In this document: positions 1 to 64,000 of the stretch, piece by piece
Numbering within the stretch: the stretch's first letter is position 1
Layout of the letters: each line of letters starts with the position of its first letter
DNA from: Pelagibacterium halotolerans B2
GTDB lineage: Bacteria; Pseudomonadota; Alphaproteobacteria; Rhizobiales; Devosiaceae
Direction: 5' to 3'
Assembly (NCBI RefSeq): GCF_000230555.1
Contig: NC_016078.1
Location: 3,805,001-3,869,000, forward strand
Length of the DNA: 64,000 nt
Notes under the pieces: model-generated
Told to the model about the DNA's origin: nothing
What the model saw: the letters and a program-made list of their open reading frames with translations, nothing else
Database searches by the model: none
Made by a program: the position numbers and the translations under genes

Positions 1-33
1 ACATCTATTTTGCAACCGGTTTGGTGTGAGGCC

Positions 34-519
34 ATGAAAATAAGACGCTCGGGATGTCCCATCAACCTGACGCTTGAGACCTTCGGCGATCGGTGGAGCC
101 TGATCATCCTGCGAGACACAATGTTCGGCGGCCGCCGCCGCAGCTTTCGGTCGCTTCTCACCGAAAGCATCGAAGGCATTGCTTCCAACATTCTCTCCGA
201 CCGGTTGCAACGCCTGACCGCCAGCGGGCTGCTCACACGCGCCGCCGATCCCGGTCACAAACAGCGGATCATTTACAGCTTGACCGAAAGCGCCATCGAG
301 CTGGTTCCCCTGATGGCCCTCATGGGAAGCTGGGGCATGCGGCACGCACTTCCGTCAAAGGAGCTCTCGGCGCGCGCCAGGGTTCTCGAAGACGGCGGTC
401 CGCAACTCTGGGCCGAATTCATGGACGAGCTGCGCCATATCCATTTAGGGTCCCCGGCGCCCGCGGTCTCCGCCCTGGCACAGATGCAAGCAGCCTACAA
501 AGCCTCCATTCCTGCCTAG
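34..519 (+). CDS. HxlR-family transcriptional regulator
   Basis: A 161-residue winged-helix DNA-binding protein of the HxlR family. The N-terminal region has the family pattern: an early cysteine (residue 6, in SGCPINLTLE), then GDRWSLIILRD, a recognition region NILSDRLQRL and a wing around residue 75. The frame is open back to the window edge, so the start is not certain. I chose the ATG at 34 because it puts the cysteine at the usual place; a TTG at 10 is possible. Its target cannot be read from the sequence. It faces the convergent eut operon and its stop codon overlaps the repeat at 518-620. Confidence 0.85.
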   Translation: MKIRRSGCPINLTLETFGDRWSLIILRDTMFGGRRRSFRSLLTESIEGIASNILSDRLQRLTASGLLTRAADPGHKQRIIYSLTESAIELVPLMALMGSWGMRHALPSKELSARARVLEDGGPQLWAEFMDELRHIHLGSPAPAVSALAQMQAAYKASIPA

Positions 520-620
520 AGCGTGTCCAGCAAAAGTGGAAACGGTTTTGCGGTTCGGACACGCGATAAAACAAAGGCTTAGAGCCGAGGATTTGATTCA
601 ATCAAATCCTGAACGGCTCT
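518..620. repeat. Double-hairpin palindromic repeat element
   Basis: Two adjacent inverted repeats. The first pairs GCGTGTCC (521-528) with GGACACGC (557-564) and has an inner GCAAAA/TTTTGC pair. The second pairs AGAGCCG (581-587) with CGGCTCT (614-620) around an inner GGATTTGATT/AATCAAATCC arm. The layout resembles intergenic palindromic repeats known to me from Hyphomicrobiales genomes. It starts inside the HxlR stop codon and lies between convergent genes, so it may also end transcription. A further TGACGGCA/TGCCGTCA palindrome follows at 637-654, downstream of eutC. Confidence 0.65.
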
Positions 621-700
621 AGCCCGGCACCAATCATGACGGCACCTGCCGTCAGGCAATCGCGGATGGCCGCCCAACCGCCGGCGCTGGCCGAGCGGGT

Positions 701-1459
701 TCAGTCAAGCGATCTCAGAGCCGGAGCGATGCCGCTATGTCCCAGGTGTTGGCTCTTGCGCAAAAGGGTCAGCAACTGATCGGCAGCCATTGTTGAAGGC
801 AAGCCGCCATCGCGAATATTGGAAACGCAGGAGCGTTGGGCGTCGGTGGTGGTTTGCCCGGGTGCCCATGTGAGATACGCCCCCAGGGAATCCGATGCCG
901 ATAAGCCGGGACGTTCTCCGATCAGAACGATCACCGCCCTCGCGCCCATGGCGATGGCAATCTGGTCGCCGATCGCCACCCGTCCATTTCTGACGATGCA
1001 TATGGCCGCGGACATGGTCTCTCCGAGGCGGTCAAGAAGCGTGTGCGTCAGTGGGACCGCATTGGTATTGGCCGCTTCTGCCGACAGGCCGTCCGCTATG
1101 ACGATGACCACATCGCATCGCGCACATGACGCCAGTCTGTCCATGTGAGCCGTATTCAAGGAGCGCCCAAGATCGGGGCGCGTCAGATAGATTGTCCGGG
1201 TCGGCGCCGCGCTCTGCAGTTCGACCGCACGCCGGCCCCGTGTTGCAAGGCCCGCCTGGATGGCCTCCACGTCGAGACTGGAATACACCGCGTCACGGGC
1301 ACGGGCATGATCGATTGCGAAATCGAGCGTGGCCTTGGTCGGCAAGCCGCTTCCCGCGTGACCGAGCGAAACGCGCGCTGCGGTTTGGCGGCGCATTGCC
1401 GACACTTCCATGTCTGGAATGTGACGGCGCGGCAGAACGGTTTTCCTGTTTTCGTTCAC
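701..1459 (-). CDS. eutC: Ethanolamine ammonia-lyase, small subunit (EutC)
   Basis: The 252-residue small subunit of adenosylcobalamin-dependent ethanolamine ammonia-lyase, which with EutB converts ethanolamine (or a related 2-amino alcohol) to aldehyde and ammonia. Family signatures are clear: SLGHAGSGLPTKATLDFAID near the N-terminus, VIVIADGLSAEA in the middle, and ERPGLSASDSLGAYLTW late in the protein. It starts with GTG and overlaps the eutB stop by 4 bp (GTGA), indicating coupled translation. It is the last gene of the five-gene minus-strand operon. No eutA reactivase, microcompartment genes or aldehyde dehydrogenase accompany it in this cluster. Confidence 0.95.
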   Translation of the reverse strand: MNENRKTVLPRRHIPDMEVSAMRRQTAARVSLGHAGSGLPTKATLDFAIDHARARDAVYSSLDVEAIQAGLATRGRRAVELQSAAPTRTIYLTRPDLGRSLNTAHMDRLASCARCDVVIVIADGLSAEAANTNAVPLTHTLLDRLGETMSAAICIVRNGRVAIGDQIAIAMGARAVIVLIGERPGLSASDSLGAYLTWAPGQTTTDAQRSCVSNIRDGGLPSTMAADQLLTLLRKSQHLGHSGIAPALRSLD

Positions 1460-2844
1460 GCTCTGGCTTTCTCACCGAACCGGACGAGGCGGGCTTGAAT
1501 GCGATCGTTTGCCTTGGCCAACCTGCCCTGGCTGTCGAGCAGCCCCATCCGCACCATCCAGGCCTCGAATTCGGGCGCGGGCCTGAGGGATGCCGTCTCG
1601 CGCATGAGCGCGACATCGTGGTGATTGAGGGATTGGTAGTTGAGCATGATATCGTCGGCGCCCGGCACGCTGATCACAAACGTGACCCCGGCCGTCACGA
1701 GCGCGGTGAGCAGAACGTCCATGTCGTTCTGGTCCGCTTCGGCATGATTTGTGTAGCAGACGTCGCACCCCATCGGCAGTCCGAGCAGCTTGCCGCAGAA
1801 ATGGTCTTCCAGGCCGGCGCGGACGATCTGCTTGCCGTCATAGAGATATTCGGGGCCGATGAACCCCACCACCGTGTTGACCAGAAGGCAATCGAACGCT
1901 CGCGCCAGCGCGTACGCCCTCGCCTCCATGGTCTGCTGGTCGACCCCGTGATGCCCGTTCGACGAAAGGGCTGCTCCCTGTCCCGTTTCAAAATACATGC
2001 AGTCCTGACCGATCGTTCCCCGACCGAGCGTTTGGGCGGCGTCCTGCGCTTCGCGCAGAATGGCGAGATCAATGCCGAAAGCGGCATTCGCCGCTTGCGA
2101 TCCGGCGATCGACTGAAAAACGAGATCCACGGGCGCGTTTTGTGCGATCGCCTTGAGCGCGGTGGTGACATGGCCGAGAACGCAGCTTTGCATCGGAATG
2201 GAAAAATGCGTCCGGAGATCATCGAGAAGGCGTGCCGTTCTCACATAATCCTCCAGCCCGTCCGTGGCCGGGTTCACACCCACCACCGCATCGCCGGAAC
2301 CATGGATCAGGCCATCCACGGCGCTGATCGCAATGCCGAGGGGATCGTCGGTTGGGTGGTTGGGCTGGTTTCGCGCCGCCAACCGGCCCTCCAGACCCAA
2401 TGTGGTTCGAAATTTTGTGATCACGCGAATTTTGCGCGACACCGCGATCAAGTCGATGTTGCGCATGAGCTTGCTCACCGCGGCGGCCATTTCCGGCGTC
2501 AGACCGCGCGCCAACCTGGCGATGGCCTCGCCTTCGGCGCCGAGAAGATATTCCCGGAATTCACCCACCGTGAGGCTGGAAACGGGCGCGAAAGCCTGTG
2601 CATCGTGCTGCTGGGCGATCAGGGCGCTGATCTCGTCCTCGACCTCGGGCATCAACTCGGCGGCAAGAAAATCGCGCAAGGAAAGGTCGGCGAGGCAGAT
2701 GCGCGCGGCGACCCGCTCCAGCTCCGATTGGGCCGCGAGCCCGGCCAGTACATCTCCCGAGCGAAGCGGTGTCGCCTTGGCGAGCAGTGTTCGCAGATCA
2801 TCGAAACGCCAGCGTGTTCCACCGACCGAGCAGCTATATCCCAT
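1456..2844 (-). CDS. eutB: Ethanolamine ammonia-lyase, large subunit (EutB)
   Basis: The 462-residue catalytic subunit, near the usual family length. Conserved active-site segments are present: PMQSCVLGHV, LVFQSIAGSQAANAAFGI, YFETGQGAALS (with the substrate-binding Glu) and VPGADDIMLNYQS (with the late active-site Asp). It therefore looks functional. It is preceded by a GAGG ribosome-binding site and lies 21 bp after the RraA-family gene, inside the operon that begins with the nitrilase. Ethanolamine is the default substrate of the family. The neighbours (amidase, aldolase, peptide-type importer) suggest that the amine may instead be released from a larger amide-linked compound. Confidence 0.96.
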   Translation of the reverse strand: MGYSCSVGGTRWRFDDLRTLLAKATPLRSGDVLAGLAAQSELERVAARICLADLSLRDFLAAELMPEVEDEISALIAQQHDAQAFAPVSSLTVGEFREYLLGAEGEAIARLARGLTPEMAAAVSKLMRNIDLIAVSRKIRVITKFRTTLGLEGRLAARNQPNHPTDDPLGIAISAVDGLIHGSGDAVVGVNPATDGLEDYVRTARLLDDLRTHFSIPMQSCVLGHVTTALKAIAQNAPVDLVFQSIAGSQAANAAFGIDLAILREAQDAAQTLGRGTIGQDCMYFETGQGAALSSNGHHGVDQQTMEARAYALARAFDCLLVNTVVGFIGPEYLYDGKQIVRAGLEDHFCGKLLGLPMGCDVCYTNHAEADQNDMDVLLTALVTAGVTFVISVPGADDIMLNYQSLNHHDVALMRETASLRPAPEFEAWMVRMGLLDSQGRLAKANDRIQARLVRFGEKARA

Positions 2845-2865
2845 GCCATACCTCGCAACGGGCGT

Positions 2866-3531
2866 TCACAGCTTTTCCGCAATCATGGCCGATGCGCCGC
2901 TGATCTGACCCAACGGTTCTCCCGCCTCAAGGCGAGCGATCAGGTCCAGTTCGTTGCGCTGCATGGCAAGGGCGCGCTCTGCGACGCTTTCCGCCTGTTC
3001 GGGTGAGAGAACGATGACCCCGCTTTCGTCCGCCACGATAGCATCGCCGGGCATGACCGGAACGCCGCCGCACGCGATCGGCACATTGAATGCGCCCGAC
3101 TGCGCATAAAGTTTCGTCGTTATCGCCGAACGTCCCCGGCTCCAGATTGGAAATTGCCTTTTGACGATCTCGCCCACGTCGGTCACCGGGCCGTCGATCA
3201 CCGCGCCGGCGAAGCCGCATATGGCGGCGGCATTGGTCACGACCCCGCCCCAGCATGCGTGGCGCGTGTCGCCGGACCGATCGATAACGAGAATATCGGT
3301 TGGCCGAAGCGTGGAAACCACGTCGTGCAGCAAGGTCGAATCATTGGCGGCCAGTCGCAGGGTAACGGCCGTGCCGGCGATGCGATGTTTAGCGTCAACT
3401 GCCGCTATGGAACTGTCCATGAAGGCCGAATGTAAAAAGTGCCCAACCGTAGCCGTTTCCACCCGGGTCAGTTTGTCCACAAGCGTTGCGGCAAGGCTTT
3501 GGGGAAGCGGGTTTTTTACGAAATCCTTCAT
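2866..3531 (-). CDS. RraA-family protein (HMG aldolase-like fold), T-D variant
   Basis: A 221-residue protein of the RraA/4-hydroxy-4-methyl-2-oxoglutarate aldolase family, whose members cleave 2-oxo acids or decarboxylate oxaloacetate. The family core is visible: TATVGHFL, ILVIDRSGDTRHACWGG, AGAVIDGPVTD and VMPGDAIVADESGVIVL. The usual Arg of the V-R-D active-site motif is Thr here (GPVTD), so canonical aldolase activity should not be assumed. The plus arm of the same cluster holds a paralogue with the same substitution. The start was set at the ATG that overlaps the preceding aldolase stop as ATGA; the open frame extends further upstream without family similarity. Confidence 0.9.
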   Translation of the reverse strand: MKDFVKNPLPQSLAATLVDKLTRVETATVGHFLHSAFMDSSIAAVDAKHRIAGTAVTLRLAANDSTLLHDVVSTLRPTDILVIDRSGDTRHACWGGVVTNAAAICGFAGAVIDGPVTDVGEIVKRQFPIWSRGRSAITTKLYAQSGAFNVPIACGGVPVMPGDAIVADESGVIVLSPEQAESVAERALAMQRNELDLIARLEAGEPLGQISGASAMIAEKL

Positions 3532-4274
3532 CCTGCCGCTTCTTCCTGCTTGGCTTTTGGAAGCTGGCTCAGAACATTGGCAAATCCCGCGTTGAGCACC
3601 TGGTGCTCGGCGGCTATGACGCGAACGCTGGCACCCTGCCGGGCCGCAAAATCCTGCTCGGGCGGTGTCCATGCCGGGATCCACCACGGCTTGCCGGCCC
3701 GCGCCGCTGCGTCACCGATGCGCGCGATATCGGTCCGGTCGGCTTCGGTGAAGGCGTAGGTGGGTCGTCCCCGGGTCAACGCCAGATCGAATGGGCCGAC
3801 AAAGACGCCATCGACACACTCATGGCCCAAGATCGCCTCGATATCGTCCAGAGCCTCCGCCGTTTCGATCATGGGCAGGCACGCGACCTCGCGATTGCAG
3901 CGCGCAAAATAATCGGGGTCGGGGGGCTGGAACCGGGCTGACCGTCCAGCGGCGTAACTCCGTGTGCCGAGTGGGGGAAATTTGCTCGTGGCAAGCGCCG
4001 CCGCGCAGTCCGCGAGCCGGCCGCAATGGGGGATGACGACGCCATCCACACCCAGATCGAGCGCCCGTTGCACCCAGACCGGCTCGGGGCCTTCGATCTT
4101 GAAAAAGATTTCCAGGCCCATGGCACGCGCCGCAACAACCAGCGCCTCGCGCCGGTCGGGAGAAAAGCCGTTGTGCTCGATATCGCACACGACGCGCTTG
4201 AAGCCCTGATTGGCGCCGATCTCGAGAAAGTCGAGATTGGGCGTGCTTATCCAGAAAGCATAATTGTCCAGCAT
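3528..4274 (-). CDS. HpcH/HpaI-family aldolase
   Basis: A 248-residue class II (metal-dependent) aldolase of the HpcH/HpaI family, which splits or joins 4-hydroxy-2-oxo acids through a pyruvate enolate. Family motifs are in place: CDIEHNGFS (catalytic Asp/His segment), PLGTRSYAAGR (carboxylate-binding Arg), MIETAEAL (metal-binding Glu) and VDGVFVGPFDLAL (metal-binding Asp). It sits 3 bp after the nitrilase gene and overlaps the next gene by 4 bp, so it is in an operon with eutBC. It could process the aldehyde made by EutBC together with pyruvate, but that is inference. Confidence 0.9.
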   Translation of the reverse strand: MLDNYAFWISTPNLDFLEIGANQGFKRVVCDIEHNGFSPDRREALVVAARAMGLEIFFKIEGPEPVWVQRALDLGVDGVVIPHCGRLADCAAALATSKFPPLGTRSYAAGRSARFQPPDPDYFARCNREVACLPMIETAEALDDIEAILGHECVDGVFVGPFDLALTRGRPTYAFTEADRTDIARIGDAAARAGKPWWIPAWTPPEQDFAARQGASVRVIAAEHQVLNAGFANVLSQLPKAKQEEAAG

Positions 4275-4277
4275 CGC

Positions 4278-5090
4278 TCAGCTCAAAACATGGTGGGTAT
4301 TGGAGGGAAGGATGGTGCGGATATGGTCGGCGTAACCGAAATCGATATCGGCGATCACAACACCGGGCTTGGCCGAGGCACGGGCCACAATTGTCCCCCA
4401 GGGATCGATAATCATTGAATTGCCGTAGCTGGCGCGCTCGCCCGCTGCTTCCCGATGCAGCCCGATCTGCCCGGCCGCGATCACCCAGCTCTGGGTTTCG
4501 ATCGCCCGGGCGCGCAGAAGCGTTTCCCAGTGGTCCTTGCCCGTTTCCATGTTGAACGCGGCAGGCACCATGATGACGTCGCACCCATTGCGCATATGGG
4601 TCAGGTAGAGTTCGGAAAAGCGGATATCGTAGCAGATCGAGCAGCCGAAACGTTTGCCCGAGAAGGTAAAATCGACGATCTCGCTGCCCCGGTCGATCGT
4701 ATCGGACTCGCGGAAAATATGACCGCCGGGCGTTTCGACGTCGAACAGATGGATCTTGCGATAACGCGCCAGTTCGGTTCCATCGGGACCGAACACCACG
4801 CTTGTATTGTAGTGCTTGTTGCCGTCCCGTTCGATCATCGAGCCGGTGTGAAACGCAACGCCGTATCGCTTGGCTAGCGCCTGCAACGCCTTGTAGCCCT
4901 CCCCATCGGGAAAGGTCTCGGCCGCGTCCCATTGCTCCTGCTTCAACCCACCGAAAAACGTTCCGTATTCCGGCGCCGCAACGAGATCGACGTTTCGATC
5001 CCCGATATGGGTCTCCAAGAGACCGGCGATCGTTTCAATGTTGGCCGCTTTGTCGTCGCGGGAGTTCAACTGCATGAGCGCAACGCGCAT
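4278..5090 (-). CDS. Carbon-nitrogen hydrolase (nitrilase superfamily, Nit1-like)
   Basis: A 270-residue cytoplasmic amidase/nitrilase-superfamily enzyme. The Glu-Lys-Cys catalytic set is visible: Glu41 in AAPEYG, Lys112 in YRKIHLFD and Cys153 in CSICYDIRF. The KIHLFDVETPGG segment is closest to the Nit1 branch (deaminated glutathione amidase and relatives). Omega-amidase or N-carbamoyl amidase activity cannot be excluded. This is the first gene of the minus-strand operon, 147 bp from the divergent transporter operon. As the promoter-proximal enzyme it probably hydrolyses an amide in the imported substrate or an intermediate. Confidence 0.9.
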   Translation of the reverse strand: MRVALMQLNSRDDKAANIETIAGLLETHIGDRNVDLVAAPEYGTFFGGLKQEQWDAAETFPDGEGYKALQALAKRYGVAFHTGSMIERDGNKHYNTSVVFGPDGTELARYRKIHLFDVETPGGHIFRESDTIDRGSEIVDFTFSGKRFGCSICYDIRFSELYLTHMRNGCDVIMVPAAFNMETGKDHWETLLRARAIETQSWVIAAGQIGLHREAAGERASYGNSMIIDPWGTIVARASAKPGVVIADIDFGYADHIRTILPSNTHHVLS

Positions 5091-5196
5091 CCGAGGCTCT
5101 CCTTTGTGTGTCCCACCGGATCACGCCCGTTCGGCGGTGCCAGTGGTTTTTCATATCGCATGTAAAGCACTATTGACCGATGTCGTGCAATATGAA

Positions 5197-5222
5197 ATGT
5201 TTTTTAAGCATGTAAAAAACAT
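5197..5222. promoter_or_regulatory. Candidate GntR operator 1 in the divergent promoter region
   Basis: A perfect 10-bp inverted repeat: ATGTTTTTTA at 5197-5206 and TAAAAAACAT at 5213-5222, separated by six bases. It lies just upstream of the ribosome-binding site of the substrate-binding-protein gene (start 5238), in the intergenic region shared with the minus-strand operon. The same left arm and spacing recur at 16160-16185 ahead of the GntR gene. Binding there could repress both arms of the cluster. This is inferred from position and symmetry, not from a known motif. Confidence 0.65.
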
Positions 5223-5237
5223 GAGGGGATTTCAGAA

Positions 5238-6785
5238 ATGCTCAAGACACTCACCCGGGGCCTTGCGGTCTCGGTTCTCACTCTGGCCACCGGCTCGATA
5301 GCCTTGGCCGATACGCTCAATGTTCAACTTTCCGCAGACATCCGCAGTTCGCAGCCGGGCGTTAATCGCGATGCCATCACCGACTCCGTAATGCTCAACG
5401 TGGTCGAAGGCCTGGTCGCCGCCGGCGAAGGTGGGGATATCGTTCCCATGCTGGCCAGTGACTGGTCCGTGTCCGAAGAGGGCACGCAATATACGTTCAC
5501 GCTGCGCGACGACGTTGTTTTCCACAATGGAGAGACAATGACGGCGCAGGATGTGGTCTGGAGCTGGGACAAGCTGCTGGCCAATCCCGATTACACCTGC
5601 AACGTCTATTTCGACGGCAGCCAGACCTCGGAGATCGTGAACATCGAAGCGCCCGATCCGGCCACCGTGACGTTCGAGCTCGATCAGCCCGACGCCATGT
5701 TCTTGACCAACATGGCTCAGTCACAATGCGCCGCAACTGCCGTGGTTCATCGCGATTCCTTCAATGAGGATGGAAGCTGGGCCAAGCCGATCGGAACCGG
5801 ACCCTTCGTCTTTGACGAATGGGTGCGCGGCGAAAGCGTTCATCTGGTCAAATTCGAAGACTATGCCGCCACGGGCACCGAGCCCGACGGCTATGGCGGC
5901 TACAAGGAAGCCCTGGTCGATGACGTCAATCTCATCGTCGTGCCGGACAATTCCGCTGCCGTTGCCGGCCTGCAAAGCGGTGACCTCGATATTCTCCCCT
6001 ACCTTCCGCCCAACGAAGCGGCTGAACTTGAGGAGATGGGGTCGTTCAACCTCGTGTCCGAGCCCCATGCCGGTCTTGTGACCATCCTCATCCAGACAGA
6101 GGATCCGGTCATGTCCCACCCGGCGATGCGTCAGGCTTTCGCGGCGGCGCTCGATATCCCCCAGATCGTTGAATCGGTGACCTATGGACTTGGAGTGGCC
6201 AACAATTCGCTCGTGGCCACAGGCTCGGTCTATCACACCGCCCATCATGATCAGGGCTATACCTACGATCCCGCCTCCATTCCGGCCCTGCTCGAAGAAG
6301 CCGGATACGAGGGCGAGCAGATCACCATGCTGACCAACCGCCGCTCGGCGATCAGTTATGACATCGCGGTGATCGCCCAGGCGATGCTTCAGGCGTCGGG
6401 CATCAATGTCGAGATCGAGGTTCTCGAATGGGCCAGCCAGCTCGACCGTTTCCGGTCCGGCAATTACCAGGTCATGGCGTTCAACTATTCTGATCGCGCC
6501 GATCCGGCCCTGGCCTACAACGCGGTGACGGCCTCCAAGGAAGAACGGGCCAATGCCATCTGGGACAATCCCCAGGCCATCGAATTGCTCCAGGCGGTGA
6601 TGGCTGAATCCGATCAGGCCGAGCGTCAGGCCCTGTTTGATCAGCTCCACACCCTCTTTCTCGAGGACATTCCGCTGATCATGTTTGCCAATGGTCTCGA
6701 TGTGGGAGTGTCGGCCGACTACGTCACCGGCTACCGCACCTGGCATGGCTTCGCCCGGCTCTGGGGCGTTGGCCTGACCCGCTAG
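5238..6785 (+). CDS. Peptide-type ABC transporter, substrate-binding protein (family 5)
   Basis: A 515-residue periplasmic binding protein of the dipeptide/oligopeptide/nickel family (SBP_bac_5). Residues 1-25 form a Sec signal peptide ending at LADT. Family landmarks follow: LASDWSVSEEGTQYTFTLRD, VVFHNGETMTAQDV, and PIGTGPFVF near residue 185. It is the first gene of the plus-strand operon, followed by a stem-loop and the two permeases. The bound ligand is unknown; family members take peptides, opines, glutathione, sugars and other amides, which fits the hydrolase-rich neighbourhood. Confidence 0.95.
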   Translation: MLKTLTRGLAVSVLTLATGSIALADTLNVQLSADIRSSQPGVNRDAITDSVMLNVVEGLVAAGEGGDIVPMLASDWSVSEEGTQYTFTLRDDVVFHNGETMTAQDVVWSWDKLLANPDYTCNVYFDGSQTSEIVNIEAPDPATVTFELDQPDAMFLTNMAQSQCAATAVVHRDSFNEDGSWAKPIGTGPFVFDEWVRGESVHLVKFEDYAATGTEPDGYGGYKEALVDDVNLIVVPDNSAAVAGLQSGDLDILPYLPPNEAAELEEMGSFNLVSEPHAGLVTILIQTEDPVMSHPAMRQAFAAALDIPQIVESVTYGLGVANNSLVATGSVYHTAHHDQGYTYDPASIPALLEEAGYEGEQITMLTNRRSAISYDIAVIAQAMLQASGINVEIEVLEWASQLDRFRSGNYQVMAFNYSDRADPALAYNAVTASKEERANAIWDNPQAIELLQAVMAESDQAERQALFDQLHTLFLEDIPLIMFANGLDVGVSADYVTGYRTWHGFARLWGVGLTR

Positions 6786-6800
6786 GCCCGGCATCCGATC

Positions 6801-6830
6801 GTCCCCCGCGTCGAGATCGATGCGGGGGAC
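6801..6830 (+). other. Intercistronic stem-loop after binding-protein gene
   Basis: A perfect 9-bp stem, GTCCCCCGC (6801-6809) with GCGGGGGAC (6822-6830), and a 12-base loop. It lies 15 bp after the stop of the binding-protein gene and about 80 bp before the first permease start. There is no T-run, so it is more likely an mRNA-stabilising or partial-termination element than a full terminator. This arrangement commonly gives more binding protein than permease. Confidence 0.7.
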
Positions 6831-6912
6831 GCGCCACTCGACAATCCCTGGACTCCTTACGCCGCGCTGCCCACCACGCGCCGCCGTTCGGATCGATTGC
6901 CAAGGTTATTCT

Positions 6913-7857
6913 ATGCTCAGATTCATAGTTTCGCGCCTTTTAACCGCGATACCGACACTGCTGATCGTTTCCATCGCGGTCTTTACGCTCGTGCGGCTTA
7001 TCCCGGGCGACCCGGCCAGCCTCATGCTGGGCGATCTCGCCGATGACGCGGCTTATGCTGCCCTGCGTCAGCGCATGGGGCTCGATGAACCCATCGCCGT
7101 GCAGTTCTTCATCTGGCTGGGCAATCTGTTTCAAGGCGATCTGGGCGTATCGGTGACCACGGGTCAGGCGGTCCTGCCGCTGATCCTTGGCCGCTTTGCG
7201 ACCAGCGCCACGATGGTGCTGAGCGCGGTCGGCCTGGCGGTTCTAATCGCCGTCCCGCTTGGGATGGTTGCGGCGTGGCGTCAGAACGGAAAATGGGATC
7301 TGGCGATCGTGGCCATGTCCACGCTGCTCGTCTCCATTCCCACCTTCTGGCTCGGGTTGATGATCCTGCTGGCGTTCGGGCTCAAGCTGGGCTGGCTGCC
7401 GGTGCTTGGCTACGTCTCGGTCGCGCGCGACCCGGTGGCGGGCATCCTTTATCTGGTCATGCCTGTCGCGACCCTTGTGCTCCATGAGGTCGGCATTATC
7501 GTCCGCATGGCACGCGCTTCCACACTCGATGTGCTGCGCCTCGACTACATCACTCACGCCCGTGCCAAGGGGCTCAGTGAAACCGCCATCTTGTTCAATC
7601 ACGCGGCGCGCAATGCCTTTGGTCCCACATGGACGCTGATCGGGTTGATCCTTGGCAATTTGCTGGGCGGAATTGCCGTGGTCGAAACCGTCTTCACCAT
7701 TCCCGGTCTGGGCCGGCTGATCGTGGAATCGATATACGCCCGCGACTACGCGGTTCTTCAAGGCTGCTTGCTGTTCGTGGCCGTGACCTATGTGCTGGTC
7801 AACCTCGTCGTCGACCTCCTCTATCCCTTTTTCGATCCTCGGGTGGCCGCAGAATGA
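6913..7857 (+). CDS. Peptide-type ABC transporter permease (DppB-like)
   Basis: A 314-residue inner-membrane permease of the DppB/OppB family with an N-terminal helix (LRFIVSRLLTAIPTLLIVSI) and about six membrane segments. Family signatures include RLIPGDPASLMLG near residue 35, the EAA-loop-like stretch DYITHARAKGLSE around residue 215, and ETVFTIPGLGRLIVESIYARDY near the C-terminus. The ATG at 6913 was chosen because it starts directly at the first membrane helix; the frame is open further upstream without similarity. It overlaps the next permease by 4 bp (ATGA). It pairs with that permease and the ATPase as one importer. Confidence 0.94.
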   Translation: MLRFIVSRLLTAIPTLLIVSIAVFTLVRLIPGDPASLMLGDLADDAAYAALRQRMGLDEPIAVQFFIWLGNLFQGDLGVSVTTGQAVLPLILGRFATSATMVLSAVGLAVLIAVPLGMVAAWRQNGKWDLAIVAMSTLLVSIPTFWLGLMILLAFGLKLGWLPVLGYVSVARDPVAGILYLVMPVATLVLHEVGIIVRMARASTLDVLRLDYITHARAKGLSETAILFNHAARNAFGPTWTLIGLILGNLLGGIAVVETVFTIPGLGRLIVESIYARDYAVLQGCLLFVAVTYVLVNLVVDLLYPFFDPRVAAE

Positions 7858-8669
7858 GACTCTCGCAACGCAACCGGGTCCTGGGTGGTGCGCTACTCTC
7901 GGTTTTCGTGGCTACCGCGATCCTGGGCGCCATCTGGACACCTTACGACCCGTTGGGCATCGATCTGACGAAAAGGCTCGAAGCGCCGGGCATCCTCCAT
8001 TGGCTGGGCACCGACGAGTTCGGGCGCGACGTGCTCTCGCGCATCATGGCGGCGGCCGGAACAAGCGTATCGATCAGCGTCATGACCGTATGCTTCGCCG
8101 TTGCCGCAGGCGTTCTGCTCGGGGTGGTCTCCGGCTATGCCCGGGGATGGCTGGACAGGGCGATCATGACACTCAACGATTCCCTTCTTGCCTTTCCCTC
8201 CATGCTTCTCGCGCTGGCGCTGCTTTCGATAACCGGTGCCAACATGTATGGCATCATCCTGGCGCTCGGTCTTGCCTATACGCCCTCGATGGTGCGCATC
8301 GTGCGCGGCGCGGTCCTATCCCTTAGGGAACAGGAATTCGTCCAGGCGTCTCGCGTCATGGGCAATTCCGCCATTTTCACAATGATCCGGCACATCCTGC
8401 CCAATTGCCTGGCGCCGGTGATCGTTCTGGCCACCTCCATGTTCGGCACGGTCCTGCTGACCGAAAGCGCCTTGAGTTTTCTCGGGCTCGGCGTTCCGCC
8501 TCCGGCCCCGACATGGGGCAACATGCTCGCCAGCGCCCGCCCGCATATGGCCCAGGCGGTCTGGCTCGGCATTTTTCCGGGGCTGTGCATCTCGCTCACG
8601 CTCTTGGGCATCAATCTGTTCGGCGATGCCATTCGCGATCGCTTCGACCCGCGCATGAGGGGGCTATAA
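7854..8669 (+). CDS. Peptide-type ABC transporter permease (DppC-like)
   Basis: A 271-residue inner-membrane permease of the DppC/OppC family. It has an N-terminal helix followed by the typical HWLGTDEFGRDVLSRIMAAA segment, an EAA-like loop around QEFVQASRVMG, and the C-terminal ESALSFLGLGVPPPAPTWG signature. The ATG overlaps the stop of the preceding permease (ATGA), and its own TAA shares one base with the ATPase start, so translation of the transporter genes is probably coupled. About six membrane helices are expected. Confidence 0.94.
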   Translation: MRLSQRNRVLGGALLSVFVATAILGAIWTPYDPLGIDLTKRLEAPGILHWLGTDEFGRDVLSRIMAAAGTSVSISVMTVCFAVAAGVLLGVVSGYARGWLDRAIMTLNDSLLAFPSMLLALALLSITGANMYGIILALGLAYTPSMVRIVRGAVLSLREQEFVQASRVMGNSAIFTMIRHILPNCLAPVIVLATSMFGTVLLTESALSFLGLGVPPPAPTWGNMLASARPHMAQAVWLGIFPGLCISLTLLGINLFGDAIRDRFDPRMRGL

Positions 8670-10324
8670 TGAGCGGTACTGAAACCTTGCTCAGCGTCGA
8701 CAATCTTACGCTGCGGGTCGCCAGCCCAGGCGGGCCCGAGATCGTTCGAAACGCGAGCCTTACCGTGGCACCCGGTGAAATCGTGGGTATCGTAGGAGAA
8801 TCGGGCTCTGGCAAGACCATGCTCGCCCGGTCCCTGATGGGTCTGCAGCCGCCGGTCATCGAGCGGACCCACGGAAGGGTTCATTTTCGCGGGCAGTCGA
8901 TCCTGGACATGCCGCCTGCGCTATTGCGCCGGTTGCGGGGCGCACAGATGGGCATGGTGTTCCAGGAGCCCATGACGTCGCTGAACCCCTCGATGACCAT
9001 TGGAAGGCAACTCGAAGAGCCTTTGCGCGTCCACACCAAACTTGACGCGTCAGAACGCCGGCGCAAGGCGATCGAAATTCTCAATCGGGTCGGCATGCCC
9101 GATCCCGAAGCAGGACTTAAGGCCTATCCGCACGAGTTCTCCGGCGGCATGCGCCAGCGCATTATGCTGGCCTCGGCCATGCTCCTGCGCCCGGCGCTTC
9201 TCATTGCCGACGAACCCACGACGGCGCTTGACGCCTTGATCCAGCGCGACGTGCTCGAACTCATGCTCGAGCTGACGCAGGACGATGGCACCGCCCTTCT
9301 CATGATCAGCCACGACCTGCCCATGGTGGCCCGCTACTGCCAGCGCGTGATCGTCATGCGACAGGGTGAAATCGTCGAATCCGGATCGACCGAAGAGATT
9401 TTGCGGGCCCCTGCGCACCCCTATACCCGCGATCTGTTGCAGGCCATGCCGGTGCGTGGCCCCAATCGCACGTTCTCCGAGAAAACAGCGCCCGTCATTT
9501 CGGTCAGGGGTATCGAAGTGGTTTACCGCTCCAAGACCGGTATTCTGGCACCCGCCCGAACCAAACATGCGCTCAAGGGGATCGATCTTGACGTCAGGGC
9601 AGGGGAGGTCGTCGCGGTTGTTGGCAGCTCTGGCTCGGGCAAAACGACGCTGGGGCGGGCCATAGCGGGGCTGATCGCCCCATCGTCTGGGCAATTGTCG
9701 TTTCGCGGGCAACCGGTATCCAAAGGCTCGTCCGCCTACAGGGACTACCGCCTCAACTGCCAGATGATTTTCCAGGACCCCTTCGGTTCGCTCGATCCCC
9801 GCATGACGATTGGCGCATTGGTCGCCGAACCGCTGCGGCATGAACAAGGCGTCAACCGTGCCCAGGCTGCACGCCGCGTGGCAGAAATCCTTTCCGAAGT
9901 CGGGTTGGACGCAAATTTCGTCAAACGCTACCCGCACGAATTGTCGGGCGGGCAGCGCCAGCGTGTTGCCATCGCTCGGGCCATCATCGGTCGTCCCGAT
10001 TTCGTCATCGCCGACGAGGCGGTCTCGGCGCTTGATGTCACCGTGCGCGCCCAGGTGCTCGAACTGCTCGCTTCTCTCCAGCGCCGCTACAATTTCTCCT
10101 GCCTGTTCATCAGCCACGACCTTGCCGTCGTCGAGCAGCTCGCCGATCGTGTTGTCGTTATGGACGGCGGGGAAATCGTCGAGCAGGGTCCACGCGACGC
10201 GATCTTTGATCGGCCTGCGTCCGACTACACGCGTGCTCTGCTATCGGCCATCCCGACGCTGGTGCGCACCGAACACGGTGTCGCCATGAGCTGGCGATTC
10301 CCCCGGGAGGCCGCAAAGCCGTGA
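8669..10324 (+). CDS. Fused peptide-type ABC transporter ATPase (DppD-DppF type)
   Basis: A 551-residue cytoplasmic ATPase with two complete nucleotide-binding domains in one chain. The first half has Walker A GESGSGKT near residue 50, signature FSGGMRQR and Walker B LLIADEPTTALD. The second has GSSGSGKT near residue 320, LSGGQRQR and FVIADEAVSALD. An oligopeptide/dipeptide C-terminal segment (HPYTRDLLQAMP) follows the first domain. Such fusions replace separate DppD and DppF subunits. It begins at the ATG overlapping the permease stop, and its end overlaps the GTG of the next gene by 4 bp. Confidence 0.95.
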   Translation: MSGTETLLSVDNLTLRVASPGGPEIVRNASLTVAPGEIVGIVGESGSGKTMLARSLMGLQPPVIERTHGRVHFRGQSILDMPPALLRRLRGAQMGMVFQEPMTSLNPSMTIGRQLEEPLRVHTKLDASERRRKAIEILNRVGMPDPEAGLKAYPHEFSGGMRQRIMLASAMLLRPALLIADEPTTALDALIQRDVLELMLELTQDDGTALLMISHDLPMVARYCQRVIVMRQGEIVESGSTEEILRAPAHPYTRDLLQAMPVRGPNRTFSEKTAPVISVRGIEVVYRSKTGILAPARTKHALKGIDLDVRAGEVVAVVGSSGSGKTTLGRAIAGLIAPSSGQLSFRGQPVSKGSSAYRDYRLNCQMIFQDPFGSLDPRMTIGALVAEPLRHEQGVNRAQAARRVAEILSEVGLDANFVKRYPHELSGGQRQRVAIARAIIGRPDFVIADEAVSALDVTVRAQVLELLASLQRRYNFSCLFISHDLAVVEQLADRVVVMDGGEIVEQGPRDAIFDRPASDYTRALLSAIPTLVRTEHGVAMSWRFPREAAKP

Positions 10325-11880
10325 CTATGCATAAAGACGGTCTGCTCAGGGCCACCCCACAATCGCGGGGCGTGGATCCGCACGCGATTGCGACCATGCT
10401 CGAAACGATCGAACGCGAAGGCATCGAACTGCACAGCCTCCTCATCTGGAGTCGAAATGCTCTGGTGAGTGAAACCTACTGGTTGCCCTTTACTGCGGAC
10501 CGGCTGCACATGATGCATTCGGTCACCAAGAGCTTCACCTCCATGGCGGTGGGACTTGCTGTCGGTGACGGTCTTCTTGAGATCGACGATGCGGTGCTGA
10601 AATTTTTCCCCGAGCACCGGGCCATCACCCAGTCGCCGCGCCTCGAGCGCATGAGGGTGCGTCATTTGCTGACCATGACCAGCGGACATGCCCAGGGCAT
10701 TTCGGGCGGCGCATGGCGACGGCTCCGGACAAGCTGGGTGGCCGATTTCCTGGCCCAGCCCATGGCCCATGAACCCGGTGAAGTCTTCGTCTATGACAGT
10801 GCTGCCAGCTACATGCTCTCAGCGATCGTGCAAAAGGTGACGGGCCGTCCCATCCACGATTACCTGGCCGAGCGCATCTTCACGCCCATGAACATGTCGG
10901 ACGATATGAGATGGGATCTGAGCCCCGAAGGCATCAATTCGGGCGGCAACGGCTTGCGTTGCCGTACCTCCGATCTTCTCAAGCTCGGCATCCTGCATCT
11001 TCAGGGCGGCATCTGGAATGATAAGGTCCTGCTCTCACCCGATTGGGTTGAAATGGCCGTCAGTGCCCAGATCCGCGACGTGGTGCTCGGCGTTTTCACC
11101 GGCGAAGCCTATCTCGGACCCGATGAAGCCGGCGAAGGTATCCCCGCCGTCCGGCGCGAGGGCTATGGCTTCCAATGGTGGCGCGGCCCCTATGAAAGCT
11201 ATTCGGCCAACGGTCTGTTCGGGCAATATTGCATCGTGCTGCCCGAGCAGCAGACCGTTGTCGCTTTCACCGCAGGCATTGCCGATGACGACAGGCGCGT
11301 TCACGAGTTGATCTTCGAGATTTTGCGCCCGGCGCTTGGTGCTGTCCCGATCGAAAGCCCTGCCGTTCACCCCGAGCGCAGGCCGGCACGCTTCAAGATT
11401 CAACCCGGCCCCGAAACCGCGGATGCAGCGCCAGGGTGCTGGCACGGCCAATACAGCATGGAGGCCAACCAACAGCAGGTCCAAGGGATCAGGCTCGCCG
11501 TCGGCAGTGCGCGACAGAGCATAGAGTTTACCCTCGTCGACCATCGCGGTACGCATGTGGTGGAGGCCGGGTTCGGGCACTGGGTCGAAGGCATCACGAC
11601 CATCAGCGGCGCGCGCCTGCATCATTCCTACGAGCCCGACGGAGGGCTGCGTGTCCTCGCTTGTGCCCGCTGGATAGAGGGTGACGACGGCTGGATGTGC
11701 CTGGAAATGGACTGGCTCTTTATCGAGACCGCTTTTCGCGACACTGTGCGGTGCTGGCTCAAGGGGGGCGTTCTGCGCGTCGAACGCGAGGTCAATGTCA
11801 ATTCCGCTGAACGCGTGCTTCCGCCTCTCAAGGGCAGCGCCGTCGACCCTGCGAGCCCGGAAGGGAACGCCGCGCCATGA
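10321..11880 (+). CDS. Serine hydrolase of the beta-lactamase (class C/PBP-like) family
   Basis: A 519-residue serine hydrolase with a penicillin-binding-protein/beta-lactamase fold. The nucleophile motif is S67-V-T-K70 (HSVTKSF), followed by a Tyr-centred motif YDS at 158-160. A roughly 150-residue C-terminal extension from about residue 365 resembles the extra domain of some esterase or D-aminopeptidase members. No signal peptide is seen, so it probably acts in the cytoplasm on an imported ester or amide rather than in antibiotic resistance. It starts with GTG overlapping the ATPase stop (an ATG at 10327 is possible) and ends in an ATGA overlap with the next gene. Confidence 0.88.
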   Translation: MTMHKDGLLRATPQSRGVDPHAIATMLETIEREGIELHSLLIWSRNALVSETYWLPFTADRLHMMHSVTKSFTSMAVGLAVGDGLLEIDDAVLKFFPEHRAITQSPRLERMRVRHLLTMTSGHAQGISGGAWRRLRTSWVADFLAQPMAHEPGEVFVYDSAASYMLSAIVQKVTGRPIHDYLAERIFTPMNMSDDMRWDLSPEGINSGGNGLRCRTSDLLKLGILHLQGGIWNDKVLLSPDWVEMAVSAQIRDVVLGVFTGEAYLGPDEAGEGIPAVRREGYGFQWWRGPYESYSANGLFGQYCIVLPEQQTVVAFTAGIADDDRRVHELIFEILRPALGAVPIESPAVHPERRPARFKIQPGPETADAAPGCWHGQYSMEANQQQVQGIRLAVGSARQSIEFTLVDHRGTHVVEAGFGHWVEGITTISGARLHHSYEPDGGLRVLACARWIEGDDGWMCLEMDWLFIETAFRDTVRCWLKGGVLRVEREVNVNSAERVLPPLKGSAVDPASPEGNAAP

Positions 11881-12701
11881 GCAAGCATGCCCTGGCGGCC
11901 ATGACGCAGGCCGAGTTTCGCGAGCGGATCGCGCGGCCCGGTGTCATCCTCTTGCCGCTCGGTTCACAGGAACCTCAAGGTCCACACGCCCCGATGGGAG
12001 ACTATCGGCTCGCCGAACGGCTTGCCGTGATGAGCGCGGAGGCCGGCGACGGGCTGGCTGCTCCCGCGCTGGCCTTCGGACATGCCGATTTTTTCCGCGG
12101 CTTTGCGGGCGGTATGCAATTGCGGCCGCAGACCTTTGCCGCCATGCTCGAAGACATGATCGGCTCGTTTCTCGATCACGACCTGAACCACCTTCTGATT
12201 TTCAACGGCCACAGCGCCAACGCACCCCTGATCGATCAGGTGACGCGCGGCATACGGCGTCGGACCGGCATTGCCGTTCCGTCCCTCAACATCTGGAAAG
12301 CCATTCCCCCTGAGCTTTGGCGCGACCTTTACGGCGAGGACGCCAGTTCCGTGCGCGGGCATGGCGGCGAACCGCTGACCTCGGTGGCTACCTATCTGTT
12401 CCCCGACGAGATGCGGCCCGACCTGGTTGCGACCAGCGCGCCGCGGGCTCGAGCGTTCGGGGTTCCCATTCGCGGCATTTCGGGCGTCGACTTCCGTGGT
12501 CTGCCCCTGCAACTTCCCATCGATGCCCATGAGGTCGACGCCAACGCCATGCTGGGCGGTTCGCCACACATGGCCAGCGCCGCTCGCGGAAAAGCGATCT
12601 GCGATCACATCGTCCATCACACCGCCCGATTGATGGGTCAACTCCTTGCCCACGATCCAAGGAAAATGGTGTCCGATTTGCCCACCGAGAACCAATTATG
12701 A
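11877..12701 (+). CDS. Creatininase-family amidohydrolase with altered metal site
   Basis: A 274-residue protein of the creatininase family, which hydrolyses cyclic or linear amides with two metal ions. The core segment is PLGSQEPQGPHAPMGDY near residues 27-43, with Glu32, His37 and Asp42, and NGHSANAP around His112. Creatininase has Glu-x-His in the first motif; here it is Glu-Pro-Gln, so one usual metal-ligand His is Gln. The residue after NGH also differs. It is translationally coupled on both sides (ATGA overlaps). The substrate is unknown, and the altered ligands make a changed or reduced metal site possible. Confidence 0.85.
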   Translation: MSKHALAAMTQAEFRERIARPGVILLPLGSQEPQGPHAPMGDYRLAERLAVMSAEAGDGLAAPALAFGHADFFRGFAGGMQLRPQTFAAMLEDMIGSFLDHDLNHLLIFNGHSANAPLIDQVTRGIRRRTGIAVPSLNIWKAIPPELWRDLYGEDASSVRGHGGEPLTSVATYLFPDEMRPDLVATSAPRARAFGVPIRGISGVDFRGLPLQLPIDAHEVDANAMLGGSPHMASAARGKAICDHIVHHTARLMGQLLAHDPRKMVSDLPTENQL

Positions 12702-13375
12702 CCAACTATCGTATCGAGCCGCTACCGACCCCCGCCGACCCAAAATTGCTCGCCGAACTCGAGCGCATCGAAACGGCCACCATCGGCCATATGCGCCATA
12801 CCGGCTTCATGCGCCGTACCATTCAGGCCCTGGCTCCCGATCAGCCGACACGGGCCGGCCTTGCCGTTACGCTGGCCATCCCGGGGTTCTGCTCGACGCT
12901 GGTCCACTATGCGGTCAGCAAGATCAGGCCCGGCGACATTCTGGTCATCGACCGGCTCGGCGATGACCGGCACGCCTGTGTCGGCGGGGCCGTTGCCCGC
13001 GCGGCGAAAATGGCGGGCGCCGTTGGCATAGTCGTCGATGGCCCGGTCACCGATCGGGTTGAGATCCTCGCCGAAGGTCTGCCGGTCTGGTGTAGCGGCA
13101 TCTCCCCGATCACCACCCGGCGCGCCAACCAGGGCGGCACCTTTAACCGTCCCATTTCCTGCGGCAACGTTCCGGTTCTGCCCGGTGATATCGTCGTGGC
13201 TGACGCATCCGGCGTGGTCGTCCTGCCGGCCGATGAGGCCGAACACACAGCCCGCGAGGCCGCCGCGCGCGAATTGCGGGTCGCCAGAACCATGGCCCGC
13301 CTCCAAGCCGGCGAGAAACTGGGCGACATCACCGGGGTTGTGCAGCAGATCGAAAATTTGTCGGCAAAGGACTGA
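12698..13375 (+). CDS. RraA-family protein (second copy in cluster), T-D variant
   Basis: A 225-residue RraA/HMG-aldolase-fold protein, clearly paralogous to the minus-arm copy at 2866-3531. Shared segments are ETATIGHMRHTGFM, ILVIDRLGDDRHACVGG, GIVVDGPVTD and VLPGDIVVADASGVVVLP. It has Thr in place of the usual active-site Arg before the metal-binding Asp (VTD rather than VRD), exactly as in the other copy. Since RraA-fold enzymes form trimers or hexamers, the two could assemble together. It overlaps the creatininase gene by 4 bp. Confidence 0.9.
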   Translation: MTNYRIEPLPTPADPKLLAELERIETATIGHMRHTGFMRRTIQALAPDQPTRAGLAVTLAIPGFCSTLVHYAVSKIRPGDILVIDRLGDDRHACVGGAVARAAKMAGAVGIVVDGPVTDRVEILAEGLPVWCSGISPITTRRANQGGTFNRPISCGNVPVLPGDIVVADASGVVVLPADEAEHTAREAAARELRVARTMARLQAGEKLGDITGVVQQIENLSAKD

Positions 13376-13377
13376 CA

Positions 13378-14280
13378 GTGATGACCATCTCATTGGACCG
13401 CGATGCGTTTCTCGTGCCCATGCCGGAAGATATTCCGGATGTCCTCAGCGTCACGTTACCGGGTGCACCGCTGATCCCTTTGGTTTTCGACAGTCCGCAC
13501 AGCGGCACCGATATTCCGGCCGATTTCAAGCCGGCAGTCAGTGCGGATATGGTGCGTATTTCCGCAGACACCCATGTGGACGATCTGTTCTCATCCGCGC
13601 CGCGTCATGGCGCGCCTTTGCTGCGTGCGCATTTTCCGCGCAGCTTTCTGGATGCAAACCGGTCCCTCGCCGATATGGATCGAGACATGCTGGCCGGCGA
13701 GTGGCCGCACCACACACGCGACAGCCCGACTGCCAGACGCGGCATGGGACTGATCTGGCGAAATGCCTGGGGCGAAACCCCGATGTATGCCGCACCGATG
13801 CCTGTTGGCGAAGCTGAGGCGCGCATCCGGAAATACTGGGTGCCGTATCAGGCGGCCCTGCGTCAGCTTCTCGACGGTGCGTTCGCGCAGTTCCGCTGTG
13901 TCTGGCACATCAATTGCCATTCCATGACTGATATCGGCCATGCCATGTCATCGGATGGCGACGGCGCACGGCGCGCCGATATCTGTATCGGCGACATGTA
14001 TGGAGCATCGGCGGGCGAAGAGTTCACCGCATTGTTGCGCGACTTCCTGGAGAGCGAAGGGCTTTCGGTCGCCATGAACAAGCCCTTCCGTGGCGCCGAG
14101 TTGACCGAAGCCTACGCCAACCCGTCGATCGATCGCCATTCGGTTCAGTTCGAGATCAATCGACGCCTCTACATGAACGAAACCACGCGGGAAATCAGCC
14201 AGGATTACCCCGCCCTGAAAGGCGCGATGGACCGCCTCGTCGCTCATCTGGCCGATTACACCCAAGGAAAGCTCGTCTGA
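13378..14280 (+). CDS. N-formylglutamate amidohydrolase-family protein
   Basis: A 300-residue zinc-dependent amidohydrolase of the HutG/N-formylglutamate amidohydrolase family, which removes N-acyl groups from acidic amino acids. Family landmarks are VFDSPHSGTDIP near residue 40, ISADTHVDDLF, HFPRSFLDANR, and HINCHSM around residue 180. The start is GTG at 13378 or the adjacent ATG at 13381. It lies 2 bp after the RraA gene and its TGA shares a base with the next ATG. No other histidine-degradation gene is near, so the substrate is more likely an N-formyl or N-acyl compound specific to this cluster. Confidence 0.88.
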   Translation: MMTISLDRDAFLVPMPEDIPDVLSVTLPGAPLIPLVFDSPHSGTDIPADFKPAVSADMVRISADTHVDDLFSSAPRHGAPLLRAHFPRSFLDANRSLADMDRDMLAGEWPHHTRDSPTARRGMGLIWRNAWGETPMYAAPMPVGEAEARIRKYWVPYQAALRQLLDGAFAQFRCVWHINCHSMTDIGHAMSSDGDGARRADICIGDMYGASAGEEFTALLRDFLESEGLSVAMNKPFRGAELTEAYANPSIDRHSVQFEINRRLYMNETTREISQDYPALKGAMDRLVAHLADYTQGKLV

Positions 14281-15098
14281 TGCCCAAGTTGAATTTCTAC
14301 CGTCTCGACCACAGCGCCATGTTCGCATCCCAGTCAGACCCCCGCTTTCACTATTGCACCTACATGCCCAGGAGCTATGAACCTCAAGGTGACAAGCGCT
14401 ATCCGCTTGTCGTTCTCGTTCACCATAGCCTGCGCAACGCCGCCGGCCTGCGCGATGAATTCTCGGATTTTGCCGAGGAGAATCAGTGCGCATTGCTGGC
14501 TCCGCTCTTTCCATGCGGTATTGGCGGGCCCGACGATTTCAACAATTACAAGCATCTGCGCCATGGCGGCGTCGCCTATGACGAAGTGCTCCTGAGCATG
14601 ATCGAGGAAGTTGCATCGGTCTTTCGTATCGAGACGGAGCGCTTCCTGATGCACGGCTTTTCAGGCGGTGGACAGTTCTCGATGCGTTTCTATCTGCGCC
14701 ATCCGGATCGGCTGCGCGGCGTCTCCATCGCGGCACCGGGCACGGTCACCCTTCCGGGCGACCCGCGCAGCTGGTGGGTCGGCACCGGCGACATGAAGGA
14801 AGCGCTCGGCGCACCGCTGGACCTCGAGGCCCTGCGTCAGGTTCCCGTGCAACTCGTGATCGGAGCCGACGATACCGAGAGTGAGGGCGTCATGGTCAGC
14901 CCGGGTTCCAGTTTCTGGCGCGAGGATTCCAACGATGCCGGCCACGATCGGGTGGCCCGGCTCGATGCTTTCCAGAAAGCGATTGAAGGTCTGAGCATCA
15001 CGGTGGAACGGGTGGATGTGCCGGGCGTTGGGCATGTCGGCGTCCACATCCAGAAGCCGGTGAAGGCGTTTTTCTCCCGGTTGCTCACGACCGCCTAG
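14280..15098 (+). CDS. Alpha/beta hydrolase (esterase-like)
   Basis: A 272-residue alpha/beta-hydrolase resembling polyhydroxybutyrate depolymerase/esterase-D-type enzymes. The oxyanion strand is YPLVVLVHHSLRN near residue 45, the nucleophile elbow GFSGGG places Ser128, and a His near residue 250 (VGHVGVH) could complete the triad. No signal peptide is present, so it acts in the cytoplasm. It is the last gene of the plus-strand operon and its start overlaps the preceding stop (TGATG). A CCGAT/ATCGG inverted repeat lies just downstream, before the convergent GntR gene. Confidence 0.85.
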   Translation: MPKLNFYRLDHSAMFASQSDPRFHYCTYMPRSYEPQGDKRYPLVVLVHHSLRNAAGLRDEFSDFAEENQCALLAPLFPCGIGGPDDFNNYKHLRHGGVAYDEVLLSMIEEVASVFRIETERFLMHGFSGGGQFSMRFYLRHPDRLRGVSIAAPGTVTLPGDPRSWWVGTGDMKEALGAPLDLEALRQVPVQLVIGADDTESEGVMVSPGSSFWREDSNDAGHDRVARLDAFQKAIEGLSITVERVDVPGVGHVGVHIQKPVKAFFSRLLTTA

Positions 15099-15190
15099 AG
15101 CGGTGTTTCCTCACCCGATCGTTTAATCGGTATTGCCCCTGTCCTTCCGCGACCGGCTCGGACGCTGGTTCGGATCGGCGGTGCCCGCGC

Positions 15191-16111
15191 TCAGTCGAAC
15201 TCTCCGGGAACCTCTGCCGGCAGCGCGGTGCGGCTCAGATGCCGGTACAGTATGGCGGCGGCCAGCTTGCAATCGCCTGCCTCGATAGCGTCGAGAACCG
15301 CCAGATGATCGCGCGCTGCCCGGTGTATTCGCTTTTCGCTCAATTGGGTGAATTCGGCATACTCGGTCATGCGGCGCAGGCTGTTCTGGCGGCGGATCGA
15401 TTGCAAAAGATAGCGATTTTGCGACCAGGACACGACGGTCGCATGGAAATTGGCGTTGGCCTCGAACCAGTCCGCTCTTGATATGTCGGCCAGCGAACTT
15501 TGCGACAGCTTTTCCTGCTGCGCCCGCAACGCGCTCAGTTCGGCGGTGTTTGGCCGGAAGCTTTTTTCACACACCGCGCCGCATTCGATCAGAATTCTGT
15601 AGGCGTAGCTTTCTTCGACGGCCTGCTTGTTGTCGAGGCATTCGGCGAACCGCCAGCCGTGCCCCGGCCGCCTTTCCGCGAGCCCTTCGGACGAAAACCG
15701 CATCAGAGCCCGGCGAACAGCGCCACGCGTCACGCTGAACTGATCGGCGAGTTCGGCTTCCGAGGCCTCGTCGCCGATAGCGCCATTGGCGCGGGCCATC
15801 ATCATGCTGGTAAACAGCGCCTCGGTATCGGAAGGAGGGATGAGCGTGTCGAGGTCGGCACTTTCCCCGATGGTCCGATTGAGATGGAATCCCGCCTTTG
15901 GCGATTGCGCGACCAGCCCCTGCTCACACAGAAGCTGGAGAACCTGGCGCACGGGCGTTCGTGATGTGCCCAACTCCTTGGAGAGCGCCGCATCCGAAAT
16001 CCGATCTCCAACCGCCCAACGCCCGTCCTGGATAAAGCCTGCGATCTTACGTGCAATCTCGGCCTGCAGCGGACTCATCAGGGCCAGCCTCAAACGCGTA
16101 TCAACGGTCAC
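15191..16111 (-). CDS. GntR-family regulator with two winged-helix domains and FCD domain
   Basis: A 306-residue regulator. It has a GntR winged helix at about residues 10-75 (core ALSKELGTSRTPVRQVLQLL), a second winged-helix segment at about 95-155 (ELADQFSVTRGAVRRALMRF), and a C-terminal FCD effector domain with the His and DH...H ligand pattern (NFHATVV, ARDHLAVLDAI, YRHLSR). FadR-type proteins normally have one DNA-binding domain, so the duplication is unusual. GTG at 16111 has GAGG six bases upstream; TTG at 16117 and ATG at 16078 are alternatives. It faces the plus-strand catabolic operon and probably controls it, and itself, through the sites at 5197-5222 and 16160-16185. Confidence 0.88.
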   Translation of the reverse strand: MTVDTRLRLALMSPLQAEIARKIAGFIQDGRWAVGDRISDAALSKELGTSRTPVRQVLQLLCEQGLVAQSPKAGFHLNRTIGESADLDTLIPPSDTEALFTSMMMARANGAIGDEASEAELADQFSVTRGAVRRALMRFSSEGLAERRPGHGWRFAECLDNKQAVEESYAYRILIECGAVCEKSFRPNTAELSALRAQQEKLSQSSLADISRADWFEANANFHATVVSWSQNRYLLQSIRRQNSLRRMTEYAEFTQLSEKRIHRAARDHLAVLDAIEAGDCKLAAAILYRHLSRTALPAEVPGEFD

Positions 16112-16159
16112 GATCAACCTCTTCCCATGCCTTCAATCCATAATGGAATCTATATATGC

Positions 16160-16185
16160 ATGTTTTTTAGTTCGACAAAATTCAT
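16160..16185. promoter_or_regulatory. Candidate GntR operator 2 (autoregulatory)
   Basis: ATGTTTTTTA at 16160-16169 is identical to the left arm of operator 1. After the same six-base gap, CAAAATTCAT at 16176-16185 matches seven of ten bases of the right arm. It lies about 50 bp upstream of the GntR start. Identical arm and spacing at both ends of the cluster support a shared regulator. Confidence 0.6.
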
Positions 16186-16875
16186 TGATTGGGCCTGCGT
16201 AATCCGCCTGCCTTTGAAAATGCCGGCCTGAGTTCCATGTCATGCCCGGGAGAGTCGGGCCGGTTATGTTTTCGTCAATGCGCAAAGTCAGACGTCGGCG
16301 ATGCTGCGACAGAATCCGCTTCTTGATCCGGATTCGACCCTGGCAATTGCAATGACTTGAAAATGGCGGAGAGTCCGGGACGAAGTTCGAACGCGACGAC
16401 AGGCGCGCGACTGCGCGGCCGGCCGAAAGGCCGCCCTCGCGGAGGCATTGAACGAAGTGGAACTGCCGTGAGCGAAATAATGGCGGAGAGAGAGGGACTC
16501 TCCGGGAGTTCTGAAAACGCAATGGTTTGACGAAATGAAGCTCGAAACCGAATGTGTATTAGGCACATCGACATTTCAAGTCTCTATATTTTGACGACAG
16601 CTTTGCGCCCTCACTTCAGTCGTTCAGGTCACGCTTGCGGTTTACCGAAAGCTGTCGTTCACGGAGGCCAGCCTCTAAGCGATTGGTTGCAATCTCGGCC
16701 CGCGGAGATGGAGAAGACCATGGAGGCACCGAAATTTGATTGCCGTACCCAAGTTCATTGTGTCTCCCATTACCCATGAATGGGGTGAAGATCAGCTTGA
16801 ATGCTGCAATGCGATCTCTTTGGCCCGCTTCTTGATTCCTGGGCCAGCCACCCAGAACGGTCGGCCAGCTCGCGA
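16186..16875. other. Gene-free stretch with inverted repeat
   Basis: I see no supported gene here; short open frames in several directions lack recognisable domains. It contains a GGCC-GAAA-GGCC hairpin (16421-16434), two copies of a TGGCGGAGAG-like string about 100 bp apart, and an 11-bp inverted repeat, ACGACAGCTTT (16594-16604) with AAAGCTGTCGT (16648-16658). It separates the GntR cluster from the IclR cluster and may be a decayed insertion. Confidence 0.5.
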
Positions 16876-17580
16876 TTAAGCAGTCGATACCTGTCGGCTA
16901 TTCGTCGATCCACGATCTTTGTGGAGTGATGCTGCACATTGATCGACGCTAAGCACATCGCCGAAAACGCCCTTGAAGTTTGCGAGCGAGTTTATGTGCG
17001 CGGCATCGGTGTGCGCTGAAAGACAGTCCTCGATCATTATCGATTTGTAGTTTGCCACGGCGGCATCTTTGGCGGTGGACTCGCAGCAGACATTGGTCGC
17101 CGTTCCCGCGATCAGGACGGTGTCGATGTTTCGTTCTTGCAAAACTGTGAGCAGATTCGACGACTGTGCGGCCATCGCGCTGAACCGGGTCTTGTGAACG
17201 ACCAGGTCCTGTGGCCGGCAGTCGAGATTGCTAACCAATTGAGATGCATGATGATCGGGATGCAGGAGAGCCTGCCGCAGGCTTTTGGCTTGTGGCGAGA
17301 GTATGTAGTCTTCAAATACGCTCCAGCGAGAAACGTCGGTGGTGGACAGTGTGCGTATCCAAATGACGCAACCGCCTGATCTTCGCAGCACATCGGCCAT
17401 GCGGTTTATTGCAGGCACAGTGGCGGCGGCGTCGGCAACGGCTGTGGGGTATTGCAGGTCGACAAAGTAATTTTGCATATCGATGACAAGCAGCGCGCAG
17501 CGCGAGGCCTGGATTGCGGTAAAAACGCGATCCGTCGAAGTACCATAAATTGCGGGTCCTGATTGCGCGTTCGCTTGCAT
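16876..17580 (-). CDS. Isochorismatase-family cysteine hydrolase
   Basis: A 234-residue cysteine hydrolase of the isochorismatase superfamily, which includes N-carbamoylsarcosine, maleamate and ureidoacrylate amidohydrolases. It has CALLVIDMQNYFVD (catalytic Asp), a Lys in VVHKTRFSA and the nucleophile segment LIAGTATNVCCESTAKDA. The start was chosen at 17580 because GGAGG lies six bases upstream; an ATG two codons earlier is also possible. It is transcribed divergently from the IclR gene, so probably shares its control. A role in deamidating an intermediate of the neighbouring aromatic or heterocyclic pathway is plausible but unproven. Confidence 0.88.
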   Translation of the reverse strand: MQANAQSGPAIYGTSTDRVFTAIQASRCALLVIDMQNYFVDLQYPTAVADAAATVPAINRMADVLRRSGGCVIWIRTLSTTDVSRWSVFEDYILSPQAKSLRQALLHPDHHASQLVSNLDCRPQDLVVHKTRFSAMAAQSSNLLTVLQERNIDTVLIAGTATNVCCESTAKDAAVANYKSIMIEDCLSAHTDAAHINSLANFKGVFGDVLSVDQCAASLHKDRGSTNSRQVSTA

Positions 17581-17668
17581 ACTCATCCTCCACCCCGGCC
17601 TGTCTCGCACCGCTATGCTGATCTGAAACGTGACTATTGTCACTCAACGAATGTTTTTGATATCCGTA

Positions 17669-17682
17669 TATGAGATTTCATA
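17669..17682. promoter_or_regulatory. Inverted repeat in isochorismatase/IclR divergent region
   Basis: TATGA and TCATA flank a four-base centre immediately upstream of the IclR ribosome-binding site, within the 115-bp divergent promoter region. An autoregulatory IclR site here would be typical of the family. The element is short, so this is a weak call. Confidence 0.35.
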
Positions 17683-17695
17683 CAAGGAGGTTGGC

Positions 17696-18442
17696 GTGAT
17701 AGAGCGCAAGACAAGTTTGGAAAAAGTGCTCGCGATCCTCAATCTCTTCAGTGAAGACAAGCTCACCTGGACTGCCGACGAGGTCGTGGCCGCCACAGGC
17801 TACAGCCGTCCGGCGCTGTATCGCTACGTCAAGATCATGAAAGACGCGGGGTTGCTGGTTGCCGACTCGCGGTTTGGCTTCACTCTCGGGCCCCGCATTG
17901 TCGAACTGGACTATTTGCTGCGGCGCTCCGATCCGCTCATGGTGCACGGCGTTCCGGAGATTGATTCTCTGGCTCAATGTTGCCCCGGCAATGCGTTGCT
18001 GGTGCGCTGGTACGGATCAAAGATTCTCTGTGTATATTCCGCACATTCCGGCCAAGGCATCAATACCAGCTACCACCGAGGGCGTCCCATGCCATTGGCG
18101 CGTGGCGCCATCGGGCGTTCGATCTTGGCCTATCTTCCAAAGGCCAGATTGGCCAAGCTCGTCAAATCTCGTGTGGATGAGTTCGCAGCGGTCGGGTTTG
18201 GCGCCAGTGAAGACGAAATCATCAGCAATTTCAGTCGCATCCGGAATGATGGTTTTGCCGTGGCTTATGGCGAAGTTACGCCGGGTGTCGTTGGCATTGC
18301 GGCTCCCGTCCTTGATGCCAAGCGCAGCCCTGTGGCTTCGGTCTGCGTCACTGTGCTCGGCTCTCAGCTCGAAGCCGGCCAGATCGAAGAGATCAGCGCG
18401 AAAGTGCGCCAGTCGGCCCACAACATGCATATGAGATATTAG
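17696..18442 (+). CDS. IclR-family transcriptional regulator
   Basis: A 248-residue IclR-type regulator. The N-terminal winged helix spans about residues 3-65 (SLEKVLAILNLFSED, then helix-turn-helix TADEVVAATGYSRPALYRYV). The C-terminal effector domain follows, with GRPMPLARGAIGRSILAYL and GEVTPGVVGIAAPVLD. The GTG start at 17696 is supported by AGGAGG five bases upstream; the open frame extends further but without similarity. It sits between the divergent isochorismatase gene and the aldehyde dehydrogenase operon and probably controls both in response to the substrate or an intermediate. Confidence 0.92.
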   Translation: MIERKTSLEKVLAILNLFSEDKLTWTADEVVAATGYSRPALYRYVKIMKDAGLLVADSRFGFTLGPRIVELDYLLRRSDPLMVHGVPEIDSLAQCCPGNALLVRWYGSKILCVYSAHSGQGINTSYHRGRPMPLARGAIGRSILAYLPKARLAKLVKSRVDEFAAVGFGASEDEIISNFSRIRNDGFAVAYGEVTPGVVGIAAPVLDAKRSPVASVCVTVLGSQLEAGQIEEISAKVRQSAHNMHMRY

Positions 18443-18466
18443 CGATTATCAGGTCGCCGCAGTTCA

Positions 18467-18499
18467 CAAAATTCTCAAATATGGAGATTTTGTTTGACA
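18467..18499 (+). promoter_or_regulatory. Inverted repeat and -35-like box upstream of aldehyde dehydrogenase operon
   Basis: CAAAAT..CTC (18467-18476) and GAG-ATTTTG (18484-18492) form an imperfect inverted repeat, followed at once by TTGACA (18494-18499), a perfect -35 box. The -10 is not clear. The position directly upstream of a promoter suggests an IclR binding site, but a terminator for the iclR gene is an alternative. Confidence 0.45.
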
Positions 18500-18555
18500 G
18501 CGAAAGGTCGCTCTCGTAACCGTGTCGCCAAGCTAACGACACGGGAGAGGGGCTG

Positions 18556-19998
18556 ATGACGACGGTATCGGCGGCCTATATCGGCGGAGAATGGATCGAG
18601 GGAGGGCCGCAGGCCGACAGCATAGATCCCTCCAACGGCGAAGTCTTCGGGCACTTTCAGTGTGGAAATCGCGACCTTGTGGATCAGGCGGTAGCCTGTG
18701 CGCGCCAGACTTTCGAGCAGGGCGTTTGGGCAGATTCGCCTCGCTTGCGTTCGGACGCGCTATTCGAACTCGCGACCGCTTTGGAGCGTGATGCCGGCCA
18801 GTTGAGCGAAATGCTTGTCGCCGAGAACGGCAAGCTGCTGGCCGAAGCGCGCGGCGAAGTGGCCGGCGCAATTTCCGAAATTCGATATTACGCCGGCCTC
18901 GCCCGTACGGTGATGGGGCGCACGTTTCAAAGCGCCCCGGATGTCATGTCCTTGCTGCACCGCGAGCCTGCCGGTGTCGTCGCAATCATCGTCCCCTGGA
19001 ATGCGCCGATCACGCTTCTCGCGCGTTCACTGGCTCCCGCACTTGCTGCCGGCTGCACGACGGTCATCAAGCCGGCCCTTCAGACGTCCGTAACGCACGG
19101 GCGGTTCATGGAGTGTGTCAACACCTGCGCGTCGCTTCCCAAGGGCGTCGTGAATTCGGTCAACGAAGTCGATGACGAGGTAGGGCGTGCTCTTGTGGCG
19201 CATCCCGATGTCGATGTCGTAAGCTTCACCGGCTCGACGCAAACCGGTCGCAAGATCATGGCCTCGGCCGCACCGACCCTCAAGCGGTTGTCGCTTGAGT
19301 TGGGCGGGAAGGCGCCGGCGGTCATCTTTGAAGATGCTGACCTCGATCTTGCGTGCGCCGAACTGACCCGAGGGTCCCTGGTCATGGCGGGGCAGATGTG
19401 CGTCGCAGCTGCACGCTTTCTGGTTCACGAAAAAATCGCGCCCCAGTTCATCGAAAAGATGAAGCACGCTTATTCGTCCGTGCGGACAGGTCCGGGCAGC
19501 GATCCGCAGAGCCAGATGGGCGCGCTGATCGACAAGGCCAACCAGCAGCGCGTGCTCGCTCTGATCGAGCAGGCTGGCGACGAAGGCGAGCTTATCGTCC
19601 GGGGTGAGCCGCTGGAGGGAAGCTTTGCTCAGGGTAGCTTTGTGACCCCCACCTTGTTTCGCATCGAAGATACGTCGTCGTCCCTGGTCCAGGACGAGCT
19701 GTTCGGGCCCATCGTCTCGCTGGAAACGTTCGGAAACGAAAGCGAGGCGATTGCCAAGGCAAACGCAACAAGCTTCGGTCTCGCCGCCAGCGTTTTTACC
19801 CGAAACCTCAATCTCTCGATGCGCGCATCGCGCCGCATTCGCTCAGGCACGGTCTGGCTCAATAGCCACACGCGCCTTTTTGCCGAAGCCGAGACGGGTG
19901 GGTATCGCCAATCCGGCCTGGGTCGACTGCATGGAGTTGAGGGGCTCAATGACTTCCTTGAAACTAAGCACGTCTACTTCGAGGCGGGCTTGAGCTAG
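18556..19998 (+). CDS. NAD(P)-dependent aldehyde dehydrogenase
   Basis: A 480-residue aldehyde dehydrogenase of standard length. The general base Glu248 lies in LELGGKAP and the catalytic Cys282 in GQMCVAA, with the expected spacing. The Rossmann segment includes IIVPWNAPITLL and SFTGSTQTGRKIM. Similarity is to betaine/hydroxymuconic-semialdehyde types, which oxidise aliphatic or ring-cleavage aldehydes to acids. A GGGAGAGGGG ribosome-binding site precedes the ATG. It is the first gene of an operon running through the FAD hydroxylase, SDR and TRAP transporter genes. Confidence 0.93.
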   Translation: MTTVSAAYIGGEWIEGGPQADSIDPSNGEVFGHFQCGNRDLVDQAVACARQTFEQGVWADSPRLRSDALFELATALERDAGQLSEMLVAENGKLLAEARGEVAGAISEIRYYAGLARTVMGRTFQSAPDVMSLLHREPAGVVAIIVPWNAPITLLARSLAPALAAGCTTVIKPALQTSVTHGRFMECVNTCASLPKGVVNSVNEVDDEVGRALVAHPDVDVVSFTGSTQTGRKIMASAAPTLKRLSLELGGKAPAVIFEDADLDLACAELTRGSLVMAGQMCVAAARFLVHEKIAPQFIEKMKHAYSSVRTGPGSDPQSQMGALIDKANQQRVLALIEQAGDEGELIVRGEPLEGSFAQGSFVTPTLFRIEDTSSSLVQDELFGPIVSLETFGNESEAIAKANATSFGLAASVFTRNLNLSMRASRRIRSGTVWLNSHTRLFAEAETGGYRQSGLGRLHGVEGLNDFLETKHVYFEAGLS

Positions 19999-20037
19999 CC
20001 GGCGACGGTCCTTCTTTTATCTGTTTCGGGTTTGACT

Positions 20038-21663
20038 ATGACTGTTACTGACTCTCTTTCAACTCAAGTCGCAATTGTGGGAGGGGGCCCTGTGGGTCTT
20101 GGCCTTGCCATTGAGCTTGGGCAGCGCGGCGTGGATGTGGTGGTCGTCGAGCGCTATCACCAGCCCCAGCCCGTTCCGAAAGGGCAAAATCTTACCCAGC
20201 GGACGATGGAACATTTCCATTTCTGGGGCGCCGAACCGATGCTGCGGTCGGCCCGTACGGTGCCCGCCGAATACGGTATCGGAGGCATGACCACCTATGG
20301 AGCACTTCTAAGTCCCTACACCTACGACTGGTTGCAGCGTGAACTTGTTCAGCCGTTCTACTACCAGGAGAACGAGCGACTTCCGCAATATCAGACCGAA
20401 GCCGTGCTGCGTGCACGCGTCGCCGAGCTGCCGTCAGTGAAAGTGCTATACGGCTGGAGTGGCGACGCGGTCGAGCAGGACCAGCATGGTGCAACTCTGC
20501 AAGTGAGCGAACGGGAAGGGGACGGCACGCGGACGATCCATGCCCAATTCGTCGTGGGGTGCGACGGCAGCCGGTCGGGCATTCGCGAAACAGCCGGTAT
20601 CACTCAGACGCGCTCGGACCACGACAAGCTGATGGTGCTGCTCGTCTTCCGCTCCACCGCTCTGCATGAACTGCTCAAGTGCTATCCGAACAAATCATTC
20701 TACAACGTCCTTCATCCCGACCTTAAGGGATATTGGCAGTTTTTCGGTCGCGTTGATCTAGGAACCACGTGGTTCTTTCATGCCCCCGTTCCCAAAGACA
20801 CCAATCGCGACAATTTCGACTTCCACGCCTATCTCCACAGGGCTGTGGGACAAGAGTTCGATCTCGATATCGATTATGTCGGCTTTTGGGATCTCAGATT
20901 TGCAGTGTCCGATACATACCGCAATGGTCGGATTTTTATCGCCGGAGACGCCGCGCACAGCCACCCGCCCTATGGCGGCTATGGCATCAACACGGGTTTT
21001 GAAGACGCCCGAAATCTGGGCTGGAAACTGGCTGCCTTCCTTCAAGGGTGGGGCGGGGAAGACCTGCTCGATTCCTATAGCGGCGAGCGCCAGCCGGTTT
21101 TTGCGTCGACGGCAAAGGACTTCATCGAAAAGTCGATCCATGTCGATGGCGATTTTCTCGCAAAGTTTGATCCTGAAATGGACAAACAGGCTTTCGAAAA
21201 TGAGTGGAACCGCCGTCTTCATGGGGCCACCGAGGAAGTGGGTGCTTTTGAACCTCACTATGAGGGCAGCCGGACGGTGTTCGGGCCCGATGACGGCCGA
21301 ACCAATGCCATGGGCATGCACCAGCATCGTGCTCGGGCCGGGCATCATTTGTCTCCGGCAATGCTGTCGGACAGCACGAACGTTTATGAGCGGCTCGGCA
21401 CCGGATTTACGCTCATTGCGCTCGATGCGCTCCCGGGAGAAATCAGGCGATGGATCGATGCGGCCAAGGTTCTCAGCGTGCCGCTCGAAATTGTCGAAGA
21501 TAGCGCTGCTGATAGCCGCTCACTCTATGAGAGCCGGTTCATCCTGGTCCGCCCCGATCACTTTATAACGTGGTGCGGCGACTCGGTGGACGTCAGTCCG
21601 GAGGACATTCTCGCGGTCGCCATCGGCGAACACACTGCACCATTTCGGAGCTCAGTCGCATAA
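20038..21663 (+). CDS. FAD-dependent aromatic-ring hydroxylase (MhpA/TfdB-like)
   Basis: A 541-residue class A flavin monooxygenase. The dinucleotide-binding motif is GGGPVGLGLAIELGQRG from about residue 14, the DG motif is GCDGSRSGIRE, and the FAD-ribityl motif is IFIAGDAAHSHPPYGGYG around residue 300, followed by NTGFEDARNLGWKLA. The C-terminal domain is of the phenol/3-hydroxyphenylpropionate hydroxylase kind. It should hydroxylate an aromatic or heteroaromatic acid using NAD(P)H and oxygen. The ATG at 20038 is preferred over TTG at 20032. Its TAA shares a base with the SDR start. Confidence 0.92.
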   Translation: MTVTDSLSTQVAIVGGGPVGLGLAIELGQRGVDVVVVERYHQPQPVPKGQNLTQRTMEHFHFWGAEPMLRSARTVPAEYGIGGMTTYGALLSPYTYDWLQRELVQPFYYQENERLPQYQTEAVLRARVAELPSVKVLYGWSGDAVEQDQHGATLQVSEREGDGTRTIHAQFVVGCDGSRSGIRETAGITQTRSDHDKLMVLLVFRSTALHELLKCYPNKSFYNVLHPDLKGYWQFFGRVDLGTTWFFHAPVPKDTNRDNFDFHAYLHRAVGQEFDLDIDYVGFWDLRFAVSDTYRNGRIFIAGDAAHSHPPYGGYGINTGFEDARNLGWKLAAFLQGWGGEDLLDSYSGERQPVFASTAKDFIEKSIHVDGDFLAKFDPEMDKQAFENEWNRRLHGATEEVGAFEPHYEGSRTVFGPDDGRTNAMGMHQHRARAGHHLSPAMLSDSTNVYERLGTGFTLIALDALPGEIRRWIDAAKVLSVPLEIVEDSAADSRSLYESRFILVRPDHFITWCGDSVDVSPEDILAVAIGEHTAPFRSSVA

Positions 21664-22436
21664 TGAACTACAGCATGACAGGAAACAACGTCGCGAGCCT
21701 TGAGGGCAAAGTCGCCATCGTGACGGGCGGCGCGCGCAACATTGGGCGTGCCATAGTCGAGCGCCTGGCCAAGGCAGGCGCCAACGTGATGATCAATTTT
21801 GGCCCTGGAACCCAGGAACAGGCTGAAGAGCTTGCAACCGCACTCACACAGGAAGGTCGCTCGGTCGGGATCATCGCAGGCGACCTCTCCGATGCCGAAA
21901 CGGCGGGCGCAATCTTTGATTGTACATTGAAGATGTGGGGTCGGGCAGACATCTTGGTCAACAACGGTGCCATTACCGGTCCCCGGGCAAATCTCAGTCA
22001 ATTGTCGACTGCCAATTTCGATGAAATTTTTGCCGTCAATGCGCGTGGCGTATTTTTGATGATGCAGCAGGCGATGGCAAAGCTTTCAGACAATGGCCGG
22101 ATCGTGTCCATTGCGTCCAGCACGACCCTCTACCCACAGCCCGACCTTGGTGTCTATGCGGCAAGCAAAGCCGCGGTAAAGGCGCTCTCGGAGGCCTTCG
22201 CGCTCGAAGCCGGCCAACGGGGCATCACCGTCAACACCGTCATGCCCGGCCCGGTCGTGCCTGGCATTTTCGATGCCGCTCCACCCGAGAGGCAAAAGGC
22301 CATCCAGCAGGCCTCGCCCTTCGGACGTCTCGGCACGCCGGCAGATATCGCCGACATCGTCGCCTTTCTCGCCAGCGAGGAATCGCGCTGGATCACCGGC
22401 CAGCACATCTTGGCCAACGGCGGATCACAGCGCTAA
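21663..22436 (+). CDS. Short-chain dehydrogenase/reductase
   Basis: A 257-residue classical SDR. The cofactor motif is VTGGARNIGRAIVERLA near residue 15, the NNGA-type motif is LVNNGAI, the active site is Ser (SIASSTT) with YAASKAAVKAL, and the C-terminus has the usual GQHILANGG. It overlaps the hydroxylase stop (TAATG) and is followed by the TRAP genes, so it belongs to the same catabolic operon. It probably reduces or oxidises a hydroxyl/keto group in the pathway; the substrate is unknown. Confidence 0.92.
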   Translation: MNYSMTGNNVASLEGKVAIVTGGARNIGRAIVERLAKAGANVMINFGPGTQEQAEELATALTQEGRSVGIIAGDLSDAETAGAIFDCTLKMWGRADILVNNGAITGPRANLSQLSTANFDEIFAVNARGVFLMMQQAMAKLSDNGRIVSIASSTTLYPQPDLGVYAASKAAVKALSEAFALEAGQRGITVNTVMPGPVVPGIFDAAPPERQKAIQQASPFGRLGTPADIADIVAFLASEESRWITGQHILANGGSQR

Positions 22437-22476
22437 AGCCACTATTAAAATTCAGAACTTCAAAAGGAGGAAAACC

Positions 22477-23460
22477 ATGAAGAATATAGTTCTCGGCGCA
22501 GCTGCCACCCTGGCCATGACGACGACGGCTTCGGCGGCGGAATGGACCTATGCCCACTACAACCAGCCGACCCACGAACTCCATCTCGGCGTGGCGCTCG
22601 AAATGGCTCAGGATGTAGAAGAAGCGACCGATGGCGAACTGACCATCCGGGTCTTTCCCTCGGGCGAATTGGGCGCGGGTCCCGCTCAGCAATATACGCG
22701 CGCACTTGACGGCATCGCCGATGTCACCCAGGGCCTTGTCGCCAGCGACACGTTCCCGCTGCCGCGCACCATGCTGATGGAATTGCCGAACCTGTTCGAC
22801 ACCCCCCAGGACGCCGTCGACGTGCTCTGGGAAAACATCGAACTGTTCGAACCCGATTTCCAGGGGACGAAGGTGATGGCTCTGTTCCCCAACAACCCCG
22901 CGGCGCTCGTCCTCAACCGGCCCGTGAGCTCACCCGCCGATCTTGAAGGGCTCAACATCCGTGCATCTTCGGCCATCGGGGCCGGCATTATGGAAGCATG
23001 GGGTGCGACCCCTGTGACGATGCCGGCGGGCGATCTCTACAATGCCCTCCAGACCGGCGTGATTGACGGCGCTCTGATCGGCATCGACGGGATCAACGCC
23101 TATCGTCTGCAGGAAGTGGCCAGCCATGTCATCACCAACATACCTGGCAACATCACGATGTTCTATGTCGTGGCCAACCGTGACAGCTGGGATGGCCTGT
23201 CCGAAGATGTTCAGGCTGAAGTGCTTGAAGTCACCGAACATGCGCTCAGCATGAAAGGTGCTGACGCCTTCGCCGTGTCGGGCGAGGAAGCCATTGAGGC
23301 CATCAACGCATCCGGAAACACCGAAATCGTTGTCCTGACAGCCGAACAGCGGGCCCTTTTTGCTGAACCGTTGCCGGCCATGATCGAAAACTATCTCGAG
23401 CAGGTGAGCGCTGCCGAGGGATTTGATGCGCAGGAAATCTACACAGCGATTTCCCAGTAG
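22477..23460 (+). CDS. TRAP transporter substrate-binding protein (DctP family)
   Basis: A 327-residue periplasmic binding protein of a TRAP transporter. Residues 1-21 are a signal peptide ending ASAAEW. Family features include EEATDGELTIRVFPSGELG and GLNIRASS, where the Arg in the conserved NIR position contacts a carboxylate. The ATG is preceded by AAGGAGG. TRAP systems of this kind import organic acids driven by sodium or proton gradients. With the hydroxylase upstream, an aromatic or heterocyclic acid is the likely ligand. A stem-loop separates it from the small permease gene. Confidence 0.94.
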   Translation: MKNIVLGAAATLAMTTTASAAEWTYAHYNQPTHELHLGVALEMAQDVEEATDGELTIRVFPSGELGAGPAQQYTRALDGIADVTQGLVASDTFPLPRTMLMELPNLFDTPQDAVDVLWENIELFEPDFQGTKVMALFPNNPAALVLNRPVSSPADLEGLNIRASSAIGAGIMEAWGATPVTMPAGDLYNALQTGVIDGALIGIDGINAYRLQEVASHVITNIPGNITMFYVVANRDSWDGLSEDVQAEVLEVTEHALSMKGADAFAVSGEEAIEAINASGNTEIVVLTAEQRALFAEPLPAMIENYLEQVSAAEGFDAQEIYTAISQ

Positions 23461-23476
23461 CGTCTGAAAAAAAGCC

Positions 23477-23513
23477 GAGCGTTTGGCGCCGTTGGTTGTG
23501 GCGCCAAGCGCTC
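23477..23513 (+). other. Intercistronic stem-loop after dctP-like gene
   Basis: A 14-bp stem with one wobble pair: GAGCGTTTGGCGCC (23477-23490) with GGCGCCAAGCGCTC (23500-23513), and a nine-base loop. It lies between the binding-protein stop and the ribosome-binding site of the small permease gene. No T-run follows, which fits mRNA protection or attenuation rather than complete termination. Confidence 0.75.
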
Positions 23514-23535
23514 ACGTTCGCACAGGGAGGTTACG

Positions 23536-24057
23536 TTGGTTCGCTTGGCATCCATCCTATCGGCGCTTAATGCCGCGCTTGCTCTGCTGGCGGGCATTTT
23601 GCTTGTGTCGCTCGTCGGATTGACAGCCGTCAATGTCATTCTTCGGTACTTTTTCGGTTCGGCGGTATTTGGCGCATTCGATCTGCTGCAGGCGGGCGTC
23701 GCCACAGTCATTTTTCTGGCGATGCCGTATTGCACCTGGCGCGACGGACACGTGGCTGTCGACATTGCCTACAATCTGTTCTCAAAAATTGTCCAACGCT
23801 GCGTTCTGGCCATGTCGGACCTGATCTCCGGCGCGGTTCTTGGGCTTCTGGCGTATCGCTCAACCACCGCAATGGTGTCGGCGTTCAACTATGGCGAGCG
23901 GTCGTCCTTGCTCGGCATCCCCTTTGCCCCGCTGTGGGGCTTTATCGCCTTAGGCGCAGCTTTGGGTGCGGTATCGTGCGCGGGACGCTTGCTGCTCAAC
24001 GCGACCAACAATTTGCACCTCATACCGGGCACCAGCGAAGAAGAGATCGTTCAATGA
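23536..24057 (+). CDS. TRAP transporter small permease (DctQ family)
   Basis: A 173-residue inner-membrane protein with four predicted helices: residues about 8-35, 50-70, 88-110 and 130-150. It matches the DctQ small subunit, with NVILRYFFG after helix 1 and YCTWRDGHVAVD near residue 70. The start is TTG at 23536, decided by GGGAGG five bases upstream; no ATG is available at a sensible place. Its stop overlaps the large permease start (ATGA). Confidence 0.9.
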   Translation: MVRLASILSALNAALALLAGILLVSLVGLTAVNVILRYFFGSAVFGAFDLLQAGVATVIFLAMPYCTWRDGHVAVDIAYNLFSKIVQRCVLAMSDLISGAVLGLLAYRSTTAMVSAFNYGERSSLLGIPFAPLWGFIALGAALGAVSCAGRLLLNATNNLHLIPGTSEEEIVQ

Positions 24058-25358
24058 GCGCGTTCACCATTGGTCTAGTTGGGATCGCGGTTCTTTTCGC
24101 GTTGCTTGCGCTCCGCACGCCTGTGGGCTTTGCGATGGCCGCCGTCGGATTGGGGGGCATCACGATTTTGCAGAACGAAAGAGCCGCGCTTGCGACCTTT
24201 TCGACTGAAACGTTTGAACTGGCGCTCAAGCTCGATCTCATAATCATCCCGTTTTTCGTTCTGATGGGCAATTTGGCTGGCGTGAGCGGATTGAGCCGCA
24301 ATCTCTATGATGCCGCCTATGCCTGGATAGGCCACCGCCGCGGCGGACTGGCATCGGCCACGATCTTGGGCTGCACTGGATTTTCCGCATTGAGCGGCTC
24401 GTCGGTCGCTTCTGCCGTCACGATGGGCCAGGTTGCTTTGCCAGAGATGCGGCGCTACAAATATGACGAAGGGTTTTCCGCAGCCTCGGTCGCGGCGGGT
24501 GGAACTCTGGGGATTCTCATCCCGCCTTCGACGGGTTTCGTGCTCTATGCGCTTTTGACCGAGCAATCGATCGGCCAGCTTTTTGTGGCCGGAATTCTGC
24601 CCGGCATCCTGCTGATGGGGCTTTTTCTCACTACCATTGCCATAGTTGCCTCTTTGCGGCCATCGGTAGCGCCATCAGGCGAGCGGTTGACGTCACAGGA
24701 GCGGTATTCGGCAACGATGAAGGCTCTGCCGTTCCTTCTGGTCGTGGTCGGAACGGTGGGCGGCATTTATGCCGGCATCTTCACGCCCATGGAGTCGGCC
24801 GCCATCGGTGTTGTCGCGACCCTGGCGATCGCCTTGTGGAGACGATCGCTCACACCGTCCAATTTCTCACGCATCGTGCGCCAGACAGTCTCAACGACAG
24901 TGATGTGCTACACGATCATCATCGGGGCAAACGTTCTCAACCCGTTTCTCGCCCGGTCTGGTCTAACATCCTGGGTGTCTGAGACGGTCCTGAGCCTGCC
25001 AATGGGCGCGACAGCGACGCTTCTTCTCATCCTGGCGGTCTTCGTGCTGCTTGGAACGTTCATGGAAGGCTTTGCGATGCTGGTGCTCTTGGTGCCGATC
25101 TTCTTTCCGGTCATCATGGCTTTGGGCGTGGACCCGATCTTTTTTGGTGTCCTTGTCGTTATCGCGCTCGAGATTGGGCTGATTACGCCCCCGGTTGGCA
25201 TCAATGTGTTTGTGGTTAAGGCCCTCGTTCCACACGTCCCGTCCACGCGCATATTTCTCGGTATCTTGCCATTTGTGATTGCGATGCTGATCGGTGTGGG
25301 GCTGCTCTTGCTCTTTCCACAAATCGCACTCTTCTTGCCGAGTACGATGTTTCGTTGA
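24054..25358 (+). CDS. TRAP transporter large permease (DctM family)
   Basis: A 434-residue inner-membrane permease with about twelve helices. Family motifs include LIIIPFFVLMGNLAG, FSALSGSSVASAVTMG, GTLGILIPPSTGFVLYA and EIGLITPPVGINVFVVK. It forms the transport channel with the DctQ-like subunit. It overlaps that gene by 4 bp and is the last clear member of the operon that starts at the aldehyde dehydrogenase. Confidence 0.95.
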   Translation: MSAFTIGLVGIAVLFALLALRTPVGFAMAAVGLGGITILQNERAALATFSTETFELALKLDLIIIPFFVLMGNLAGVSGLSRNLYDAAYAWIGHRRGGLASATILGCTGFSALSGSSVASAVTMGQVALPEMRRYKYDEGFSAASVAAGGTLGILIPPSTGFVLYALLTEQSIGQLFVAGILPGILLMGLFLTTIAIVASLRPSVAPSGERLTSQERYSATMKALPFLLVVVGTVGGIYAGIFTPMESAAIGVVATLAIALWRRSLTPSNFSRIVRQTVSTTVMCYTIIIGANVLNPFLARSGLTSWVSETVLSLPMGATATLLLILAVFVLLGTFMEGFAMLVLLVPIFFPVIMALGVDPIFFGVLVVIALEIGLITPPVGINVFVVKALVPHVPSTRIFLGILPFVIAMLIGVGLLLLFPQIALFLPSTMFR

Positions 25359-25690
25359 CCGATGTACCACACAGGAACCAATTTCTGAGGGCTGCCCCTG
25401 TCGTGTAAAGCGCCATAAGATTGGGTCCAGATGTCATCCCACGGTCTGGATACCGTAAGTTAATCTCTCGTCCAGATTGTTGGGCTATAGGGCTGGAGGT
25501 CGGAATCTTCGGTTGTTTCGCAGCCTCCGCTGCAACCATCAACGCGATCGTCATCCGGCCGACCGCACAGCAGTTCTGATTTCGACGAGGAGGCGGGGCC
25601 GCGTGTGCTCCGCCTCATGGGGAACCTACCGGCCCGCTCGTCCGTTACTTTGCCGAATAATATCTGTCCGTTTCACTTGAGGAGTAATTT
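25359..25690 (+). other. Intergenic region, no gene seen
   Basis: 332 bp between the TRAP permease and the small monooxygenase gene. A short stretch around 25475-25570 is protein-like in one frame (hydrophobic, Ala/Ile-rich) but has no start, is interrupted and is not recognisable, so it may be a remnant. A promoter for the monooxygenase gene probably lies near 25640-25680. Confidence 0.4.
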
Positions 25691-25984
25691 ATGCCCAAAC
25701 TTGCCCTGTATGTACCACTGAAGGCCAAGCCCGGAAAAGAGCGCGATGTCGCCAATTTCCTGACCTCGGCATTGCCGCTCGTTCAAGCTGAGCCGGGCAC
25801 TCTGACCTGGTATGCGATCGAGGAAGGTCCCGGTGCGTACGCGATCTTCGATACGTTCGACACAGAGGAGGATCGGCAGGCCCATCTTGACGGCAAGGTT
25901 GCCGCCGCACTGATGGACAAGGCAGAAGAACTGTTTTCTGAACCGCCGCAGATTCACAAGTTCACCCTGCTGGCCGCGAAATAG
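25691..25984 (+). CDS. ABM-domain small monooxygenase-like protein
   Basis: A 97-residue dimeric alpha-beta barrel protein of the antibiotic biosynthesis monooxygenase (ABM) superfamily, related to quinol monooxygenases (YgiN type). The N-terminal strand is PKLALYVPLKAKPGKERDVA and the middle has PGTLTWYAIEEGPGAYAIFD. The ATG follows GAGGAG at normal spacing. It may oxidise or detoxify a quinol made by the upstream hydroxylase pathway, but it is separated from that operon by 332 bp, so the link is positional only. Confidence 0.85.
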   Translation: MPKLALYVPLKAKPGKERDVANFLTSALPLVQAEPGTLTWYAIEEGPGAYAIFDTFDTEEDRQAHLDGKVAAALMDKAEELFSEPPQIHKFTLLAAK

Positions 25985-26442
25985 CGGAGCGGTCGGCACC
26001 CTAAGCTGCCGTTTGACTGCAGGGTAAGGCTCGTGTTTCCATCCGGAATGGATAGCCCGGCCGAATCGGGAAATGAATAAATGAATACGACAGGTCATCC
26101 GCGATAGTGGATGGCCTTGTCTTTTGCGCTTATCACACCCCTGAATTTACTGATAAGGCGCCGTTGATGTGTCGCGACGTAACGGCACCATTGGTTCGCG
26201 GGAGATTCTTGAGCACATCAATTTGGCGCGTTAATCGGCCGTTCTGGCCCAGTCATTCAGAAAACCGCCATGAATCGATCTCAGGATGGCCCTACGGGAA
26301 GGAACCTCTCAGGTAACAGAACGTTCAGGAAACTGAGATCACTTGGAAGGGTGCGATTTCCTCCGCCGTTGCGATGGACCGGATCATCACCAAGCACTCG
26401 ATTTGATGACGCGTTGAGAAGAGCTGCGAAAGGAAAAGATCC
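25985..26442 (+). other. Intergenic region with one terminator-like hairpin
   Basis: No gene is supported in this 458-bp stretch. A 9-bp stem with one wobble (26092-26100 with 26109-26117, AGGTCATCC and GGATGGCCT) is followed by a T-rich tail TTGTCTTTT and could terminate transcription from the ABM gene. The remainder should hold the promoter of the formaldehyde dehydrogenase gene. Confidence 0.45.
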
Positions 26443-27582
26443 GTGAAAGCTGTCGTGTACAACGGGCCTAAAGATGTTTCTGTCAATACCATCGACGATC
26501 CCAAGATCGAGAAACCGACCGATGTGATCATTCGGGTGACCACCACCAACATTTGCGGGTCTGACCTTCACATGTACGATGGCCGTACCAGCTTCGAGAA
26601 GGGCAGGGTCTTCGGTCACGAAAACCTTGGCGAAGTCATCGAGGTCGGCGCTGCCGTAGATCGGATCAAGAAAGGCGATCGCGTCTGTATGCCGTTCAAC
26701 GTGGGTTGCGGGTTCTGCGAAAATTGCGAACGCGGTCTGACGGCGTTTTGCCTCACGACCAACCCCGGAACCGCCGGCGCAGCGTATGGCTTTGCCGAAA
26801 TGGGGCCGTGGCAAGGCGGTCAGGCCGAGTTGATGCGCGTTCCTTATGCGGACTTCAATTGTCTGAAGCTGCCCGAGGACGCTGAGGAGAAGGAGGATGA
26901 CTATGTCATGCTCTCCGACATCTTCCCGACGGGTTGGCACGGCGTCGAAATGTCCGGTTTCCTGCCCGGCGAAAGCATCGCGATCTACGGCGCTGGTCCG
27001 GTCGGTTTGATGGCCGCGCACTCAGCCCAAATTCGCGGTGCCTCTCAGATCTTCGTGGTCGATTCTCACGATGACCGCTTGAAACTGGCCGAGGCGATGG
27101 GCGCGATTCCGATCGACATGCGCAAGGGCGATCCCGCCCAGCAGATCCTTGACGCAACCGGCGGCCGCGGGACCGACCGGGGGGTCGAGGCGGTCGGGTA
27201 TCAGTGTTGCGATCGCCACGGCAAGGAGCGCAGCAATTACACGATGAACTGCCTCGTCAAAAGCACGAAGGCCACCGGCGGAATCGGCGTCGTCGGCGTG
27301 TTCGTTCCGGAAGACCCGAACGCGCCCGACGATCTTCAGAAGGAAGGCAAGATTGCGTTCGACTTCGGCAACTTTTGGTTCAAGGGCCAGAAGATCGGCA
27401 CCGGACAATGTAATGTAAAGCATTATAACCGGCGGCTGATGAACCTTATCGAGCATGGCCGGGCCAATCCTGCCCAAATCATCTCGCACCGGCTGCCGCT
27501 TGATCAGGCACCAGACGCCTACAAGCATTTCGACGAGCGCGATGGTGGTTGGACGAAGGTCTTGCTCAAGCCGGGCACCTGA
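26443..27582 (+). CDS. fdhA: Glutathione-independent formaldehyde dehydrogenase (zinc type)
   Basis: A 379-residue zinc-dependent medium-chain dehydrogenase of the glutathione-independent formaldehyde dehydrogenase branch, which oxidises formaldehyde to formate with tightly bound NAD. Visible are TTTNICGSDLHMYDGR (catalytic zinc Cys), FGHENLGEV, a structural-zinc Cys set around NVGCGFCENCERG, the Rossmann loop YGAGPVGLMAA, and the long insertion AVGYQCCDRHGKE typical of this branch. It starts with GTG after a GAAAGGAAAAG site. It is followed within 31 bp by the DJ-1/PfpI gene, so both may be co-transcribed as aldehyde-stress genes. Confidence 0.92.
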   Translation: MKAVVYNGPKDVSVNTIDDPKIEKPTDVIIRVTTTNICGSDLHMYDGRTSFEKGRVFGHENLGEVIEVGAAVDRIKKGDRVCMPFNVGCGFCENCERGLTAFCLTTNPGTAGAAYGFAEMGPWQGGQAELMRVPYADFNCLKLPEDAEEKEDDYVMLSDIFPTGWHGVEMSGFLPGESIAIYGAGPVGLMAAHSAQIRGASQIFVVDSHDDRLKLAEAMGAIPIDMRKGDPAQQILDATGGRGTDRGVEAVGYQCCDRHGKERSNYTMNCLVKSTKATGGIGVVGVFVPEDPNAPDDLQKEGKIAFDFGNFWFKGQKIGTGQCNVKHYNRRLMNLIEHGRANPAQIISHRLPLDQAPDAYKHFDERDGGWTKVLLKPGT

Positions 27583-27613
27583 CCTTAGTCTTCGACGGAA
27601 TAGGAAATAAATT

Positions 27614-28183
27614 ATGACTTTGGAAGGCAAATCAGTTGCCATTCTGATCGCACCCCGCGGGACGGAAGAACCAGAATTCTCGAAGCCCAAGCAAGCTATC
27701 GAGGAGGCTGGCGGCAAAGTGACCGTGGTCAGTTTTGAAACGGGCAAGGCTCGCACAGTCAATAGCGACCTTGACGAGGGCGGCAGCTATACTATCGACA
27801 AGACGTTTGCCGAGGTCAAAGCCGACGATTTCGACGGACTTGTTGTGCCCGGAGGGACTGTCGGCGCCGACAAGCTGCGCGGCAGCGTCGAGGCAATTGG
27901 TTTCATCCGGGCTTTCTTCGATCAGAAAAAACCTGTTGCGGCTATATGCCATGCACCCTGGACATTGATCGAGGCGGGCGTGCTTAAGGGTCGCACCTTG
28001 ACGTCCTACCCGACGCTGCAGGTCGATATCGAGAACGCCGGCGGTGCATGGACCAATGAGGAAGTCGTGGTCGACAACGGCCTTGTTACCAGCCGCGATC
28101 CCAATGATTTGCCCGCCTTCTGTGCCAAACTCGTTGAGGAAATCGCAGAAGGTGCGGGCGCAGCGCTAGCAGCAGGGAATTAA
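27614..28183 (+). CDS. DJ-1/PfpI-family protein
   Basis: A 189-residue protein of the DJ-1/PfpI superfamily. The nucleophile elbow is AAICHAPWTLIEAG, with the reactive Cys followed by His, and a Glu near the N-terminus (RGTEEPEFSKP) is placed as in PfpI/YhbO proteins. Members act as glyoxalases, deglycases or stress chaperones; which applies here cannot be decided. It directly follows the formaldehyde dehydrogenase gene, consistent with reactive-aldehyde defence. Confidence 0.9.
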   Translation: MTLEGKSVAILIAPRGTEEPEFSKPKQAIEEAGGKVTVVSFETGKARTVNSDLDEGGSYTIDKTFAEVKADDFDGLVVPGGTVGADKLRGSVEAIGFIRAFFDQKKPVAAICHAPWTLIEAGVLKGRTLTSYPTLQVDIENAGGAWTNEEVVVDNGLVTSRDPNDLPAFCAKLVEEIAEGAGAALAAGN

Positions 28184-28245
28184 GACGGGGCGTTTCGACG
28201 AACCATGTGAGGGCCCTCTCCCTGGAGAAGGTCCGCACAAAGCAA

Positions 28246-28282
28246 GCGTGGCGGATGGCCAGCGATTGGCCGTCCGCCACGC
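28246..28282. terminator. Strong 16-bp hairpin between convergent genes
   Basis: Arms 28246-28261 and 28267-28282 pair over 16 bp with one wobble, around the five-base loop GCGAT. The stem begins GCGTGGCGGA and ends with its complement TCCGCCACGC. It lies between the PfpI gene and the convergent UvrA2 gene. There is no T-run, so it may act as a bidirectional RNA end or be a mobile palindromic unit. Confidence 0.6.
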
Positions 28283-28439
28283 CGCGTATCACACGAACAC
28301 GGCGCACCTGACGGGCACTCAAACCCTAAGCCGCGTCAACCGCGCTGACACATCGCCGGCTCCCGCTTCCAGATTCGACCCATTCCAACGTGTGGTTGAG
28401 ATGCACCTGATCGAACGTGCGTTCGGCCAGATTTACGGC

Positions 28440-31100
28440 CTACAGAGCCGCCTTGAGATAGCGGGCGGTGAGACTGCCTTCCGCTTCCGCAACGACGCCA
28501 GGGACGCCGCTGGCAACGATACGGCCCCCATCTTCCCCGGCCCCCGGTCCCAGGTCGATGATCCAGTCCGCCTGTGTGATGGCGCGCATGTCATGTTCGA
28601 CGACTACGACGGTATTGCCGGCGTCTACGAGGCCCTGCAGATGTTGCATCAGCCGGTCCGCATCGGAGGGGTGAAGCCCCGAAGTTGGCTCGTCGAGGAT
28701 GTAGATCGTGTTGCCGCGTTGAGCGCGTTGCAGTTCAGTCGCCAGCTTGATGCGCTGCGCCTCCCCGCCAGACAGCTCGGTCGCCGGCTGACCGAGCCTC
28801 AGATAGCCAAGACCGATCTCCCGCAACACGTCGAGGGAGCGCATCACAGATGCCTCGCCAGCGAAGAAATCGCACGCATCGTCCACCGTCAGTTCGAGCA
28901 CCTGGGCGATATTGCGCCCGTTCCATTCGACTTCGAGCGTTTGCGGGTTGTAGCGAGAGCCATGGCAGGTCGAGCACGGCGCAAAAACGCTTGGCAGGAA
29001 CAGCAGCTCCACCATGACGTATCCCTCGCCCTCGCACACAGGGCAGCGCCCTTGCGCGACGTTGAACGAGAACCTGCTCGGGCTATAGTGCCGCCGGCGG
29101 GCGAGCGGCGTATCAGCGAAGATCCGTCGCACATGGTCGAACATGCCGCTGTAGGTGGATAGGTTCGAGCGCGGCGTGCGGCCGATCGGTTTCTGATCGA
29201 CCCGCACCAGCCTGCGAACATGCTCCATGCCTACAACAATGCGTCCTTCAGTGACGTTCTGCGCAACATCGAGCAGCGGATCGATATCCCCCTCCTCGGC
29301 CACGGGGGAGCCGCCGAGGTGTTCCGTGACGAGCTCGGGCAGCGCCTGACTGACAAGACTGGATTTGCCCGATCCCGCAACGCCGGTGACAGCGGTGAAG
29401 CAGCCGATGGGAAACTCGACGTCGAGACCATGGAGATTGTTCCGCCTGATCCCTTCCAGGCGTAGCCATGCCTTGGGATCGCGCGGTGTGCGCTCACTGC
29501 GGAGCGGCTCTGCGAACAGGTAGCGGCGGGTGATCGAAGTCTCGACGTCGGCAAGCCCCTCTATCGGCCCGCTGTAGAGGACTTCACCGCCCTTTTCCCC
29601 GGCTCCTGGCCCGACATCGACGAGCCATTCCGCGCGGCGGATCACGTCGAGATCATGTTCGACGACGAACAGGGAGTTGCCCGCCGCCTTGAGACGCTCG
29701 AGGATAGTCAGCAAGGCTTCGCCATCTGCGGGGTGCAACCCCGCCGAAGGCTCGTCAAGCACATAGACCACGCCGAAAAGCTGTGACGACAATTGCGTGG
29801 CAAGCCGCAAGCGCTGCAGCTCTCCGGAGGAGAGCGATGGCGTGCTGCGGTCGAGCGATATGTAGCCAAGGCCAAGATCGATCAGCGGCTCGAGCCGCTC
29901 GATCAATTCGCAGGCAAGGCGTTGGGCGGCGATCCGCTTCTCGTCGGAGAGATTTGGCGTACGGCGTATGTCGGGCGCGCTCTTGTGCGCAGAGCCGCCT
30001 GCGGCAACCCGTTGTTCGACCGCTGCTTCGCGGGCCGCTTTTTCCAGAACATGGCCCTTTGAGGTGTCGGAGACCGCCCCATATTCGCCATGCGCGACGG
30101 GCATCAGCAAGTCCTTCAGCTTGAACACCGTCAGGTCGCCGAACTCGGCAATGTCAAGGCCGGCGAATTTGACCGACAGGGCTTCGCGCTTCAGGCGCTT
30201 GCCGTCGCAGGTCGGGCAATCGCGGCCGATGATATATTGCGAAACGCGCTTCTTCATCAGCGCGCTTTTAGTGTTGGCGAAGGTTTCCAGCACATAGCGG
30301 CGCGCGCCAGTGAAGGTGCCCTGGTAGCTCGGCTCCATGCGGCGCTTGAGCGCCGTCCGGGTCTGTTCGGGCGTCAGGCCCGCGTAGACCGGCACCGTCG
30401 GCGTCTCTTCAGTAAAGAGGATCCAGTCGCGATCCTTTTTCGGCAGGTCGCGCCATGGTGTATCGACGTCATAGCCGAGCGAAACGAGGATATCGCGCAG
30501 GTTCTGGCCATGCCAGGCGGTCGGCCAAGCGGCGATCGCCCGGTCGCGAATGGTGAGGCTGTCGTCAGGCACCATCGTCTCTTCGGTCGCGTCATATACG
30601 CGGCCGATGCCGTGGCAGGTCGCGCAGGCCCCCGCGACCGTGTTGGGGGAGAAATCCTCCGCATAGAGCATGGGTTGATGGCGCGGATATTCGCCGACGC
30701 GCGAATAGAGCATCCGCACCAGGCTGGAGAGCGTCGTCACGCTGCCGACCGAGGATCGCGCGTTGGCCGAGCCGCGCTGCTGCTGCAACGCGACCGCAGG
30801 CGGCAAACCGTCGATCGCGTCGACCTCCGGCACGCCGGCTTGGTCGATCAGGCGACGGGCATAGGGCGCAACCGATTCTAGATAACGCCGCTGGGCTTCG
30901 GCATAAAGGGTGCCGAACGCGAGCGATGACTTGCCCGAGCCCGATATGCCGGTGAACACCACGAAGGCGTCGCGCGGTACATCGACGTCAATATTTTTGA
31001 GGTTATTCTGGCGCGCGCCGCGAACCTGCACGCAAGCGGGCGGCCTCGTATGCCCATGATCGGTGGCCGGCGTCGTCGCGTGAATATCCTTGCTCTTCAA
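28440..31100 (-). CDS. UvrA-like ABC ATPase lacking the UvrB-binding domain (UvrA2 type)
   Basis: An 886-residue DNA-repair-type ABC ATPase. Domain order: Walker [10 protein letters not shown] near residue 50, a zinc motif CATCHG near 160, a second Cys pair CPTCDGKR near 295, signature LSSGELQRL and Walker [13 protein letters not shown]; then second Walker [10 protein letters not shown], zinc finger CPVCEGEGY...CSTCHG, signature LSGGEAQRI and [12 protein letters not shown]. The region where canonical UvrA carries the UvrB-interaction domain is replaced by a short linker after YSRVGEYP. Such UvrA2 proteins are linked to drug or DNA-adduct tolerance rather than standard excision repair. It is monocistronic. 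Confidence 0.92.
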
Positions 31101-31493
31101 TTCAGTCTTCCTGCCCTATACGCCCGTGCGGCCCGTGGTTCATCACAGTCGGGTAACAGATGAATGCATTTCCGACTCAATACATCCAACGGCCAGGCTG
31201 GCCCGATGTTAGGCACCTTTGAAATATTTTCCAGCATTAGACAAAGGTTACGACAAAACCATTTTTCCCGTTGGGTCGCGCGACGAGGGCACACACACTC
31301 CGCTGGTACGCGCCTGGGCCAGGCGGCCCTGGTCCGCGCCGCTATCGGCATTTAACGACCGCACTTCGGCGCTTGTTACCGCATCGCGACGCGTTGCCCA
31401 TTTGCCAGAGCGCGCTTCATCATGGCCGGGGTCGGGCCATGATGACGGCCGAGTTGTCGATCCGAGCGCCTCGCGCCGCTTCGGATCGGCGGG
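31101..31493. other. Intergenic region, no gene seen
   Basis: 393 bp between the UvrA2 start and the broken alcohol dehydrogenase. Open frames here lack recognisable domains and start sites. It should include the UvrA2 promoter near 31110-31250, where a less GC-rich stretch occurs. Nothing else can be supported. Confidence 0.4.
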
Positions 31494-32486
<993 letters not shown>

Positions 32487-32499
32487 TCAATCTATCACG

Positions 32500-32694
32500 C
32501 TGGACGTGTTGGTTGACCACGCCAACCACCATCTGTCGGACCTTAACCCGCGTTACAGGCTACGCCGCGCAGCGGATCTCGCGCTACACATGGGTGGTGA
32601 GGCTCGCGCCACGCGCAGCCTTTCGGGCGGAGAGCGATTTCTGGTGTCGCTTGCCCTTGCGCTCGCCCTTTCGCGAATGGGTGGGAAAGGCCGC
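32500..32694 (+). pseudogene. Fragment of exonuclease SbcC
   Basis: A 65-codon piece of the SbcC C-terminal ATPase region. Recognisable parts are LDVLVDHANHHLSDLNPRYR and the ABC signature TRSLSGGERFLVSLALALAL. A few residues between ALH and MGGEARATRS are missing compared with intact proteins, and similarity stops before Walker B. There is no start codon of its own. It abuts, head to head, the truncated alcohol dehydrogenase, so the junction near 32487-32499 is a rearrangement scar. Confidence 0.8.
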
Positions 32695-33290
32695 ACTCCG
32701 ATCGGCGACAATGGGGTCGCTGGTCGAACGTCGGCTCTTTCCCGTGCTTAGCCAGAACCGGACAGTCAGCGTACGGCCCCGTTTCCGCCAGTCGGCAACG
32801 CGCCCTCATTTCAGACGGTGACGCTGGCTCCTTCGTATCCCGAAAGCCGCCGTTCCAAGTATATGCTGGCAATGTCGACAAGGAGCCCAATGTTTGTCGA
32901 TTGCTTCTGGATTACAGAATGGTGCAACCGCTCCAGTGCGCTCTTAACCACCAAGCCAGCACATCGTTTGATCAACGCTCGGCGTTGGATAGACTCGTAG
33001 ATGGGCGCTATTTGTACAATTGTGCAGCTTTAATCTGATTTGTGCCCGAATGCTTGTTCTCTCATGCTCACATCACATTGGTGAGCGGACAGCTGAGCCA
33101 GAGCCTGCGAATTATCGTTTCGGCAGTGACCGGAACGCGTGTCACGGTTAGGTGAGATGCGCCGGACGTTGTGTCATATGTGGAGCTATCAAAACCCTTT
33201 ATAGCGCCATCAATGTTCTCTAGTGGAGCTCACCTGCCCCACCCCCTAATAGTGCAAGCGCAGGCAAAGCAGATTGCGAAGGGAGGAGCT
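32695..33290. other. Gene-free region upstream of SDR operon
   Basis: About 600 bp with no gene I can support. It contains a TTGTACAA palindrome at 33012-33019 and an AT-richer stretch (about 33160-33220) that could hold the promoter of the downstream SDR-RraA-DHDPS operon. The left part probably continues the rearranged debris. Confidence 0.4.
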
Positions 33291-34076
33291 ATGGATCTCG
33301 GAATTTCGGGCAAGACGGCGCTGATATTTGGTGCTGGCGGTGGATTGGGCGGGGCGATTGCCCGCGCGCTGGCTGCCGAGGGCGCGAAGATCGCGGTGGC
33401 CGATATCGACACCGACGCCGCGCAGGCGACTGTCGAAGCGATAAACGGGCAGGGCGGTATCGCCAAAGCACTGGTCTGGGACCTCGCCGATCTGGCGTCG
33501 ATCCCAGATCACATCGCGACCGTCGAAGCCGAACTCGGCCCCATCGACATCCTCGTCAACAACACAGGCGGCCCCCCGCCGACAACCGTCTCGGGTCAGG
33601 CGCCCGAGGACTGGGAAAAATTCTTCCGCTCCATGGTCGTCTCTGTCATCGCCATAACCGATGCCGTCCTGCCCGGCATGCGCGAGCGCGGATGGGGTCG
33701 TATCGTCACCTCGACCTCGTCGGGCGTCGTCGCGCCCATCCCCAATCTGGGGATTTCCAACGCGCTGCGGCTCTCGCTGGTCGGCTGGTCGAAAACCCTT
33801 GCCCGTGAAGTGGGCCGCGACGGCCTCACGGCAAACATCGTCTTGCCCGGCCGCATCGCCACCGGCCGCATCACGTTTCTGGACGAACAAAAGGCCAAAC
33901 GTGAAAACCGCTCGGTCGAAGACGTCTCGACCGAAAGCACCGCCGCCATCCCCGTGGGCCGTTATGGCGACCCGAAAGAATATGGCGATGTCGTTGCATT
34001 CCTCGCCAGCCAGAAGGCCTCCTACCTCACCGGCTCGGTCATCCGGGTCGATGGTGGATTGATCGCCAGTATTTGA
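33291..34076 (+). CDS. Short-chain dehydrogenase/reductase
   Basis: A 261-residue SDR with the cofactor loop IFGAGGGLGGAIARALA, an NNTGG motif at LVNNTGGPPP, a catalytic region TSTSSGVVAPIPNLGISNALR in which the usual Tyr-x-x-x-Lys is not present in standard form (Ile-Ser-Asn), and C-terminal GSVIRVDGG. This pattern is known in the 3-oxoacyl-ACP-reductase-like YohF/FabG variants, but here the missing Tyr is noteworthy. GGGAGGA precedes the ATG at 33291; the frame is open further upstream without similarity. It heads a three-gene operon with RraA and DHDPS family members. Confidence 0.88.
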   Translation: MDLGISGKTALIFGAGGGLGGAIARALAAEGAKIAVADIDTDAAQATVEAINGQGGIAKALVWDLADLASIPDHIATVEAELGPIDILVNNTGGPPPTTVSGQAPEDWEKFFRSMVVSVIAITDAVLPGMRERGWGRIVTSTSSGVVAPIPNLGISNALRLSLVGWSKTLAREVGRDGLTANIVLPGRIATGRITFLDEQKAKRENRSVEDVSTESTAAIPVGRYGDPKEYGDVVAFLASQKASYLTGSVIRVDGGLIASI

Positions 34077-34160
34077 TTCATCGGCGGCGTTTCTTGACCG
34101 AACTGGAAGTTGCCACAGGACGGCAAGTCCGCCGCCGATAACCCCTTATGAGGAACATCA

Positions 34161-34865
34161 ATGTCGCTTACCCCAGAGGCGATCGAAACGCTCAAAGGCG
34201 TCTCGACGGCCACCCTCACCACGGTCCTTTTGAAAAAGGGCCTGCGCAATGTCTGGATCCGCAACGCCAAGCCCATCCGGTCGGGCATGGAGCGCATTGT
34301 CGGCCCGGCCTTCACGCTGCGGTTTGTCCCGGCGCGCGAGGATCTGGCCACCCCCGCCAGCTGGGGCTCCCCCATTTCCACCCGCGCCGCGATCGAGGAC
34401 ATGCCCGAGGGCGCAGTCGTCGTTGCCGACGCCATGGGCGTTTCGGACGCCGGCATCTTTGGCGATATCTTGTGTTTTCGCATGGCCAAAAAGGGCGTCG
34501 CCGCGCTGATCACCGACGGCGTCATGCGCGATGCGGTTGGCGTCCATTCCACGAACCTCCCCATCTGGTGCAACGGCATTTCCGCGCCGCCCTCGGTTGC
34601 CGGGCTTACTTTCGTCGGCTGGCAGGAAACCATCGGCTGCGGTGGCGTCGCGGTCATTCCGGGCGATACCATCGTCGTTGACGATGACGGCGCCGTCGTC
34701 ATCCCCCAGGCGTTGCTCGAAGAGGTGCTCGCCGAAGCCCCCGAACAGGAAGCCATGGAGGCCTGGATCATGACCGAGGTCGATCGCGGCGTGCCTTTGC
34801 CGGGCTTGTATCCGATGAACGAAGAGACCAAAAAGCGCTACGCCGCTTTTAAATCCGGACAGTAA
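34161..34865 (+). CDS. RraA-family protein with intact R-D motif
   Basis: A 234-residue RraA/HMG-aldolase-fold protein. It carries SGMERIVGPAFTLRFVP, VVVADAMGVSDAGIFGDIL and LITDGVMRDAVGV with the Arg-Asp pair of active family members, then VIPGDTIVVDDDGAVVIP. It could therefore be a genuine 2-oxo-acid aldolase or decarboxylase. It lies 2 bp before the DHDPS-family gene, a pairing suggesting that both act on one sugar-acid or 2-keto-acid pathway. Confidence 0.9.
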   Translation: MSLTPEAIETLKGVSTATLTTVLLKKGLRNVWIRNAKPIRSGMERIVGPAFTLRFVPAREDLATPASWGSPISTRAAIEDMPEGAVVVADAMGVSDAGIFGDILCFRMAKKGVAALITDGVMRDAVGVHSTNLPIWCNGISAPPSVAGLTFVGWQETIGCGGVAVIPGDTIVVDDDGAVVIPQALLEEVLAEAPEQEAMEAWIMTEVDRGVPLPGLYPMNEETKKRYAAFKSGQ

Positions 34866-34867
34866 TC

Positions 34868-35794
34868 ATGCCGCTCGACCACACTGCCAAGGGCGTTTAC
34901 GTCATCGCGACGACGCCCTTTCTCGACGATTATGCGATCGACACCAAATCGATCGACAGGCTCACCGATTTTTACGCCGAGGCCGGGTCCACCGGCATGA
35001 CCATTCTGGGCATCATGGGCGAAGCGCCCAAGCTCGAAGCGACCGAATCGATTGCCATCGTCAAACAGGTGGTCGGGCGCACCAAACTCCCCGTCATCGT
35101 CGGCGTCTCGGCCCCCGGCTTTGCCGCCATGCGGTCCCTGGCGCGCCAATCGATGGATCTCGGCGCCGCAGGCGTCATGATCGCCCCGCCGTCCAATCTA
35201 CGCACCGACGACCAGATCAAGAACTACTACGCCTCGGCCATCGAAGCGATCGGCGACGACATCCCCTTCGTCATCCAGGATTACCCCCTGACATTGACCG
35301 TCGTCATGACCCACGGCGTCATCCGCGACATCGTCAACGCCCATTCCTCCTGCATCATGCTCAAGCACGAGGACTGGCCGGGGCTCGAAAAGATAACCAG
35401 CCTGCGCAAGTTCCAGTCCGCAGGGGAAATGCGTGACATCTCGATCCTGTGCGGCAATGGCGGGCTGTTCATCGATTTCGAGATGGAGCGCGGCGCCGAT
35501 GGCGCCATGACCGGCTATGCCTTCACCGACGCCCTTGCCGATATCGTCCGTCTGCAGGCCGAGGGTCGGCGCGATGAAGCACACGACCTTTTCGACGCTC
35601 ATCTCCCCCTGATCCGCTACGAACAGCAGCAGGGCGTCGGCCTCGCCGCCCGCAAATACGTCCTGCAAAAGCGCGGCCTCATCACCTCCGACATCCAGCG
35701 CAAGCCCGCCGGCACCCTCTCCCCCAAGGCACGCGAGGAGATCGACTATCTCCTCACCCGCGTCGCAAAACACGACCCGCGAGCAGCACTATAG
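34868..35794 (+). CDS. Dihydrodipicolinate synthase-family aldolase/dehydratase
   Basis: A 308-residue class I aldolase of the DapA/N-acetylneuraminate lyase superfamily. The N-terminal region has GVYVIATTPFLDDY, the usual GEAPKL motif appears as MGEAPKLEATE, a Tyr is in IQDYPLT and the Schiff-base Lys is in CIMLKHEDWPG. Family members act on pyruvate plus aldehydes or dehydrate keto-deoxy sugar acids. Genome context (SDR and RraA, not lysine genes) points to catabolism. No transporter or regulator is attached to this operon. Confidence 0.9.
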   Translation: MPLDHTAKGVYVIATTPFLDDYAIDTKSIDRLTDFYAEAGSTGMTILGIMGEAPKLEATESIAIVKQVVGRTKLPVIVGVSAPGFAAMRSLARQSMDLGAAGVMIAPPSNLRTDDQIKNYYASAIEAIGDDIPFVIQDYPLTLTVVMTHGVIRDIVNAHSSCIMLKHEDWPGLEKITSLRKFQSAGEMRDISILCGNGGLFIDFEMERGADGAMTGYAFTDALADIVRLQAEGRRDEAHDLFDAHLPLIRYEQQQGVGLAARKYVLQKRGLITSDIQRKPAGTLSPKAREEIDYLLTRVAKHDPRAAL

Positions 35795-35843
35795 GCTACT
35801 CGGGGACTGTCCATGAATACCGTCAGCACCGGGCGAACATAGT

Positions 35844-37304
35844 GTGAACCGAGCATCCCGCCCCCAGAAATTTCTGTCGATTTTCCCAAGCGTTGCGCTC
35901 CCCATGTATCTTGCGTTGCTCGATCAGACGATCGTCGCAGCCGCATTGCCTGCGATAGCAGCCGATATCGGAGGTGTGGATTCGATTACCTGGGTCGTCC
36001 TTGCCTATTTGCTGACCGCAACCGTTGCCGCACCGACATATGGCAAGCTTGGAGACATGTTCAGCAAGAGGCGCATGCTTATCATGGCGCTCGCAGTTGC
36101 AGTCTGCGGAAGCGTGATTTGTATGTGTTCAAACTCCATTTCGGGTCTGATCGCCGGGCGCCTCGTACAGGGTTTAGGAGGGGGAGGGCTAATGGCCTTG
36201 TCTCACTCCTTGTTAGCCGATGTCGTGCCTCCTCGTGAACGCGCCCGTTTTCAAGGCGTTTTTTCATCGGTCGGGATGTTGGCCAGTACCACCGGACCTG
36301 TGCTTGGTGGTGTGATGGCGCAAGCGTTTGGGTGGCAGAGTATTTTTGCCGTCACAATTCCACTGGCATGCTTGGCCATGGTGCTAGCTTTAAGGCTACC
36401 CGCCGGCATGAACAGAGCGACGGGCGCGCGCTTTGACTTTCTCGGTCTTGCGTTGTTGGTCGCTGTTGCTGCTCCCCTGCTCGTTGCTCTTCACAACCTG
36501 CAAAGCCTTTCTGGGCTCGGCTTGTCATTGGCGCTGTTCGTCGTTTCAGCGTTTAGCCTCGTGGGGCTTCATGTTCGCGAACGGCGCGTCGCAGTGCCGT
36601 TTATTGCTCTCGACTTGGTGCTCGATGCCAATGTCTGGCGCTGTTGCGCAATTGCGGCGTGCCATGGCGCAGGGCTCGTTTCAATTCTTACGTTCTTGCC
36701 GCTTTACATGGGCTTGGTATTCGGTGCCACAGGGCTTGAGATCGGATTGGCGCTGCTGCCGGTCACTATCGGCATTGCATTCGGTTCGACACTAACCGGC
36801 GCTGCCATCAGCAGGACGGGTTACACCGCGCGTTTCTCTTGTGTCGGCCTTTCTCTGGCATCTGGTCTGATGGTGATACTTGCAGTCTTTCCCCACACCA
36901 CTGCGAGTTGGCTCTTATCAGCCCATCTGGCTGCCATCGCGTTTGGTCTGGGTACGGCAATGGGAGCTGTGATCATCACGTCGCAGCTCGCTGCGGGAAT
37001 AGAGCGTATCGGCGCGGTCGCCGGTCTCGTACAGCTGTTTCGATCCATCGGCGCTGCTTTGGGTACTGCACTGGCGGGGCTGGCGCTATTTGGGTACGTC
37101 AATGTCTCAGGTGAAATGCCGTTGGAAACGCTCAACGTGTTCATCTCCCAAACGGGAGACAATTTGGACGCAGCGATAGAGCTTGACCGGAGCCAGGCCG
37201 AAGTCATCAGTTCAGGCTTCAGAGTGCTCTTTATCACCATCGCGATCTTTCCTGCGTTCGGTGCGCTTTTAGCGGGCTCCCTGCCGATGAAGAGGCTTAC
37301 TTAG
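35844..37304 (+). CDS. MFS efflux transporter, DHA2 (EmrB/QacA) family
   Basis: A 486-residue inner-membrane protein with about fourteen helices, as usual for DHA2 drug:proton antiporters. Motif features include LALLDQTIVAAALPAIAADI in helix 1, KLGDMFSKRRML (motif A) and the helix-5 motif GLGGGGLMAL with later GPVLGG. The only available start is GTG at 35844, with a poor ribosome-binding site. It follows the DHDPS-family gene by 50 bp and faces the LysR gene, which ends 9 bp away. Whether it exports a toxic compound or a pathway intermediate cannot be told. Confidence 0.9.
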   Translation: MNRASRPQKFLSIFPSVALPMYLALLDQTIVAAALPAIAADIGGVDSITWVVLAYLLTATVAAPTYGKLGDMFSKRRMLIMALAVAVCGSVICMCSNSISGLIAGRLVQGLGGGGLMALSHSLLADVVPPRERARFQGVFSSVGMLASTTGPVLGGVMAQAFGWQSIFAVTIPLACLAMVLALRLPAGMNRATGARFDFLGLALLVAVAAPLLVALHNLQSLSGLGLSLALFVVSAFSLVGLHVRERRVAVPFIALDLVLDANVWRCCAIAACHGAGLVSILTFLPLYMGLVFGATGLEIGLALLPVTIGIAFGSTLTGAAISRTGYTARFSCVGLSLASGLMVILAVFPHTTASWLLSAHLAAIAFGLGTAMGAVIITSQLAAGIERIGAVAGLVQLFRSIGAALGTALAGLALFGYVNVSGEMPLETLNVFISQTGDNLDAAIELDRSQAEVISSGFRVLFITIAIFPAFGALLAGSLPMKRLT

Positions 37305-37313
37305 GTCGCAGCT

Positions 37314-38201
37314 TCATTCAAAAGCGGCTACAAGCGCTTCCCGGATTTTGGCGCGCAGATCCGGAGCCAATCCGCGACGAGATTTGAGCATGATAGGGCG
37401 TTGCAAGGTCGGCTCAACGATGCGTCTCGCCACCAAGTCCGGACCAAGCTGTTCGGCGTTTATCGATCGCGCGCCTATAACGGTTGTCCCGAATCCGGCC
37501 CTTACGACCCTTTTGCGCGGTTCAAACCCGTCCACCTCCATGTGAATGTTGGCGATGAGCTGGTGTTTGCGCGCAGCGTCCTCGAAAAATTGACGCAACG
37601 GGTTTCCCGAAGACGGAAGTATGAGATTTGAACCAGCAACTTGCGCCAAGCTCATGTCTCCGCTGCCGTGGCTGGAATGTGTCACACAGTAAAGGTCTTC
37701 CCATGCAAGTGGTTCTTCGCTGGATTGAGTTGCCTCAGTCAGCTGCACAGCAACGTCAGCCTTGTCCGTCCGCACCAACTCGTCGGCGAATGCCGTACGT
37801 GCGTCGATAACGTGCAATGAATAGTCGGGCATTAACTTGCTGAAAGAGGCGTACAAGGCAGGTGTCAAGGTAGAGGCAAGTGAAGGGATGATTGCCAGTC
37901 TTATCGTCTCCCGCATTGTCTTGCATGCGGACTGGCGAAGGATATCGCCTTCCGCCTCATCGATCCGATCAATGATCTCGGCGGCATGACCGACGAATAG
38001 GTGACCGAGAAGTGTCAACTCCATTCCAGTCGGCTTGCGCTCGAAAAGCATGCCGCCAATCAGGCGCTCGATCTCGCCAAGATGATAGCTGAGAGCCGGT
38101 TGAGCGACATTGAGTGCGCGCGCGGCTGCCGATACCGACCCATGATCGGCCACAGACAAAACGTACCGCATTCGTCTTATGTCAAGGAAGCCTTTTGCCA
38201 T
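37314..38201 (-). CDS. LysR-family transcriptional regulator
   Basis: A 295-residue LysR-type regulator. The helix-turn-helix lies in residues 8-66 (MRYVLSVADHGSVSAAARAL, NVAQPALSYHLGEIE). The effector-binding domain follows from about residue 95. It is divergent from the second peptide-type ABC operon across a 259-bp region containing a T-N11-A box at 38211-38229. It most likely activates that operon on binding a substrate or product of the hydratase/RraA pathway. Confidence 0.93.
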   Translation of the reverse strand: MAKGFLDIRRMRYVLSVADHGSVSAAARALNVAQPALSYHLGEIERLIGGMLFERKPTGMELTLLGHLFVGHAAEIIDRIDEAEGDILRQSACKTMRETIRLAIIPSLASTLTPALYASFSKLMPDYSLHVIDARTAFADELVRTDKADVAVQLTEATQSSEEPLAWEDLYCVTHSSHGSGDMSLAQVAGSNLILPSSGNPLRQFFEDAARKHQLIANIHMEVDGFEPRKRVVRAGFGTTVIGARSINAEQLGPDLVARRIVEPTLQRPIMLKSRRGLAPDLRAKIREALVAAFE

Positions 38202-38210
38202 TCGCCACTG

Positions 38211-38229
38211 CCATACAGAAACTTTATGG
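38211..38229. promoter_or_regulatory. LysR-type T-N11-A box
   Basis: CCATA (38211-38215) and TATGG (38225-38229) flank nine bases, giving the interrupted dyad with T-N11-A spacing typical of LysR recognition sites. It lies 10 bp upstream of the lysR start, the usual position for a site serving both autoregulation and activation of the divergent operon. Confidence 0.5.
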
Positions 38230-38460
38230 CTGCATCAAAACTCTATAGTGGCGGCTTGGCAAGTACGACCATAGGATGTGTCTTGTTCAGGTCGGAGGAT
38301 CGACAAACGCTTATCCTTGGATGTGGCGTTCAAAGAGTGCCTGAACGGAAAGCGCCACAGCGCTGCGAACAGTCTCAGCGGTGACTTCTTTTTCTGGCTC
38401 CTGCCAATGTGCAGATGGGCCTTGGGAAGATCTGTGCCGAAAACATGCAGGAGGAGAACA

Positions 38461-39963
38461 ATGCTTAAAATTTTGAACGCCGCCGGTCTCGCCGCGGTAA
38501 CAACGTTGCTTGTCGGAGCCGCTTCTGTCCAAGCGCAGGACACATCTCTGACAATCGCCTTGCCGGCCGAGCCTGCCGATATCGACGGCTGCAATACGAC
38601 GGTGACTGGCATCGGTGTAATCGTCAAAGAAAACATTGTCGAGACATTGACCACGCTCGATTCGGAAGACAGCACGGTGCAGCCGCGTCTGGCAACCGAT
38701 TGGGAAGACATCGGTGACGGCACCTGGCAAATTAGTTTGCGCGAAGGGGTCACCTTTCACGATGGCTCTCCCTTCAACGCCGAGGCCGTGGCCTTCGCCG
38801 TTGAGCGCATGCAGTCGAGTGCGATTGCATGCCGCGACCGCACCAAGATCGCTGGCGTTGAGCTGACGACCGAGATCGTTGATGAGCACACCATCAACAT
38901 CCACGCAGAACCGTCCCAAGTCCTGATGCCGACACTGCTCAGCTTCATCGGGGCCGTTTCGCCCAACACGCCAGCCGATGCAATCAGTCGCGCGCCGGTC
39001 GGAACGGGCCCCTTCCAGTTTGCAAGCTGGGATAGCAATGGTATCGCGGTAACAGCCTTTGAGGATTACTGGGGAGAAGAGCCGCAGGTGAGCGATGCCC
39101 TGTACGTGTTCCGTGGGGAGTCGGCACTGCGCGCGGCGATGGTGGAAATTGGAGAAGCGGACATTGCCCACGACATTGCACCTCAGGATGCGATGACCGA
39201 AATGGACGTGCCTTTCCTGAATGGTGAGACGACCCGCATTCGAATGGTTATGGAACCGCCGCTCGATGATATTAGAGTCCGCGAGGCACTAAACCTAGCA
39301 TTCGATCGCGAAGCGCTAGTCGGCACCATTCTGAGCGACAGGGCCGAAATCGCTACCCAATTCATTCTCCCCAAGATCAATGGTCACAACCCTGATCTTG
39401 AGCCATGGCCCTACGATCCTGCTAGAGCTGAAGCTCTGCTCGAAGAAGCGCGTGCGGACGGTGTAGATGTCGACACGGAAATGCGCCTGATCGGACGCAT
39501 CGGATTCTTTCCCAACCAGGAAGAGATGTTGCAGGTCATCCAGCAGATGTGGAGCCAGGTGGGCCTCAACGTCCGGCTCGAGATGATGGAATCGGCTGAC
39601 TGGCTGGAGCTGGTGAATCGCCCCTACCCTGAAGATCGCGGTCCTATGCTCATTCAAGAGCAGCACGATAACAATAACGGCGATGCATCATTCACAATGC
39701 ACTTCCGCTATCACTCCGACGGTCAGCAAACCGAACTGAGCGACCCGCGTATCGATGCGCTTATCGAACAAGCTCAGATCGCTACAGGCGACGAACGCAC
39801 CCAATCGTTCCAGGAAGCAAATCGCATCATTGCAGATGAGATCATTCCTGCGGTCCCGATGTACCATATGGTTAGCTACATGCGCGTGAGCCCAGCCATC
39901 GACTATGAGCCCAACAGTCTCAGCCTCATCCAGCTCGAGCTCGCCGATATAACCTTCAATTGA
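38461..39963 (+). CDS. Peptide-type ABC transporter, substrate-binding protein (family 5), second system
   Basis: A 500-residue periplasmic binding protein of the SBP_bac_5 family. A signal peptide covers about residues 1-25, ending SVQAQD. Family marks are LATDWEDIGDGTWQISLREG, VTFHDGSPFNAEAVAF and PVGTGPFQF. The ATG follows AGGAGGAG at good spacing. It heads an operon of two permeases, a fused ATPase, a hydratase-like enzyme and an RraA protein, suggesting import of a compound catabolised through 2-oxo acids. A stem-loop follows its stop. Confidence 0.95.
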   Translation: MLKILNAAGLAAVTTLLVGAASVQAQDTSLTIALPAEPADIDGCNTTVTGIGVIVKENIVETLTTLDSEDSTVQPRLATDWEDIGDGTWQISLREGVTFHDGSPFNAEAVAFAVERMQSSAIACRDRTKIAGVELTTEIVDEHTINIHAEPSQVLMPTLLSFIGAVSPNTPADAISRAPVGTGPFQFASWDSNGIAVTAFEDYWGEEPQVSDALYVFRGESALRAAMVEIGEADIAHDIAPQDAMTEMDVPFLNGETTRIRMVMEPPLDDIRVREALNLAFDREALVGTILSDRAEIATQFILPKINGHNPDLEPWPYDPARAEALLEEARADGVDVDTEMRLIGRIGFFPNQEEMLQVIQQMWSQVGLNVRLEMMESADWLELVNRPYPEDRGPMLIQEQHDNNNGDASFTMHFRYHSDGQQTELSDPRIDALIEQAQIATGDERTQSFQEANRIIADEIIPAVPMYHMVSYMRVSPAIDYEPNSLSLIQLELADITFN

Positions 39964-39969
39964 TGTGTT

Positions 39970-39997
39970 GGTCCGGCTGCCAAAAGGCAGTCGGGCC
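39970..39997 (+). other. Intercistronic stem-loop after second binding-protein gene
   Basis: A 12-bp stem with two G-T wobbles: GGTCCGGCTGCC (39970-39981) with GGCAGTCGGGCC (39986-39997) around an AAAA loop. It starts 7 bp after the stop and ends just before the ribosome-binding site of the permease gene. It parallels the stem-loops at 6801, 23477 and 50650. Confidence 0.72.
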
Positions 39998-40023
39998 CAT
40001 CCTCCACAAGGAGCGTGCCTGCT

Positions 40024-40941
40024 ATGGTTTTCCTGCTCGCCAAGCGTACGATATGGAGCGCCGTTTCGCTCTTGGGGCTCGTCGTCTTCGTTTTCTTCAT
40101 GGCAAGGCTGACGGGGTCACCTGTCGATCTCTACCTCCCACTGGACGCGCCCAACGCGATGCGCCAAGAGTTCCAGCAGCTCTACGGATTCGATCTGCCT
40201 GTTTGGCAGCAGTTTCTCAAATTTCTGGGCGATCTCGCGTCATTCGACTTCGGAGACTCCCTGCGTCAGGGACGGCCCGCGCTTGATCTGGTGTTGCAGG
40301 CACTGCCTACGACGTTGTTGCTTGCACTGTATTCAATCGGCACGGCGCTGTTTGTAGCGGTCATCACGGGGGCCCTTGCCGCCTGGAAGCCTAATTCCGT
40401 ATTTGATCGCATCGCAACGATCTTGTCGCTGATCAGCGCAAGTCTGCCCAATTTTTGGGTCGCAATTGTCGGCGTACTGATATTTGCAGTGACCCTGCGC
40501 TGGGTTCCGACTTCCGGGACCGGGTCCGTCCCGCAATGGATATTGCCGGTTCTGGTCCTTGCCATTCGTCCGGCCGGCCTGATCGTTCAGGTGGCCAGAA
40601 GCTCGATGATCAGCGTCTTGTCTTCGGCCTACGTTAAAACGGCCAAGGCCAAGGGCGTGACCCCCCGCCGCCTAATATTCATCCACGCCTTGCGCAACGC
40701 CATGTTGCCCGTCATCACGGTGGCCGGGGACCAGGCGGCCGGCATCATTAACGGAGCGGTCATCGTGGAAACTATTTTCGGGTTTCCCGGGGTTGGACGG
40801 CTGATGATTGAATCGATCACCTACCGCGACTTCGCGGTTATCCAGGCCGGCGTCTTGGTGACAGCTGTCGCGATCTTTGTACTCAACGTCTCGATCGATA
40901 TCGCCTACGCCATTCTCGACCCGCGGACACGGTCAAACTGA
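40024..40941 (+). CDS. Peptide-type ABC transporter permease (DppB-like), second system
   Basis: A 305-residue DppB-family permease with an N-terminal helix (RTIWSAVSLLGLVVFVFFMA) and about six membrane segments. SAYVKTAKAKGVTPRRLIF is the EAA-type loop that contacts the ATPase, and ETIFGFPGVGRLMIESITYRD closes the protein. AAGGAG at 40008-40013 favours the ATG at 40024, although the GTG at 40015 is in frame. It is one base apart from the second permease gene. Confidence 0.94.
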   Translation: MVFLLAKRTIWSAVSLLGLVVFVFFMARLTGSPVDLYLPLDAPNAMRQEFQQLYGFDLPVWQQFLKFLGDLASFDFGDSLRQGRPALDLVLQALPTTLLLALYSIGTALFVAVITGALAAWKPNSVFDRIATILSLISASLPNFWVAIVGVLIFAVTLRWVPTSGTGSVPQWILPVLVLAIRPAGLIVQVARSSMISVLSSAYVKTAKAKGVTPRRLIFIHALRNAMLPVITVAGDQAAGIINGAVIVETIFGFPGVGRLMIESITYRDFAVIQAGVLVTAVAIFVLNVSIDIAYAILDPRTRSN

Positions 40942-40942
40942 G

Positions 40943-41875
40943 ATGGCGCAAATGACACTTAGCATCCCAAAAAGCAAACCGGCCGCGCATACTCACCCCA
41001 TGAGCTCGGCATTCCGACTGTTGTTGCGCGACAAGTTCGCCCTCGTTTCGGTCAGCTTTCTCCTGCTGGTATTCGTCAGTGCCGTGCTGGGACCATTGTT
41101 CCTGGGAGATATCGGCACCAGTATGAACCTTAGAGCCCGCAACGCGCCGCCTTTCGAACTCGAACGTGGGTTCTGGTACATATTGGGTGGCGATCCTCTG
41201 GGGCGCTCGATTCTGGCACGGATCATCCTGGCAGCCCAAACCACCCTTCTGATTGCCGGGTCGACCGTTTTGGTGTCGGCGACAGTGGGCGTAACGCTGG
41301 GGCTGATCGCTGGGTATCGCGGGGGCTTTATGAGCGACGCGATCCTGCGTGTCACTGACATCATCATGAGCTTTCCGTCACTGCTTCTCGCGCTTGTCGT
41401 GCTCTACGTCTTTGACCCTTCGGTTCTCAACGTCGTCATTGTGCTCGCTGTTACGCGTATCCCGGTCTTCCTGCGCACAACCCGTGCGGAAGTGATGGAA
41501 ATTCGCAGCCGTATGTTCGTCATATCGGCAGAAGTGACCGGAGCAAGCGTTTTTCGGGTCGTCACGCGTCACATCCTTCCGATGGTGGCTCCGACAATCG
41601 CGACACTGATGACGATCGACTTTGCTTTCGTCATGCTTGCCGAGGCTAGCCTCAGCTTTCTGGGCCTAGGCGTGCAGGCCCCCGATGTCACCTGGGGTGT
41701 CATGGTCTCTGAAGGGCGCGGTTATCTCGCCACGGCATGGTGGCTTTCCTTCTGGCCCGGCCTAGCGATTACGCTTGTCACGATGTCGCTCAACATCGTC
41801 TCCAACTGGCTGCGCATTGCGACAGATCCTGTTCAGCGTTGGCGCCTGGAATCCGAGGTTAACTCCAATGAGTAA
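40943..41875 (+). CDS. Peptide-type ABC transporter permease (DppC-like), second system
   Basis: A 310-residue DppC-family permease. After a cytoplasmic N-terminus comes the first helix (FALVSVSFLLLVFVSAVLG). The family segment LGGDPLGRSILARI, an EAA-like loop around MFVISAEVTGAS and the C-terminal EASLSFLGLGVQAPDVTWG follow. Its 3' end overlaps the ATPase start by 8 bp, which supports coupled translation. Confidence 0.94.
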   Translation: MAQMTLSIPKSKPAAHTHPMSSAFRLLLRDKFALVSVSFLLLVFVSAVLGPLFLGDIGTSMNLRARNAPPFELERGFWYILGGDPLGRSILARIILAAQTTLLIAGSTVLVSATVGVTLGLIAGYRGGFMSDAILRVTDIIMSFPSLLLALVVLYVFDPSVLNVVIVLAVTRIPVFLRTTRAEVMEIRSRMFVISAEVTGASVFRVVTRHILPMVAPTIATLMTIDFAFVMLAEASLSFLGLGVQAPDVTWGVMVSEGRGYLATAWWLSFWPGLAITLVTMSLNIVSNWLRIATDPVQRWRLESEVNSNE

Positions 41876-43520
41876 GTCCCTTCTCGAGGTCAAAAACCTA
41901 TCTGTCGAATTTCGCGCAAATCGCTCCGTGGTCCCTGCAGTCCGGAACGTCAGCTGGACCATTTCTCGCGGCGAAACGCTCGCAATCTTGGGTGAGAGCG
42001 GCTCAGGAAAATCGGTGAGTGCCTCGGCCGTCATGGGATTAATCGACTGCCCTCCCGGCCGCATTACGTCCGGCCAGGCGATTTTCCAAGGTGCTGATCT
42101 TCTGAAACTATCGCCAACCGACCGGCGCCAGATCAACGGCCGGAAGATTGCGATGATATTTCAGGACCCGCTGGCCCATCTCAATCCCGTCTACCCGGTC
42201 GGCTGGCAAATTGCCGAGGCGATGCGTATCCACGGAACGGATGCGCGAAAGGCCCGACAACGGACCATCGAGCTTCTGGACCGGGTGGGTTTGCCTAATC
42301 CCGCACAACGATTTGATGATTTTCCCCATCAATTCTCAGGCGGCCAGCGCCAACGCATCATGATTGCCATGGCCGTTGCCTTGAAACCCGATGTTTTGAT
42401 CGCAGACGAGCCGACAACGGCTCTCGATGTGACCGTGCAGGCCCAAATACTAGACCTGCTCAAAGAGCTCCAGCAGGAAACAGGGATGGGGTTGCTGCTG
42501 ATCACCCATGACCTCGGGGTGGTGGCGCAGATCGCCGATCGATTGGTTGTGATGAAAGACGGTCAGGTGGTCGAGAGCGGTGACGTGCTCGATGTCTTTC
42601 AAAGCCCCAAGCATGATTATACCCGGATGTTGTTGGAGGCAGTTCCGGGCAAGGCAGCCTTCAGAGAGCCAAAGAAGAACGATGAGGTGCTCATTGAAGT
42701 GCGCAACCTCGTCAAGGAATACAGGCTCTCGTCAAACCCGTTCTCGTCCAACGGCAGTGGAGTGCTCAGAGCACTTGACGATGTTAGCTTCGATCTCAAG
42801 AGATCAGAAACACTGGGAATTGTGGGCGAATCCGGCTCCGGCAAGACCACCGTGGCGCGCGCCCTGCTGCGCCTGACGCAGCCAACGTCTGGCTCGATAG
42901 CCTATAGAGGCAAAGACATTTTTGGCTTCAACCGCAGCGAGATGTTTGATTTCAGGCGGAAGCTGCAGGTGGTCTTTCAGGATCCCACGGCATCTCTCAA
43001 TCCACGCATGAGTGTGTTTGATATCATCTCAGAGCCTTGGATCATTCACAAGGACGTCGTGCCGCGCCGCGATTGGGCTGACGCCGTAGCGGACCTGCTC
43101 GAACAGGTCGGCCTCCATCCCGATCACGCAACACGGTATCCGCACCAGTTTTCCGGCGGCCAGCGTCAACGTATCGCAATAGCCCGCGCTTTGGCCCTCA
43201 AACCTGAAATCATCCTTTGCGATGAAGCCGTGTCAGCTTTGGACGTTTCGGTGCAGGCCCAGGTTATTGCCCTTCTCAAGGATCTGCAGGAACGTCATGG
43301 ACTTGCCTACATATTTATTGCCCACGACTTACCCCTTGTGCGCGATTTCGCTGATCGTGTGCTGGTCATGAGCAAAGGCAAAGTGGTTGAACAGGGTACC
43401 ACCCGCAGCATCTTCGATGCGCCAGCCCATCCCTACACAATGGATCTCATTAAAGCGAGCCCGGAGCCCGACCCATCCTTGTACCGAAACACCATTGTGC
43501 TGGAGTCGGCTGAACTATGA
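41868..43520 (+). CDS. Fused peptide-type ABC transporter ATPase, second system
   Basis: A 550-residue ATPase with two nucleotide-binding domains. The first has GESGSGKSV near residue 40, FSGGQRQRIM and VLIADEPTTALDV; the second has GESGSGKTT around residue 320, FSGGQRQRIA and IILCDEAVSALDV. A peptide-transporter C-terminal tail (HPYTMDLIKASP) closes the protein. It is similar in architecture to the ATPase at 8669-10324, so the two importers are paralogous systems with different catabolic partners. It overlaps the hydratase gene by 4 bp (ATGA). Confidence 0.95.
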   Translation: MSKSLLEVKNLSVEFRANRSVVPAVRNVSWTISRGETLAILGESGSGKSVSASAVMGLIDCPPGRITSGQAIFQGADLLKLSPTDRRQINGRKIAMIFQDPLAHLNPVYPVGWQIAEAMRIHGTDARKARQRTIELLDRVGLPNPAQRFDDFPHQFSGGQRQRIMIAMAVALKPDVLIADEPTTALDVTVQAQILDLLKELQQETGMGLLLITHDLGVVAQIADRLVVMKDGQVVESGDVLDVFQSPKHDYTRMLLEAVPGKAAFREPKKNDEVLIEVRNLVKEYRLSSNPFSSNGSGVLRALDDVSFDLKRSETLGIVGESGSGKTTVARALLRLTQPTSGSIAYRGKDIFGFNRSEMFDFRRKLQVVFQDPTASLNPRMSVFDIISEPWIIHKDVVPRRDWADAVADLLEQVGLHPDHATRYPHQFSGGQRQRIAIARALALKPEIILCDEAVSALDVSVQAQVIALLKDLQERHGLAYIFIAHDLPLVRDFADRVLVMSKGKVVEQGTTRSIFDAPAHPYTMDLIKASPEPDPSLYRNTIVLESAEL

Positions 43521-44275
43521 CGCTCGATCATCTTGAACAAGCCGCTAACCAGATCGGCCTCGCCCGACAGCGCGCGCTGATTGACAACCTTCCCGATCAT
43601 CTTGTCCCACAAGACGAGGACAATGCGTATTCGATACAGGAAATCCGCGTTCCTCGCGCGGATACGGTGGGTTGGAAAGTTTCTCCACCATCTCCCAGCA
43701 AGCCGTTTCGGTGCGCACCCATCGCGCGCTCGGCTCTGATCGAGAATGGAGGAGTCGTTCCGGGCTACCTCGGCGTCACCGAAATCGAAGTAGAAGTTGC
43801 GCTGGTCTTGGGTGAGGACATCATTCCTGGTGATCGCCCTCTTGCACATGACCGCTTGGCCGCGTCGATAGCCGGAGCATGTCTTGCTGTCGAAGTGCTG
43901 GGATCATGTTTCACCGACAGAAAACGCGTTCCCGAACTGTGCACGCTGGCCGATCAGCAGTCCAATAGCGGCCTGATCCTTGGGCCGATTTTGCCTGACT
44001 GGCAAGAGCAGGATCTTGAACACGTCAAGCCCGTTCTCTCTCTCAATCTGAGGGAGACCGTCACTGTGCAAAAGCCTATGCCGTCCACGCAAGCAATCTA
44101 TGAGGCGCTGAGTGGACTGGCGGGGCATGCCGCGCGCCGCGGCAGACCACTTCGCCGCGACCAAGTTGTCATCACAGGTGCGCGCGTCGGACCCATTCCA
44201 CTCAATGTGGGCGACGCGTTCACCGCGTTAGCCGAAGGATTTGGAAGCGTTGCAGGAAAGCTCTTGCGACCTTGA
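43517..44275 (+). CDS. 2-keto-4-pentenoate hydratase/fumarylacetoacetase-family protein
   Basis: A 252-residue protein of the fumarylacetoacetate-hydrolase superfamily, hydratase (MhpD/DmpE) branch. It shows the VGWKVSPPSPSKPF substrate loop, a metal-ligand Glu segment VTEIEVEVALVLGEDI, and AGACLAVEVLGSCF. Such enzymes hydrate 2-hydroxydienoates or decarboxylate oxalocrotonates in meta-cleavage pathways. It is coupled to the ATPase gene and followed by an RraA protein with an intact R-D motif. Together they would yield a 4-hydroxy-2-oxo acid and split it; this is inference. Confidence 0.86.
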   Translation: MTLDHLEQAANQIGLARQRALIDNLPDHLVPQDEDNAYSIQEIRVPRADTVGWKVSPPSPSKPFRCAPIARSALIENGGVVPGYLGVTEIEVEVALVLGEDIIPGDRPLAHDRLAASIAGACLAVEVLGSCFTDRKRVPELCTLADQQSNSGLILGPILPDWQEQDLEHVKPVLSLNLRETVTVQKPMPSTQAIYEALSGLAGHAARRGRPLRRDQVVITGARVGPIPLNVGDAFTALAEGFGSVAGKLLRP

Positions 44276-44291
44276 ATTGGAGGAACATTTA

Positions 44292-44948
44292 ATGATCGGC
44301 AATCGTATTAATCCATTGGCCAACCGTCCGTCAGCCGAACTACTGGATCGGATGCGGGTGCTGCCCGTGGCAAATATCAGCGATGTCATGGCGCGACTTG
44401 AAGCGGGTGGACCGCGTATTCGGCCCCTCCATACTGGAGGCGCACTCTGTGGCCCCGCCTTCACGGTCAAGACCAGGCCAGGTGACAATCTCTTCGTCCA
44501 TCACGCACTCGATCTTGCAGAACCCGGAGATGTCCTGGTTGTCGATGGTGGAGGCGATCTTACCAATGCGTTGATGGGTGAAATGATGCTTGCCTACGCC
44601 GAAAAGCGCGGACTGGCAGGTGTGGTGCTCAACGGCGCAATGCGAGACTATGGCTATATCCGTGCCAATTCTTTTCCGGTCTATGCCGCTGGAATCACAC
44701 ATAGAGGGCCCTACAAGAACGGGCCCGGTGAAATAAATGTCCCAGTCGCATTCGATGGTATGGTCATCAGCCCGGGCGGCATCATGGTTGGTGATGACGA
44801 CGGCGTTGTTTGCGTCCCGCTCGATCACGCCCTAGCGACGGTCGAAGCCGCTGAAAAAAAACAAAGCGCTGAGCGTCGCCAGATGGAGGCGATCTTGGAA
44901 GGAACAAATGATCGATCTTGGGTCCAGCAAGCTATCGCCAATATTTGA
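44292..44948 (+). CDS. RraA-family protein, R-D type, at end of second ABC operon
   Basis: A 218-residue RraA/HMG-aldolase-fold protein. Segments include VANISDVMARLEAGGP, FTVKTRPGDNLFVHHAL, DVLVVDGGGDLTNALMGEM, VVLNGAMRDYGYI (Arg-Asp pair retained) and SPGGIMVGDDDGVVCVP. Retention of Arg-Asp suggests real aldolase or decarboxylase activity. TTGGAGGAAC precedes the ATG. As the last gene after the hydratase, it is well placed to cleave a 4-hydroxy-2-oxo acid. Confidence 0.9.
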   Translation: MIGNRINPLANRPSAELLDRMRVLPVANISDVMARLEAGGPRIRPLHTGGALCGPAFTVKTRPGDNLFVHHALDLAEPGDVLVVDGGGDLTNALMGEMMLAYAEKRGLAGVVLNGAMRDYGYIRANSFPVYAAGITHRGPYKNGPGEINVPVAFDGMVISPGGIMVGDDDGVVCVPLDHALATVEAAEKKQSAERRQMEAILEGTNDRSWVQQAIANI

Positions 44949-45063
44949 GGTCGGCGTGATGAACAGCGAGATAGGCGAAGACAATGCATCGCGAGTCGGC
45001 CGCAGATTTTGAATGTTGATGAGTTGCCGCATATCCATAGCTGTTTGAATGTCCGCTAATTGA

Positions 45064-45089
45064 GTCAGGCAACTTGAAAGCTGCCTGAC
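45064..45089. terminator. Stem-loop between RraA gene and recombinase gene
   Basis: GTCAGGCA (45064-45071) pairs perfectly with TGCCTGAC (45082-45089) over a ten-base loop. It lies 116 bp downstream of the second ABC operon and about 70 bp upstream of the recombinase. It may be a terminator or part of the recombinase unit's own flanking structure. A further GGCC-n5-GGCC dyad sits just before the recombinase ribosome-binding site. Confidence 0.5.
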
Positions 45090-45156
45090 GGCTAACGGCC
45101 CCATCGCCACCGATATGCGTTTCTTCTCCGGCCAACACGGCCGAAGGAGAACACAA

Positions 45157-45789
45157 ATGGGTACAGCACAATATGATCCCGGATCATTGGGACGTCCTGC
45201 CTGGAATGCCGGTCGCAAGGTTGGCGTTAAGAAGCCTCTGAAACAGCGACAGATATGGGCAATCCGCTTCTTTCTCGACAGGGAAGGTCGGATGCGAGAT
45301 CGAGCGCTGTTCGATCTAGCGATCGACAGCAAGTTGCGAGGCTGCGATCTCGTGAAGATGAAGATCGGAACTCTGGTCACTGGACGGGAGATCCGAACAC
45401 GCGCAATGGTCACTCAGCAAAAGACGGGCCGGCCGGTGCAGTTCGAGATCACAGCAGACGCGCGGGCAAGTCTACTCGCATGGCTTGAGCGACGTGGCGG
45501 AACGATAGACGACTATGCCTTTCCAAGTCGCGTTGATCATTCCGACCACCTGAGCACCCGCCAGTATGCGCGACTGGTGGATGAATGGGTGACTGCAATC
45601 GGCCTCCGCAAGGAAGAGTATGGCACGCACTCGCTCCGACGCACGAAGGCGGCCATCATTTATAAGGCGACGGGCAACCTTCGCGCGATCCAGATCCTGC
45701 TGGGGCACACCAAGATCGAGAACACAGTCCGATATTTGGGCGTCGACATAGAAGATGCGTTGGAGCTGGCCGAGAAGACTGAAATCTAG
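45157..45789 (+). CDS. Small tyrosine recombinase/integrase (catalytic domain only)
   Basis: A 210-residue tyrosine recombinase lacking the long N-terminal core-binding domain of phage integrases. The complete catalytic set is present: Arg61 (SKLRGCDL), Lys89 (QQKTGRP), His158-x-x-Arg161 (GTHSLRRTK), His184 (LLGHTKIENT) and Tyr193 (VRYLGVD). AAGGAGA precedes the ATG. A broken direct-repeat copy occurs at 54720-55052 with similar upstream sequence (a GTTTCT motif and a GGCC dyad before the start). It looks like a solitary mobile recombinase unit; its recombination site is unknown. Confidence 0.9.
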   Translation: MGTAQYDPGSLGRPAWNAGRKVGVKKPLKQRQIWAIRFFLDREGRMRDRALFDLAIDSKLRGCDLVKMKIGTLVTGREIRTRAMVTQQKTGRPVQFEITADARASLLAWLERRGGTIDDYAFPSRVDHSDHLSTRQYARLVDEWVTAIGLRKEEYGTHSLRRTKAAIIYKATGNLRAIQILLGHTKIENTVRYLGVDIEDALELAEKTEI

Positions 45790-45793
45790 GCGA

Positions 45794-45825
45794 GGGGGCG
45801 GCTCGACGCTGTCTGAGCCGCTCCC
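45794..45825 (+). terminator. Hairpin terminator after recombinase gene
   Basis: An 11-bp GC-rich stem with one wobble (45794-45804 with 45815-45825; core GCGGCTC/GAGCCGC) and a ten-base loop, starting 5 bp after the recombinase stop codon. No T-run follows, so termination may be weak or aided by Rho. Confidence 0.6.
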
Positions 45826-45967
45826 GACACCGAAGCCCTCAGCTCGAAACCTCTCTCAACTTTGCGCCTCCATTGCCACCGTCGAGGCCGGATCGGCAAT
45901 TTTCCGAAACCAGCCGGTCCATTTAGCCGACCGCAATGGCATGATGAAGATAAATGTTCGGCAGGCT

Positions 45968-46966
45968 TCACATTCTGCGGAGCGTAATAAGGTCGCTGGG
46001 GGCAGGCGCTCGCCAAACCATCTGCCAGCTCTCGATGACATTGGATTGCGTTACCGCAAGCGCGGGAAGAGCGACCCAGGCAGGAACCCGATGGCCCAGC
46101 AACGCGCGCACCGTGGTCTTGGCGCCGACCACCCCTTGAGCAAAAGGCTGTTGTGCTCCTATACCCTTTATGATGGCGTTGTCGGCGAGGGCGACTGCGA
46201 CGTCACGGCCCAGATCGATAGTGGTCAGCGGCACGGAGCGCTCCTGAGCCTTCAATGCTGTCATTGCGCCAATCGCGGGCGCCTCCCAGACCACGAAGAG
46301 GGCGGCAATGTCGGCGTCGCTCTGTAGAAGCGCTTCGGTCTCGGCCCTTGCGTCTTCGATGGCCGAGAATTTGCGCGTTGCGATGCGGACGTCGGGGCGA
46401 TTGGCCTGGATCCACTTGGCGAACGCGATCTCGCGCTCGTTGGTGGCATAAAAGTCGACACCATACGCCAGCACACCCAAGTGTCCTTCACTTGGAACAT
46501 AGGGCGAGAGCAGCTCGGCCGCCACCTGGCCCAGCCCGAAATTGTCCGCCGAAACGAGACTCACATAGTCGCTGCCCGGCAGCAGTCCAGTGGGAACGTT
46601 GTCGAGCAGGATGAGTTGTATGCCCGCCTTGGCGACTCTGCGGTGGGCCTCAACAACATCGGCGTTTCCGATCGGGATCGAAATTATCGCGTCGACTCCG
46701 GAAGCGATCAGTCGGTCGAGTGCCTCGACTTGTCGGCGAGGATCGAAGTGACAATCGACCACCTCCGGCACGATGGCGCCATAGTCACCCAAGGTGCCCA
46801 CAATTCCCGCAAGTTGTTGTTTCGAATAGTCCCCGTTCATGGTGTGCATCACGACGGTGACCGAAAATCCTCGCTCGCGCGATGCTGCGATGTCGGTCTC
46901 CGAAAGCTCTACACTTGATGGCGGTGTCGCCCGTTCGCCATGCGGGCCAAGCCCGGAAATAGGCAT
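45968..46966 (-). CDS. Leaderless sugar-binding-protein paralogue (Peripla_BP_4 fold)
   Basis: A 332-residue protein with the ribose-type periplasmic-binding-protein fold but no signal peptide; the N-terminus (MPISGLGPHGERATPPSS) is hydrophilic. It is a clear paralogue of the exported binding protein at 49520-50638, sharing IISIPIGNADVVEAHRRV-like, LLDNVPTGLLPGSDYVS, IKGIGAQQPFAQG and VALPALAVTQSN regions. It follows the ROK regulator by 11 bp on the same strand with an AGGGAG site. A cytoplasmic sensor that reports ligand to the ROK protein is one reading; a secondarily leaderless relic is another. Confidence 0.85.
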   Translation of the reverse strand: MPISGLGPHGERATPPSSVELSETDIAASRERGFSVTVVMHTMNGDYSKQQLAGIVGTLGDYGAIVPEVVDCHFDPRRQVEALDRLIASGVDAIISIPIGNADVVEAHRRVAKAGIQLILLDNVPTGLLPGSDYVSLVSADNFGLGQVAAELLSPYVPSEGHLGVLAYGVDFYATNEREIAFAKWIQANRPDVRIATRKFSAIEDARAETEALLQSDADIAALFVVWEAPAIGAMTALKAQERSVPLTTIDLGRDVAVALADNAIIKGIGAQQPFAQGVVGAKTTVRALLGHRVPAWVALPALAVTQSNVIESWQMVWRAPAPSDLITLRRM

Positions 46967-46977
46967 TCCGTCTCTCC

Positions 46978-48336
46978 CTATGCGGTCGGCGCTGGCGGCT
47001 GTGGCCGGGTCGGCACTGCCGCAAGGCGCTGGTTCGCTGCATCGAGCGCATCTTGAAATCCAGGATGGTCCAGCACGCTGCCCTGCGTGATCCAGCCACG
47101 CAAGGTGGCGGTGGAAAAAATCTGTTCGGTGACGACAGCAGCCGCGCCGACCAAACCGGCCGAACTTCCCATTTGTGAGCGCAGAATACGAAGATCGCGC
47201 GTTACGAGGGGATGGGAGTTGCGATAGACCGCTTCGCGGACCGCTGCGAGAATAGTGTCGCTGGTCTGCGCCGCGCTTCCTCCCAGGACGATGAGGGCGG
47301 GATTGATCATGTTCGTCAGTGCCGCGACGGTCTCACCGATCAGGCGTCCACTCTTTGAGAGCAGTTCAGTAGCGATGCTGTCGCCCATCTGCGCGGCCTG
47401 TCCGACATCGATAGCCGTGATTTCGCCCAGGCGGTCCAATGTGTCCGCGAGATACGGACTCTGACCACTGAGTGCTGCGGTCGTTGCCGCTGCCGCAATG
47501 GCTGTGCTGCCCGCTGCCGCTTCAAGAGTGGGTGATCCTGCCACAGTAGCGACGGGAATTTGTCCAATCAGACCCGCCGCACCCTGGGCGCCGCGGTAGA
47601 CGGTTCCGTTGACGGCAATGCCGGCGCCGATGCGGGTGCCGACCTTGATAAACAGCATTGTCTGCTGACCCACGCCGCCTCCGGCTTTGAGTTCGCCCAT
47701 GGTCATAGTCTCGACGCTCGAACGCATCCATACCGGGGCGTTAAAATGCACCAGCAGTCGCTCGACGAACGGAAACCCTTCCCAGCCGGGCATGAATTCG
47801 GGTGTCCGGCAAAGAAAATCGGCGCCTTCGACCATGGCAACGGGGCCGGGCACAGACAGCCCGACACCCCAGACCGGCTTCCTATTCTGGTGCTTTTCGA
47901 GAACCCATTCGAACAGCGCAATGAGCCGATTCAGAATGGGCGAGGGATCGGACGCAAGGTCGATGGCCTCATGGTGTTCCATGAGCAGGTGTCCATCGAG
48001 ATCAGCAATGCCCACGCCCAGCGCGGTCTGGTCCAGCGTAGCGACGAGCACCCGGCCGATATCTGCATTGAACCGCACGAGCCGGGGTGCGCGCCCCCCG
48101 CTCGCGGCACCGAGTTCGCTTTCGTCAACGAGATCCAGCCCGGTAAGGGTGGCTAGCCGGTCCGCCACCACGGCGCGGCCCAGTTCGCTTTCCCGCTCGA
48201 TCTCCTGTCGCGTACTAGCGATTCCAGTCCGCACCAGCGTCAGGACCGTTGAGAGGGAGTTGACTACCGCTTCGCCTGAACGGCCGCGCACCTTTGAAGC
48301 GGGGCGTGGAGACGCTTTTTGTCTGTCCACTTTCAT
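46978..48336 (-). CDS. ROK-family transcriptional regulator lacking zinc and catalytic motifs
   Basis: A 452-residue ROK protein with an N-terminal winged helix (about residues 25-90, TRQEIERESELGRAVVADRLATL) and a sugar-kinase-like domain from about 95. The usual ROK zinc motif (a GH followed by C-x-C-G-x-x-G-C) is absent: the equivalent region reads GLIGQIPVATVAGSPTLEAA. The catalytic Asp of the N-D-N motif is also replaced (MRSSVETM). It should therefore be a pure repressor, not a kinase. It is divergent from the sugar catabolism/transport operon and presumably controls it through the palindrome at 48439-48453. Confidence 0.9.
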   Translation of the reverse strand: MKVDRQKASPRPASKVRGRSGEAVVNSLSTVLTLVRTGIASTRQEIERESELGRAVVADRLATLTGLDLVDESELGAASGGRAPRLVRFNADIGRVLVATLDQTALGVGIADLDGHLLMEHHEAIDLASDPSPILNRLIALFEWVLEKHQNRKPVWGVGLSVPGPVAMVEGADFLCRTPEFMPGWEGFPFVERLLVHFNAPVWMRSSVETMTMGELKAGGGVGQQTMLFIKVGTRIGAGIAVNGTVYRGAQGAAGLIGQIPVATVAGSPTLEAAAGSTAIAAAATTAALSGQSPYLADTLDRLGEITAIDVGQAAQMGDSIATELLSKSGRLIGETVAALTNMINPALIVLGGSAAQTSDTILAAVREAVYRNSHPLVTRDLRILRSQMGSSAGLVGAAAVVTEQIFSTATLRGWITQGSVLDHPGFQDALDAANQRLAAVPTRPQPPAPTA

Positions 48337-48438
48337 GTCTCGACTGCCTGTGCGGGTTCGCGTTCAGCCTTTCGGCGCGGAAAATTCGCGACTTCAAGCG
48401 ATATATGGTCATTCTTAAACACGCAAGCATCAGACTTA

Positions 48439-48453
48439 TGCTGATTATCAGCA
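48439..48453. promoter_or_regulatory. Perfect palindrome in ROK/sugar-operon divergent region
   Basis: TGCTGAT (48439-48445) and ATCAGCA (48447-48453) form a perfect dyad about one base. An overlapping AGCAT-n7-ATCGT-like repeat (AGCAT at 48427, ATGCT at 48439) and an ACGCAA/TTGCGT pair (48421-48426, 48459-48464) lie around it. This is the least GC-rich part of the 316-bp region between the divergent starts, where the promoters should be, so it is a good candidate ROK operator. The rest of 48337-48652 shows no gene. Confidence 0.55.
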
Positions 48454-48652
48454 AAAGTTTGCGTACTTATGCAGAATGTCCATTGACTTGCCCTTTTCTC
48501 TGAGCAAAAGTGCCCCCATGCACCCAACTACGAGGTGTGAGGGAGGATCGGGCAAAACAGGTGTCGCCCTTGCGGCACGTGACACGCCGAAGATCCGCAA
48601 ACGAAGAATTCCAACACGCCGCCGGGCATCACTTCCGGCGAACGGAGGAGCT

Positions 48653-49477
48653 ATGTCGCGCTGGAAGCTGGCCTATCATGCCAATTGCTGGGGTCCCCTG
48701 GGAGGTCATCCGGTGGGGGTCACCTCAATCGGGCAGCTTAACTACATGACTTTCGCGGATATGAGGCCAGCCTTCCTGGACATCGCGCGAGCCGGATATG
48801 AAGGCGTTGAAATCTTTGATGGAAACCTGATGAGCTATGCGGACGACAAGAACGCGCTAAAAGCGCTTTTGTCCGAAACGGGGCTGACACTGCTTGCTGT
48901 TTATGCCGGCGCCAATCTGATCTTCGAGGACGTTCTCGAGGAGGAATTGAATAGGATCGATGCGGTGGCGGCGCTCGCTGCAGAGTTCTCGGTGCCACAT
49001 TTTGTCGTTGGTGGCGGCGCTCGCCGGCGTTCGGGTCCGCGTCCGGATGATTATAAGAAAACGGCTGCGGGCCTCGAAAGGGTTGCCACCATTGCGCGAG
49101 AGCACGGTCTCGCGCCGCATTATCATCCGCATCTTTCGACCCTGGCGGAAACGCCCGAAGAGATCGCGCAGATTTTCGGTGAGACCGGCATAGGTTTTTG
49201 CCCTGATACGGCGCATCTGGCAGGTGCAGGGGGCGACCCCGCCGCGCTGATCCGGGAATACAAGGACCGTATTTCCTACGTCCACCTCAAGGGCCTACAG
49301 CGCGAGCCTTTCGGCTTTACGCCGCTCGATGAAGGCGATCTCGATATCGCCGCCATCATCGACGTGCTGAAAGAGGTCGGGTTTTCCGGCTGGGTCGCGA
49401 CCGAACTCGATGCATGGTCCGACCCATTCGAGGGTGCGACCCGCAGCAAGGCGTTTCTCGATAAGGTGGCAGGCTAG
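48653..49477 (+). CDS. Sugar phosphate isomerase/epimerase-family (xylose isomerase-like TIM barrel) protein
   Basis: A 274-residue TIM-barrel protein of the AP-endonuclease family 2/IolE-IolI superfamily. Metal-ligand candidates are in GVEIFDGN, APHYHPHLST, IGFCPDTAHLAGAG and WVATELDAW. GGAGGAG precedes the ATG at 48653; the frame extends upstream without similarity. It is the first gene of the sugar operon and probably interconverts keto-sugars or inosose-like intermediates with the dehydrogenase at 50757. Confidence 0.88.
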   Translation: MSRWKLAYHANCWGPLGGHPVGVTSIGQLNYMTFADMRPAFLDIARAGYEGVEIFDGNLMSYADDKNALKALLSETGLTLLAVYAGANLIFEDVLEEELNRIDAVAALAAEFSVPHFVVGGGARRRSGPRPDDYKKTAAGLERVATIAREHGLAPHYHPHLSTLAETPEEIAQIFGETGIGFCPDTAHLAGAGGDPAALIREYKDRISYVHLKGLQREPFGFTPLDEGDLDIAAIIDVLKEVGFSGWVATELDAWSDPFEGATRSKAFLDKVAG

Positions 49478-49519
49478 AACTTCACATTTTCAACGATTGC
49501 ACAACGGGAGGAGACCCAA

Positions 49520-50638
49520 ATGCATCTATTCAAGTCATCCGTCATAGCGGCGACGCTCTTGTCTGCCGCAGCCACAGGAACAGTTCTGGCGCAAAGTCCG
49601 GACGAAGCCCTGGCGACCCTTTCCGATCAGGTGCTATCCACCGGTCCGGGTGGGGAGGAGCCAATCCCGGCCGCCGATATCACACTCAGCGAAGAGGAAC
49701 TTGCCCAGATTTCGGATATGGGTGCAACCGCAGCCATCGTCATGCACTATGGCGGCAATGACTGGGCACAGGCTCAAATCGACGGGCTTAACCAGCAGTT
49801 TGAGGAAATGGGAATCGAGGTGATTGCTGTTACCGATGCTGGGTTCGCACCTGAAAAACAAGTCTCGGACATTGAGACGATTCTCGCACAAAATCCTGAC
49901 ATCATCGTCTCCATTCCTACCGATCCGGTGGCGACGGCTGACGCTTACCGGCAGGCGGCGGCCCAGGGCGTAGAACTGGTTTTCATGGATAACGTGCCGG
50001 CCAACATGGAGGCGGGAACCGACTATGTGAGCGTGGTCTCCGCCGACAATTACGGCAACGGTGTCGCATCGGCGCATTTGATGGCCAAGGCACTTGATGG
50101 CGCGGGGCAGATCGGCCTTGTGTTCCATGCTGCCGACTTTTTTGTCACCCAGCAGCGCTACGACGCTTTCAAGACCACGATTACCGAAAACTATCCCGAG
50201 ATTGAAATTGTCGATGAGCAGGGCATCGCCGGCCCAGATTTCACCGGCCAGGCAGAGCGTGCCGCTTCGGCAATGATGACAGCAAACCCCGCAATCGACG
50301 GCATCTGGGCGGTCTGGGACGTGCCGGCCGAAGGCGTGATCGCGGCGGCCCGTGCGAACGGACGCGACGATCTGGTGATCACCACCATCGATCTCGGCGA
50401 GAACGTTGCCATCGACATGGCGCGCGGTGGCTATATCAAGGGACTTGGCGCGCAGCAGCCCTTTGCCCAGGGGCAGACCGAAGCCAAGCTTGCCGGTTAT
50501 GCTCTCCTCGGCAAGGAGGCGCCGGCCTATGTCGCGCTTCCGGCGCTTCCGGTCGAGCAGTCGAACCTGCTCGATGCGTGGGAGACGGTCTACTCTCAGC
50601 CTGCGCCCGATACCGTCGTCCAGAGCATGAACCAGTAG
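49520..50638 (+). CDS. Ribose-type ABC transporter, sugar-binding protein
   Basis: A 372-residue periplasmic binding protein (Peripla_BP_4 class) with a signal peptide at about residues 1-25 ending VLAQSP. The fold is visible from AAIVMHYGGNDWAQAQIDG, through IIVSIPTDPVATADAY and FMDNVPANMEAGTDY, to TTIDLGENVAIDMARGGYIKG. GGGAGGAG precedes the ATG. It works with the ATPase (51944) and permease (53493). The leaderless paralogue across the divergent promoter binds perhaps the same sugar. Confidence 0.93.
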   Translation: MHLFKSSVIAATLLSAAATGTVLAQSPDEALATLSDQVLSTGPGGEEPIPAADITLSEEELAQISDMGATAAIVMHYGGNDWAQAQIDGLNQQFEEMGIEVIAVTDAGFAPEKQVSDIETILAQNPDIIVSIPTDPVATADAYRQAAAQGVELVFMDNVPANMEAGTDYVSVVSADNYGNGVASAHLMAKALDGAGQIGLVFHAADFFVTQQRYDAFKTTITENYPEIEIVDEQGIAGPDFTGQAERAASAMMTANPAIDGIWAVWDVPAEGVIAAARANGRDDLVITTIDLGENVAIDMARGGYIKGLGAQQPFAQGQTEAKLAGYALLGKEAPAYVALPALPVEQSNLLDAWETVYSQPAPDTVVQSMNQ

Positions 50639-50649
50639 CTCTGAGATGC

Positions 50650-50686
50650 GAGCGGCGGCCGGATACCTCCCTCCGGCCGTCAGCTC
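50650..50686 (+). other. Intercistronic stem-loop after sugar-binding-protein gene
   Basis: GAGC plus GGCGGCCGGA (50650-50663) pairs with TCCGGCCGTC-A-GCTC (50672-50686), with one wobble and one bulged base, around an eight-base loop. It begins 11 bp after the stop codon and precedes the oxidoreductase gene. Confidence 0.7.
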
Positions 50687-50756
50687 ACCACAACCAGCCA
50701 AACACCTCCTGCAAACATTGTGCTGTCGGCGCCGCCGCGCACACGAGACCAATTGG

Positions 50757-51926
50757 ATGAAGACAATGAAGCGTATGAATGTAGCAATGATCGGTGGCGG
50801 GTTCATGGGCAAGGCCCATGCCATGGCCTATGCGGCGATGCCGATGTTCTTCTGGCCCGCTCCGGCAATTCCAGTGCGCAAAGTGGTGGTCGATGTTACC
50901 GAGGCAGCTGCGGATGATGCCAGGGACCGGTTTGGCTTCGAGGTATCCTCATCGGACTGGAAATCGGTCATCGAGCGCGACGATGTCGATGTTGTCGATA
51001 TCGTAACTCCTAATGACAGCCATGCCGAAATTGCCATCGCTGCAGCTAAGGCGGGAAAGCACATCATATGCGAAAAACCGCTTGCCCGGACAGGTGAAGA
51101 GGCCAGGCCCATGCTTGATGCGGTGCGCGAAGCCGGGGTCATTCACATGGTCGCCTTCAACTACCGCCGTACGCCGGCCGTTGCGTTGGCGCGCAAGTTC
51201 ATCGATGAGGGCCGTATCGGCGACATTGTCAACTTTCGCGGCACCTATCTGCAGGACTGGTCGGCCGATCCTGACAGCCCCTTGTCATGGCGGTTCCAAA
51301 AGAAAGTGGCCGGTTCCGGGGCAATTGGCGACATTGGCACGCATGTTCTCGATTTCGCGCGCTATCTCGCTGGTGAGATCACTGGCGTCCACGCGGTCAA
51401 CCGCACTCTTATTCCCGACCGGCCGGTCGCAAGCGGGCACCTGGACAAGCTCGGCACCGGCGGGGGCGGCGCAGGCGGCGAGCGCGGTACCGTGGATGTT
51501 GATGACGAGACCATTACCCTGCTGCGCTTTGCCAGCGGCGCTACCGGGTCTCTCGAGGCGTCGCGCAACGCTTACGGTCGCAACAACTATCTGACCTTTG
51601 AAGTGCATGGCACCAAAGGATCGCTGGTCTTTAATTATGAGCGTCGCGATGAACTGCAGGTGATGTTCGCCGACGATCCAGCCGATGCACGCGGGTTCCG
51701 CACCATCTATACTGGTGCAGCCCATCCCTACGGAGAGGGACTGTGGCCAATCCCCGCGCTGGGCATTGGTTATGGCGAAACCAAAATTGTCGAGTGCTAT
51801 GATTTCTTCAAGGCGATCGTCGAGAACACCCAGCCCAGCCCCAATTTCGAGGACGGGTACAGGATTTCCCAGATCGCTGACGCCATGATCCGTTCCGGGG
51901 AAAACGGCAGCTGGGTCGAGACTTGA
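50757..51926 (+). CDS. Gfo/Idh/MocA-family oxidoreductase
   Basis: A 389-residue NAD(P)-dependent sugar/cyclitol dehydrogenase. The N-terminal Rossmann loop is VAMIGGGFMGKAHAMAY, followed by VVDIVTPNDSHAEIAIAA and the catalytic-lysine motif ICEKPLART. A second motif GAIGDIGTHVLDFARYL gives the active-site Asp/His. The start was set at 50757 (a second ATG is 9 bp later). It lies within the sugar operon between binding protein and ATPase, so it likely oxidises the imported sugar or cyclitol before the epimerase acts. Confidence 0.92.
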   Translation: MKTMKRMNVAMIGGGFMGKAHAMAYAAMPMFFWPAPAIPVRKVVVDVTEAAADDARDRFGFEVSSSDWKSVIERDDVDVVDIVTPNDSHAEIAIAAAKAGKHIICEKPLARTGEEARPMLDAVREAGVIHMVAFNYRRTPAVALARKFIDEGRIGDIVNFRGTYLQDWSADPDSPLSWRFQKKVAGSGAIGDIGTHVLDFARYLAGEITGVHAVNRTLIPDRPVASGHLDKLGTGGGGAGGERGTVDVDDETITLLRFASGATGSLEASRNAYGRNNYLTFEVHGTKGSLVFNYERRDELQVMFADDPADARGFRTIYTGAAHPYGEGLWPIPALGIGYGETKIVECYDFFKAIVENTQPSPNFEDGYRISQIADAMIRSGENGSWVET

Positions 51927-51943
51927 GCATGAAGGAGGCGAAG

Positions 51944-53500
51944 GTGTCGGACTATGCCGTGGAAATGCGTGGCATTTCCAAGCGTTTTGGTGGTGTCCGT
52001 GCCCTGAAAGGTGTCGATCTGGCCGTACGAGCGGGCGAGGTTCACGCGCTACTGGGCGAAAACGGGGCGGGGAAGTCAACAATCCTCAAGGTGTTGCAGG
52101 GTGTCTTGACCCCTGATGCCGGAAGCATTGTCGTCAACGGGCGCGAGGTTTCGCACCTGACGCCCCGGACCGCCGCCGACCTGGGGATCGGTATGATCTT
52201 TCAGGAAATGAGCCTTGTCCCCTCGCTCACCGTGGCCCAGAACATTTTTCTGGCGCGGGAGCCGCTTGGGGGTGGCGGCCTGATCGCCGATCGCGAAATG
52301 GAACGCCGTGCTCGGGACATCTTCGCGTCGATGGGGGTGGCGATCGACCCGGGCGTCGAAGTGGCAGACCTGAGTGCCGGCCAGCAACAGCTCACGGAAA
52401 TCGCCAAGGCGCTCAGCCGGAACGTCAATGTTCTGATTCTCGATGAACCCACATCCGCGCTCACGTCCACGGAAGTGAGCATCCTTTTTGATTTGCTGGC
52501 GGCTCTTCGGAAGGAAGGCAAGGCCATCATCTATGTTTCGCACCGCATGGACGAGATATTTCGCGTCGCCGATATGGCGACCGTCTTGCGTGATGGTGAA
52601 CGGGTGGCGAGCCGGCCCATTGCCCAGTATTCCCTTGAGTCGCTTATTGCCGACATCATGGGCAAGGCCAGTCGCGACATGACCGAATTCATGTCGGCGA
52701 GTAATGCCGGCGAGGAGGTTGTGCTGCGGCTTCGCGACGTGTCGATTAAGGGACGCGAGGGCAGCATAAATCTCGAGCTGCACAGGGGCGAAGTTCTGGG
52801 CCTTGCCGGTCTTATGGGGGCGGGGCGCTCTCGTCTGGCGCGCATTCTGTTCGGGCTGGAGCGGGATGTCTCGGGGACCATTGAATTGCACGGCAAGCCT
52901 GTCGCCATCGAATCGCCAGGGGCTGCAAAGGCCCTTGGGTTTGCGCTCGTCCCCGAGGATCGGCGCCGCCAGGGTCTCGTTCTTGAGCATTCCATCGAGG
53001 ATAACATCGCCCTGCCGGTTCTGGAGCGCGTTTCCGGTAGCGTGTTCATGCGGGGAGGCGATCGCAACCGGCTCGCCCAAAAGACCATAAAGGACCTGTC
53101 GATCAAGACGAGTTCCGAGCGGTTGCCGGCCAATGCGCTCTCCGGCGGCAATCAGCAAAAGATTGTCATCGGGAAATGGCTCGCGGCCGAGCCGGACATT
53201 CTCATCATGGATGAACCGACGGCCGGAATCGATATTGGCTCCAAGACTGAAATCATCCAGCTGGTCCGACGTCTGGCAGCCGAAGGGCGCTCAATTATCT
53301 TCATATCATCAGAGCTTGCCGAATTGCTGGCGGTTTCCGACCGCATTGCGGTGTTGGACAAGGGCTCCGTCCGGCGCATTGTCCACCGTAGCGACCTCAT
53401 CGGTGAAGGGGTCGAAACGACCGAACCTGGAACCGAATTTCAACGCGCCGAACAAAGGCTGCAGCTCATCCTTCAGGAGAGGAATTCCACGAATGTCTAA
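51944..53500 (+). CDS. Ribose-type ABC transporter ATPase (tandem domains)
   Basis: A 518-residue ATPase with two ABC domains, as in RbsA/MglA. The first has Walker A GENGAGKST near residue 35, signature LSAGQQQL and Walker B LILDEPTSAL. The second has a degenerate Walker A (GLMGAGRSR) and signature ALSGGNQQKI with ILIMDEPTAGID, which is normal for the family. The GTG at 51944 is preferred because AAGGAGG ends five bases before it; ATG at 51929 and TTG at 51923 are in frame upstream. The stop overlaps the permease start by 8 bp. Confidence 0.92.
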   Translation: MSDYAVEMRGISKRFGGVRALKGVDLAVRAGEVHALLGENGAGKSTILKVLQGVLTPDAGSIVVNGREVSHLTPRTAADLGIGMIFQEMSLVPSLTVAQNIFLAREPLGGGGLIADREMERRARDIFASMGVAIDPGVEVADLSAGQQQLTEIAKALSRNVNVLILDEPTSALTSTEVSILFDLLAALRKEGKAIIYVSHRMDEIFRVADMATVLRDGERVASRPIAQYSLESLIADIMGKASRDMTEFMSASNAGEEVVLRLRDVSIKGREGSINLELHRGEVLGLAGLMGAGRSRLARILFGLERDVSGTIELHGKPVAIESPGAAKALGFALVPEDRRRQGLVLEHSIEDNIALPVLERVSGSVFMRGGDRNRLAQKTIKDLSIKTSSERLPANALSGGNQQKIVIGKWLAAEPDILIMDEPTAGIDIGSKTEIIQLVRRLAAEGRSIIFISSELAELLAVSDRIAVLDKGSVRRIVHRSDLIGEGVETTEPGTEFQRAEQRLQLILQERNSTNV

Positions 53501-54473
53501 TGCTCTTACCTCCACCGTGCCGTCTGGACTGGTCGGCTGGTTCAAGTCGTCCTGGCGGCAGAACATTATCTATTTTGGCATTGTCGCGGTTTTCATCTTC
53601 TTCGCCATCACCTTGGGTGACCGCGGCTTTACTCATCCTCAGAACCTGCTCAATATTTTCCGCCAGAGTGCAATTATCGCGGTGATGGCGGTGGCGATGA
53701 CCTTTGTCCTTTCATCAGGCGAAATCGACCTCTCCGTGGGTTCGGTCGCCGGACTGGCATCGGTTACAACGGCCATGGGGTTGATGAGCGGAGGCCTGCT
53801 CTTCGGCGTAGGAGCCGGGATAGTGACAGGTTTGACCGTGGGACTTATCAACGGCCTGCTGACCACGCGTCTCAATATTCCCTCGTTCCTGGTTACGCTG
53901 GCGATGATGGGGATAGCAGTAGGAACCGCGATGTGGATCAGCGATACGGCATCAGTACCGATCCTCAACATGGGTTATTCCGCGTTTTTTGGAGGAGGCA
54001 CTCCCTTTGGAATCCCCTCGCTTCTACTCTGGATGTTCTGTTTGGGTATTGTGGGACACATTACGCTCAAGCATACCCGCTTCGGTCGGCAGGTCCTCGC
54101 AGTTGGCGGAAACCTGACCGCGGCGCGGTACTCGGGCGTCAATACAAAGCGTATCAAGCTCACCGTGCTGATGATCTCCTCAATGACAGCTGCCGTAGCG
54201 GGTATGCTGTATGCTGGACGCCTGCAATCGGGCCGGTTCCAATTGGGGGAAGGGGACGAGCTTTCCGTCATCGCTGCCGCCGTCCTCGGCGGCACGGCGC
54301 TGTTCGGCGGGCGCGGCACCGTGATTGGATCGATTTTCGGCGCTCTGATGATCGGGGTGATCAACAATGGTCTCATCCTGATGGGGCTCGAATATTCCCA
54401 GCAGCTGATTGCCCGTGGGGGTATCATCATCCTTGCCGTCGCAATCAGTCAGATGGGGCGCAACAGAGACTAA
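53493..54473 (+). CDS. Ribose-type ABC transporter permease
   Basis: A 326-residue inner-membrane permease of the RbsC family with about eight to ten helices. Typical segments are SGEIDLSVGSVAGLASV, INGLLTTRLNIPSFLVTL, ITLKHTRFGRQVLAVGGN and GGTALFGGRGTVIGSIFGAL. AGGAGAGG precedes the ATG, which overlaps the ATPase gene. It is the last gene of the sugar operon, 246 bp before the broken recombinase copy. Confidence 0.94.
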   Translation: MSNALTSTVPSGLVGWFKSSWRQNIIYFGIVAVFIFFAITLGDRGFTHPQNLLNIFRQSAIIAVMAVAMTFVLSSGEIDLSVGSVAGLASVTTAMGLMSGGLLFGVGAGIVTGLTVGLINGLLTTRLNIPSFLVTLAMMGIAVGTAMWISDTASVPILNMGYSAFFGGGTPFGIPSLLLWMFCLGIVGHITLKHTRFGRQVLAVGGNLTAARYSGVNTKRIKLTVLMISSMTAAVAGMLYAGRLQSGRFQLGEGDELSVIAAAVLGGTALFGGRGTVIGSIFGALMIGVINNGLILMGLEYSQQLIARGGIIILAVAISQMGRNRD

Positions 54474-54719
54474 GGAAAACATTGAGTCAGAGAGGCCAAT
54501 GTATCGAAGGCTTAGCTTGCTCTTGCCAAGTTTGAGCGACGTGAGTTGAAGCCCCAAGTTGGGTCGCAGGAAACCAAGCTGAACGCCGGCGATTGGGGTC
54601 GGAAGCCGAATGTCGGCTTTCTCCGCTTCTTCGCTGAAACCGGTCAGTCCGCAGTCGGCCCCGCGGCTGCCGGTCTCAGCGTTTCTCTTTTGGCCGATCA
54701 CGGCCATTGGAGACCTGAG

Positions 54720-55052
54720 ATGGGATACTCACAATATGATGCTGCAGCCCGAGGATGGGCTGCACAGAATGCAGGCAAGACTGAGGGGACCAAGCGTCCC
54801 CTGACGCAGAAGCATATCTGAGCGATTCGTTCCTTCTTGGATCGGGAAGGACGGGTTCGAGACCGTGCACTGTTCGATCTCGCGATCGACAGCAAGCTCC
54901 GTGGATGCGATCTGGTCAAGATCAAGACAGGTGACTTGGTGAATGGACCGGAAATTCGAACCCGGGCAACGGTGGTTCAGCAGAAGACCGGACGTCCTGT
55001 CCAATTCGAACTAAACGGCGATGTACGAGCCTGCCTTATCAGCGGGTTGGAA
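54720..55052 (+). pseudogene. Broken direct-repeat copy of the tyrosine recombinase
   Basis: A degraded relative of the gene at 45157, same orientation. Shared stretches include RALFDLAIDSKLRGCDLVK and QQKTGRPVQFEL. The codon matching Trp34 is TGA (54819-54821), a TGG-to-TGA nonsense change; the frame continues beyond it. Similarity ends near residue 110, so the HxxR, second His and Tyr are all gone. The region upstream of the start also resembles the intact copy (GTTTCT, GGCC-n5-GGCC, GGAGA). Its 5' flank 54474-54719 holds no gene. Confidence 0.85.
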
Positions 55053-55141
55053 AGCAGCTACAAAGGTGACTTGAGCTTAGGATACCTCGCGCGCGCCCAC
55101 ATACGAGGGAAGACAGCTGGCAACGCCGATGGCACCTCCGC

Positions 55142-55457
55142 TCAGTGCAACTCCATGAAATGCGGGTTGTAAATGATGCCCCCAGAATGTTGCCGAAGGA
55201 TCGAGGACCGATGCGGTGACAAGCCCGGTTTCGCCCCGTTTCGTGATCGGATCATGTTCGTTGGCACCAGCGCTTTCAGACGGGACAGAGCGTCGTTGAT
55301 ATCATCAACGTGCCAGTACAGTATGGCGCCTCCCGGTCCCGCGCCCATGCCGTCGGGTGCATACTTGCGGTCGATGATGCCGAATTCGTCGGCATGCCAA
55401 GCGGCAACAGGACTGGGGCGCACCTCAAAGCGGCCAACGCAGATACGAGAAGATCTC
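55142..55457 (-). pseudogene. VOC (glyoxalase/bleomycin-resistance fold) protein, frameshifted
   Basis: Read on the minus strand, RFEVRPSPVAAWHADEFGI, DGMGAGPGGAILYWHVDDI and the ending GIIYNPHFMELH are typical of VOC-superfamily proteins. Between LSRLKAL and GIIYNPHF the frame slips: the expected ANEHDPITKRGETGLVTAS and VLDPS lie in another frame, so two compensating single-base changes are needed. There is no start codon, and the 5' end abuts a terminator. It is a remnant rather than a working gene. Confidence 0.7.
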
Positions 55458-55473
55458 CGATGGTGTAGCGGTC

Positions 55474-55509
55474 GAAAAACGAAAGGCCCGCAGCGTGAAG
55501 CTACGGGCC
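55474..55509 (-). terminator. Rho-independent terminator for the secreted-protein gene
   Basis: On the minus strand the stem GGCCCG-t-AGC/GCT-g-CGGGCC (55485-55494 with 55500-55509, one mismatch, five-base loop) is followed by TTTCGTTTTT. This is a textbook intrinsic terminator, 35 bp downstream of the gene at 55544-55972. Confidence 0.88.
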
Positions 55510-55543
55510 GTCGATACCGTTTCCAAAAAGCGGGTGGCGAATT

Positions 55544-55972
55544 CTACATCATGGAGCCGCCAGCCGTGAACGGCTGAACATATGGAGCGTCTTCCGCATT
55601 GAGTGCCGGAGTGTCCACGTCTGTCATGCCTTCACCGAACGAATATTCCCCATCTCCGTCAGTGTCGTAGTGGAGCATGGCAATATAATCGGCGCCGTCT
55701 TCAAGCGGATACTCAGTGGTGATTTCGACGCTATCCGTCGTTCCGCCTTCCACATATGCATGGCCGATCGAGGCCGGCACCACCGGTTGACCATCCAGAA
55801 CCTCGTGAATGACCACGAAACCAGGTTCATCGATGAGAACCGAGGGTATTGTCACCGTATCGCCGTCGACCTCAATGCCGTCCGTTGAAATATTGAGGTG
55901 ATCGGCCAGAGCAGGACCCGCGATCAATGCACTCGAGCCAAGCGCCAGCGCGACTATTGATTGTTTCAGCAT
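55544..55972 (-). CDS. Secreted DUF7282-like protein
   Basis: A 142-residue exported protein. A signal peptide spans residues 1-25 (cleavage after ALA, before DHLN). The mature part contains VTIPSVLIDEPGFVVIHEVL and YPLEDGADYIAMLHYDTDGD, the pattern I associate with DUF7282 beta-sandwich proteins found near copper and other periplasmic redox genes. AAGGAG precedes the ATG at 55972. It is monocistronic and divergent from the MauE-glutaredoxin gene across a 312-bp region, so copper-linked expression is possible but not shown. Confidence 0.82.
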   Translation of the reverse strand: MLKQSIVALALGSSALIAGPALADHLNISTDGIEVDGDTVTIPSVLIDEPGFVVIHEVLDGQPVVPASIGHAYVEGGTTDSVEITTEYPLEDGADYIAMLHYDTDGDGEYSFGEGMTDVDTPALNAEDAPYVQPFTAGGSMM

Positions 55973-56284
55973 GGTGTTCTTCTCCTTGATGAATTCAAGA
56001 TGACCCGAACAGGGCCACGGAGCGAAGGAAATGTCTCCGCTGCGAGAAGCTACGTTCCACCGACTGAATAGTTTCAGTCTGGTAATCAGGAATTTGTCAG
56101 GGTGGGAAAGAGAACTCCACTCCCCTGCTGGACCCACAAGTTGGGAAAGATCACCCGTGTGGCCGATCCTCGTTTAGGCGCTGGTCGCAGCGCCGTCGAC
56201 GCGGAAATCGTCGAGTTATCCTCGACGAAGTCGTGAACCATGCCGCCGCCCGGCCGTTTATATTTCAAAAGGGGGTGCGAACCT
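55973..56284. promoter_or_regulatory. Divergent promoter region with inverted repeat
   Basis: This 312-bp region has no gene. GACTGAA (56062-56068) and TTCAGTC (56073-56079) form a perfect 7-bp dyad with a four-base centre, about 90 bp upstream of the secreted-protein start. It does not match the CueR pattern seen at 60497-60519, so the binding factor is unknown. Confidence 0.45.
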
Positions 56285-57025
56285 ATGAGCAAAAGTGCCG
56301 AAAAAGCTGTACTCTACCGAATGGTGATGGACGACCACATCTGTCCGTTCGGCCTCAAATCGAGACACCTGCTAAAGTCCGAAGGCTACGAGGTTGAGGA
56401 CAATTGGCTGACAACTCGGGAGCAAACTGACGCTTTCAAGCGCGAGTATCAGGTCGATACCACGCCGCAAACCTTTCTTGGTGGCAGGCGCGTCGGCGGT
56501 TACGACGACCTCAAGAGGCACTTTGGCAAGGGTCAGAATGAAGGCGAGACAAGCTACACGCCGGTAATCGCGGTTTTTGCCATGGCTGCGGCAATGGCGT
56601 TGGCCGCGACCTGGGCAGCATTCGGCAACCTTGTGACAATTCGGACCGTGGAGTGGTTCATCGCCATCTCCATGTGCATCCTCGCAGTCCTCAAGCTGCG
56701 CGACATCTCATCGTTTTCAAACATGTTCCTCGGATACGATCTCGTCGCGCAACGCTACGTCCCTTATGCCTACTTCTATCCTTTCGGGGAAGCGCTGGCC
56801 GGCGTTTTAATGATCGCAGGCGCTCTGCTTTGGATCGCGATCCCGGTCGCCCTCGTCATTGGTACTGTTGGTGCCATTTCAGTATTCAAAGCCGTCTATG
56901 TCGATAAGCGCGATCTCAAATGCGCGTGCGTCGGCGGAAACAGTAACGTCCCCTTGGGCTTCGTCTCCCTGACCGAGAACGTGATGATGGTCGCCATGGC
57001 GCTGTGGATGATGAGGATGCTATGA
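56285..57025 (+). CDS. Glutaredoxin-MauE fusion membrane protein
   Basis: A 246-residue protein. Residues about 8-80 are a glutaredoxin-like domain with C20-P-F-G (HICPFGLKSRHLL) and a TPQTFLGGRRVGGYDDL substrate/glutathione loop. After a linker come about four or five membrane helices of the MauE/DoxX-like family, ending with KCACVGGNSNVPLGFVSLTE. MauE-type proteins help form or deliver disulfides in the periplasm. The standard C-P-x-C is here C-P-F-G, a monothiol form. The ATG overlaps nothing upstream; its stop overlaps the next gene (ATGA). Confidence 0.88.
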   Translation: MSKSAEKAVLYRMVMDDHICPFGLKSRHLLKSEGYEVEDNWLTTREQTDAFKREYQVDTTPQTFLGGRRVGGYDDLKRHFGKGQNEGETSYTPVIAVFAMAAAMALAATWAAFGNLVTIRTVEWFIAISMCILAVLKLRDISSFSNMFLGYDLVAQRYVPYAYFYPFGEALAGVLMIAGALLWIAIPVALVIGTVGAISVFKAVYVDKRDLKCACVGGNSNVPLGFVSLTENVMMVAMALWMMRML

Positions 57026-57360
57026 CCCGCGTGCGCTTCCGCAGGGCCATATGGCTGGGCTTTCTCATGATGGTCCTGACGGCCCTGCCCGCGATTGGGG
57101 CAGTTTGCCAAAGCGAACACACATTCCTTTTCGCACACACGCAAGACGCTGAGCCGCTCGACCAAAATACGCCAGATGAATTAAGCCAGCCCCATCACGC
57201 TGGGTCCGGTAACGTCTTCGAACTTCATTGCGCCACCTTCGCTGTCCTGCCCGCCGGTATCAACATAACTACCGACGAAAAGCAGACATTGGTCGATCAT
57301 TGGGCTTTCCCAGCGCCACCAGCTACCAATCCAGGCATTGATCCACCTCCGCCCAGATGA
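57022..57360 (+). CDS. Small membrane-anchored or exported protein, unknown function
   Basis: A 112-residue protein with a single hydrophobic N-terminal segment (about residues 9-28), which may be a signal peptide or anchor. The rest is polar and His-containing (FLFAHTQ, QPHHAGSG, FELHCATF) with a Pro-rich tail (PAPPATNPGIDPPPPR). I do not recognise a family with certainty; it resembles small DUF2946-like proteins near copper genes. It is translationally coupled to the MauE-glutaredoxin gene. Confidence 0.75.
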   Translation: MTRVRFRRAIWLGFLMMVLTALPAIGAVCQSEHTFLFAHTQDAEPLDQNTPDELSQPHHAGSGNVFELHCATFAVLPAGINITTDEKQTLVDHWAFPAPPATNPGIDPPPPR

Positions 57361-57416
57361 GCCGGACCTAAAAAGGTCCACAAATCATTTGGATTCATTT
57401 CGATCGGAGAAGTTTC

Positions 57417-58286
57417 ATGAAAATGTATTGGCGTTTTGCCGCCATGATCGCCACATCGACGCTGGTCATGTTCGGCCTGATGTATCTCAACACCTATGCT
57501 TTCGAGCACGTATTCTGGAGCGAGACTAGGGCGTGGATGGCCTTGGTCATGGGCGCCACCATGGCTGTCATCATGCTGGCTTACATGCTCTCGATGTACA
57601 AGAACACCAGGCTCAATGTCGCCATTTTCGCTGGTTCAGTTGTCGTGTTCTCGGGGGCGCTCTGGCTGGTTCGCAGCCAGGTCACGGTGGACGACAGTGA
57701 GTATATGCAGGCAATGATCCCACACCACTCGATTGCCATCATGACCTCGACCCGCGCCCAGATTTCTGATCCACGCGTACGTAAGCTGGCCGATGAGATT
57801 ATTGCAGCACAAAATCGGGAAATTGCGGAAATGAAATACCTGATTGCCGACCTCGGCGAGGACGGGGATGCGTCTGATCCCGCGTTGGGGGAAGCACCGG
57901 CTCAATTGTCCTCTCCCCAGTCGGCTCTTCAAGGCGCCACGATTGCGGCGCTCGATCCCGAAACCCTCGAAATCGAGCAGATCGAGGAACAGATGTCGTC
58001 GCAGGCGGTGTGCACCTTCAGCTACACAAGCGAAGGAAAACCAGTGTTTGCCTTCGCAGGCGGTGGCGACGCGGCACTGGTCAAAGTCAACAATGCGCTC
58101 ATCGAGATGTCGCGCGGTGCCGATGACACGGGAACCGCCTACCAGGCCGGCGATATTGGCATCACGCTCACCCCAGAACAGCAGGCTCAAGGTTGGGATG
58201 CGGATCAAACCGAAGCCACCATGATCTTTGAGATTGGCACACAGCTCAGGGTTGGATACGGCGGCTATGTTGCCTGTGCAGCCTAA
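57417..58286 (+). CDS. DUF305-domain membrane protein with C-terminal extension
   Basis: A 289-residue protein with three N-terminal helices (about 5-28, 38-58, 66-84). A DUF305 ferritin-like segment (about 93-150) follows, with MQAMIPHHSIAIMTS and the second helix VRKLADEIIAAQNREIAEMK. The last 120 residues form a separate domain (QAVCTFSYTSEGKPVFAFAGGGD to the end) that I do not recognise. DUF305 proteins are common in metal-resistance clusters; the MIPHH motif may bind metal. It is 56 bp downstream of the small protein and probably in the same operon. Confidence 0.85.
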   Translation: MKMYWRFAAMIATSTLVMFGLMYLNTYAFEHVFWSETRAWMALVMGATMAVIMLAYMLSMYKNTRLNVAIFAGSVVVFSGALWLVRSQVTVDDSEYMQAMIPHHSIAIMTSTRAQISDPRVRKLADEIIAAQNREIAEMKYLIADLGEDGDASDPALGEAPAQLSSPQSALQGATIAALDPETLEIEQIEEQMSSQAVCTFSYTSEGKPVFAFAGGGDAALVKVNNALIEMSRGADDTGTAYQAGDIGITLTPEQQAQGWDADQTEATMIFEIGTQLRVGYGGYVACAA

Positions 58287-58292
58287 TACGTA

Positions 58293-58313
58293 GGGGCGCC
58301 CAATGGGCGCCCC
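58293..58313. terminator. Perfect hairpin between convergent DUF305 and copB genes
   Basis: GGGGCGCCC (58293-58301) pairs perfectly with GGGCGCCCC (58305-58313) around AAT, flanked by an outer ACGT/ACGT pair. It lies 6 bp after the DUF305 stop and 50 bp before the copB end. The T-run is missing; a bidirectional end is likely. Confidence 0.65.
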
Positions 58314-58363
58314 TCACGTCACAATGGACTGAAACGTTGGACGGTCGTGGCGCGCCAACTGCA

Positions 58364-60406
58364 TCAACGTGCCATGTCGAGCCGCCGAAGCAACTGAGCG
58401 TTGATTGCAACGATCACCGTGCTGGCCGACATTAGCACCGCCCCCACCGCGGGGGCCAATACGATGCCGGCCCAATAGAGCACCCCTGCCGCAAGCGGAA
58501 TGGCAACGATGTTGTAGCCGGCTGCCCACCAAAGGTTTTGTATCATCTTGCGATAGGTCGCGCGGCTGAGGATCACGATGCGGGCAATGTCTCGGGGATC
58601 GGAGCGCACCAGAACCACATCGCCTGCTTCGACAGCCACATCGGTTCCCGCACCTACGGCCACACCTACATCGGCGGTGACGAGAGCGGGAGCGTCGTTG
58701 ACGCCATCGCCCACCATGGCGACACGCTTGCCTCGAGCCTGTAGTTCCTTGATCTTGTCGGACTTCTGATCGGGCAATACGCCGGCGAAGACGGTGTCGA
58801 TCCCGAGCTCTCGCCCCACGGATCGCGCAACGGCCTCGGAATCCCCTGTCAGGATAACGACCTCGATAGCCATCGATTGGAGTTTGGCCACGGCCGCTTT
58901 GGATTCCGGGCGCACCTGATCGGCGATCGCGAACACCGCCAAAACGTTCTCGCCCTCCACAAGATAAATCGCGGCCTGCCCATTGTCACCAAAGCGACGG
59001 GTTGCGTTCGCTATGTAATTGTCGAGCTCGACATTGCGTTGCCGCAACAACGCCGGCCCCCCGACGGACAAGCGGCGTGCCTCGACAACAGCCTCGACGC
59101 CCTTGCCGGCTGCTGACTCGAAACTCGTTGACCGCGGGAGCGCGAGCCCTTTGTCTTCTGCGCTCTTGAGTAACGCCTGTGCGATTGGGTGTTCGGAGTC
59201 CCGTTCGACTGCTGCTGCGAGCGACAATACCGTATCCGGATCATTTTCCTTTGCGGCGACAATCTCAACCACCCGGTGGGAACCAAGCGTCAATGTTCCG
59301 GTCTTGTCGAATACGACGGTGTCGAGATTTCGCGCTTCCTCAAGACCACGACGGTCCCGAATGAGCAAACCATTGCGGGCACCCAGGGTGGTTGAAATGG
59401 CCGTGACCAGTGGAACGGCAAGCCCAAGAGCGTGAGGACAGGCGATGACGAGCACGGTCACCACCCGGGTAACCGTAAAATCGATCTCGGCACCGAGCAG
59501 CAACCATGCGGCAAGGGTTGCGACACCGGCAACAATGGCAACAACGGTGAGCAGAAAGGCGGCCCGGTCAGCCAGTGCCTGGGCGCGCGAGCGGGACGAC
59601 TGTGCTTGAGAAACCAGCCTCATGATGCCGGCCAAGGCCGTTTCCTGACCTGTTTGAAGCACGCGCACACGAAGGGAGCCCTGCCCGTTCACGGTGCCGC
59701 CGAGGACTTCGGATCCCTCTGTCTTGTCGACCAGTTGAGATTCCCCGGTAATCATGGATTCGTTGACAGCGCTTTTGCCGGATATGACGACGCCATCGGC
59801 AGGGATCGAGGCCCCTGGTCGCACAAGAACGACGTCATCCGTCCTGAGGCCCGACACAGGCACCTCTTCGGTCCTGTCTCCTTCAATTACCCGTACAGCC
59901 AAATCGGGCAATAACTTCGCCAGTTCATTGAGTGCGCCTTGCGCCTGGGAAATCGAGCGCATCTCGATCCAGTGTCCCAGCAGCATGATGGTCACCAACG
60001 TGGCCAGCTCCCACCACAGCGGGTGACCGTCGAACCCGAGCAAGACGGCAAAGCTGTAGACAAACGCAACGGAGATGGCCAACGAGATCAGCGTCATCAT
60101 GCCCGGGAGCTGCGCCTTGAGCTCACCGATTGCACTGTTCAGAAATACCCGCCCCCCGTAGGTGAAGACAACCGTTCCAAAAAAGGCGGGGATGAATGCA
60201 GATCCTGGAAACGGGGGCGCGGTGTAGCCAAACCAATCCTGAATCATTGGCTCCCAAATGACAGTGGGTATCGTCAGGGCCAGCGAGAGCCAGAACTTGT
60301 CACGAAACATTGAAACCGAGTGCCCCGCATGCTTGTCGTGCCCCGATGCGTCTGTCGCACCCTGGCTGTCTTCACCATGCTGGTGGTGATGGTGACGTTC
60401 ATTCAT
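58364..60406 (-). CDS. copB: Copper-translocating P-type ATPase, CPH type (CopB)
   Basis: A 680-residue P1B-type ATPase. The N-terminus is His-rich (MNERHHHHQHGED, GHDKHAGHS) instead of a heavy-metal-associated Cys domain. The ion-path motif is C-P-H (IACPHALGLA), the CopB subtype linked to copper export. The actuator TGES, phosphorylation loop [10 protein letters not shown], nucleotide-binding SEHPIAQAL and hinge GDGVNDAPAL are intact. The ATG at 60406 is chosen since GAGG lies eight bases upstream; a TTG at 60427 is in frame. It has a CueR-type promoter. Confidence 0.93.
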   Translation of the reverse strand: MNERHHHHQHGEDSQGATDASGHDKHAGHSVSMFRDKFWLSLALTIPTVIWEPMIQDWFGYTAPPFPGSAFIPAFFGTVVFTYGGRVFLNSAIGELKAQLPGMMTLISLAISVAFVYSFAVLLGFDGHPLWWELATLVTIMLLGHWIEMRSISQAQGALNELAKLLPDLAVRVIEGDRTEEVPVSGLRTDDVVLVRPGASIPADGVVISGKSAVNESMITGESQLVDKTEGSEVLGGTVNGQGSLRVRVLQTGQETALAGIMRLVSQAQSSRSRAQALADRAAFLLTVVAIVAGVATLAAWLLLGAEIDFTVTRVVTVLVIACPHALGLAVPLVTAISTTLGARNGLLIRDRRGLEEARNLDTVVFDKTGTLTLGSHRVVEIVAAKENDPDTVLSLAAAVERDSEHPIAQALLKSAEDKGLALPRSTSFESAAGKGVEAVVEARRLSVGGPALLRQRNVELDNYIANATRRFGDNGQAAIYLVEGENVLAVFAIADQVRPESKAAVAKLQSMAIEVVILTGDSEAVARSVGRELGIDTVFAGVLPDQKSDKIKELQARGKRVAMVGDGVNDAPALVTADVGVAVGAGTDVAVEAGDVVLVRSDPRDIARIVILSRATYRKMIQNLWWAAGYNIVAIPLAAGVLYWAGIVLAPAVGAVLMSASTVIVAINAQLLRRLDMAR

Positions 60407-60496
60407 TTCCCAGACCTCTTCGCTCAAGACACTGCGTTAAGCGGGTTTGTCTACATGAGCATTGTTCGAGATTAGACTTGATCACTCTACGTTGCT

Positions 60497-60519
60497 GCTT
60501 CCAATGGTGGGAAGGTCAA
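60497..60519 (-). promoter_or_regulatory. CueR-type copper operator/promoter for copB
   Basis: CTTCC (60498-60502) and GGAAG (60510-60514) are separated by seven bases, the arrangement of the CueR operator at E. coli copA. On the minus strand TTGACC (60519-60514) overlaps it as the -35 box, as in MerR-family promoters. It lies about 90 bp upstream of the copB start. The cueR gene at 61847-62308 is the likely binder. Confidence 0.82.
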
Positions 60520-60586
60520 GCGGGACTGACGTCAATTATTTGTTGAAGGCGGAGGTGCTAGGAGGCGAGTTCAAGGGGAGATTCTG

Positions 60587-61381
60587 ATGTTTTTTTTGCT
60601 TTCGCAATTCCTCGACTTCTTTCTCACCCCATCCAACGTGCTCCTGCTCGGCACTCTGTCAGCACTGGCGTTTTGGATCTTGCGCTTCCGGAAGATAGCC
60701 GTAGCACTTGGAATGGCATCAATTGTCGGGTTGGCTCTTGCAGCATGGTCGCCCGTCGGGCCGTTTGCTCTCGGTGTTCTAGAAAACAGGTTCCCCAAGG
60801 CAGCACTGCCGGAAGATGTCGCGGGAATCATCGTACTCGGTGGCGCTGTGGACACGCACATTTCTTACGACAGGGATGCACTCGTTCTCAACGAGGCGGG
60901 CGAGCGGATCGTCGAGGCGCGTATTCTCGCCGCACGCTATCCCGAGGCCGACATTTTCCTTTCCGGGGGCGGCGGACATATTTTCGACGATGGAACTCTA
61001 ACCGAGTCCGAACTGGCGCGACGTGCCCTGGTCGATGCCGGTGTTGCTGGTGAACGCATCACCATGGAAGAGCTTTCCCGCAACACCTGCGAGAACGCTC
61101 GAGAAACGGCGTCCGTTCTAGGCAAGCAGGCGGAGGGCACCTGGATTCTGGTGACATCGGCCAGTCACATGCCCCGTGCCGTTGCTTGTTTCAGGACCAC
61201 GGATCTTGCGGTCTTGCCCTATCCAGTCGACTATCGGACCGGACCTGCTGGCGCGTATTGGCCAGGAACGGCCTCGAGCGGCCTAACCACGACTGATCTG
61301 GCTGCCCATGAATGGATTGGATTGGTCAGTTACCGACTGGCAGGCTTCACCGACGTTCTGTTTCCCTCGCCGGGAGATTGA
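60587..61381 (+). CDS. YdcF-family (DUF218) membrane protein
   Basis: A 264-residue protein with two N-terminal helices (about 3-28 and 35-58), then a DUF218 domain: GIIVLGGAVDT, EARILAARYPEADIFLSGGG, ELSRNTCENARETA and LVTSASHMPRAVACF. Family members (SanA/ElyC/YdcF) act in envelope biology, with function poorly defined. An AAGGGGAGA site precedes the ATG. It is 8 bp upstream of a cytochrome c gene and divergent from copB, so possibly copper-linked, though the CueR site points toward copB. Confidence 0.9.
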   Translation: MFFLLSQFLDFFLTPSNVLLLGTLSALAFWILRFRKIAVALGMASIVGLALAAWSPVGPFALGVLENRFPKAALPEDVAGIIVLGGAVDTHISYDRDALVLNEAGERIVEARILAARYPEADIFLSGGGGHIFDDGTLTESELARRALVDAGVAGERITMEELSRNTCENARETASVLGKQAEGTWILVTSASHMPRAVACFRTTDLAVLPYPVDYRTGPAGAYWPGTASSGLTTTDLAAHEWIGLVSYRLAGFTDVLFPSPGD

Positions 61382-61389
61382 GAAACTTT

Positions 61390-61833
61390 ATGGGCCGTAA
61401 CATTATCATCGCAACGCTGGTCGCCTTGATCGCTACGATGACAGTCGCAATTGTGCTTATTGGTGGGCGCGGCACTGCCGATGACCCTCAAGCCGGTGAT
61501 GTCGCCGAGGGCCGTCAACTCTATCTTAAAAACTGCGCTGCTTGCCACGGCGATACACTTGAGGGTCAACCAAACTGGCGTGAACGGTTGCCCAATGGGC
61601 GGATGCCGGCTCCACCTCATGACGAAACCGGACACACCTGGCACCATAGCGATGACCAACTCTTTCGGATCACGCGCGACGGCGTGGCTGCAATCGTCGG
61701 TGGGAATTACGAAAGTGACATGCCAGGCTTCGGTGAAATCCTGACTGATGACGAGATCTGGGCCGTTCTTGAATACATCAAGAGCACCTGGCCCGAACCT
61801 GAACGGGCTCGTCAGGCCCAGAGATCACAGTGA
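61390..61833 (+). CDS. Membrane-anchored class I cytochrome c
   Basis: A 147-residue monohaem cytochrome c. An N-terminal hydrophobic segment (about residues 5-25) exports or anchors it. The haem site is C49-A-A-C52-H53, and Met111 (ESDMPGFGEIL) is the likely sixth ligand. It resembles small cytochromes that accompany copper oxidases or resistance genes. It forms a two-gene operon with the YdcF protein and is convergent with cueR, 13 bp away. Confidence 0.9.
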   Translation: MGRNIIIATLVALIATMTVAIVLIGGRGTADDPQAGDVAEGRQLYLKNCAACHGDTLEGQPNWRERLPNGRMPAPPHDETGHTWHHSDDQLFRITRDGVAAIVGGNYESDMPGFGEILTDDEIWAVLEYIKSTWPEPERARQAQRSQ

Positions 61834-61846
61834 GACCTGACCGGGC

Positions 61847-62308
61847 CTAACCCGACTTTGATTGAACGACAGCCGATGTTTCGAAGCGGGGCCTGCGTTT
61901 CGACCTTGCCTTGGCTGGCCCAGGCTTGGCGAAGTCCTCAATGATAGGGCACTCTGGGCGACCATCCCCATGACAGTTCGCTGCGAGGTGCCTTAGCGTG
62001 TCGCTCATCTGCTGCAAAGCCTTGGCTTTTTCCTCAAGCATCTCCACATGAGACAGTGCGATGGCCTTCACGTCAGAACTGGCACGACTGCGATCACGCC
62101 ATAACGCCAACAGCTCGCGCATTTGATCGACAGAAAAGCCGAGGTCCCTTGCTCGGCTGATGAATCGCAAGGCGTGAACATCCTGATCATCATAGATCCG
62201 ATAGCCTGCTTCGGTTCGATGGACCGGCGCGATTAGTCCAATGGACTCATAGTAGCGGATCATCTTGGCCGAAACGGCCGAGGCTTTGGCTGCCTGCCCG
62301 ATGTTCAT
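61847..62308 (-). CDS. cueR: Copper-responsive MerR-family regulator (CueR)
   Basis: A 153-residue MerR-family activator. The DNA-binding region is [20 protein letters not shown] with the wing GYRIYDD, and a dimerisation helix follows. Copper(I)-binding Cys112 and Cys120 ([12 protein letters not shown]) are at the same numbers as in E. coli CueR. It overlaps the copA stop by 4 bp (ATGA) and is therefore the second cistron of a copA-cueR operon. It should activate copB through the site at 60497-60519 and probably copA from beyond the window. Confidence 0.95.
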
Positions 62309-64000
62309 TGTGCATGCTCCATTTTTATCCCAGCACTTTGCTGCCCGAAGGAAGGCTCACGATCGACGGGCCGAGGCGAAAATCGCCTCAGCCGCAGCGC
62401 GTTCCCCAACACAAATACGCTTGAGAGTGCCATGGCACCGGCGGCCAGTGCCGGCGACAGCAGAATACTCCCAGAGGGATAGAGAACCCCTGCTGCCACC
62501 GGGATCAATATGATGTTGTAGGCAAACGCCCAAAACAGGTTCTGCTTGATGTTACGAATTGTCGCTTTGCTCACGGCAATGGCATCGCCAACTCCCTTGA
62601 GGTCACCAGACATCAGAACGACATCTGCACTTTCAATGGCGATATCGGTTCCGGTACCTACGGCAATTCCGACATCGGCTTCGGCAAGCGCGGGTGCATC
62701 GTTTATGCCGTCGCCCACGAAGGCAAGACGGTGCCCCGTCCCGCGGAGCGCCTTGATGGCCTCAACCTTGCCACTCGGCAGCACTTCCGCGACCACCTCG
62801 TCAATACCAAGTTGTTTGGCGACAGCCTGTGCGGTCCTTTCGTTGTCGCCAGTGATCATCGCAACCTTGAGTCCCAGGCCGTGAAGATAATCGATGGCTG
62901 CGCGCGACGTTGGCTTAATCGGATCGGATACCGCGATGATCGCAGCCAACTTGCCATCTATTGCTGCATAAAGCGGGGATTTTCCCGCCTCTGCAAATTG
63001 AATTGCATGATTGGCAAACTGGTCAACGGTGAGACCTGCGCGCTTGATGGCCCGATCGGCTCCGACCAGAATTTGTCGCCCCTCGACCATCCCGGTAATG
63101 CCAAAGCCAGGATCAGCCTCAAAATCCTCTGCACTCAGAAGTCTAATTGAGCGGGCCTTCGCTCCCCGAACGATCGCTTCTGCGATGGGATGCTCGGAGT
63201 GCTGCTCCAGGCTTGCTACAAACTTGAGGAGTTCAGCTTCGTCAAAACCTGGCGCTACGACAAGATCGGTCAGTTCGGGTCGACCCAATGTCAGTGTGCC
63301 GGTCTTGTCCAGCGCGACAATGTGCGCAGAACGCAGGGTTTGCAGCGCCTCGCCCTTGCGGAAGAGAATACCCAATTCCGCCGCTCGACCAGTGCCGACC
63401 ATAATAGAGGTGGGCGTCGCGAGCCCCATGGCGCACGGGCAAGCGATGATCAGAACAGCCACGGCATTGACCAGAGCAAAACTCAATTGTGGCGAAGGCC
63501 CGAAGGTGAGCCAAACCAGAAACGTCAAAGCGGCCACACCGATAACGATTGGAACAAAGACCCCGGTAACTCGGTCGACCAAAGCCTGGATCGGCAGCTT
63601 TGCCCCTTGTGCTGCCTCGACCATGGCAATGATCTGGGCCAGCACCGTATCGCGCCCGACCCGGGTCGCTTCAAACGTGAAGGCACCCGTTTTGTTAATT
63701 GTCCCGCCAACCACTTCGGCACCTGCCGCCTTTTGAACGGGGACCGGTTCGCCGGTGATCATCGCCTCATCGACATAGGAGGATCCTGAGATCACGCGCC
63801 CGTCCACCGGAATTTTGTCGCCGGGGCGAATGTGAACGACATTCCCGGCCACGACCTGATCGAGCGAAACCTCAACGGTTTCTCCGTCGCGTTCGATCCG
63901 CGCCGTCTTCGCCTGCAGTCCGACAAGTCGTTTGATGGCCTGACCAGTCCGGCCCTTGGCCCGCGCCTCAAGATAGCGTCCGAGCAGGATCAGGGTGACG
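62305..64000 (-). CDS. copA: Copper-translocating P-type ATPase, CPC type (CopA), 5' part outside window
   Basis: The C-terminal 564 residues of a P1B-type copper exporter; the reading frame runs off the right edge. The membrane motif C-P-C is in [14 protein letters not shown]. Also present are the actuator TGEPVPV, the phosphorylation site [11 protein letters not shown], the nucleotide motif [10 protein letters not shown] and [17 protein letters not shown]-terminal metal-binding domains would lie outside. It is upstream of and coupled to cueR. With the CPH-type CopB nearby, the cell has two copper-pump subtypes in one block. Confidence 0.95.

What the first reader, a model, noticed from the sequence alone, without database searches (positions are those of the whole stretch)
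701..15098. Ethanolamine ammonia-lyase embedded in an amide-catabolic cluster: possible undescribed pathway
EutBC is co-transcribed with a Nit1-like amidase, an HpcH/HpaI aldolase and an RraA protein, and faces a peptide-type importer with four further hydrolases. No eutA, eutE, microcompartment or ethanolamine permease genes are present. The set reads as uptake of an amide- or ester-linked amino-alcohol compound, stepwise hydrolysis, B12-dependent deamination and aldol chemistry on the aldehyde.
Basis: inference. Interest (0 to 1): 0.78.

Follow-up and report, generated by a model that had tools for sequence, protein, structure and literature searches.

The report
Ethanolamine-releasing catabolic island with swappable ending
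This stretch of an alphaproteobacterium carries an importer and a set of bond-cutting enzymes that most likely take in some larger compound and release ethanolamine from it, with a vitamin-B12 enzyme as an exchangeable last step; the compound itself is still unknown.

Summary
Importer, hydrolases, nitrilase and HpcH form a patchy alphaproteobacterial island. Eleven other copies were examined; none has eutBC in the stretch held.

EutBC is still probably no passenger. A congener (G012, no EutB found) has the same island and, beside nit-hpcH-rraA, the enzymes of the described gamma-glutamyl-ethanolamide pathway without their ethanolamine TRAP transporter. EutBC also sits with the module in three other genomes, at four places on the EutB tree counting the window; one of those three has an ethanolamine-permease-like gene between. 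The host has no TIGR00908 permease above cut-off (EutH and EtoX types not searched genome-wide) and has the B12 adenosyltransferase. Best reading: an imported ethanolamine-bearing compound is hydrolysed inside, and one of several interchangeable modules removes the ethanolamine.

'Aldol chemistry on the aldehyde' is not supported: HpcH and RraA occur without EutBC and lack the usual arginine (K and T instead). The parent compound is unidentified; a siderophore is possible in relatives, but this host has no TonB receptor.

The parts
701..1459 (-). eutC, ethanolamine ammonia-lyase small subunit
   Evidence: Pfam PF05985 271 bits, NCBIfam equivalog NF003971 met
1456..2844 (-). eutB, ethanolamine ammonia-lyase large subunit; all five substrate-contact residues kept (residue list recalled)
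   Evidence: Pfam PF06751 684 bits; alignment to E. coli K-12 EutB
2866..3531 (-). RraA-like protein 1 with T-D in place of the aldolase R-D motif
   Evidence: Pfam PF03737; alignment to 3noj; residue counts
3528..4274 (-). HpcH/HpaI-like protein with K59 in place of the usual Arg; His, Glu and Asp kept
   Evidence: Pfam PF03328; alignment to 1dxe
4278..5090 (-). nitrilase-superfamily amidase, Nit1/Nit2-like, E-K-C triad present
   Evidence: Pfam PF00795, NCBIfam, PDB matches
5091..5237 (.). divergent promoter region between the two arms
   Evidence: sequence
5238..6785 (+). family-5 solute-binding protein of an Opp/Dpp-type importer
   Evidence: Pfam PF00496 282 bits; best solved relative AgaA 6hlx, 147 bits
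6913..7857 (+). permease 1
   Evidence: Pfam PF00528
7854..8669 (+). permease 2
   Evidence: Pfam PF00528
8669..10324 (+). fused double ATPase of the importer
   Evidence: two ABC_tran stretches; start read from sequence
10327..11880 (+). beta-lactamase-fold serine hydrolase with SxxK and a conserved Tyr
   Evidence: Pfam PF00144
11877..12701 (+). creatininase-family amidohydrolase
   Evidence: Pfam PF02633 149 bits
12698..13375 (+).
   Evidence: Pfam PF03737
13381..14280 (+). N-formylglutamate-amidohydrolase-family protein (possible GTG start at 13378)
   Evidence: Pfam PF05013 224 bits; 2q7s
14280..15098 (+). alpha/beta-hydrolase-type esterase, GFSGGG motif
   Evidence: no Pfam match; NCBIfam PHA-depolymerase-like 43 bits, below cut-off
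15191..16117 (-). GntR-FCD regulator with two GntR-type matches
   Evidence: Pfam GntR (two stretches) and FCD; orthologues at 54-61% in 7 of the 11 other islands as held

Best explanation
The locus is a patchily spread alphaproteobacterial catabolic island. The Opp-type importer brings in a compound that carries ethanolamine in amide and/or ester linkage. The nitrilase-family amidase, the beta-lactamase-fold hydrolase, the creatininase- and formylglutamate-amidohydrolase-family enzymes and the esterase cut it in steps inside the cell. HpcH- and RraA-like proteins, which lack the usual arginines, process the acid part, probably not as classical pyruvate aldolases. The freed ethanolamine goes to a module that differs between genomes: EutBC here (acetaldehyde + NH3, adenosylcobalamin-dependent), the gamma-glutamyl-ethanolamide enzymes in a congener, and possibly a class III aminotransferase with aldehyde dehydrogenase elsewhere. 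Shown: gene content, conservation, recurrence and exchange of modules, catalytic residues. Inferred: the parent compound, order of steps, substrate of every hydrolase, co-regulation.
For: (1) Tight operon and divergent arms. (2) The two-arm island recurs in 11 other places examined: L040+L212, L042, L044, L045, L047, L057, L069, L120-L123; further plasmid records were listed but not fetched. (3) In congener G012, in which no EutB was found, one 42-kb contig holds the whole island and, beside TRAP-nit-hpcH-rraA-LysR, a cassette FGase - glutamine-synthetase-like - aldehyde dehydrogenase - Fe-alcohol dehydrogenase. It is 49/74/71/77% identical to the operon on a Qingshengfaniella plasmid whose gene order (also Ruegeria) is that of the Phaeobacter ethanolamine operon (PMC10132767, passages). 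The ethanolamine TRAP transporter is missing from the cassette, and the TRAP beside nit is not close to it (at best about 22-24% over parts). (4) EutBC lies near nit/HpcH/RraA in L046 and L055 (2 of 80 nit loci; about 0.025 expected from a rough density), and in L182 one operon reads esterase-HpcH-ABC importer-EutBC-RraA-PepSY-Nit; G012 holds a like cassette without EutBC. (5) The four module-linked EutBs need 4 label changes on the tree, at least 2 forced by well supported branches. (6) EutB contact residues all kept. (7) No TIGR00908 permease above cut-off; adenosyltransferase present.
Against: EutBC is absent around the 11 other two-arm islands, and in 11 of the 15 genomes or records searched (4 of those 11 are single plasmids). 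In one search, 23 of 33 tabulated stretches have none of the three amine modules. Seen from EutB, only 1 of 39 neighbourhoods chosen by EutB (L182) holds a module homologue (5 of the 39 stretches are shorter than 14 kb). In L055 an ethanolamine-permease-like gene (213 bits, below cut-off) stands between nit and EutB, so free ethanolamine may be the substrate there. The L045 and L069 genomes, and plasmid pAspH13-3a, hold EutBC far from their island. EutH- and EtoX-type transporters and the gamma-glutamyl pathway were not searched in the host genome; ethanolamine can also diffuse in. G012 is a MAG, 92% complete. No ligand, induction or enzyme data. The aminotransferase substrate is unknown.
Confidence: 0.52

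Rival explanations
1. EutBC is an independent ethanolamine lyase that landed behind an unrelated amide-catabolic operon; it uses free ethanolamine that diffuses in or enters by an unsearched transporter, and its neighbours do something else.
For: The 11 other islands examined lack EutBC nearby. 38 of 39 EutB-chosen neighbourhoods lack the module. EutBC is absent from the 12 other genomes of the genus, so it is a recent arrival or much lost. It forms the 3' end of the operon. In L055 an ethanolamine-permease-like gene stands beside EutBC. A. baumannii EutBC works alone (PMC9426561, passages).
Against: A non-homologous ethanolamine cassette occupies the same island in a congener. Association recurs in L046, L055 and L182, with EutBC mid-operon in L182.
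Confidence: 0.28
2. The parent compound is a siderophore built with ethanolamine (composition of vibrioferrin and achromobactin recalled: citrate, ethanolamine, an amino acid, 2-oxoglutarate as a lactam). Nit1-like, creatininase-like and esterase enzymes would open the 2-oxoglutaramate, lactam and ester bonds.
For: L182: a TonB receptor just upstream of the EutBC operon, a PepSY_TM gene beyond it, and a PepSY_TM-Fer2 gene inside the operon. L138: PepSY_TM and a TonB receptor next to the beta-lactamase-fold gene, esterase and Opp importer. L044: PepSY-, FecBCDE- and TonB-like genes, named by eye. Nearest NCBIfam model of nit is deaminated glutathione amidase, whose substrate (recalled) is an N-substituted 2-oxoglutaramate.
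Against: The window's genome has no TonB plug domain. One search matched no such genes near the other islands, but its reach is short: even the L138 and L182 receptors did not match each other. The flanks of L182 hold further TonB- and PepSY-like genes, so the pair there is not distinctive. One full-text search with vibrioferrin, ethanolamine and catabolism showed no report of this among the 20 listed of 2,631.
Confidence: 0.08
3. EutBC acts on a larger or different amino alcohol produced by the hydrolases, not on ethanolamine.
For: The window EutB has the longest end branch on the tree (0.59) and departs at 6 of 146 near-invariant columns.
Against: All five contact residues are unchanged; the congener's replacement cassette is the described ethanolamine one.
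Confidence: 0.08
4. One reading: HpcH and RraA carry out aldol chemistry on the acetaldehyde made by EutBC.
For: All three lie in one operon; class II aldolases can use acetaldehyde (recalled).
Against: HpcH and RraA persist in islands without EutBC. The arginine is replaced by K in 24 of 25 HpcH matches at 40% identity or more, and by T in 37 of 39 RraA matches.
Confidence: 0.04

Closest known systems
Eto pathway: gamma-glutamyl-ethanolamide route of Phaeobacter MED193, C. salexigens and A. tumefaciens C58 (PMC10132767, passages), and S. coelicolor GlnA4 (PMC6529630, passages)
   Same: Its four enzymes, including a formylglutamate-amidohydrolase-family one, are found inside the same island in congener G012.
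   Different: Not seen in the first 20 kb of the window (GS-like query); the described operon imports free ethanolamine by EtoXVW, which is missing from the G012 cassette.
EutBC without microcompartment (A. baumannii, PMC9426561, passages)
   Same: EutBC without EutA, EutE or shell genes nearby.
   Different: Here EutBC ends an operon with an amidase, HpcH and RraA, and faces a peptide-type importer with hydrolases.
Canonical eut metabolosome operon (E. coli K-12)
   Same: EutBC.
   Different: No EutA, permease or shell counterpart seen among the 49 window ORFs given to Pfam.
Class III aminotransferase version of the island (L122 annotated; L069)
   Same: Same importer arm and an HpcH-like protein.
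   Different: Aminotransferase and a succinate-semialdehyde-dehydrogenase-like enzyme instead of EutBC.

Membership tests
Ethanolamine ammonia-lyase EutBC | both subunits over curated cut-offs | tested here: met
Ethanolamine ammonia-lyase EutBC | R160, Q162, N193, E287, D362 (E. coli numbering; list recalled) | tested here: met
   all 41 EutB rows agree with E. coli K-12 (the window is counted twice in its 42)
Ethanolamine ammonia-lyase EutBC | activity on ethanolamine with adenosylcobalamin | not testable with these tools
   adenosyltransferase gene present
Eut metabolosome | shell genes, EutA, EutE | tested here: inconclusive
   none among 49 window ORFs scanned; not searched genome-wide
Ethanolamine permease system (TIGR00908) | permease over cut-off | tested here: not met
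   98.6 against 381.75 bits, whole genome; EutH and EtoX types not searched
Gamma-glutamyl-ethanolamide (Eto) pathway | GS-like, ADH, ALDH and amidohydrolase set | tested here: inconclusive
   no GS-like match in the first 20 kb of the window; present in congener G012; rest of own genome not searched
HpcH/HpaI class II aldolase | His, metal Glu and Asp (roles recalled) | tested here: met
HpcH/HpaI class II aldolase | substrate-binding Arg (role recalled) | tested here: not met
   K59; K in 24 of 25 matches at 40% identity or more, R in 19 of 21 below 40%
RraA-type HMG/CHA aldolase | R-D motif (role recalled) | tested here: not met
   T-D in both RraA copies; T in 37 of 39 matches, A in 2, R in none
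Deaminated glutathione amidase (Nit1) | E-K-C triad (recalled) | tested here: met
Deaminated glutathione amidase (Nit1) | NCBIfam equivalog cut-off | tested here: not met
   164 against 500 bits
Siderophore utilisation locus | TonB receptor available to the host | tested here: not met
   no plug-domain match in the genome

The most novel reading that the evidence does not exclude
The island encodes an undescribed pathway that dismantles a bound form of ethanolamine, a natural product and in some relatives perhaps an ethanolamine-containing siderophore, and in which EutBC and the gamma-glutamyl-ethanolamide enzymes are non-homologous, interchangeable final modules working on ethanolamine made inside the cell. 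The K-type HpcH and T-type RraA would be enzymes of unknown reaction.
Probability: 0.43. Interest if true: 0.68.

Novelty: new variant of a known kind. Interest (0 to 1): 0.5.

Why it matters
Ethanolamine use is usually studied as uptake of the free compound. This locus and its relatives point to a supply of bound ethanolamine that bacteria import whole, and to two unrelated ethanolamine pathways filling the same slot. The conserved but unassigned hydrolases, HpcH and RraA variants would give new enzyme functions once the substrate is known, and the short conserved gene set makes the substrate question directly testable.

Tried and rejected
Siderophore reading: taken up after L182, L138 and L044 showed TonB/PepSY genes, then lowered because the host genome has no TonB plug domain, the L182 flanks hold more such genes, and one search found none near the other islands (a search of short reach). 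The TRAP beside nit as an ethanolamine transporter: rejected, at best about 22-24% identity to EtoX over parts. The Fbp-type importer upstream of the window (L143) as the L182 importer: rejected, permease and binding protein do not match. A shared operator: ATAATACA occurs in 5 of 6 divergent promoters, not in the window. 16S for naming the host: no match. Phylogenetic grouping of the module-linked EutBs: none, 4 changes. Literature: (creatininase, RraA, N-formylglutamate combinations) found nothing; one search found one unrelated paper; nothing on point in the listings.

Weak points: gene calls in loci without annotation come from a home-made caller, and several names in them (TRAP parts, FecBCDE, PepSY of L044, HyuAB, the HpcH of L182) rest on eye or BLAST; only the proteins were checked with profile libraries. 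The chance estimate uses the class-wide EutB density (which counts the window's own genome) for 80 loci not all of that class. The plasmid collection was searched on purpose, so four of 11 islands being on plasmids is no rate.
Full report
OBSERVATION. The gene list is right. The minus-strand genes eutC, eutB, rraA1, hpcH and nit are separated by -4, +21, -4 and +3 bases; the plus-strand genes after the first permease by -4 to +5, with 127 bases behind the binding-protein gene. EutB is the only copy in the genome. Whole-genome searches found no TIGR00908 ethanolamine permease over cut-off, a cobalamin adenosyltransferase, and no TonB plug domain. EutA, EutH, EtoX and shell genes were not searched genome-wide; none of the 49 window ORFs given to Pfam is EutA, EutE or a shell protein.

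WHAT IS CONSERVED. Anchored on nit in named genomes (80 loci), on the importer, beta-lactamase-fold and HpcH proteins in plasmids and on a congener, the two-arm island (nit/HpcH arm against binding protein, permeases, ATPase, beta-lactamase-fold, creatininase, RraA, FGase, esterase, with GntR) was examined in 11 other places: L040+L212 (congener G012), L042 Xinfangfangia, L044 Paracoccus, L045 Salipiger, L047 Oceanicola (contig ends behind hpcH), L057 and L069 Agrobacterium (plus arm cut by the stretch held), L120 Qingshengfaniella plasmid, L121 Shinella plasmid, L122 and L123 Agrobacterium plasmids. Further records, such as Rhizobium SSA_523 and pAspH13-3a, were listed but their islands not fetched. 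Not all copies have every gene: L123 has no nit match, rraA1 was matched in the nit arm only in L040, L042 and L121, and in L042 no creatininase was matched. None has EutB in the stretch held. The beta-lactamase-fold protein at E<=1e-60 is absent from 396 other sampled genomes of the order and present in 1 of 384 other sampled genomes of the class (G012 was not in the order sample): the island is rare and patchy. A second form, TRAP-nit-hpcH-rraA, occurs in L040, L041, L043 and L046. More distant nit-RraA-HpcH sets in Azorhizobium, Xanthobacter and Aureimonas stand with a Pot-type importer and hydantoinase/oxoprolinase-like genes (names by eye).

WHERE EUTBC COMES IN. Of 15 module-bearing genomes or records searched, 4 have EutB: beside the module in L046 and L055, elsewhere in the genomes of L045 and L069. 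Eleven have none; four of those eleven are single plasmids. Plasmid pAspH13-3a has the island near 85-93 kb and EutBC near 531 kb. Seen from EutB, 39 neighbourhoods chosen by EutB (from; 5 shorter than 14 kb) were scanned and one, L182, has module homologues. L182 is telling: esterase, HpcH, an Fbp-type importer, EutB, EutC, RraA (58% to rraA1), a PepSY-ferredoxin protein, Nit (36%), an alpha/beta hydrolase and a GntR regulator run in one direction, several overlapping. A like cassette without EutBC lies at the left end of the congener's island: binding protein 37%, permease 43%, ATPase 53%, HpcH 40%, with Nit and esterase relatives. Two of 80 nit loci hold EutB, against about 0.025 expected from the class-wide density; this is a rough figure. 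In one of the two, L055, an ethanolamine-permease-like gene (213 bits, below cut-off) stands between nit and EutB, which fits use of free ethanolamine there. The tree of 41 EutBs puts the four module-linked ones in four places, at least two of them forced by well supported branches. So EutBC joined this kind of gene set more than once.

THE EXCHANGE ARGUMENT. Congener G012 has the island but no EutB was found in it (a MAG, 92% complete). L040 is G012: the overlapping stretches are identical. Between its TRAP-nit-hpcH-rraA-LysR genes and its GntR gene stand an FGase-family protein, a glutamine-synthetase-like protein, an aldehyde dehydrogenase and an iron alcohol dehydrogenase. They are 49, 74, 71 and 77% identical to a Qingshengfaniella plasmid operon with the order RpiR, FGase, TRAP, GS-like, ALDH, Fe-ADH, as in Ruegeria. 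That is the order listed for the Phaeobacter ethanolamine operon, whose EtoX was shown to bind ethanolamine (PMC10132767, passages); the S. coelicolor route is predicted to end with a formylglutamate-amidohydrolase-family enzyme (PMC6529630, passages). In G012 the ethanolamine transporter is missing from the cassette, and the TRAP beside nit is not EtoX. In the window EutBC likewise has no permease beside it. Two unrelated ethanolamine modules, each without its importer at hand, in one island in two members of a genus, suggest that ethanolamine arises inside the cell from something the island imports. In Agrobacterium L057, L069 and L122 and in G453 (L206+L138), a class III aminotransferase and an aldehyde dehydrogenase stand there instead; in G361 (L208+L142) the aminotransferase alone was matched. 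Its substrate is not known, and the L069 genome also has EutBC elsewhere, so this part is weaker. Of 33 stretches tabulated, 4 have EutB, 5 the aminotransferase and 1 the GS-like gene, never two together; 23 have none of the three.

ENZYMES. EutB keeps all five contact residues (list recalled) but departs at 6 of 146 near-invariant columns. Nit has E-K-C; the beta-lactamase-fold protein has S-x-x-K and a conserved Tyr; the esterase has GFSGGG (roles recalled). HpcH keeps His, Glu and Asp but has K for the usual Arg: K in 24 of 25 matches at 40% identity or more, R in 19 of 21 below. RraA has T for the Arg of R-D in 37 of 39 matches (both RraA types of a locus counted) and A in two. This marks HpcH and RraA of this module as own subfamilies with an unassigned reaction, and speaks against plain pyruvate aldol chemistry.

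WHAT THE SUBSTRATE MAY BE. Open. TonB and PepSY genes beside L182 and L138, and by eye L044, raise a siderophore with an ethanolamine unit; the host's lack of any TonB plug domain speaks against it here, and the L182 flanks hold other such genes. The acid part may be a 2-oxo or hydroxy acid amide, since the nearest NCBIfam model of Nit is deaminated glutathione amidase, but its cut-off is far from met.

VERDICT. The pathway idea is partly supported: EutBC is probably an exchangeable end module of a conserved island. No description was found in the listings, which search open-licence papers only.

Noticed in passing
L129 and L203 (Agrobacterium pAspH13-3a and B6): In L129 EutBC follows an Opp-type importer, a DeoR regulator, a Zn-dependent hydrolase, two kinase genes (one named choline/ethanolamine kinase family) and a histidinol-phosphatase gene; L203 looks alike: another importer-plus-hydrolase set ending in EutBC.
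   Followed up: partly
L130 (Azospirillum brasilense plasmid p3): TRAP transporter, dipeptidase, FAD oxidoreductase and EutBC in one run; its EutB falls in the same 10-row clade as the window's.
   Followed up: partly
window 34161-43520: A second possible catabolic set: RraA-like, DHDPS-family, MFS, LysR, then another family-5 binding protein with two permeases and a double ATPase.
   Followed up: no
window 16876-25358: Isochorismatase-like hydrolase, IclR, aldehyde dehydrogenase, FAD monooxygenase-like, SDR and TRAP genes, probably a separate catabolic set; whether the aldehyde dehydrogenase takes acetaldehyde is unknown.
   Followed up: no
window 15191-16117: The GntR regulator has two GntR-type matches before its FCD domain, which seems unusual.
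   Followed up: no
window about 516-621: A palindromic intergenic element lies just behind eutC, perhaps a repeated element (seen).
   Followed up: no
L143 315-8754: Within 10 kb upstream of the window lie genes that look like TctC, TctB and TctA, an RpiR-type regulator and an iron-type ABC importer (names by eye; binding-protein domain by Pfam).
   Followed up: partly
L121, L122, L123: A sucrase/ferredoxin-like protein stands between the esterase and GntR genes in these three Rhizobiaceae islands and was not matched in the other stretches held.
   Followed up: partly
L177 (G472): EutB with an in-frame TAG in one genome, possibly a decaying copy.
   Followed up: no
P0003: A named full-length relative of the window's HpcH, 78% identical, is from Pelagibacterium halotolerans; its neighbourhood was not available.
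   Followed up: no
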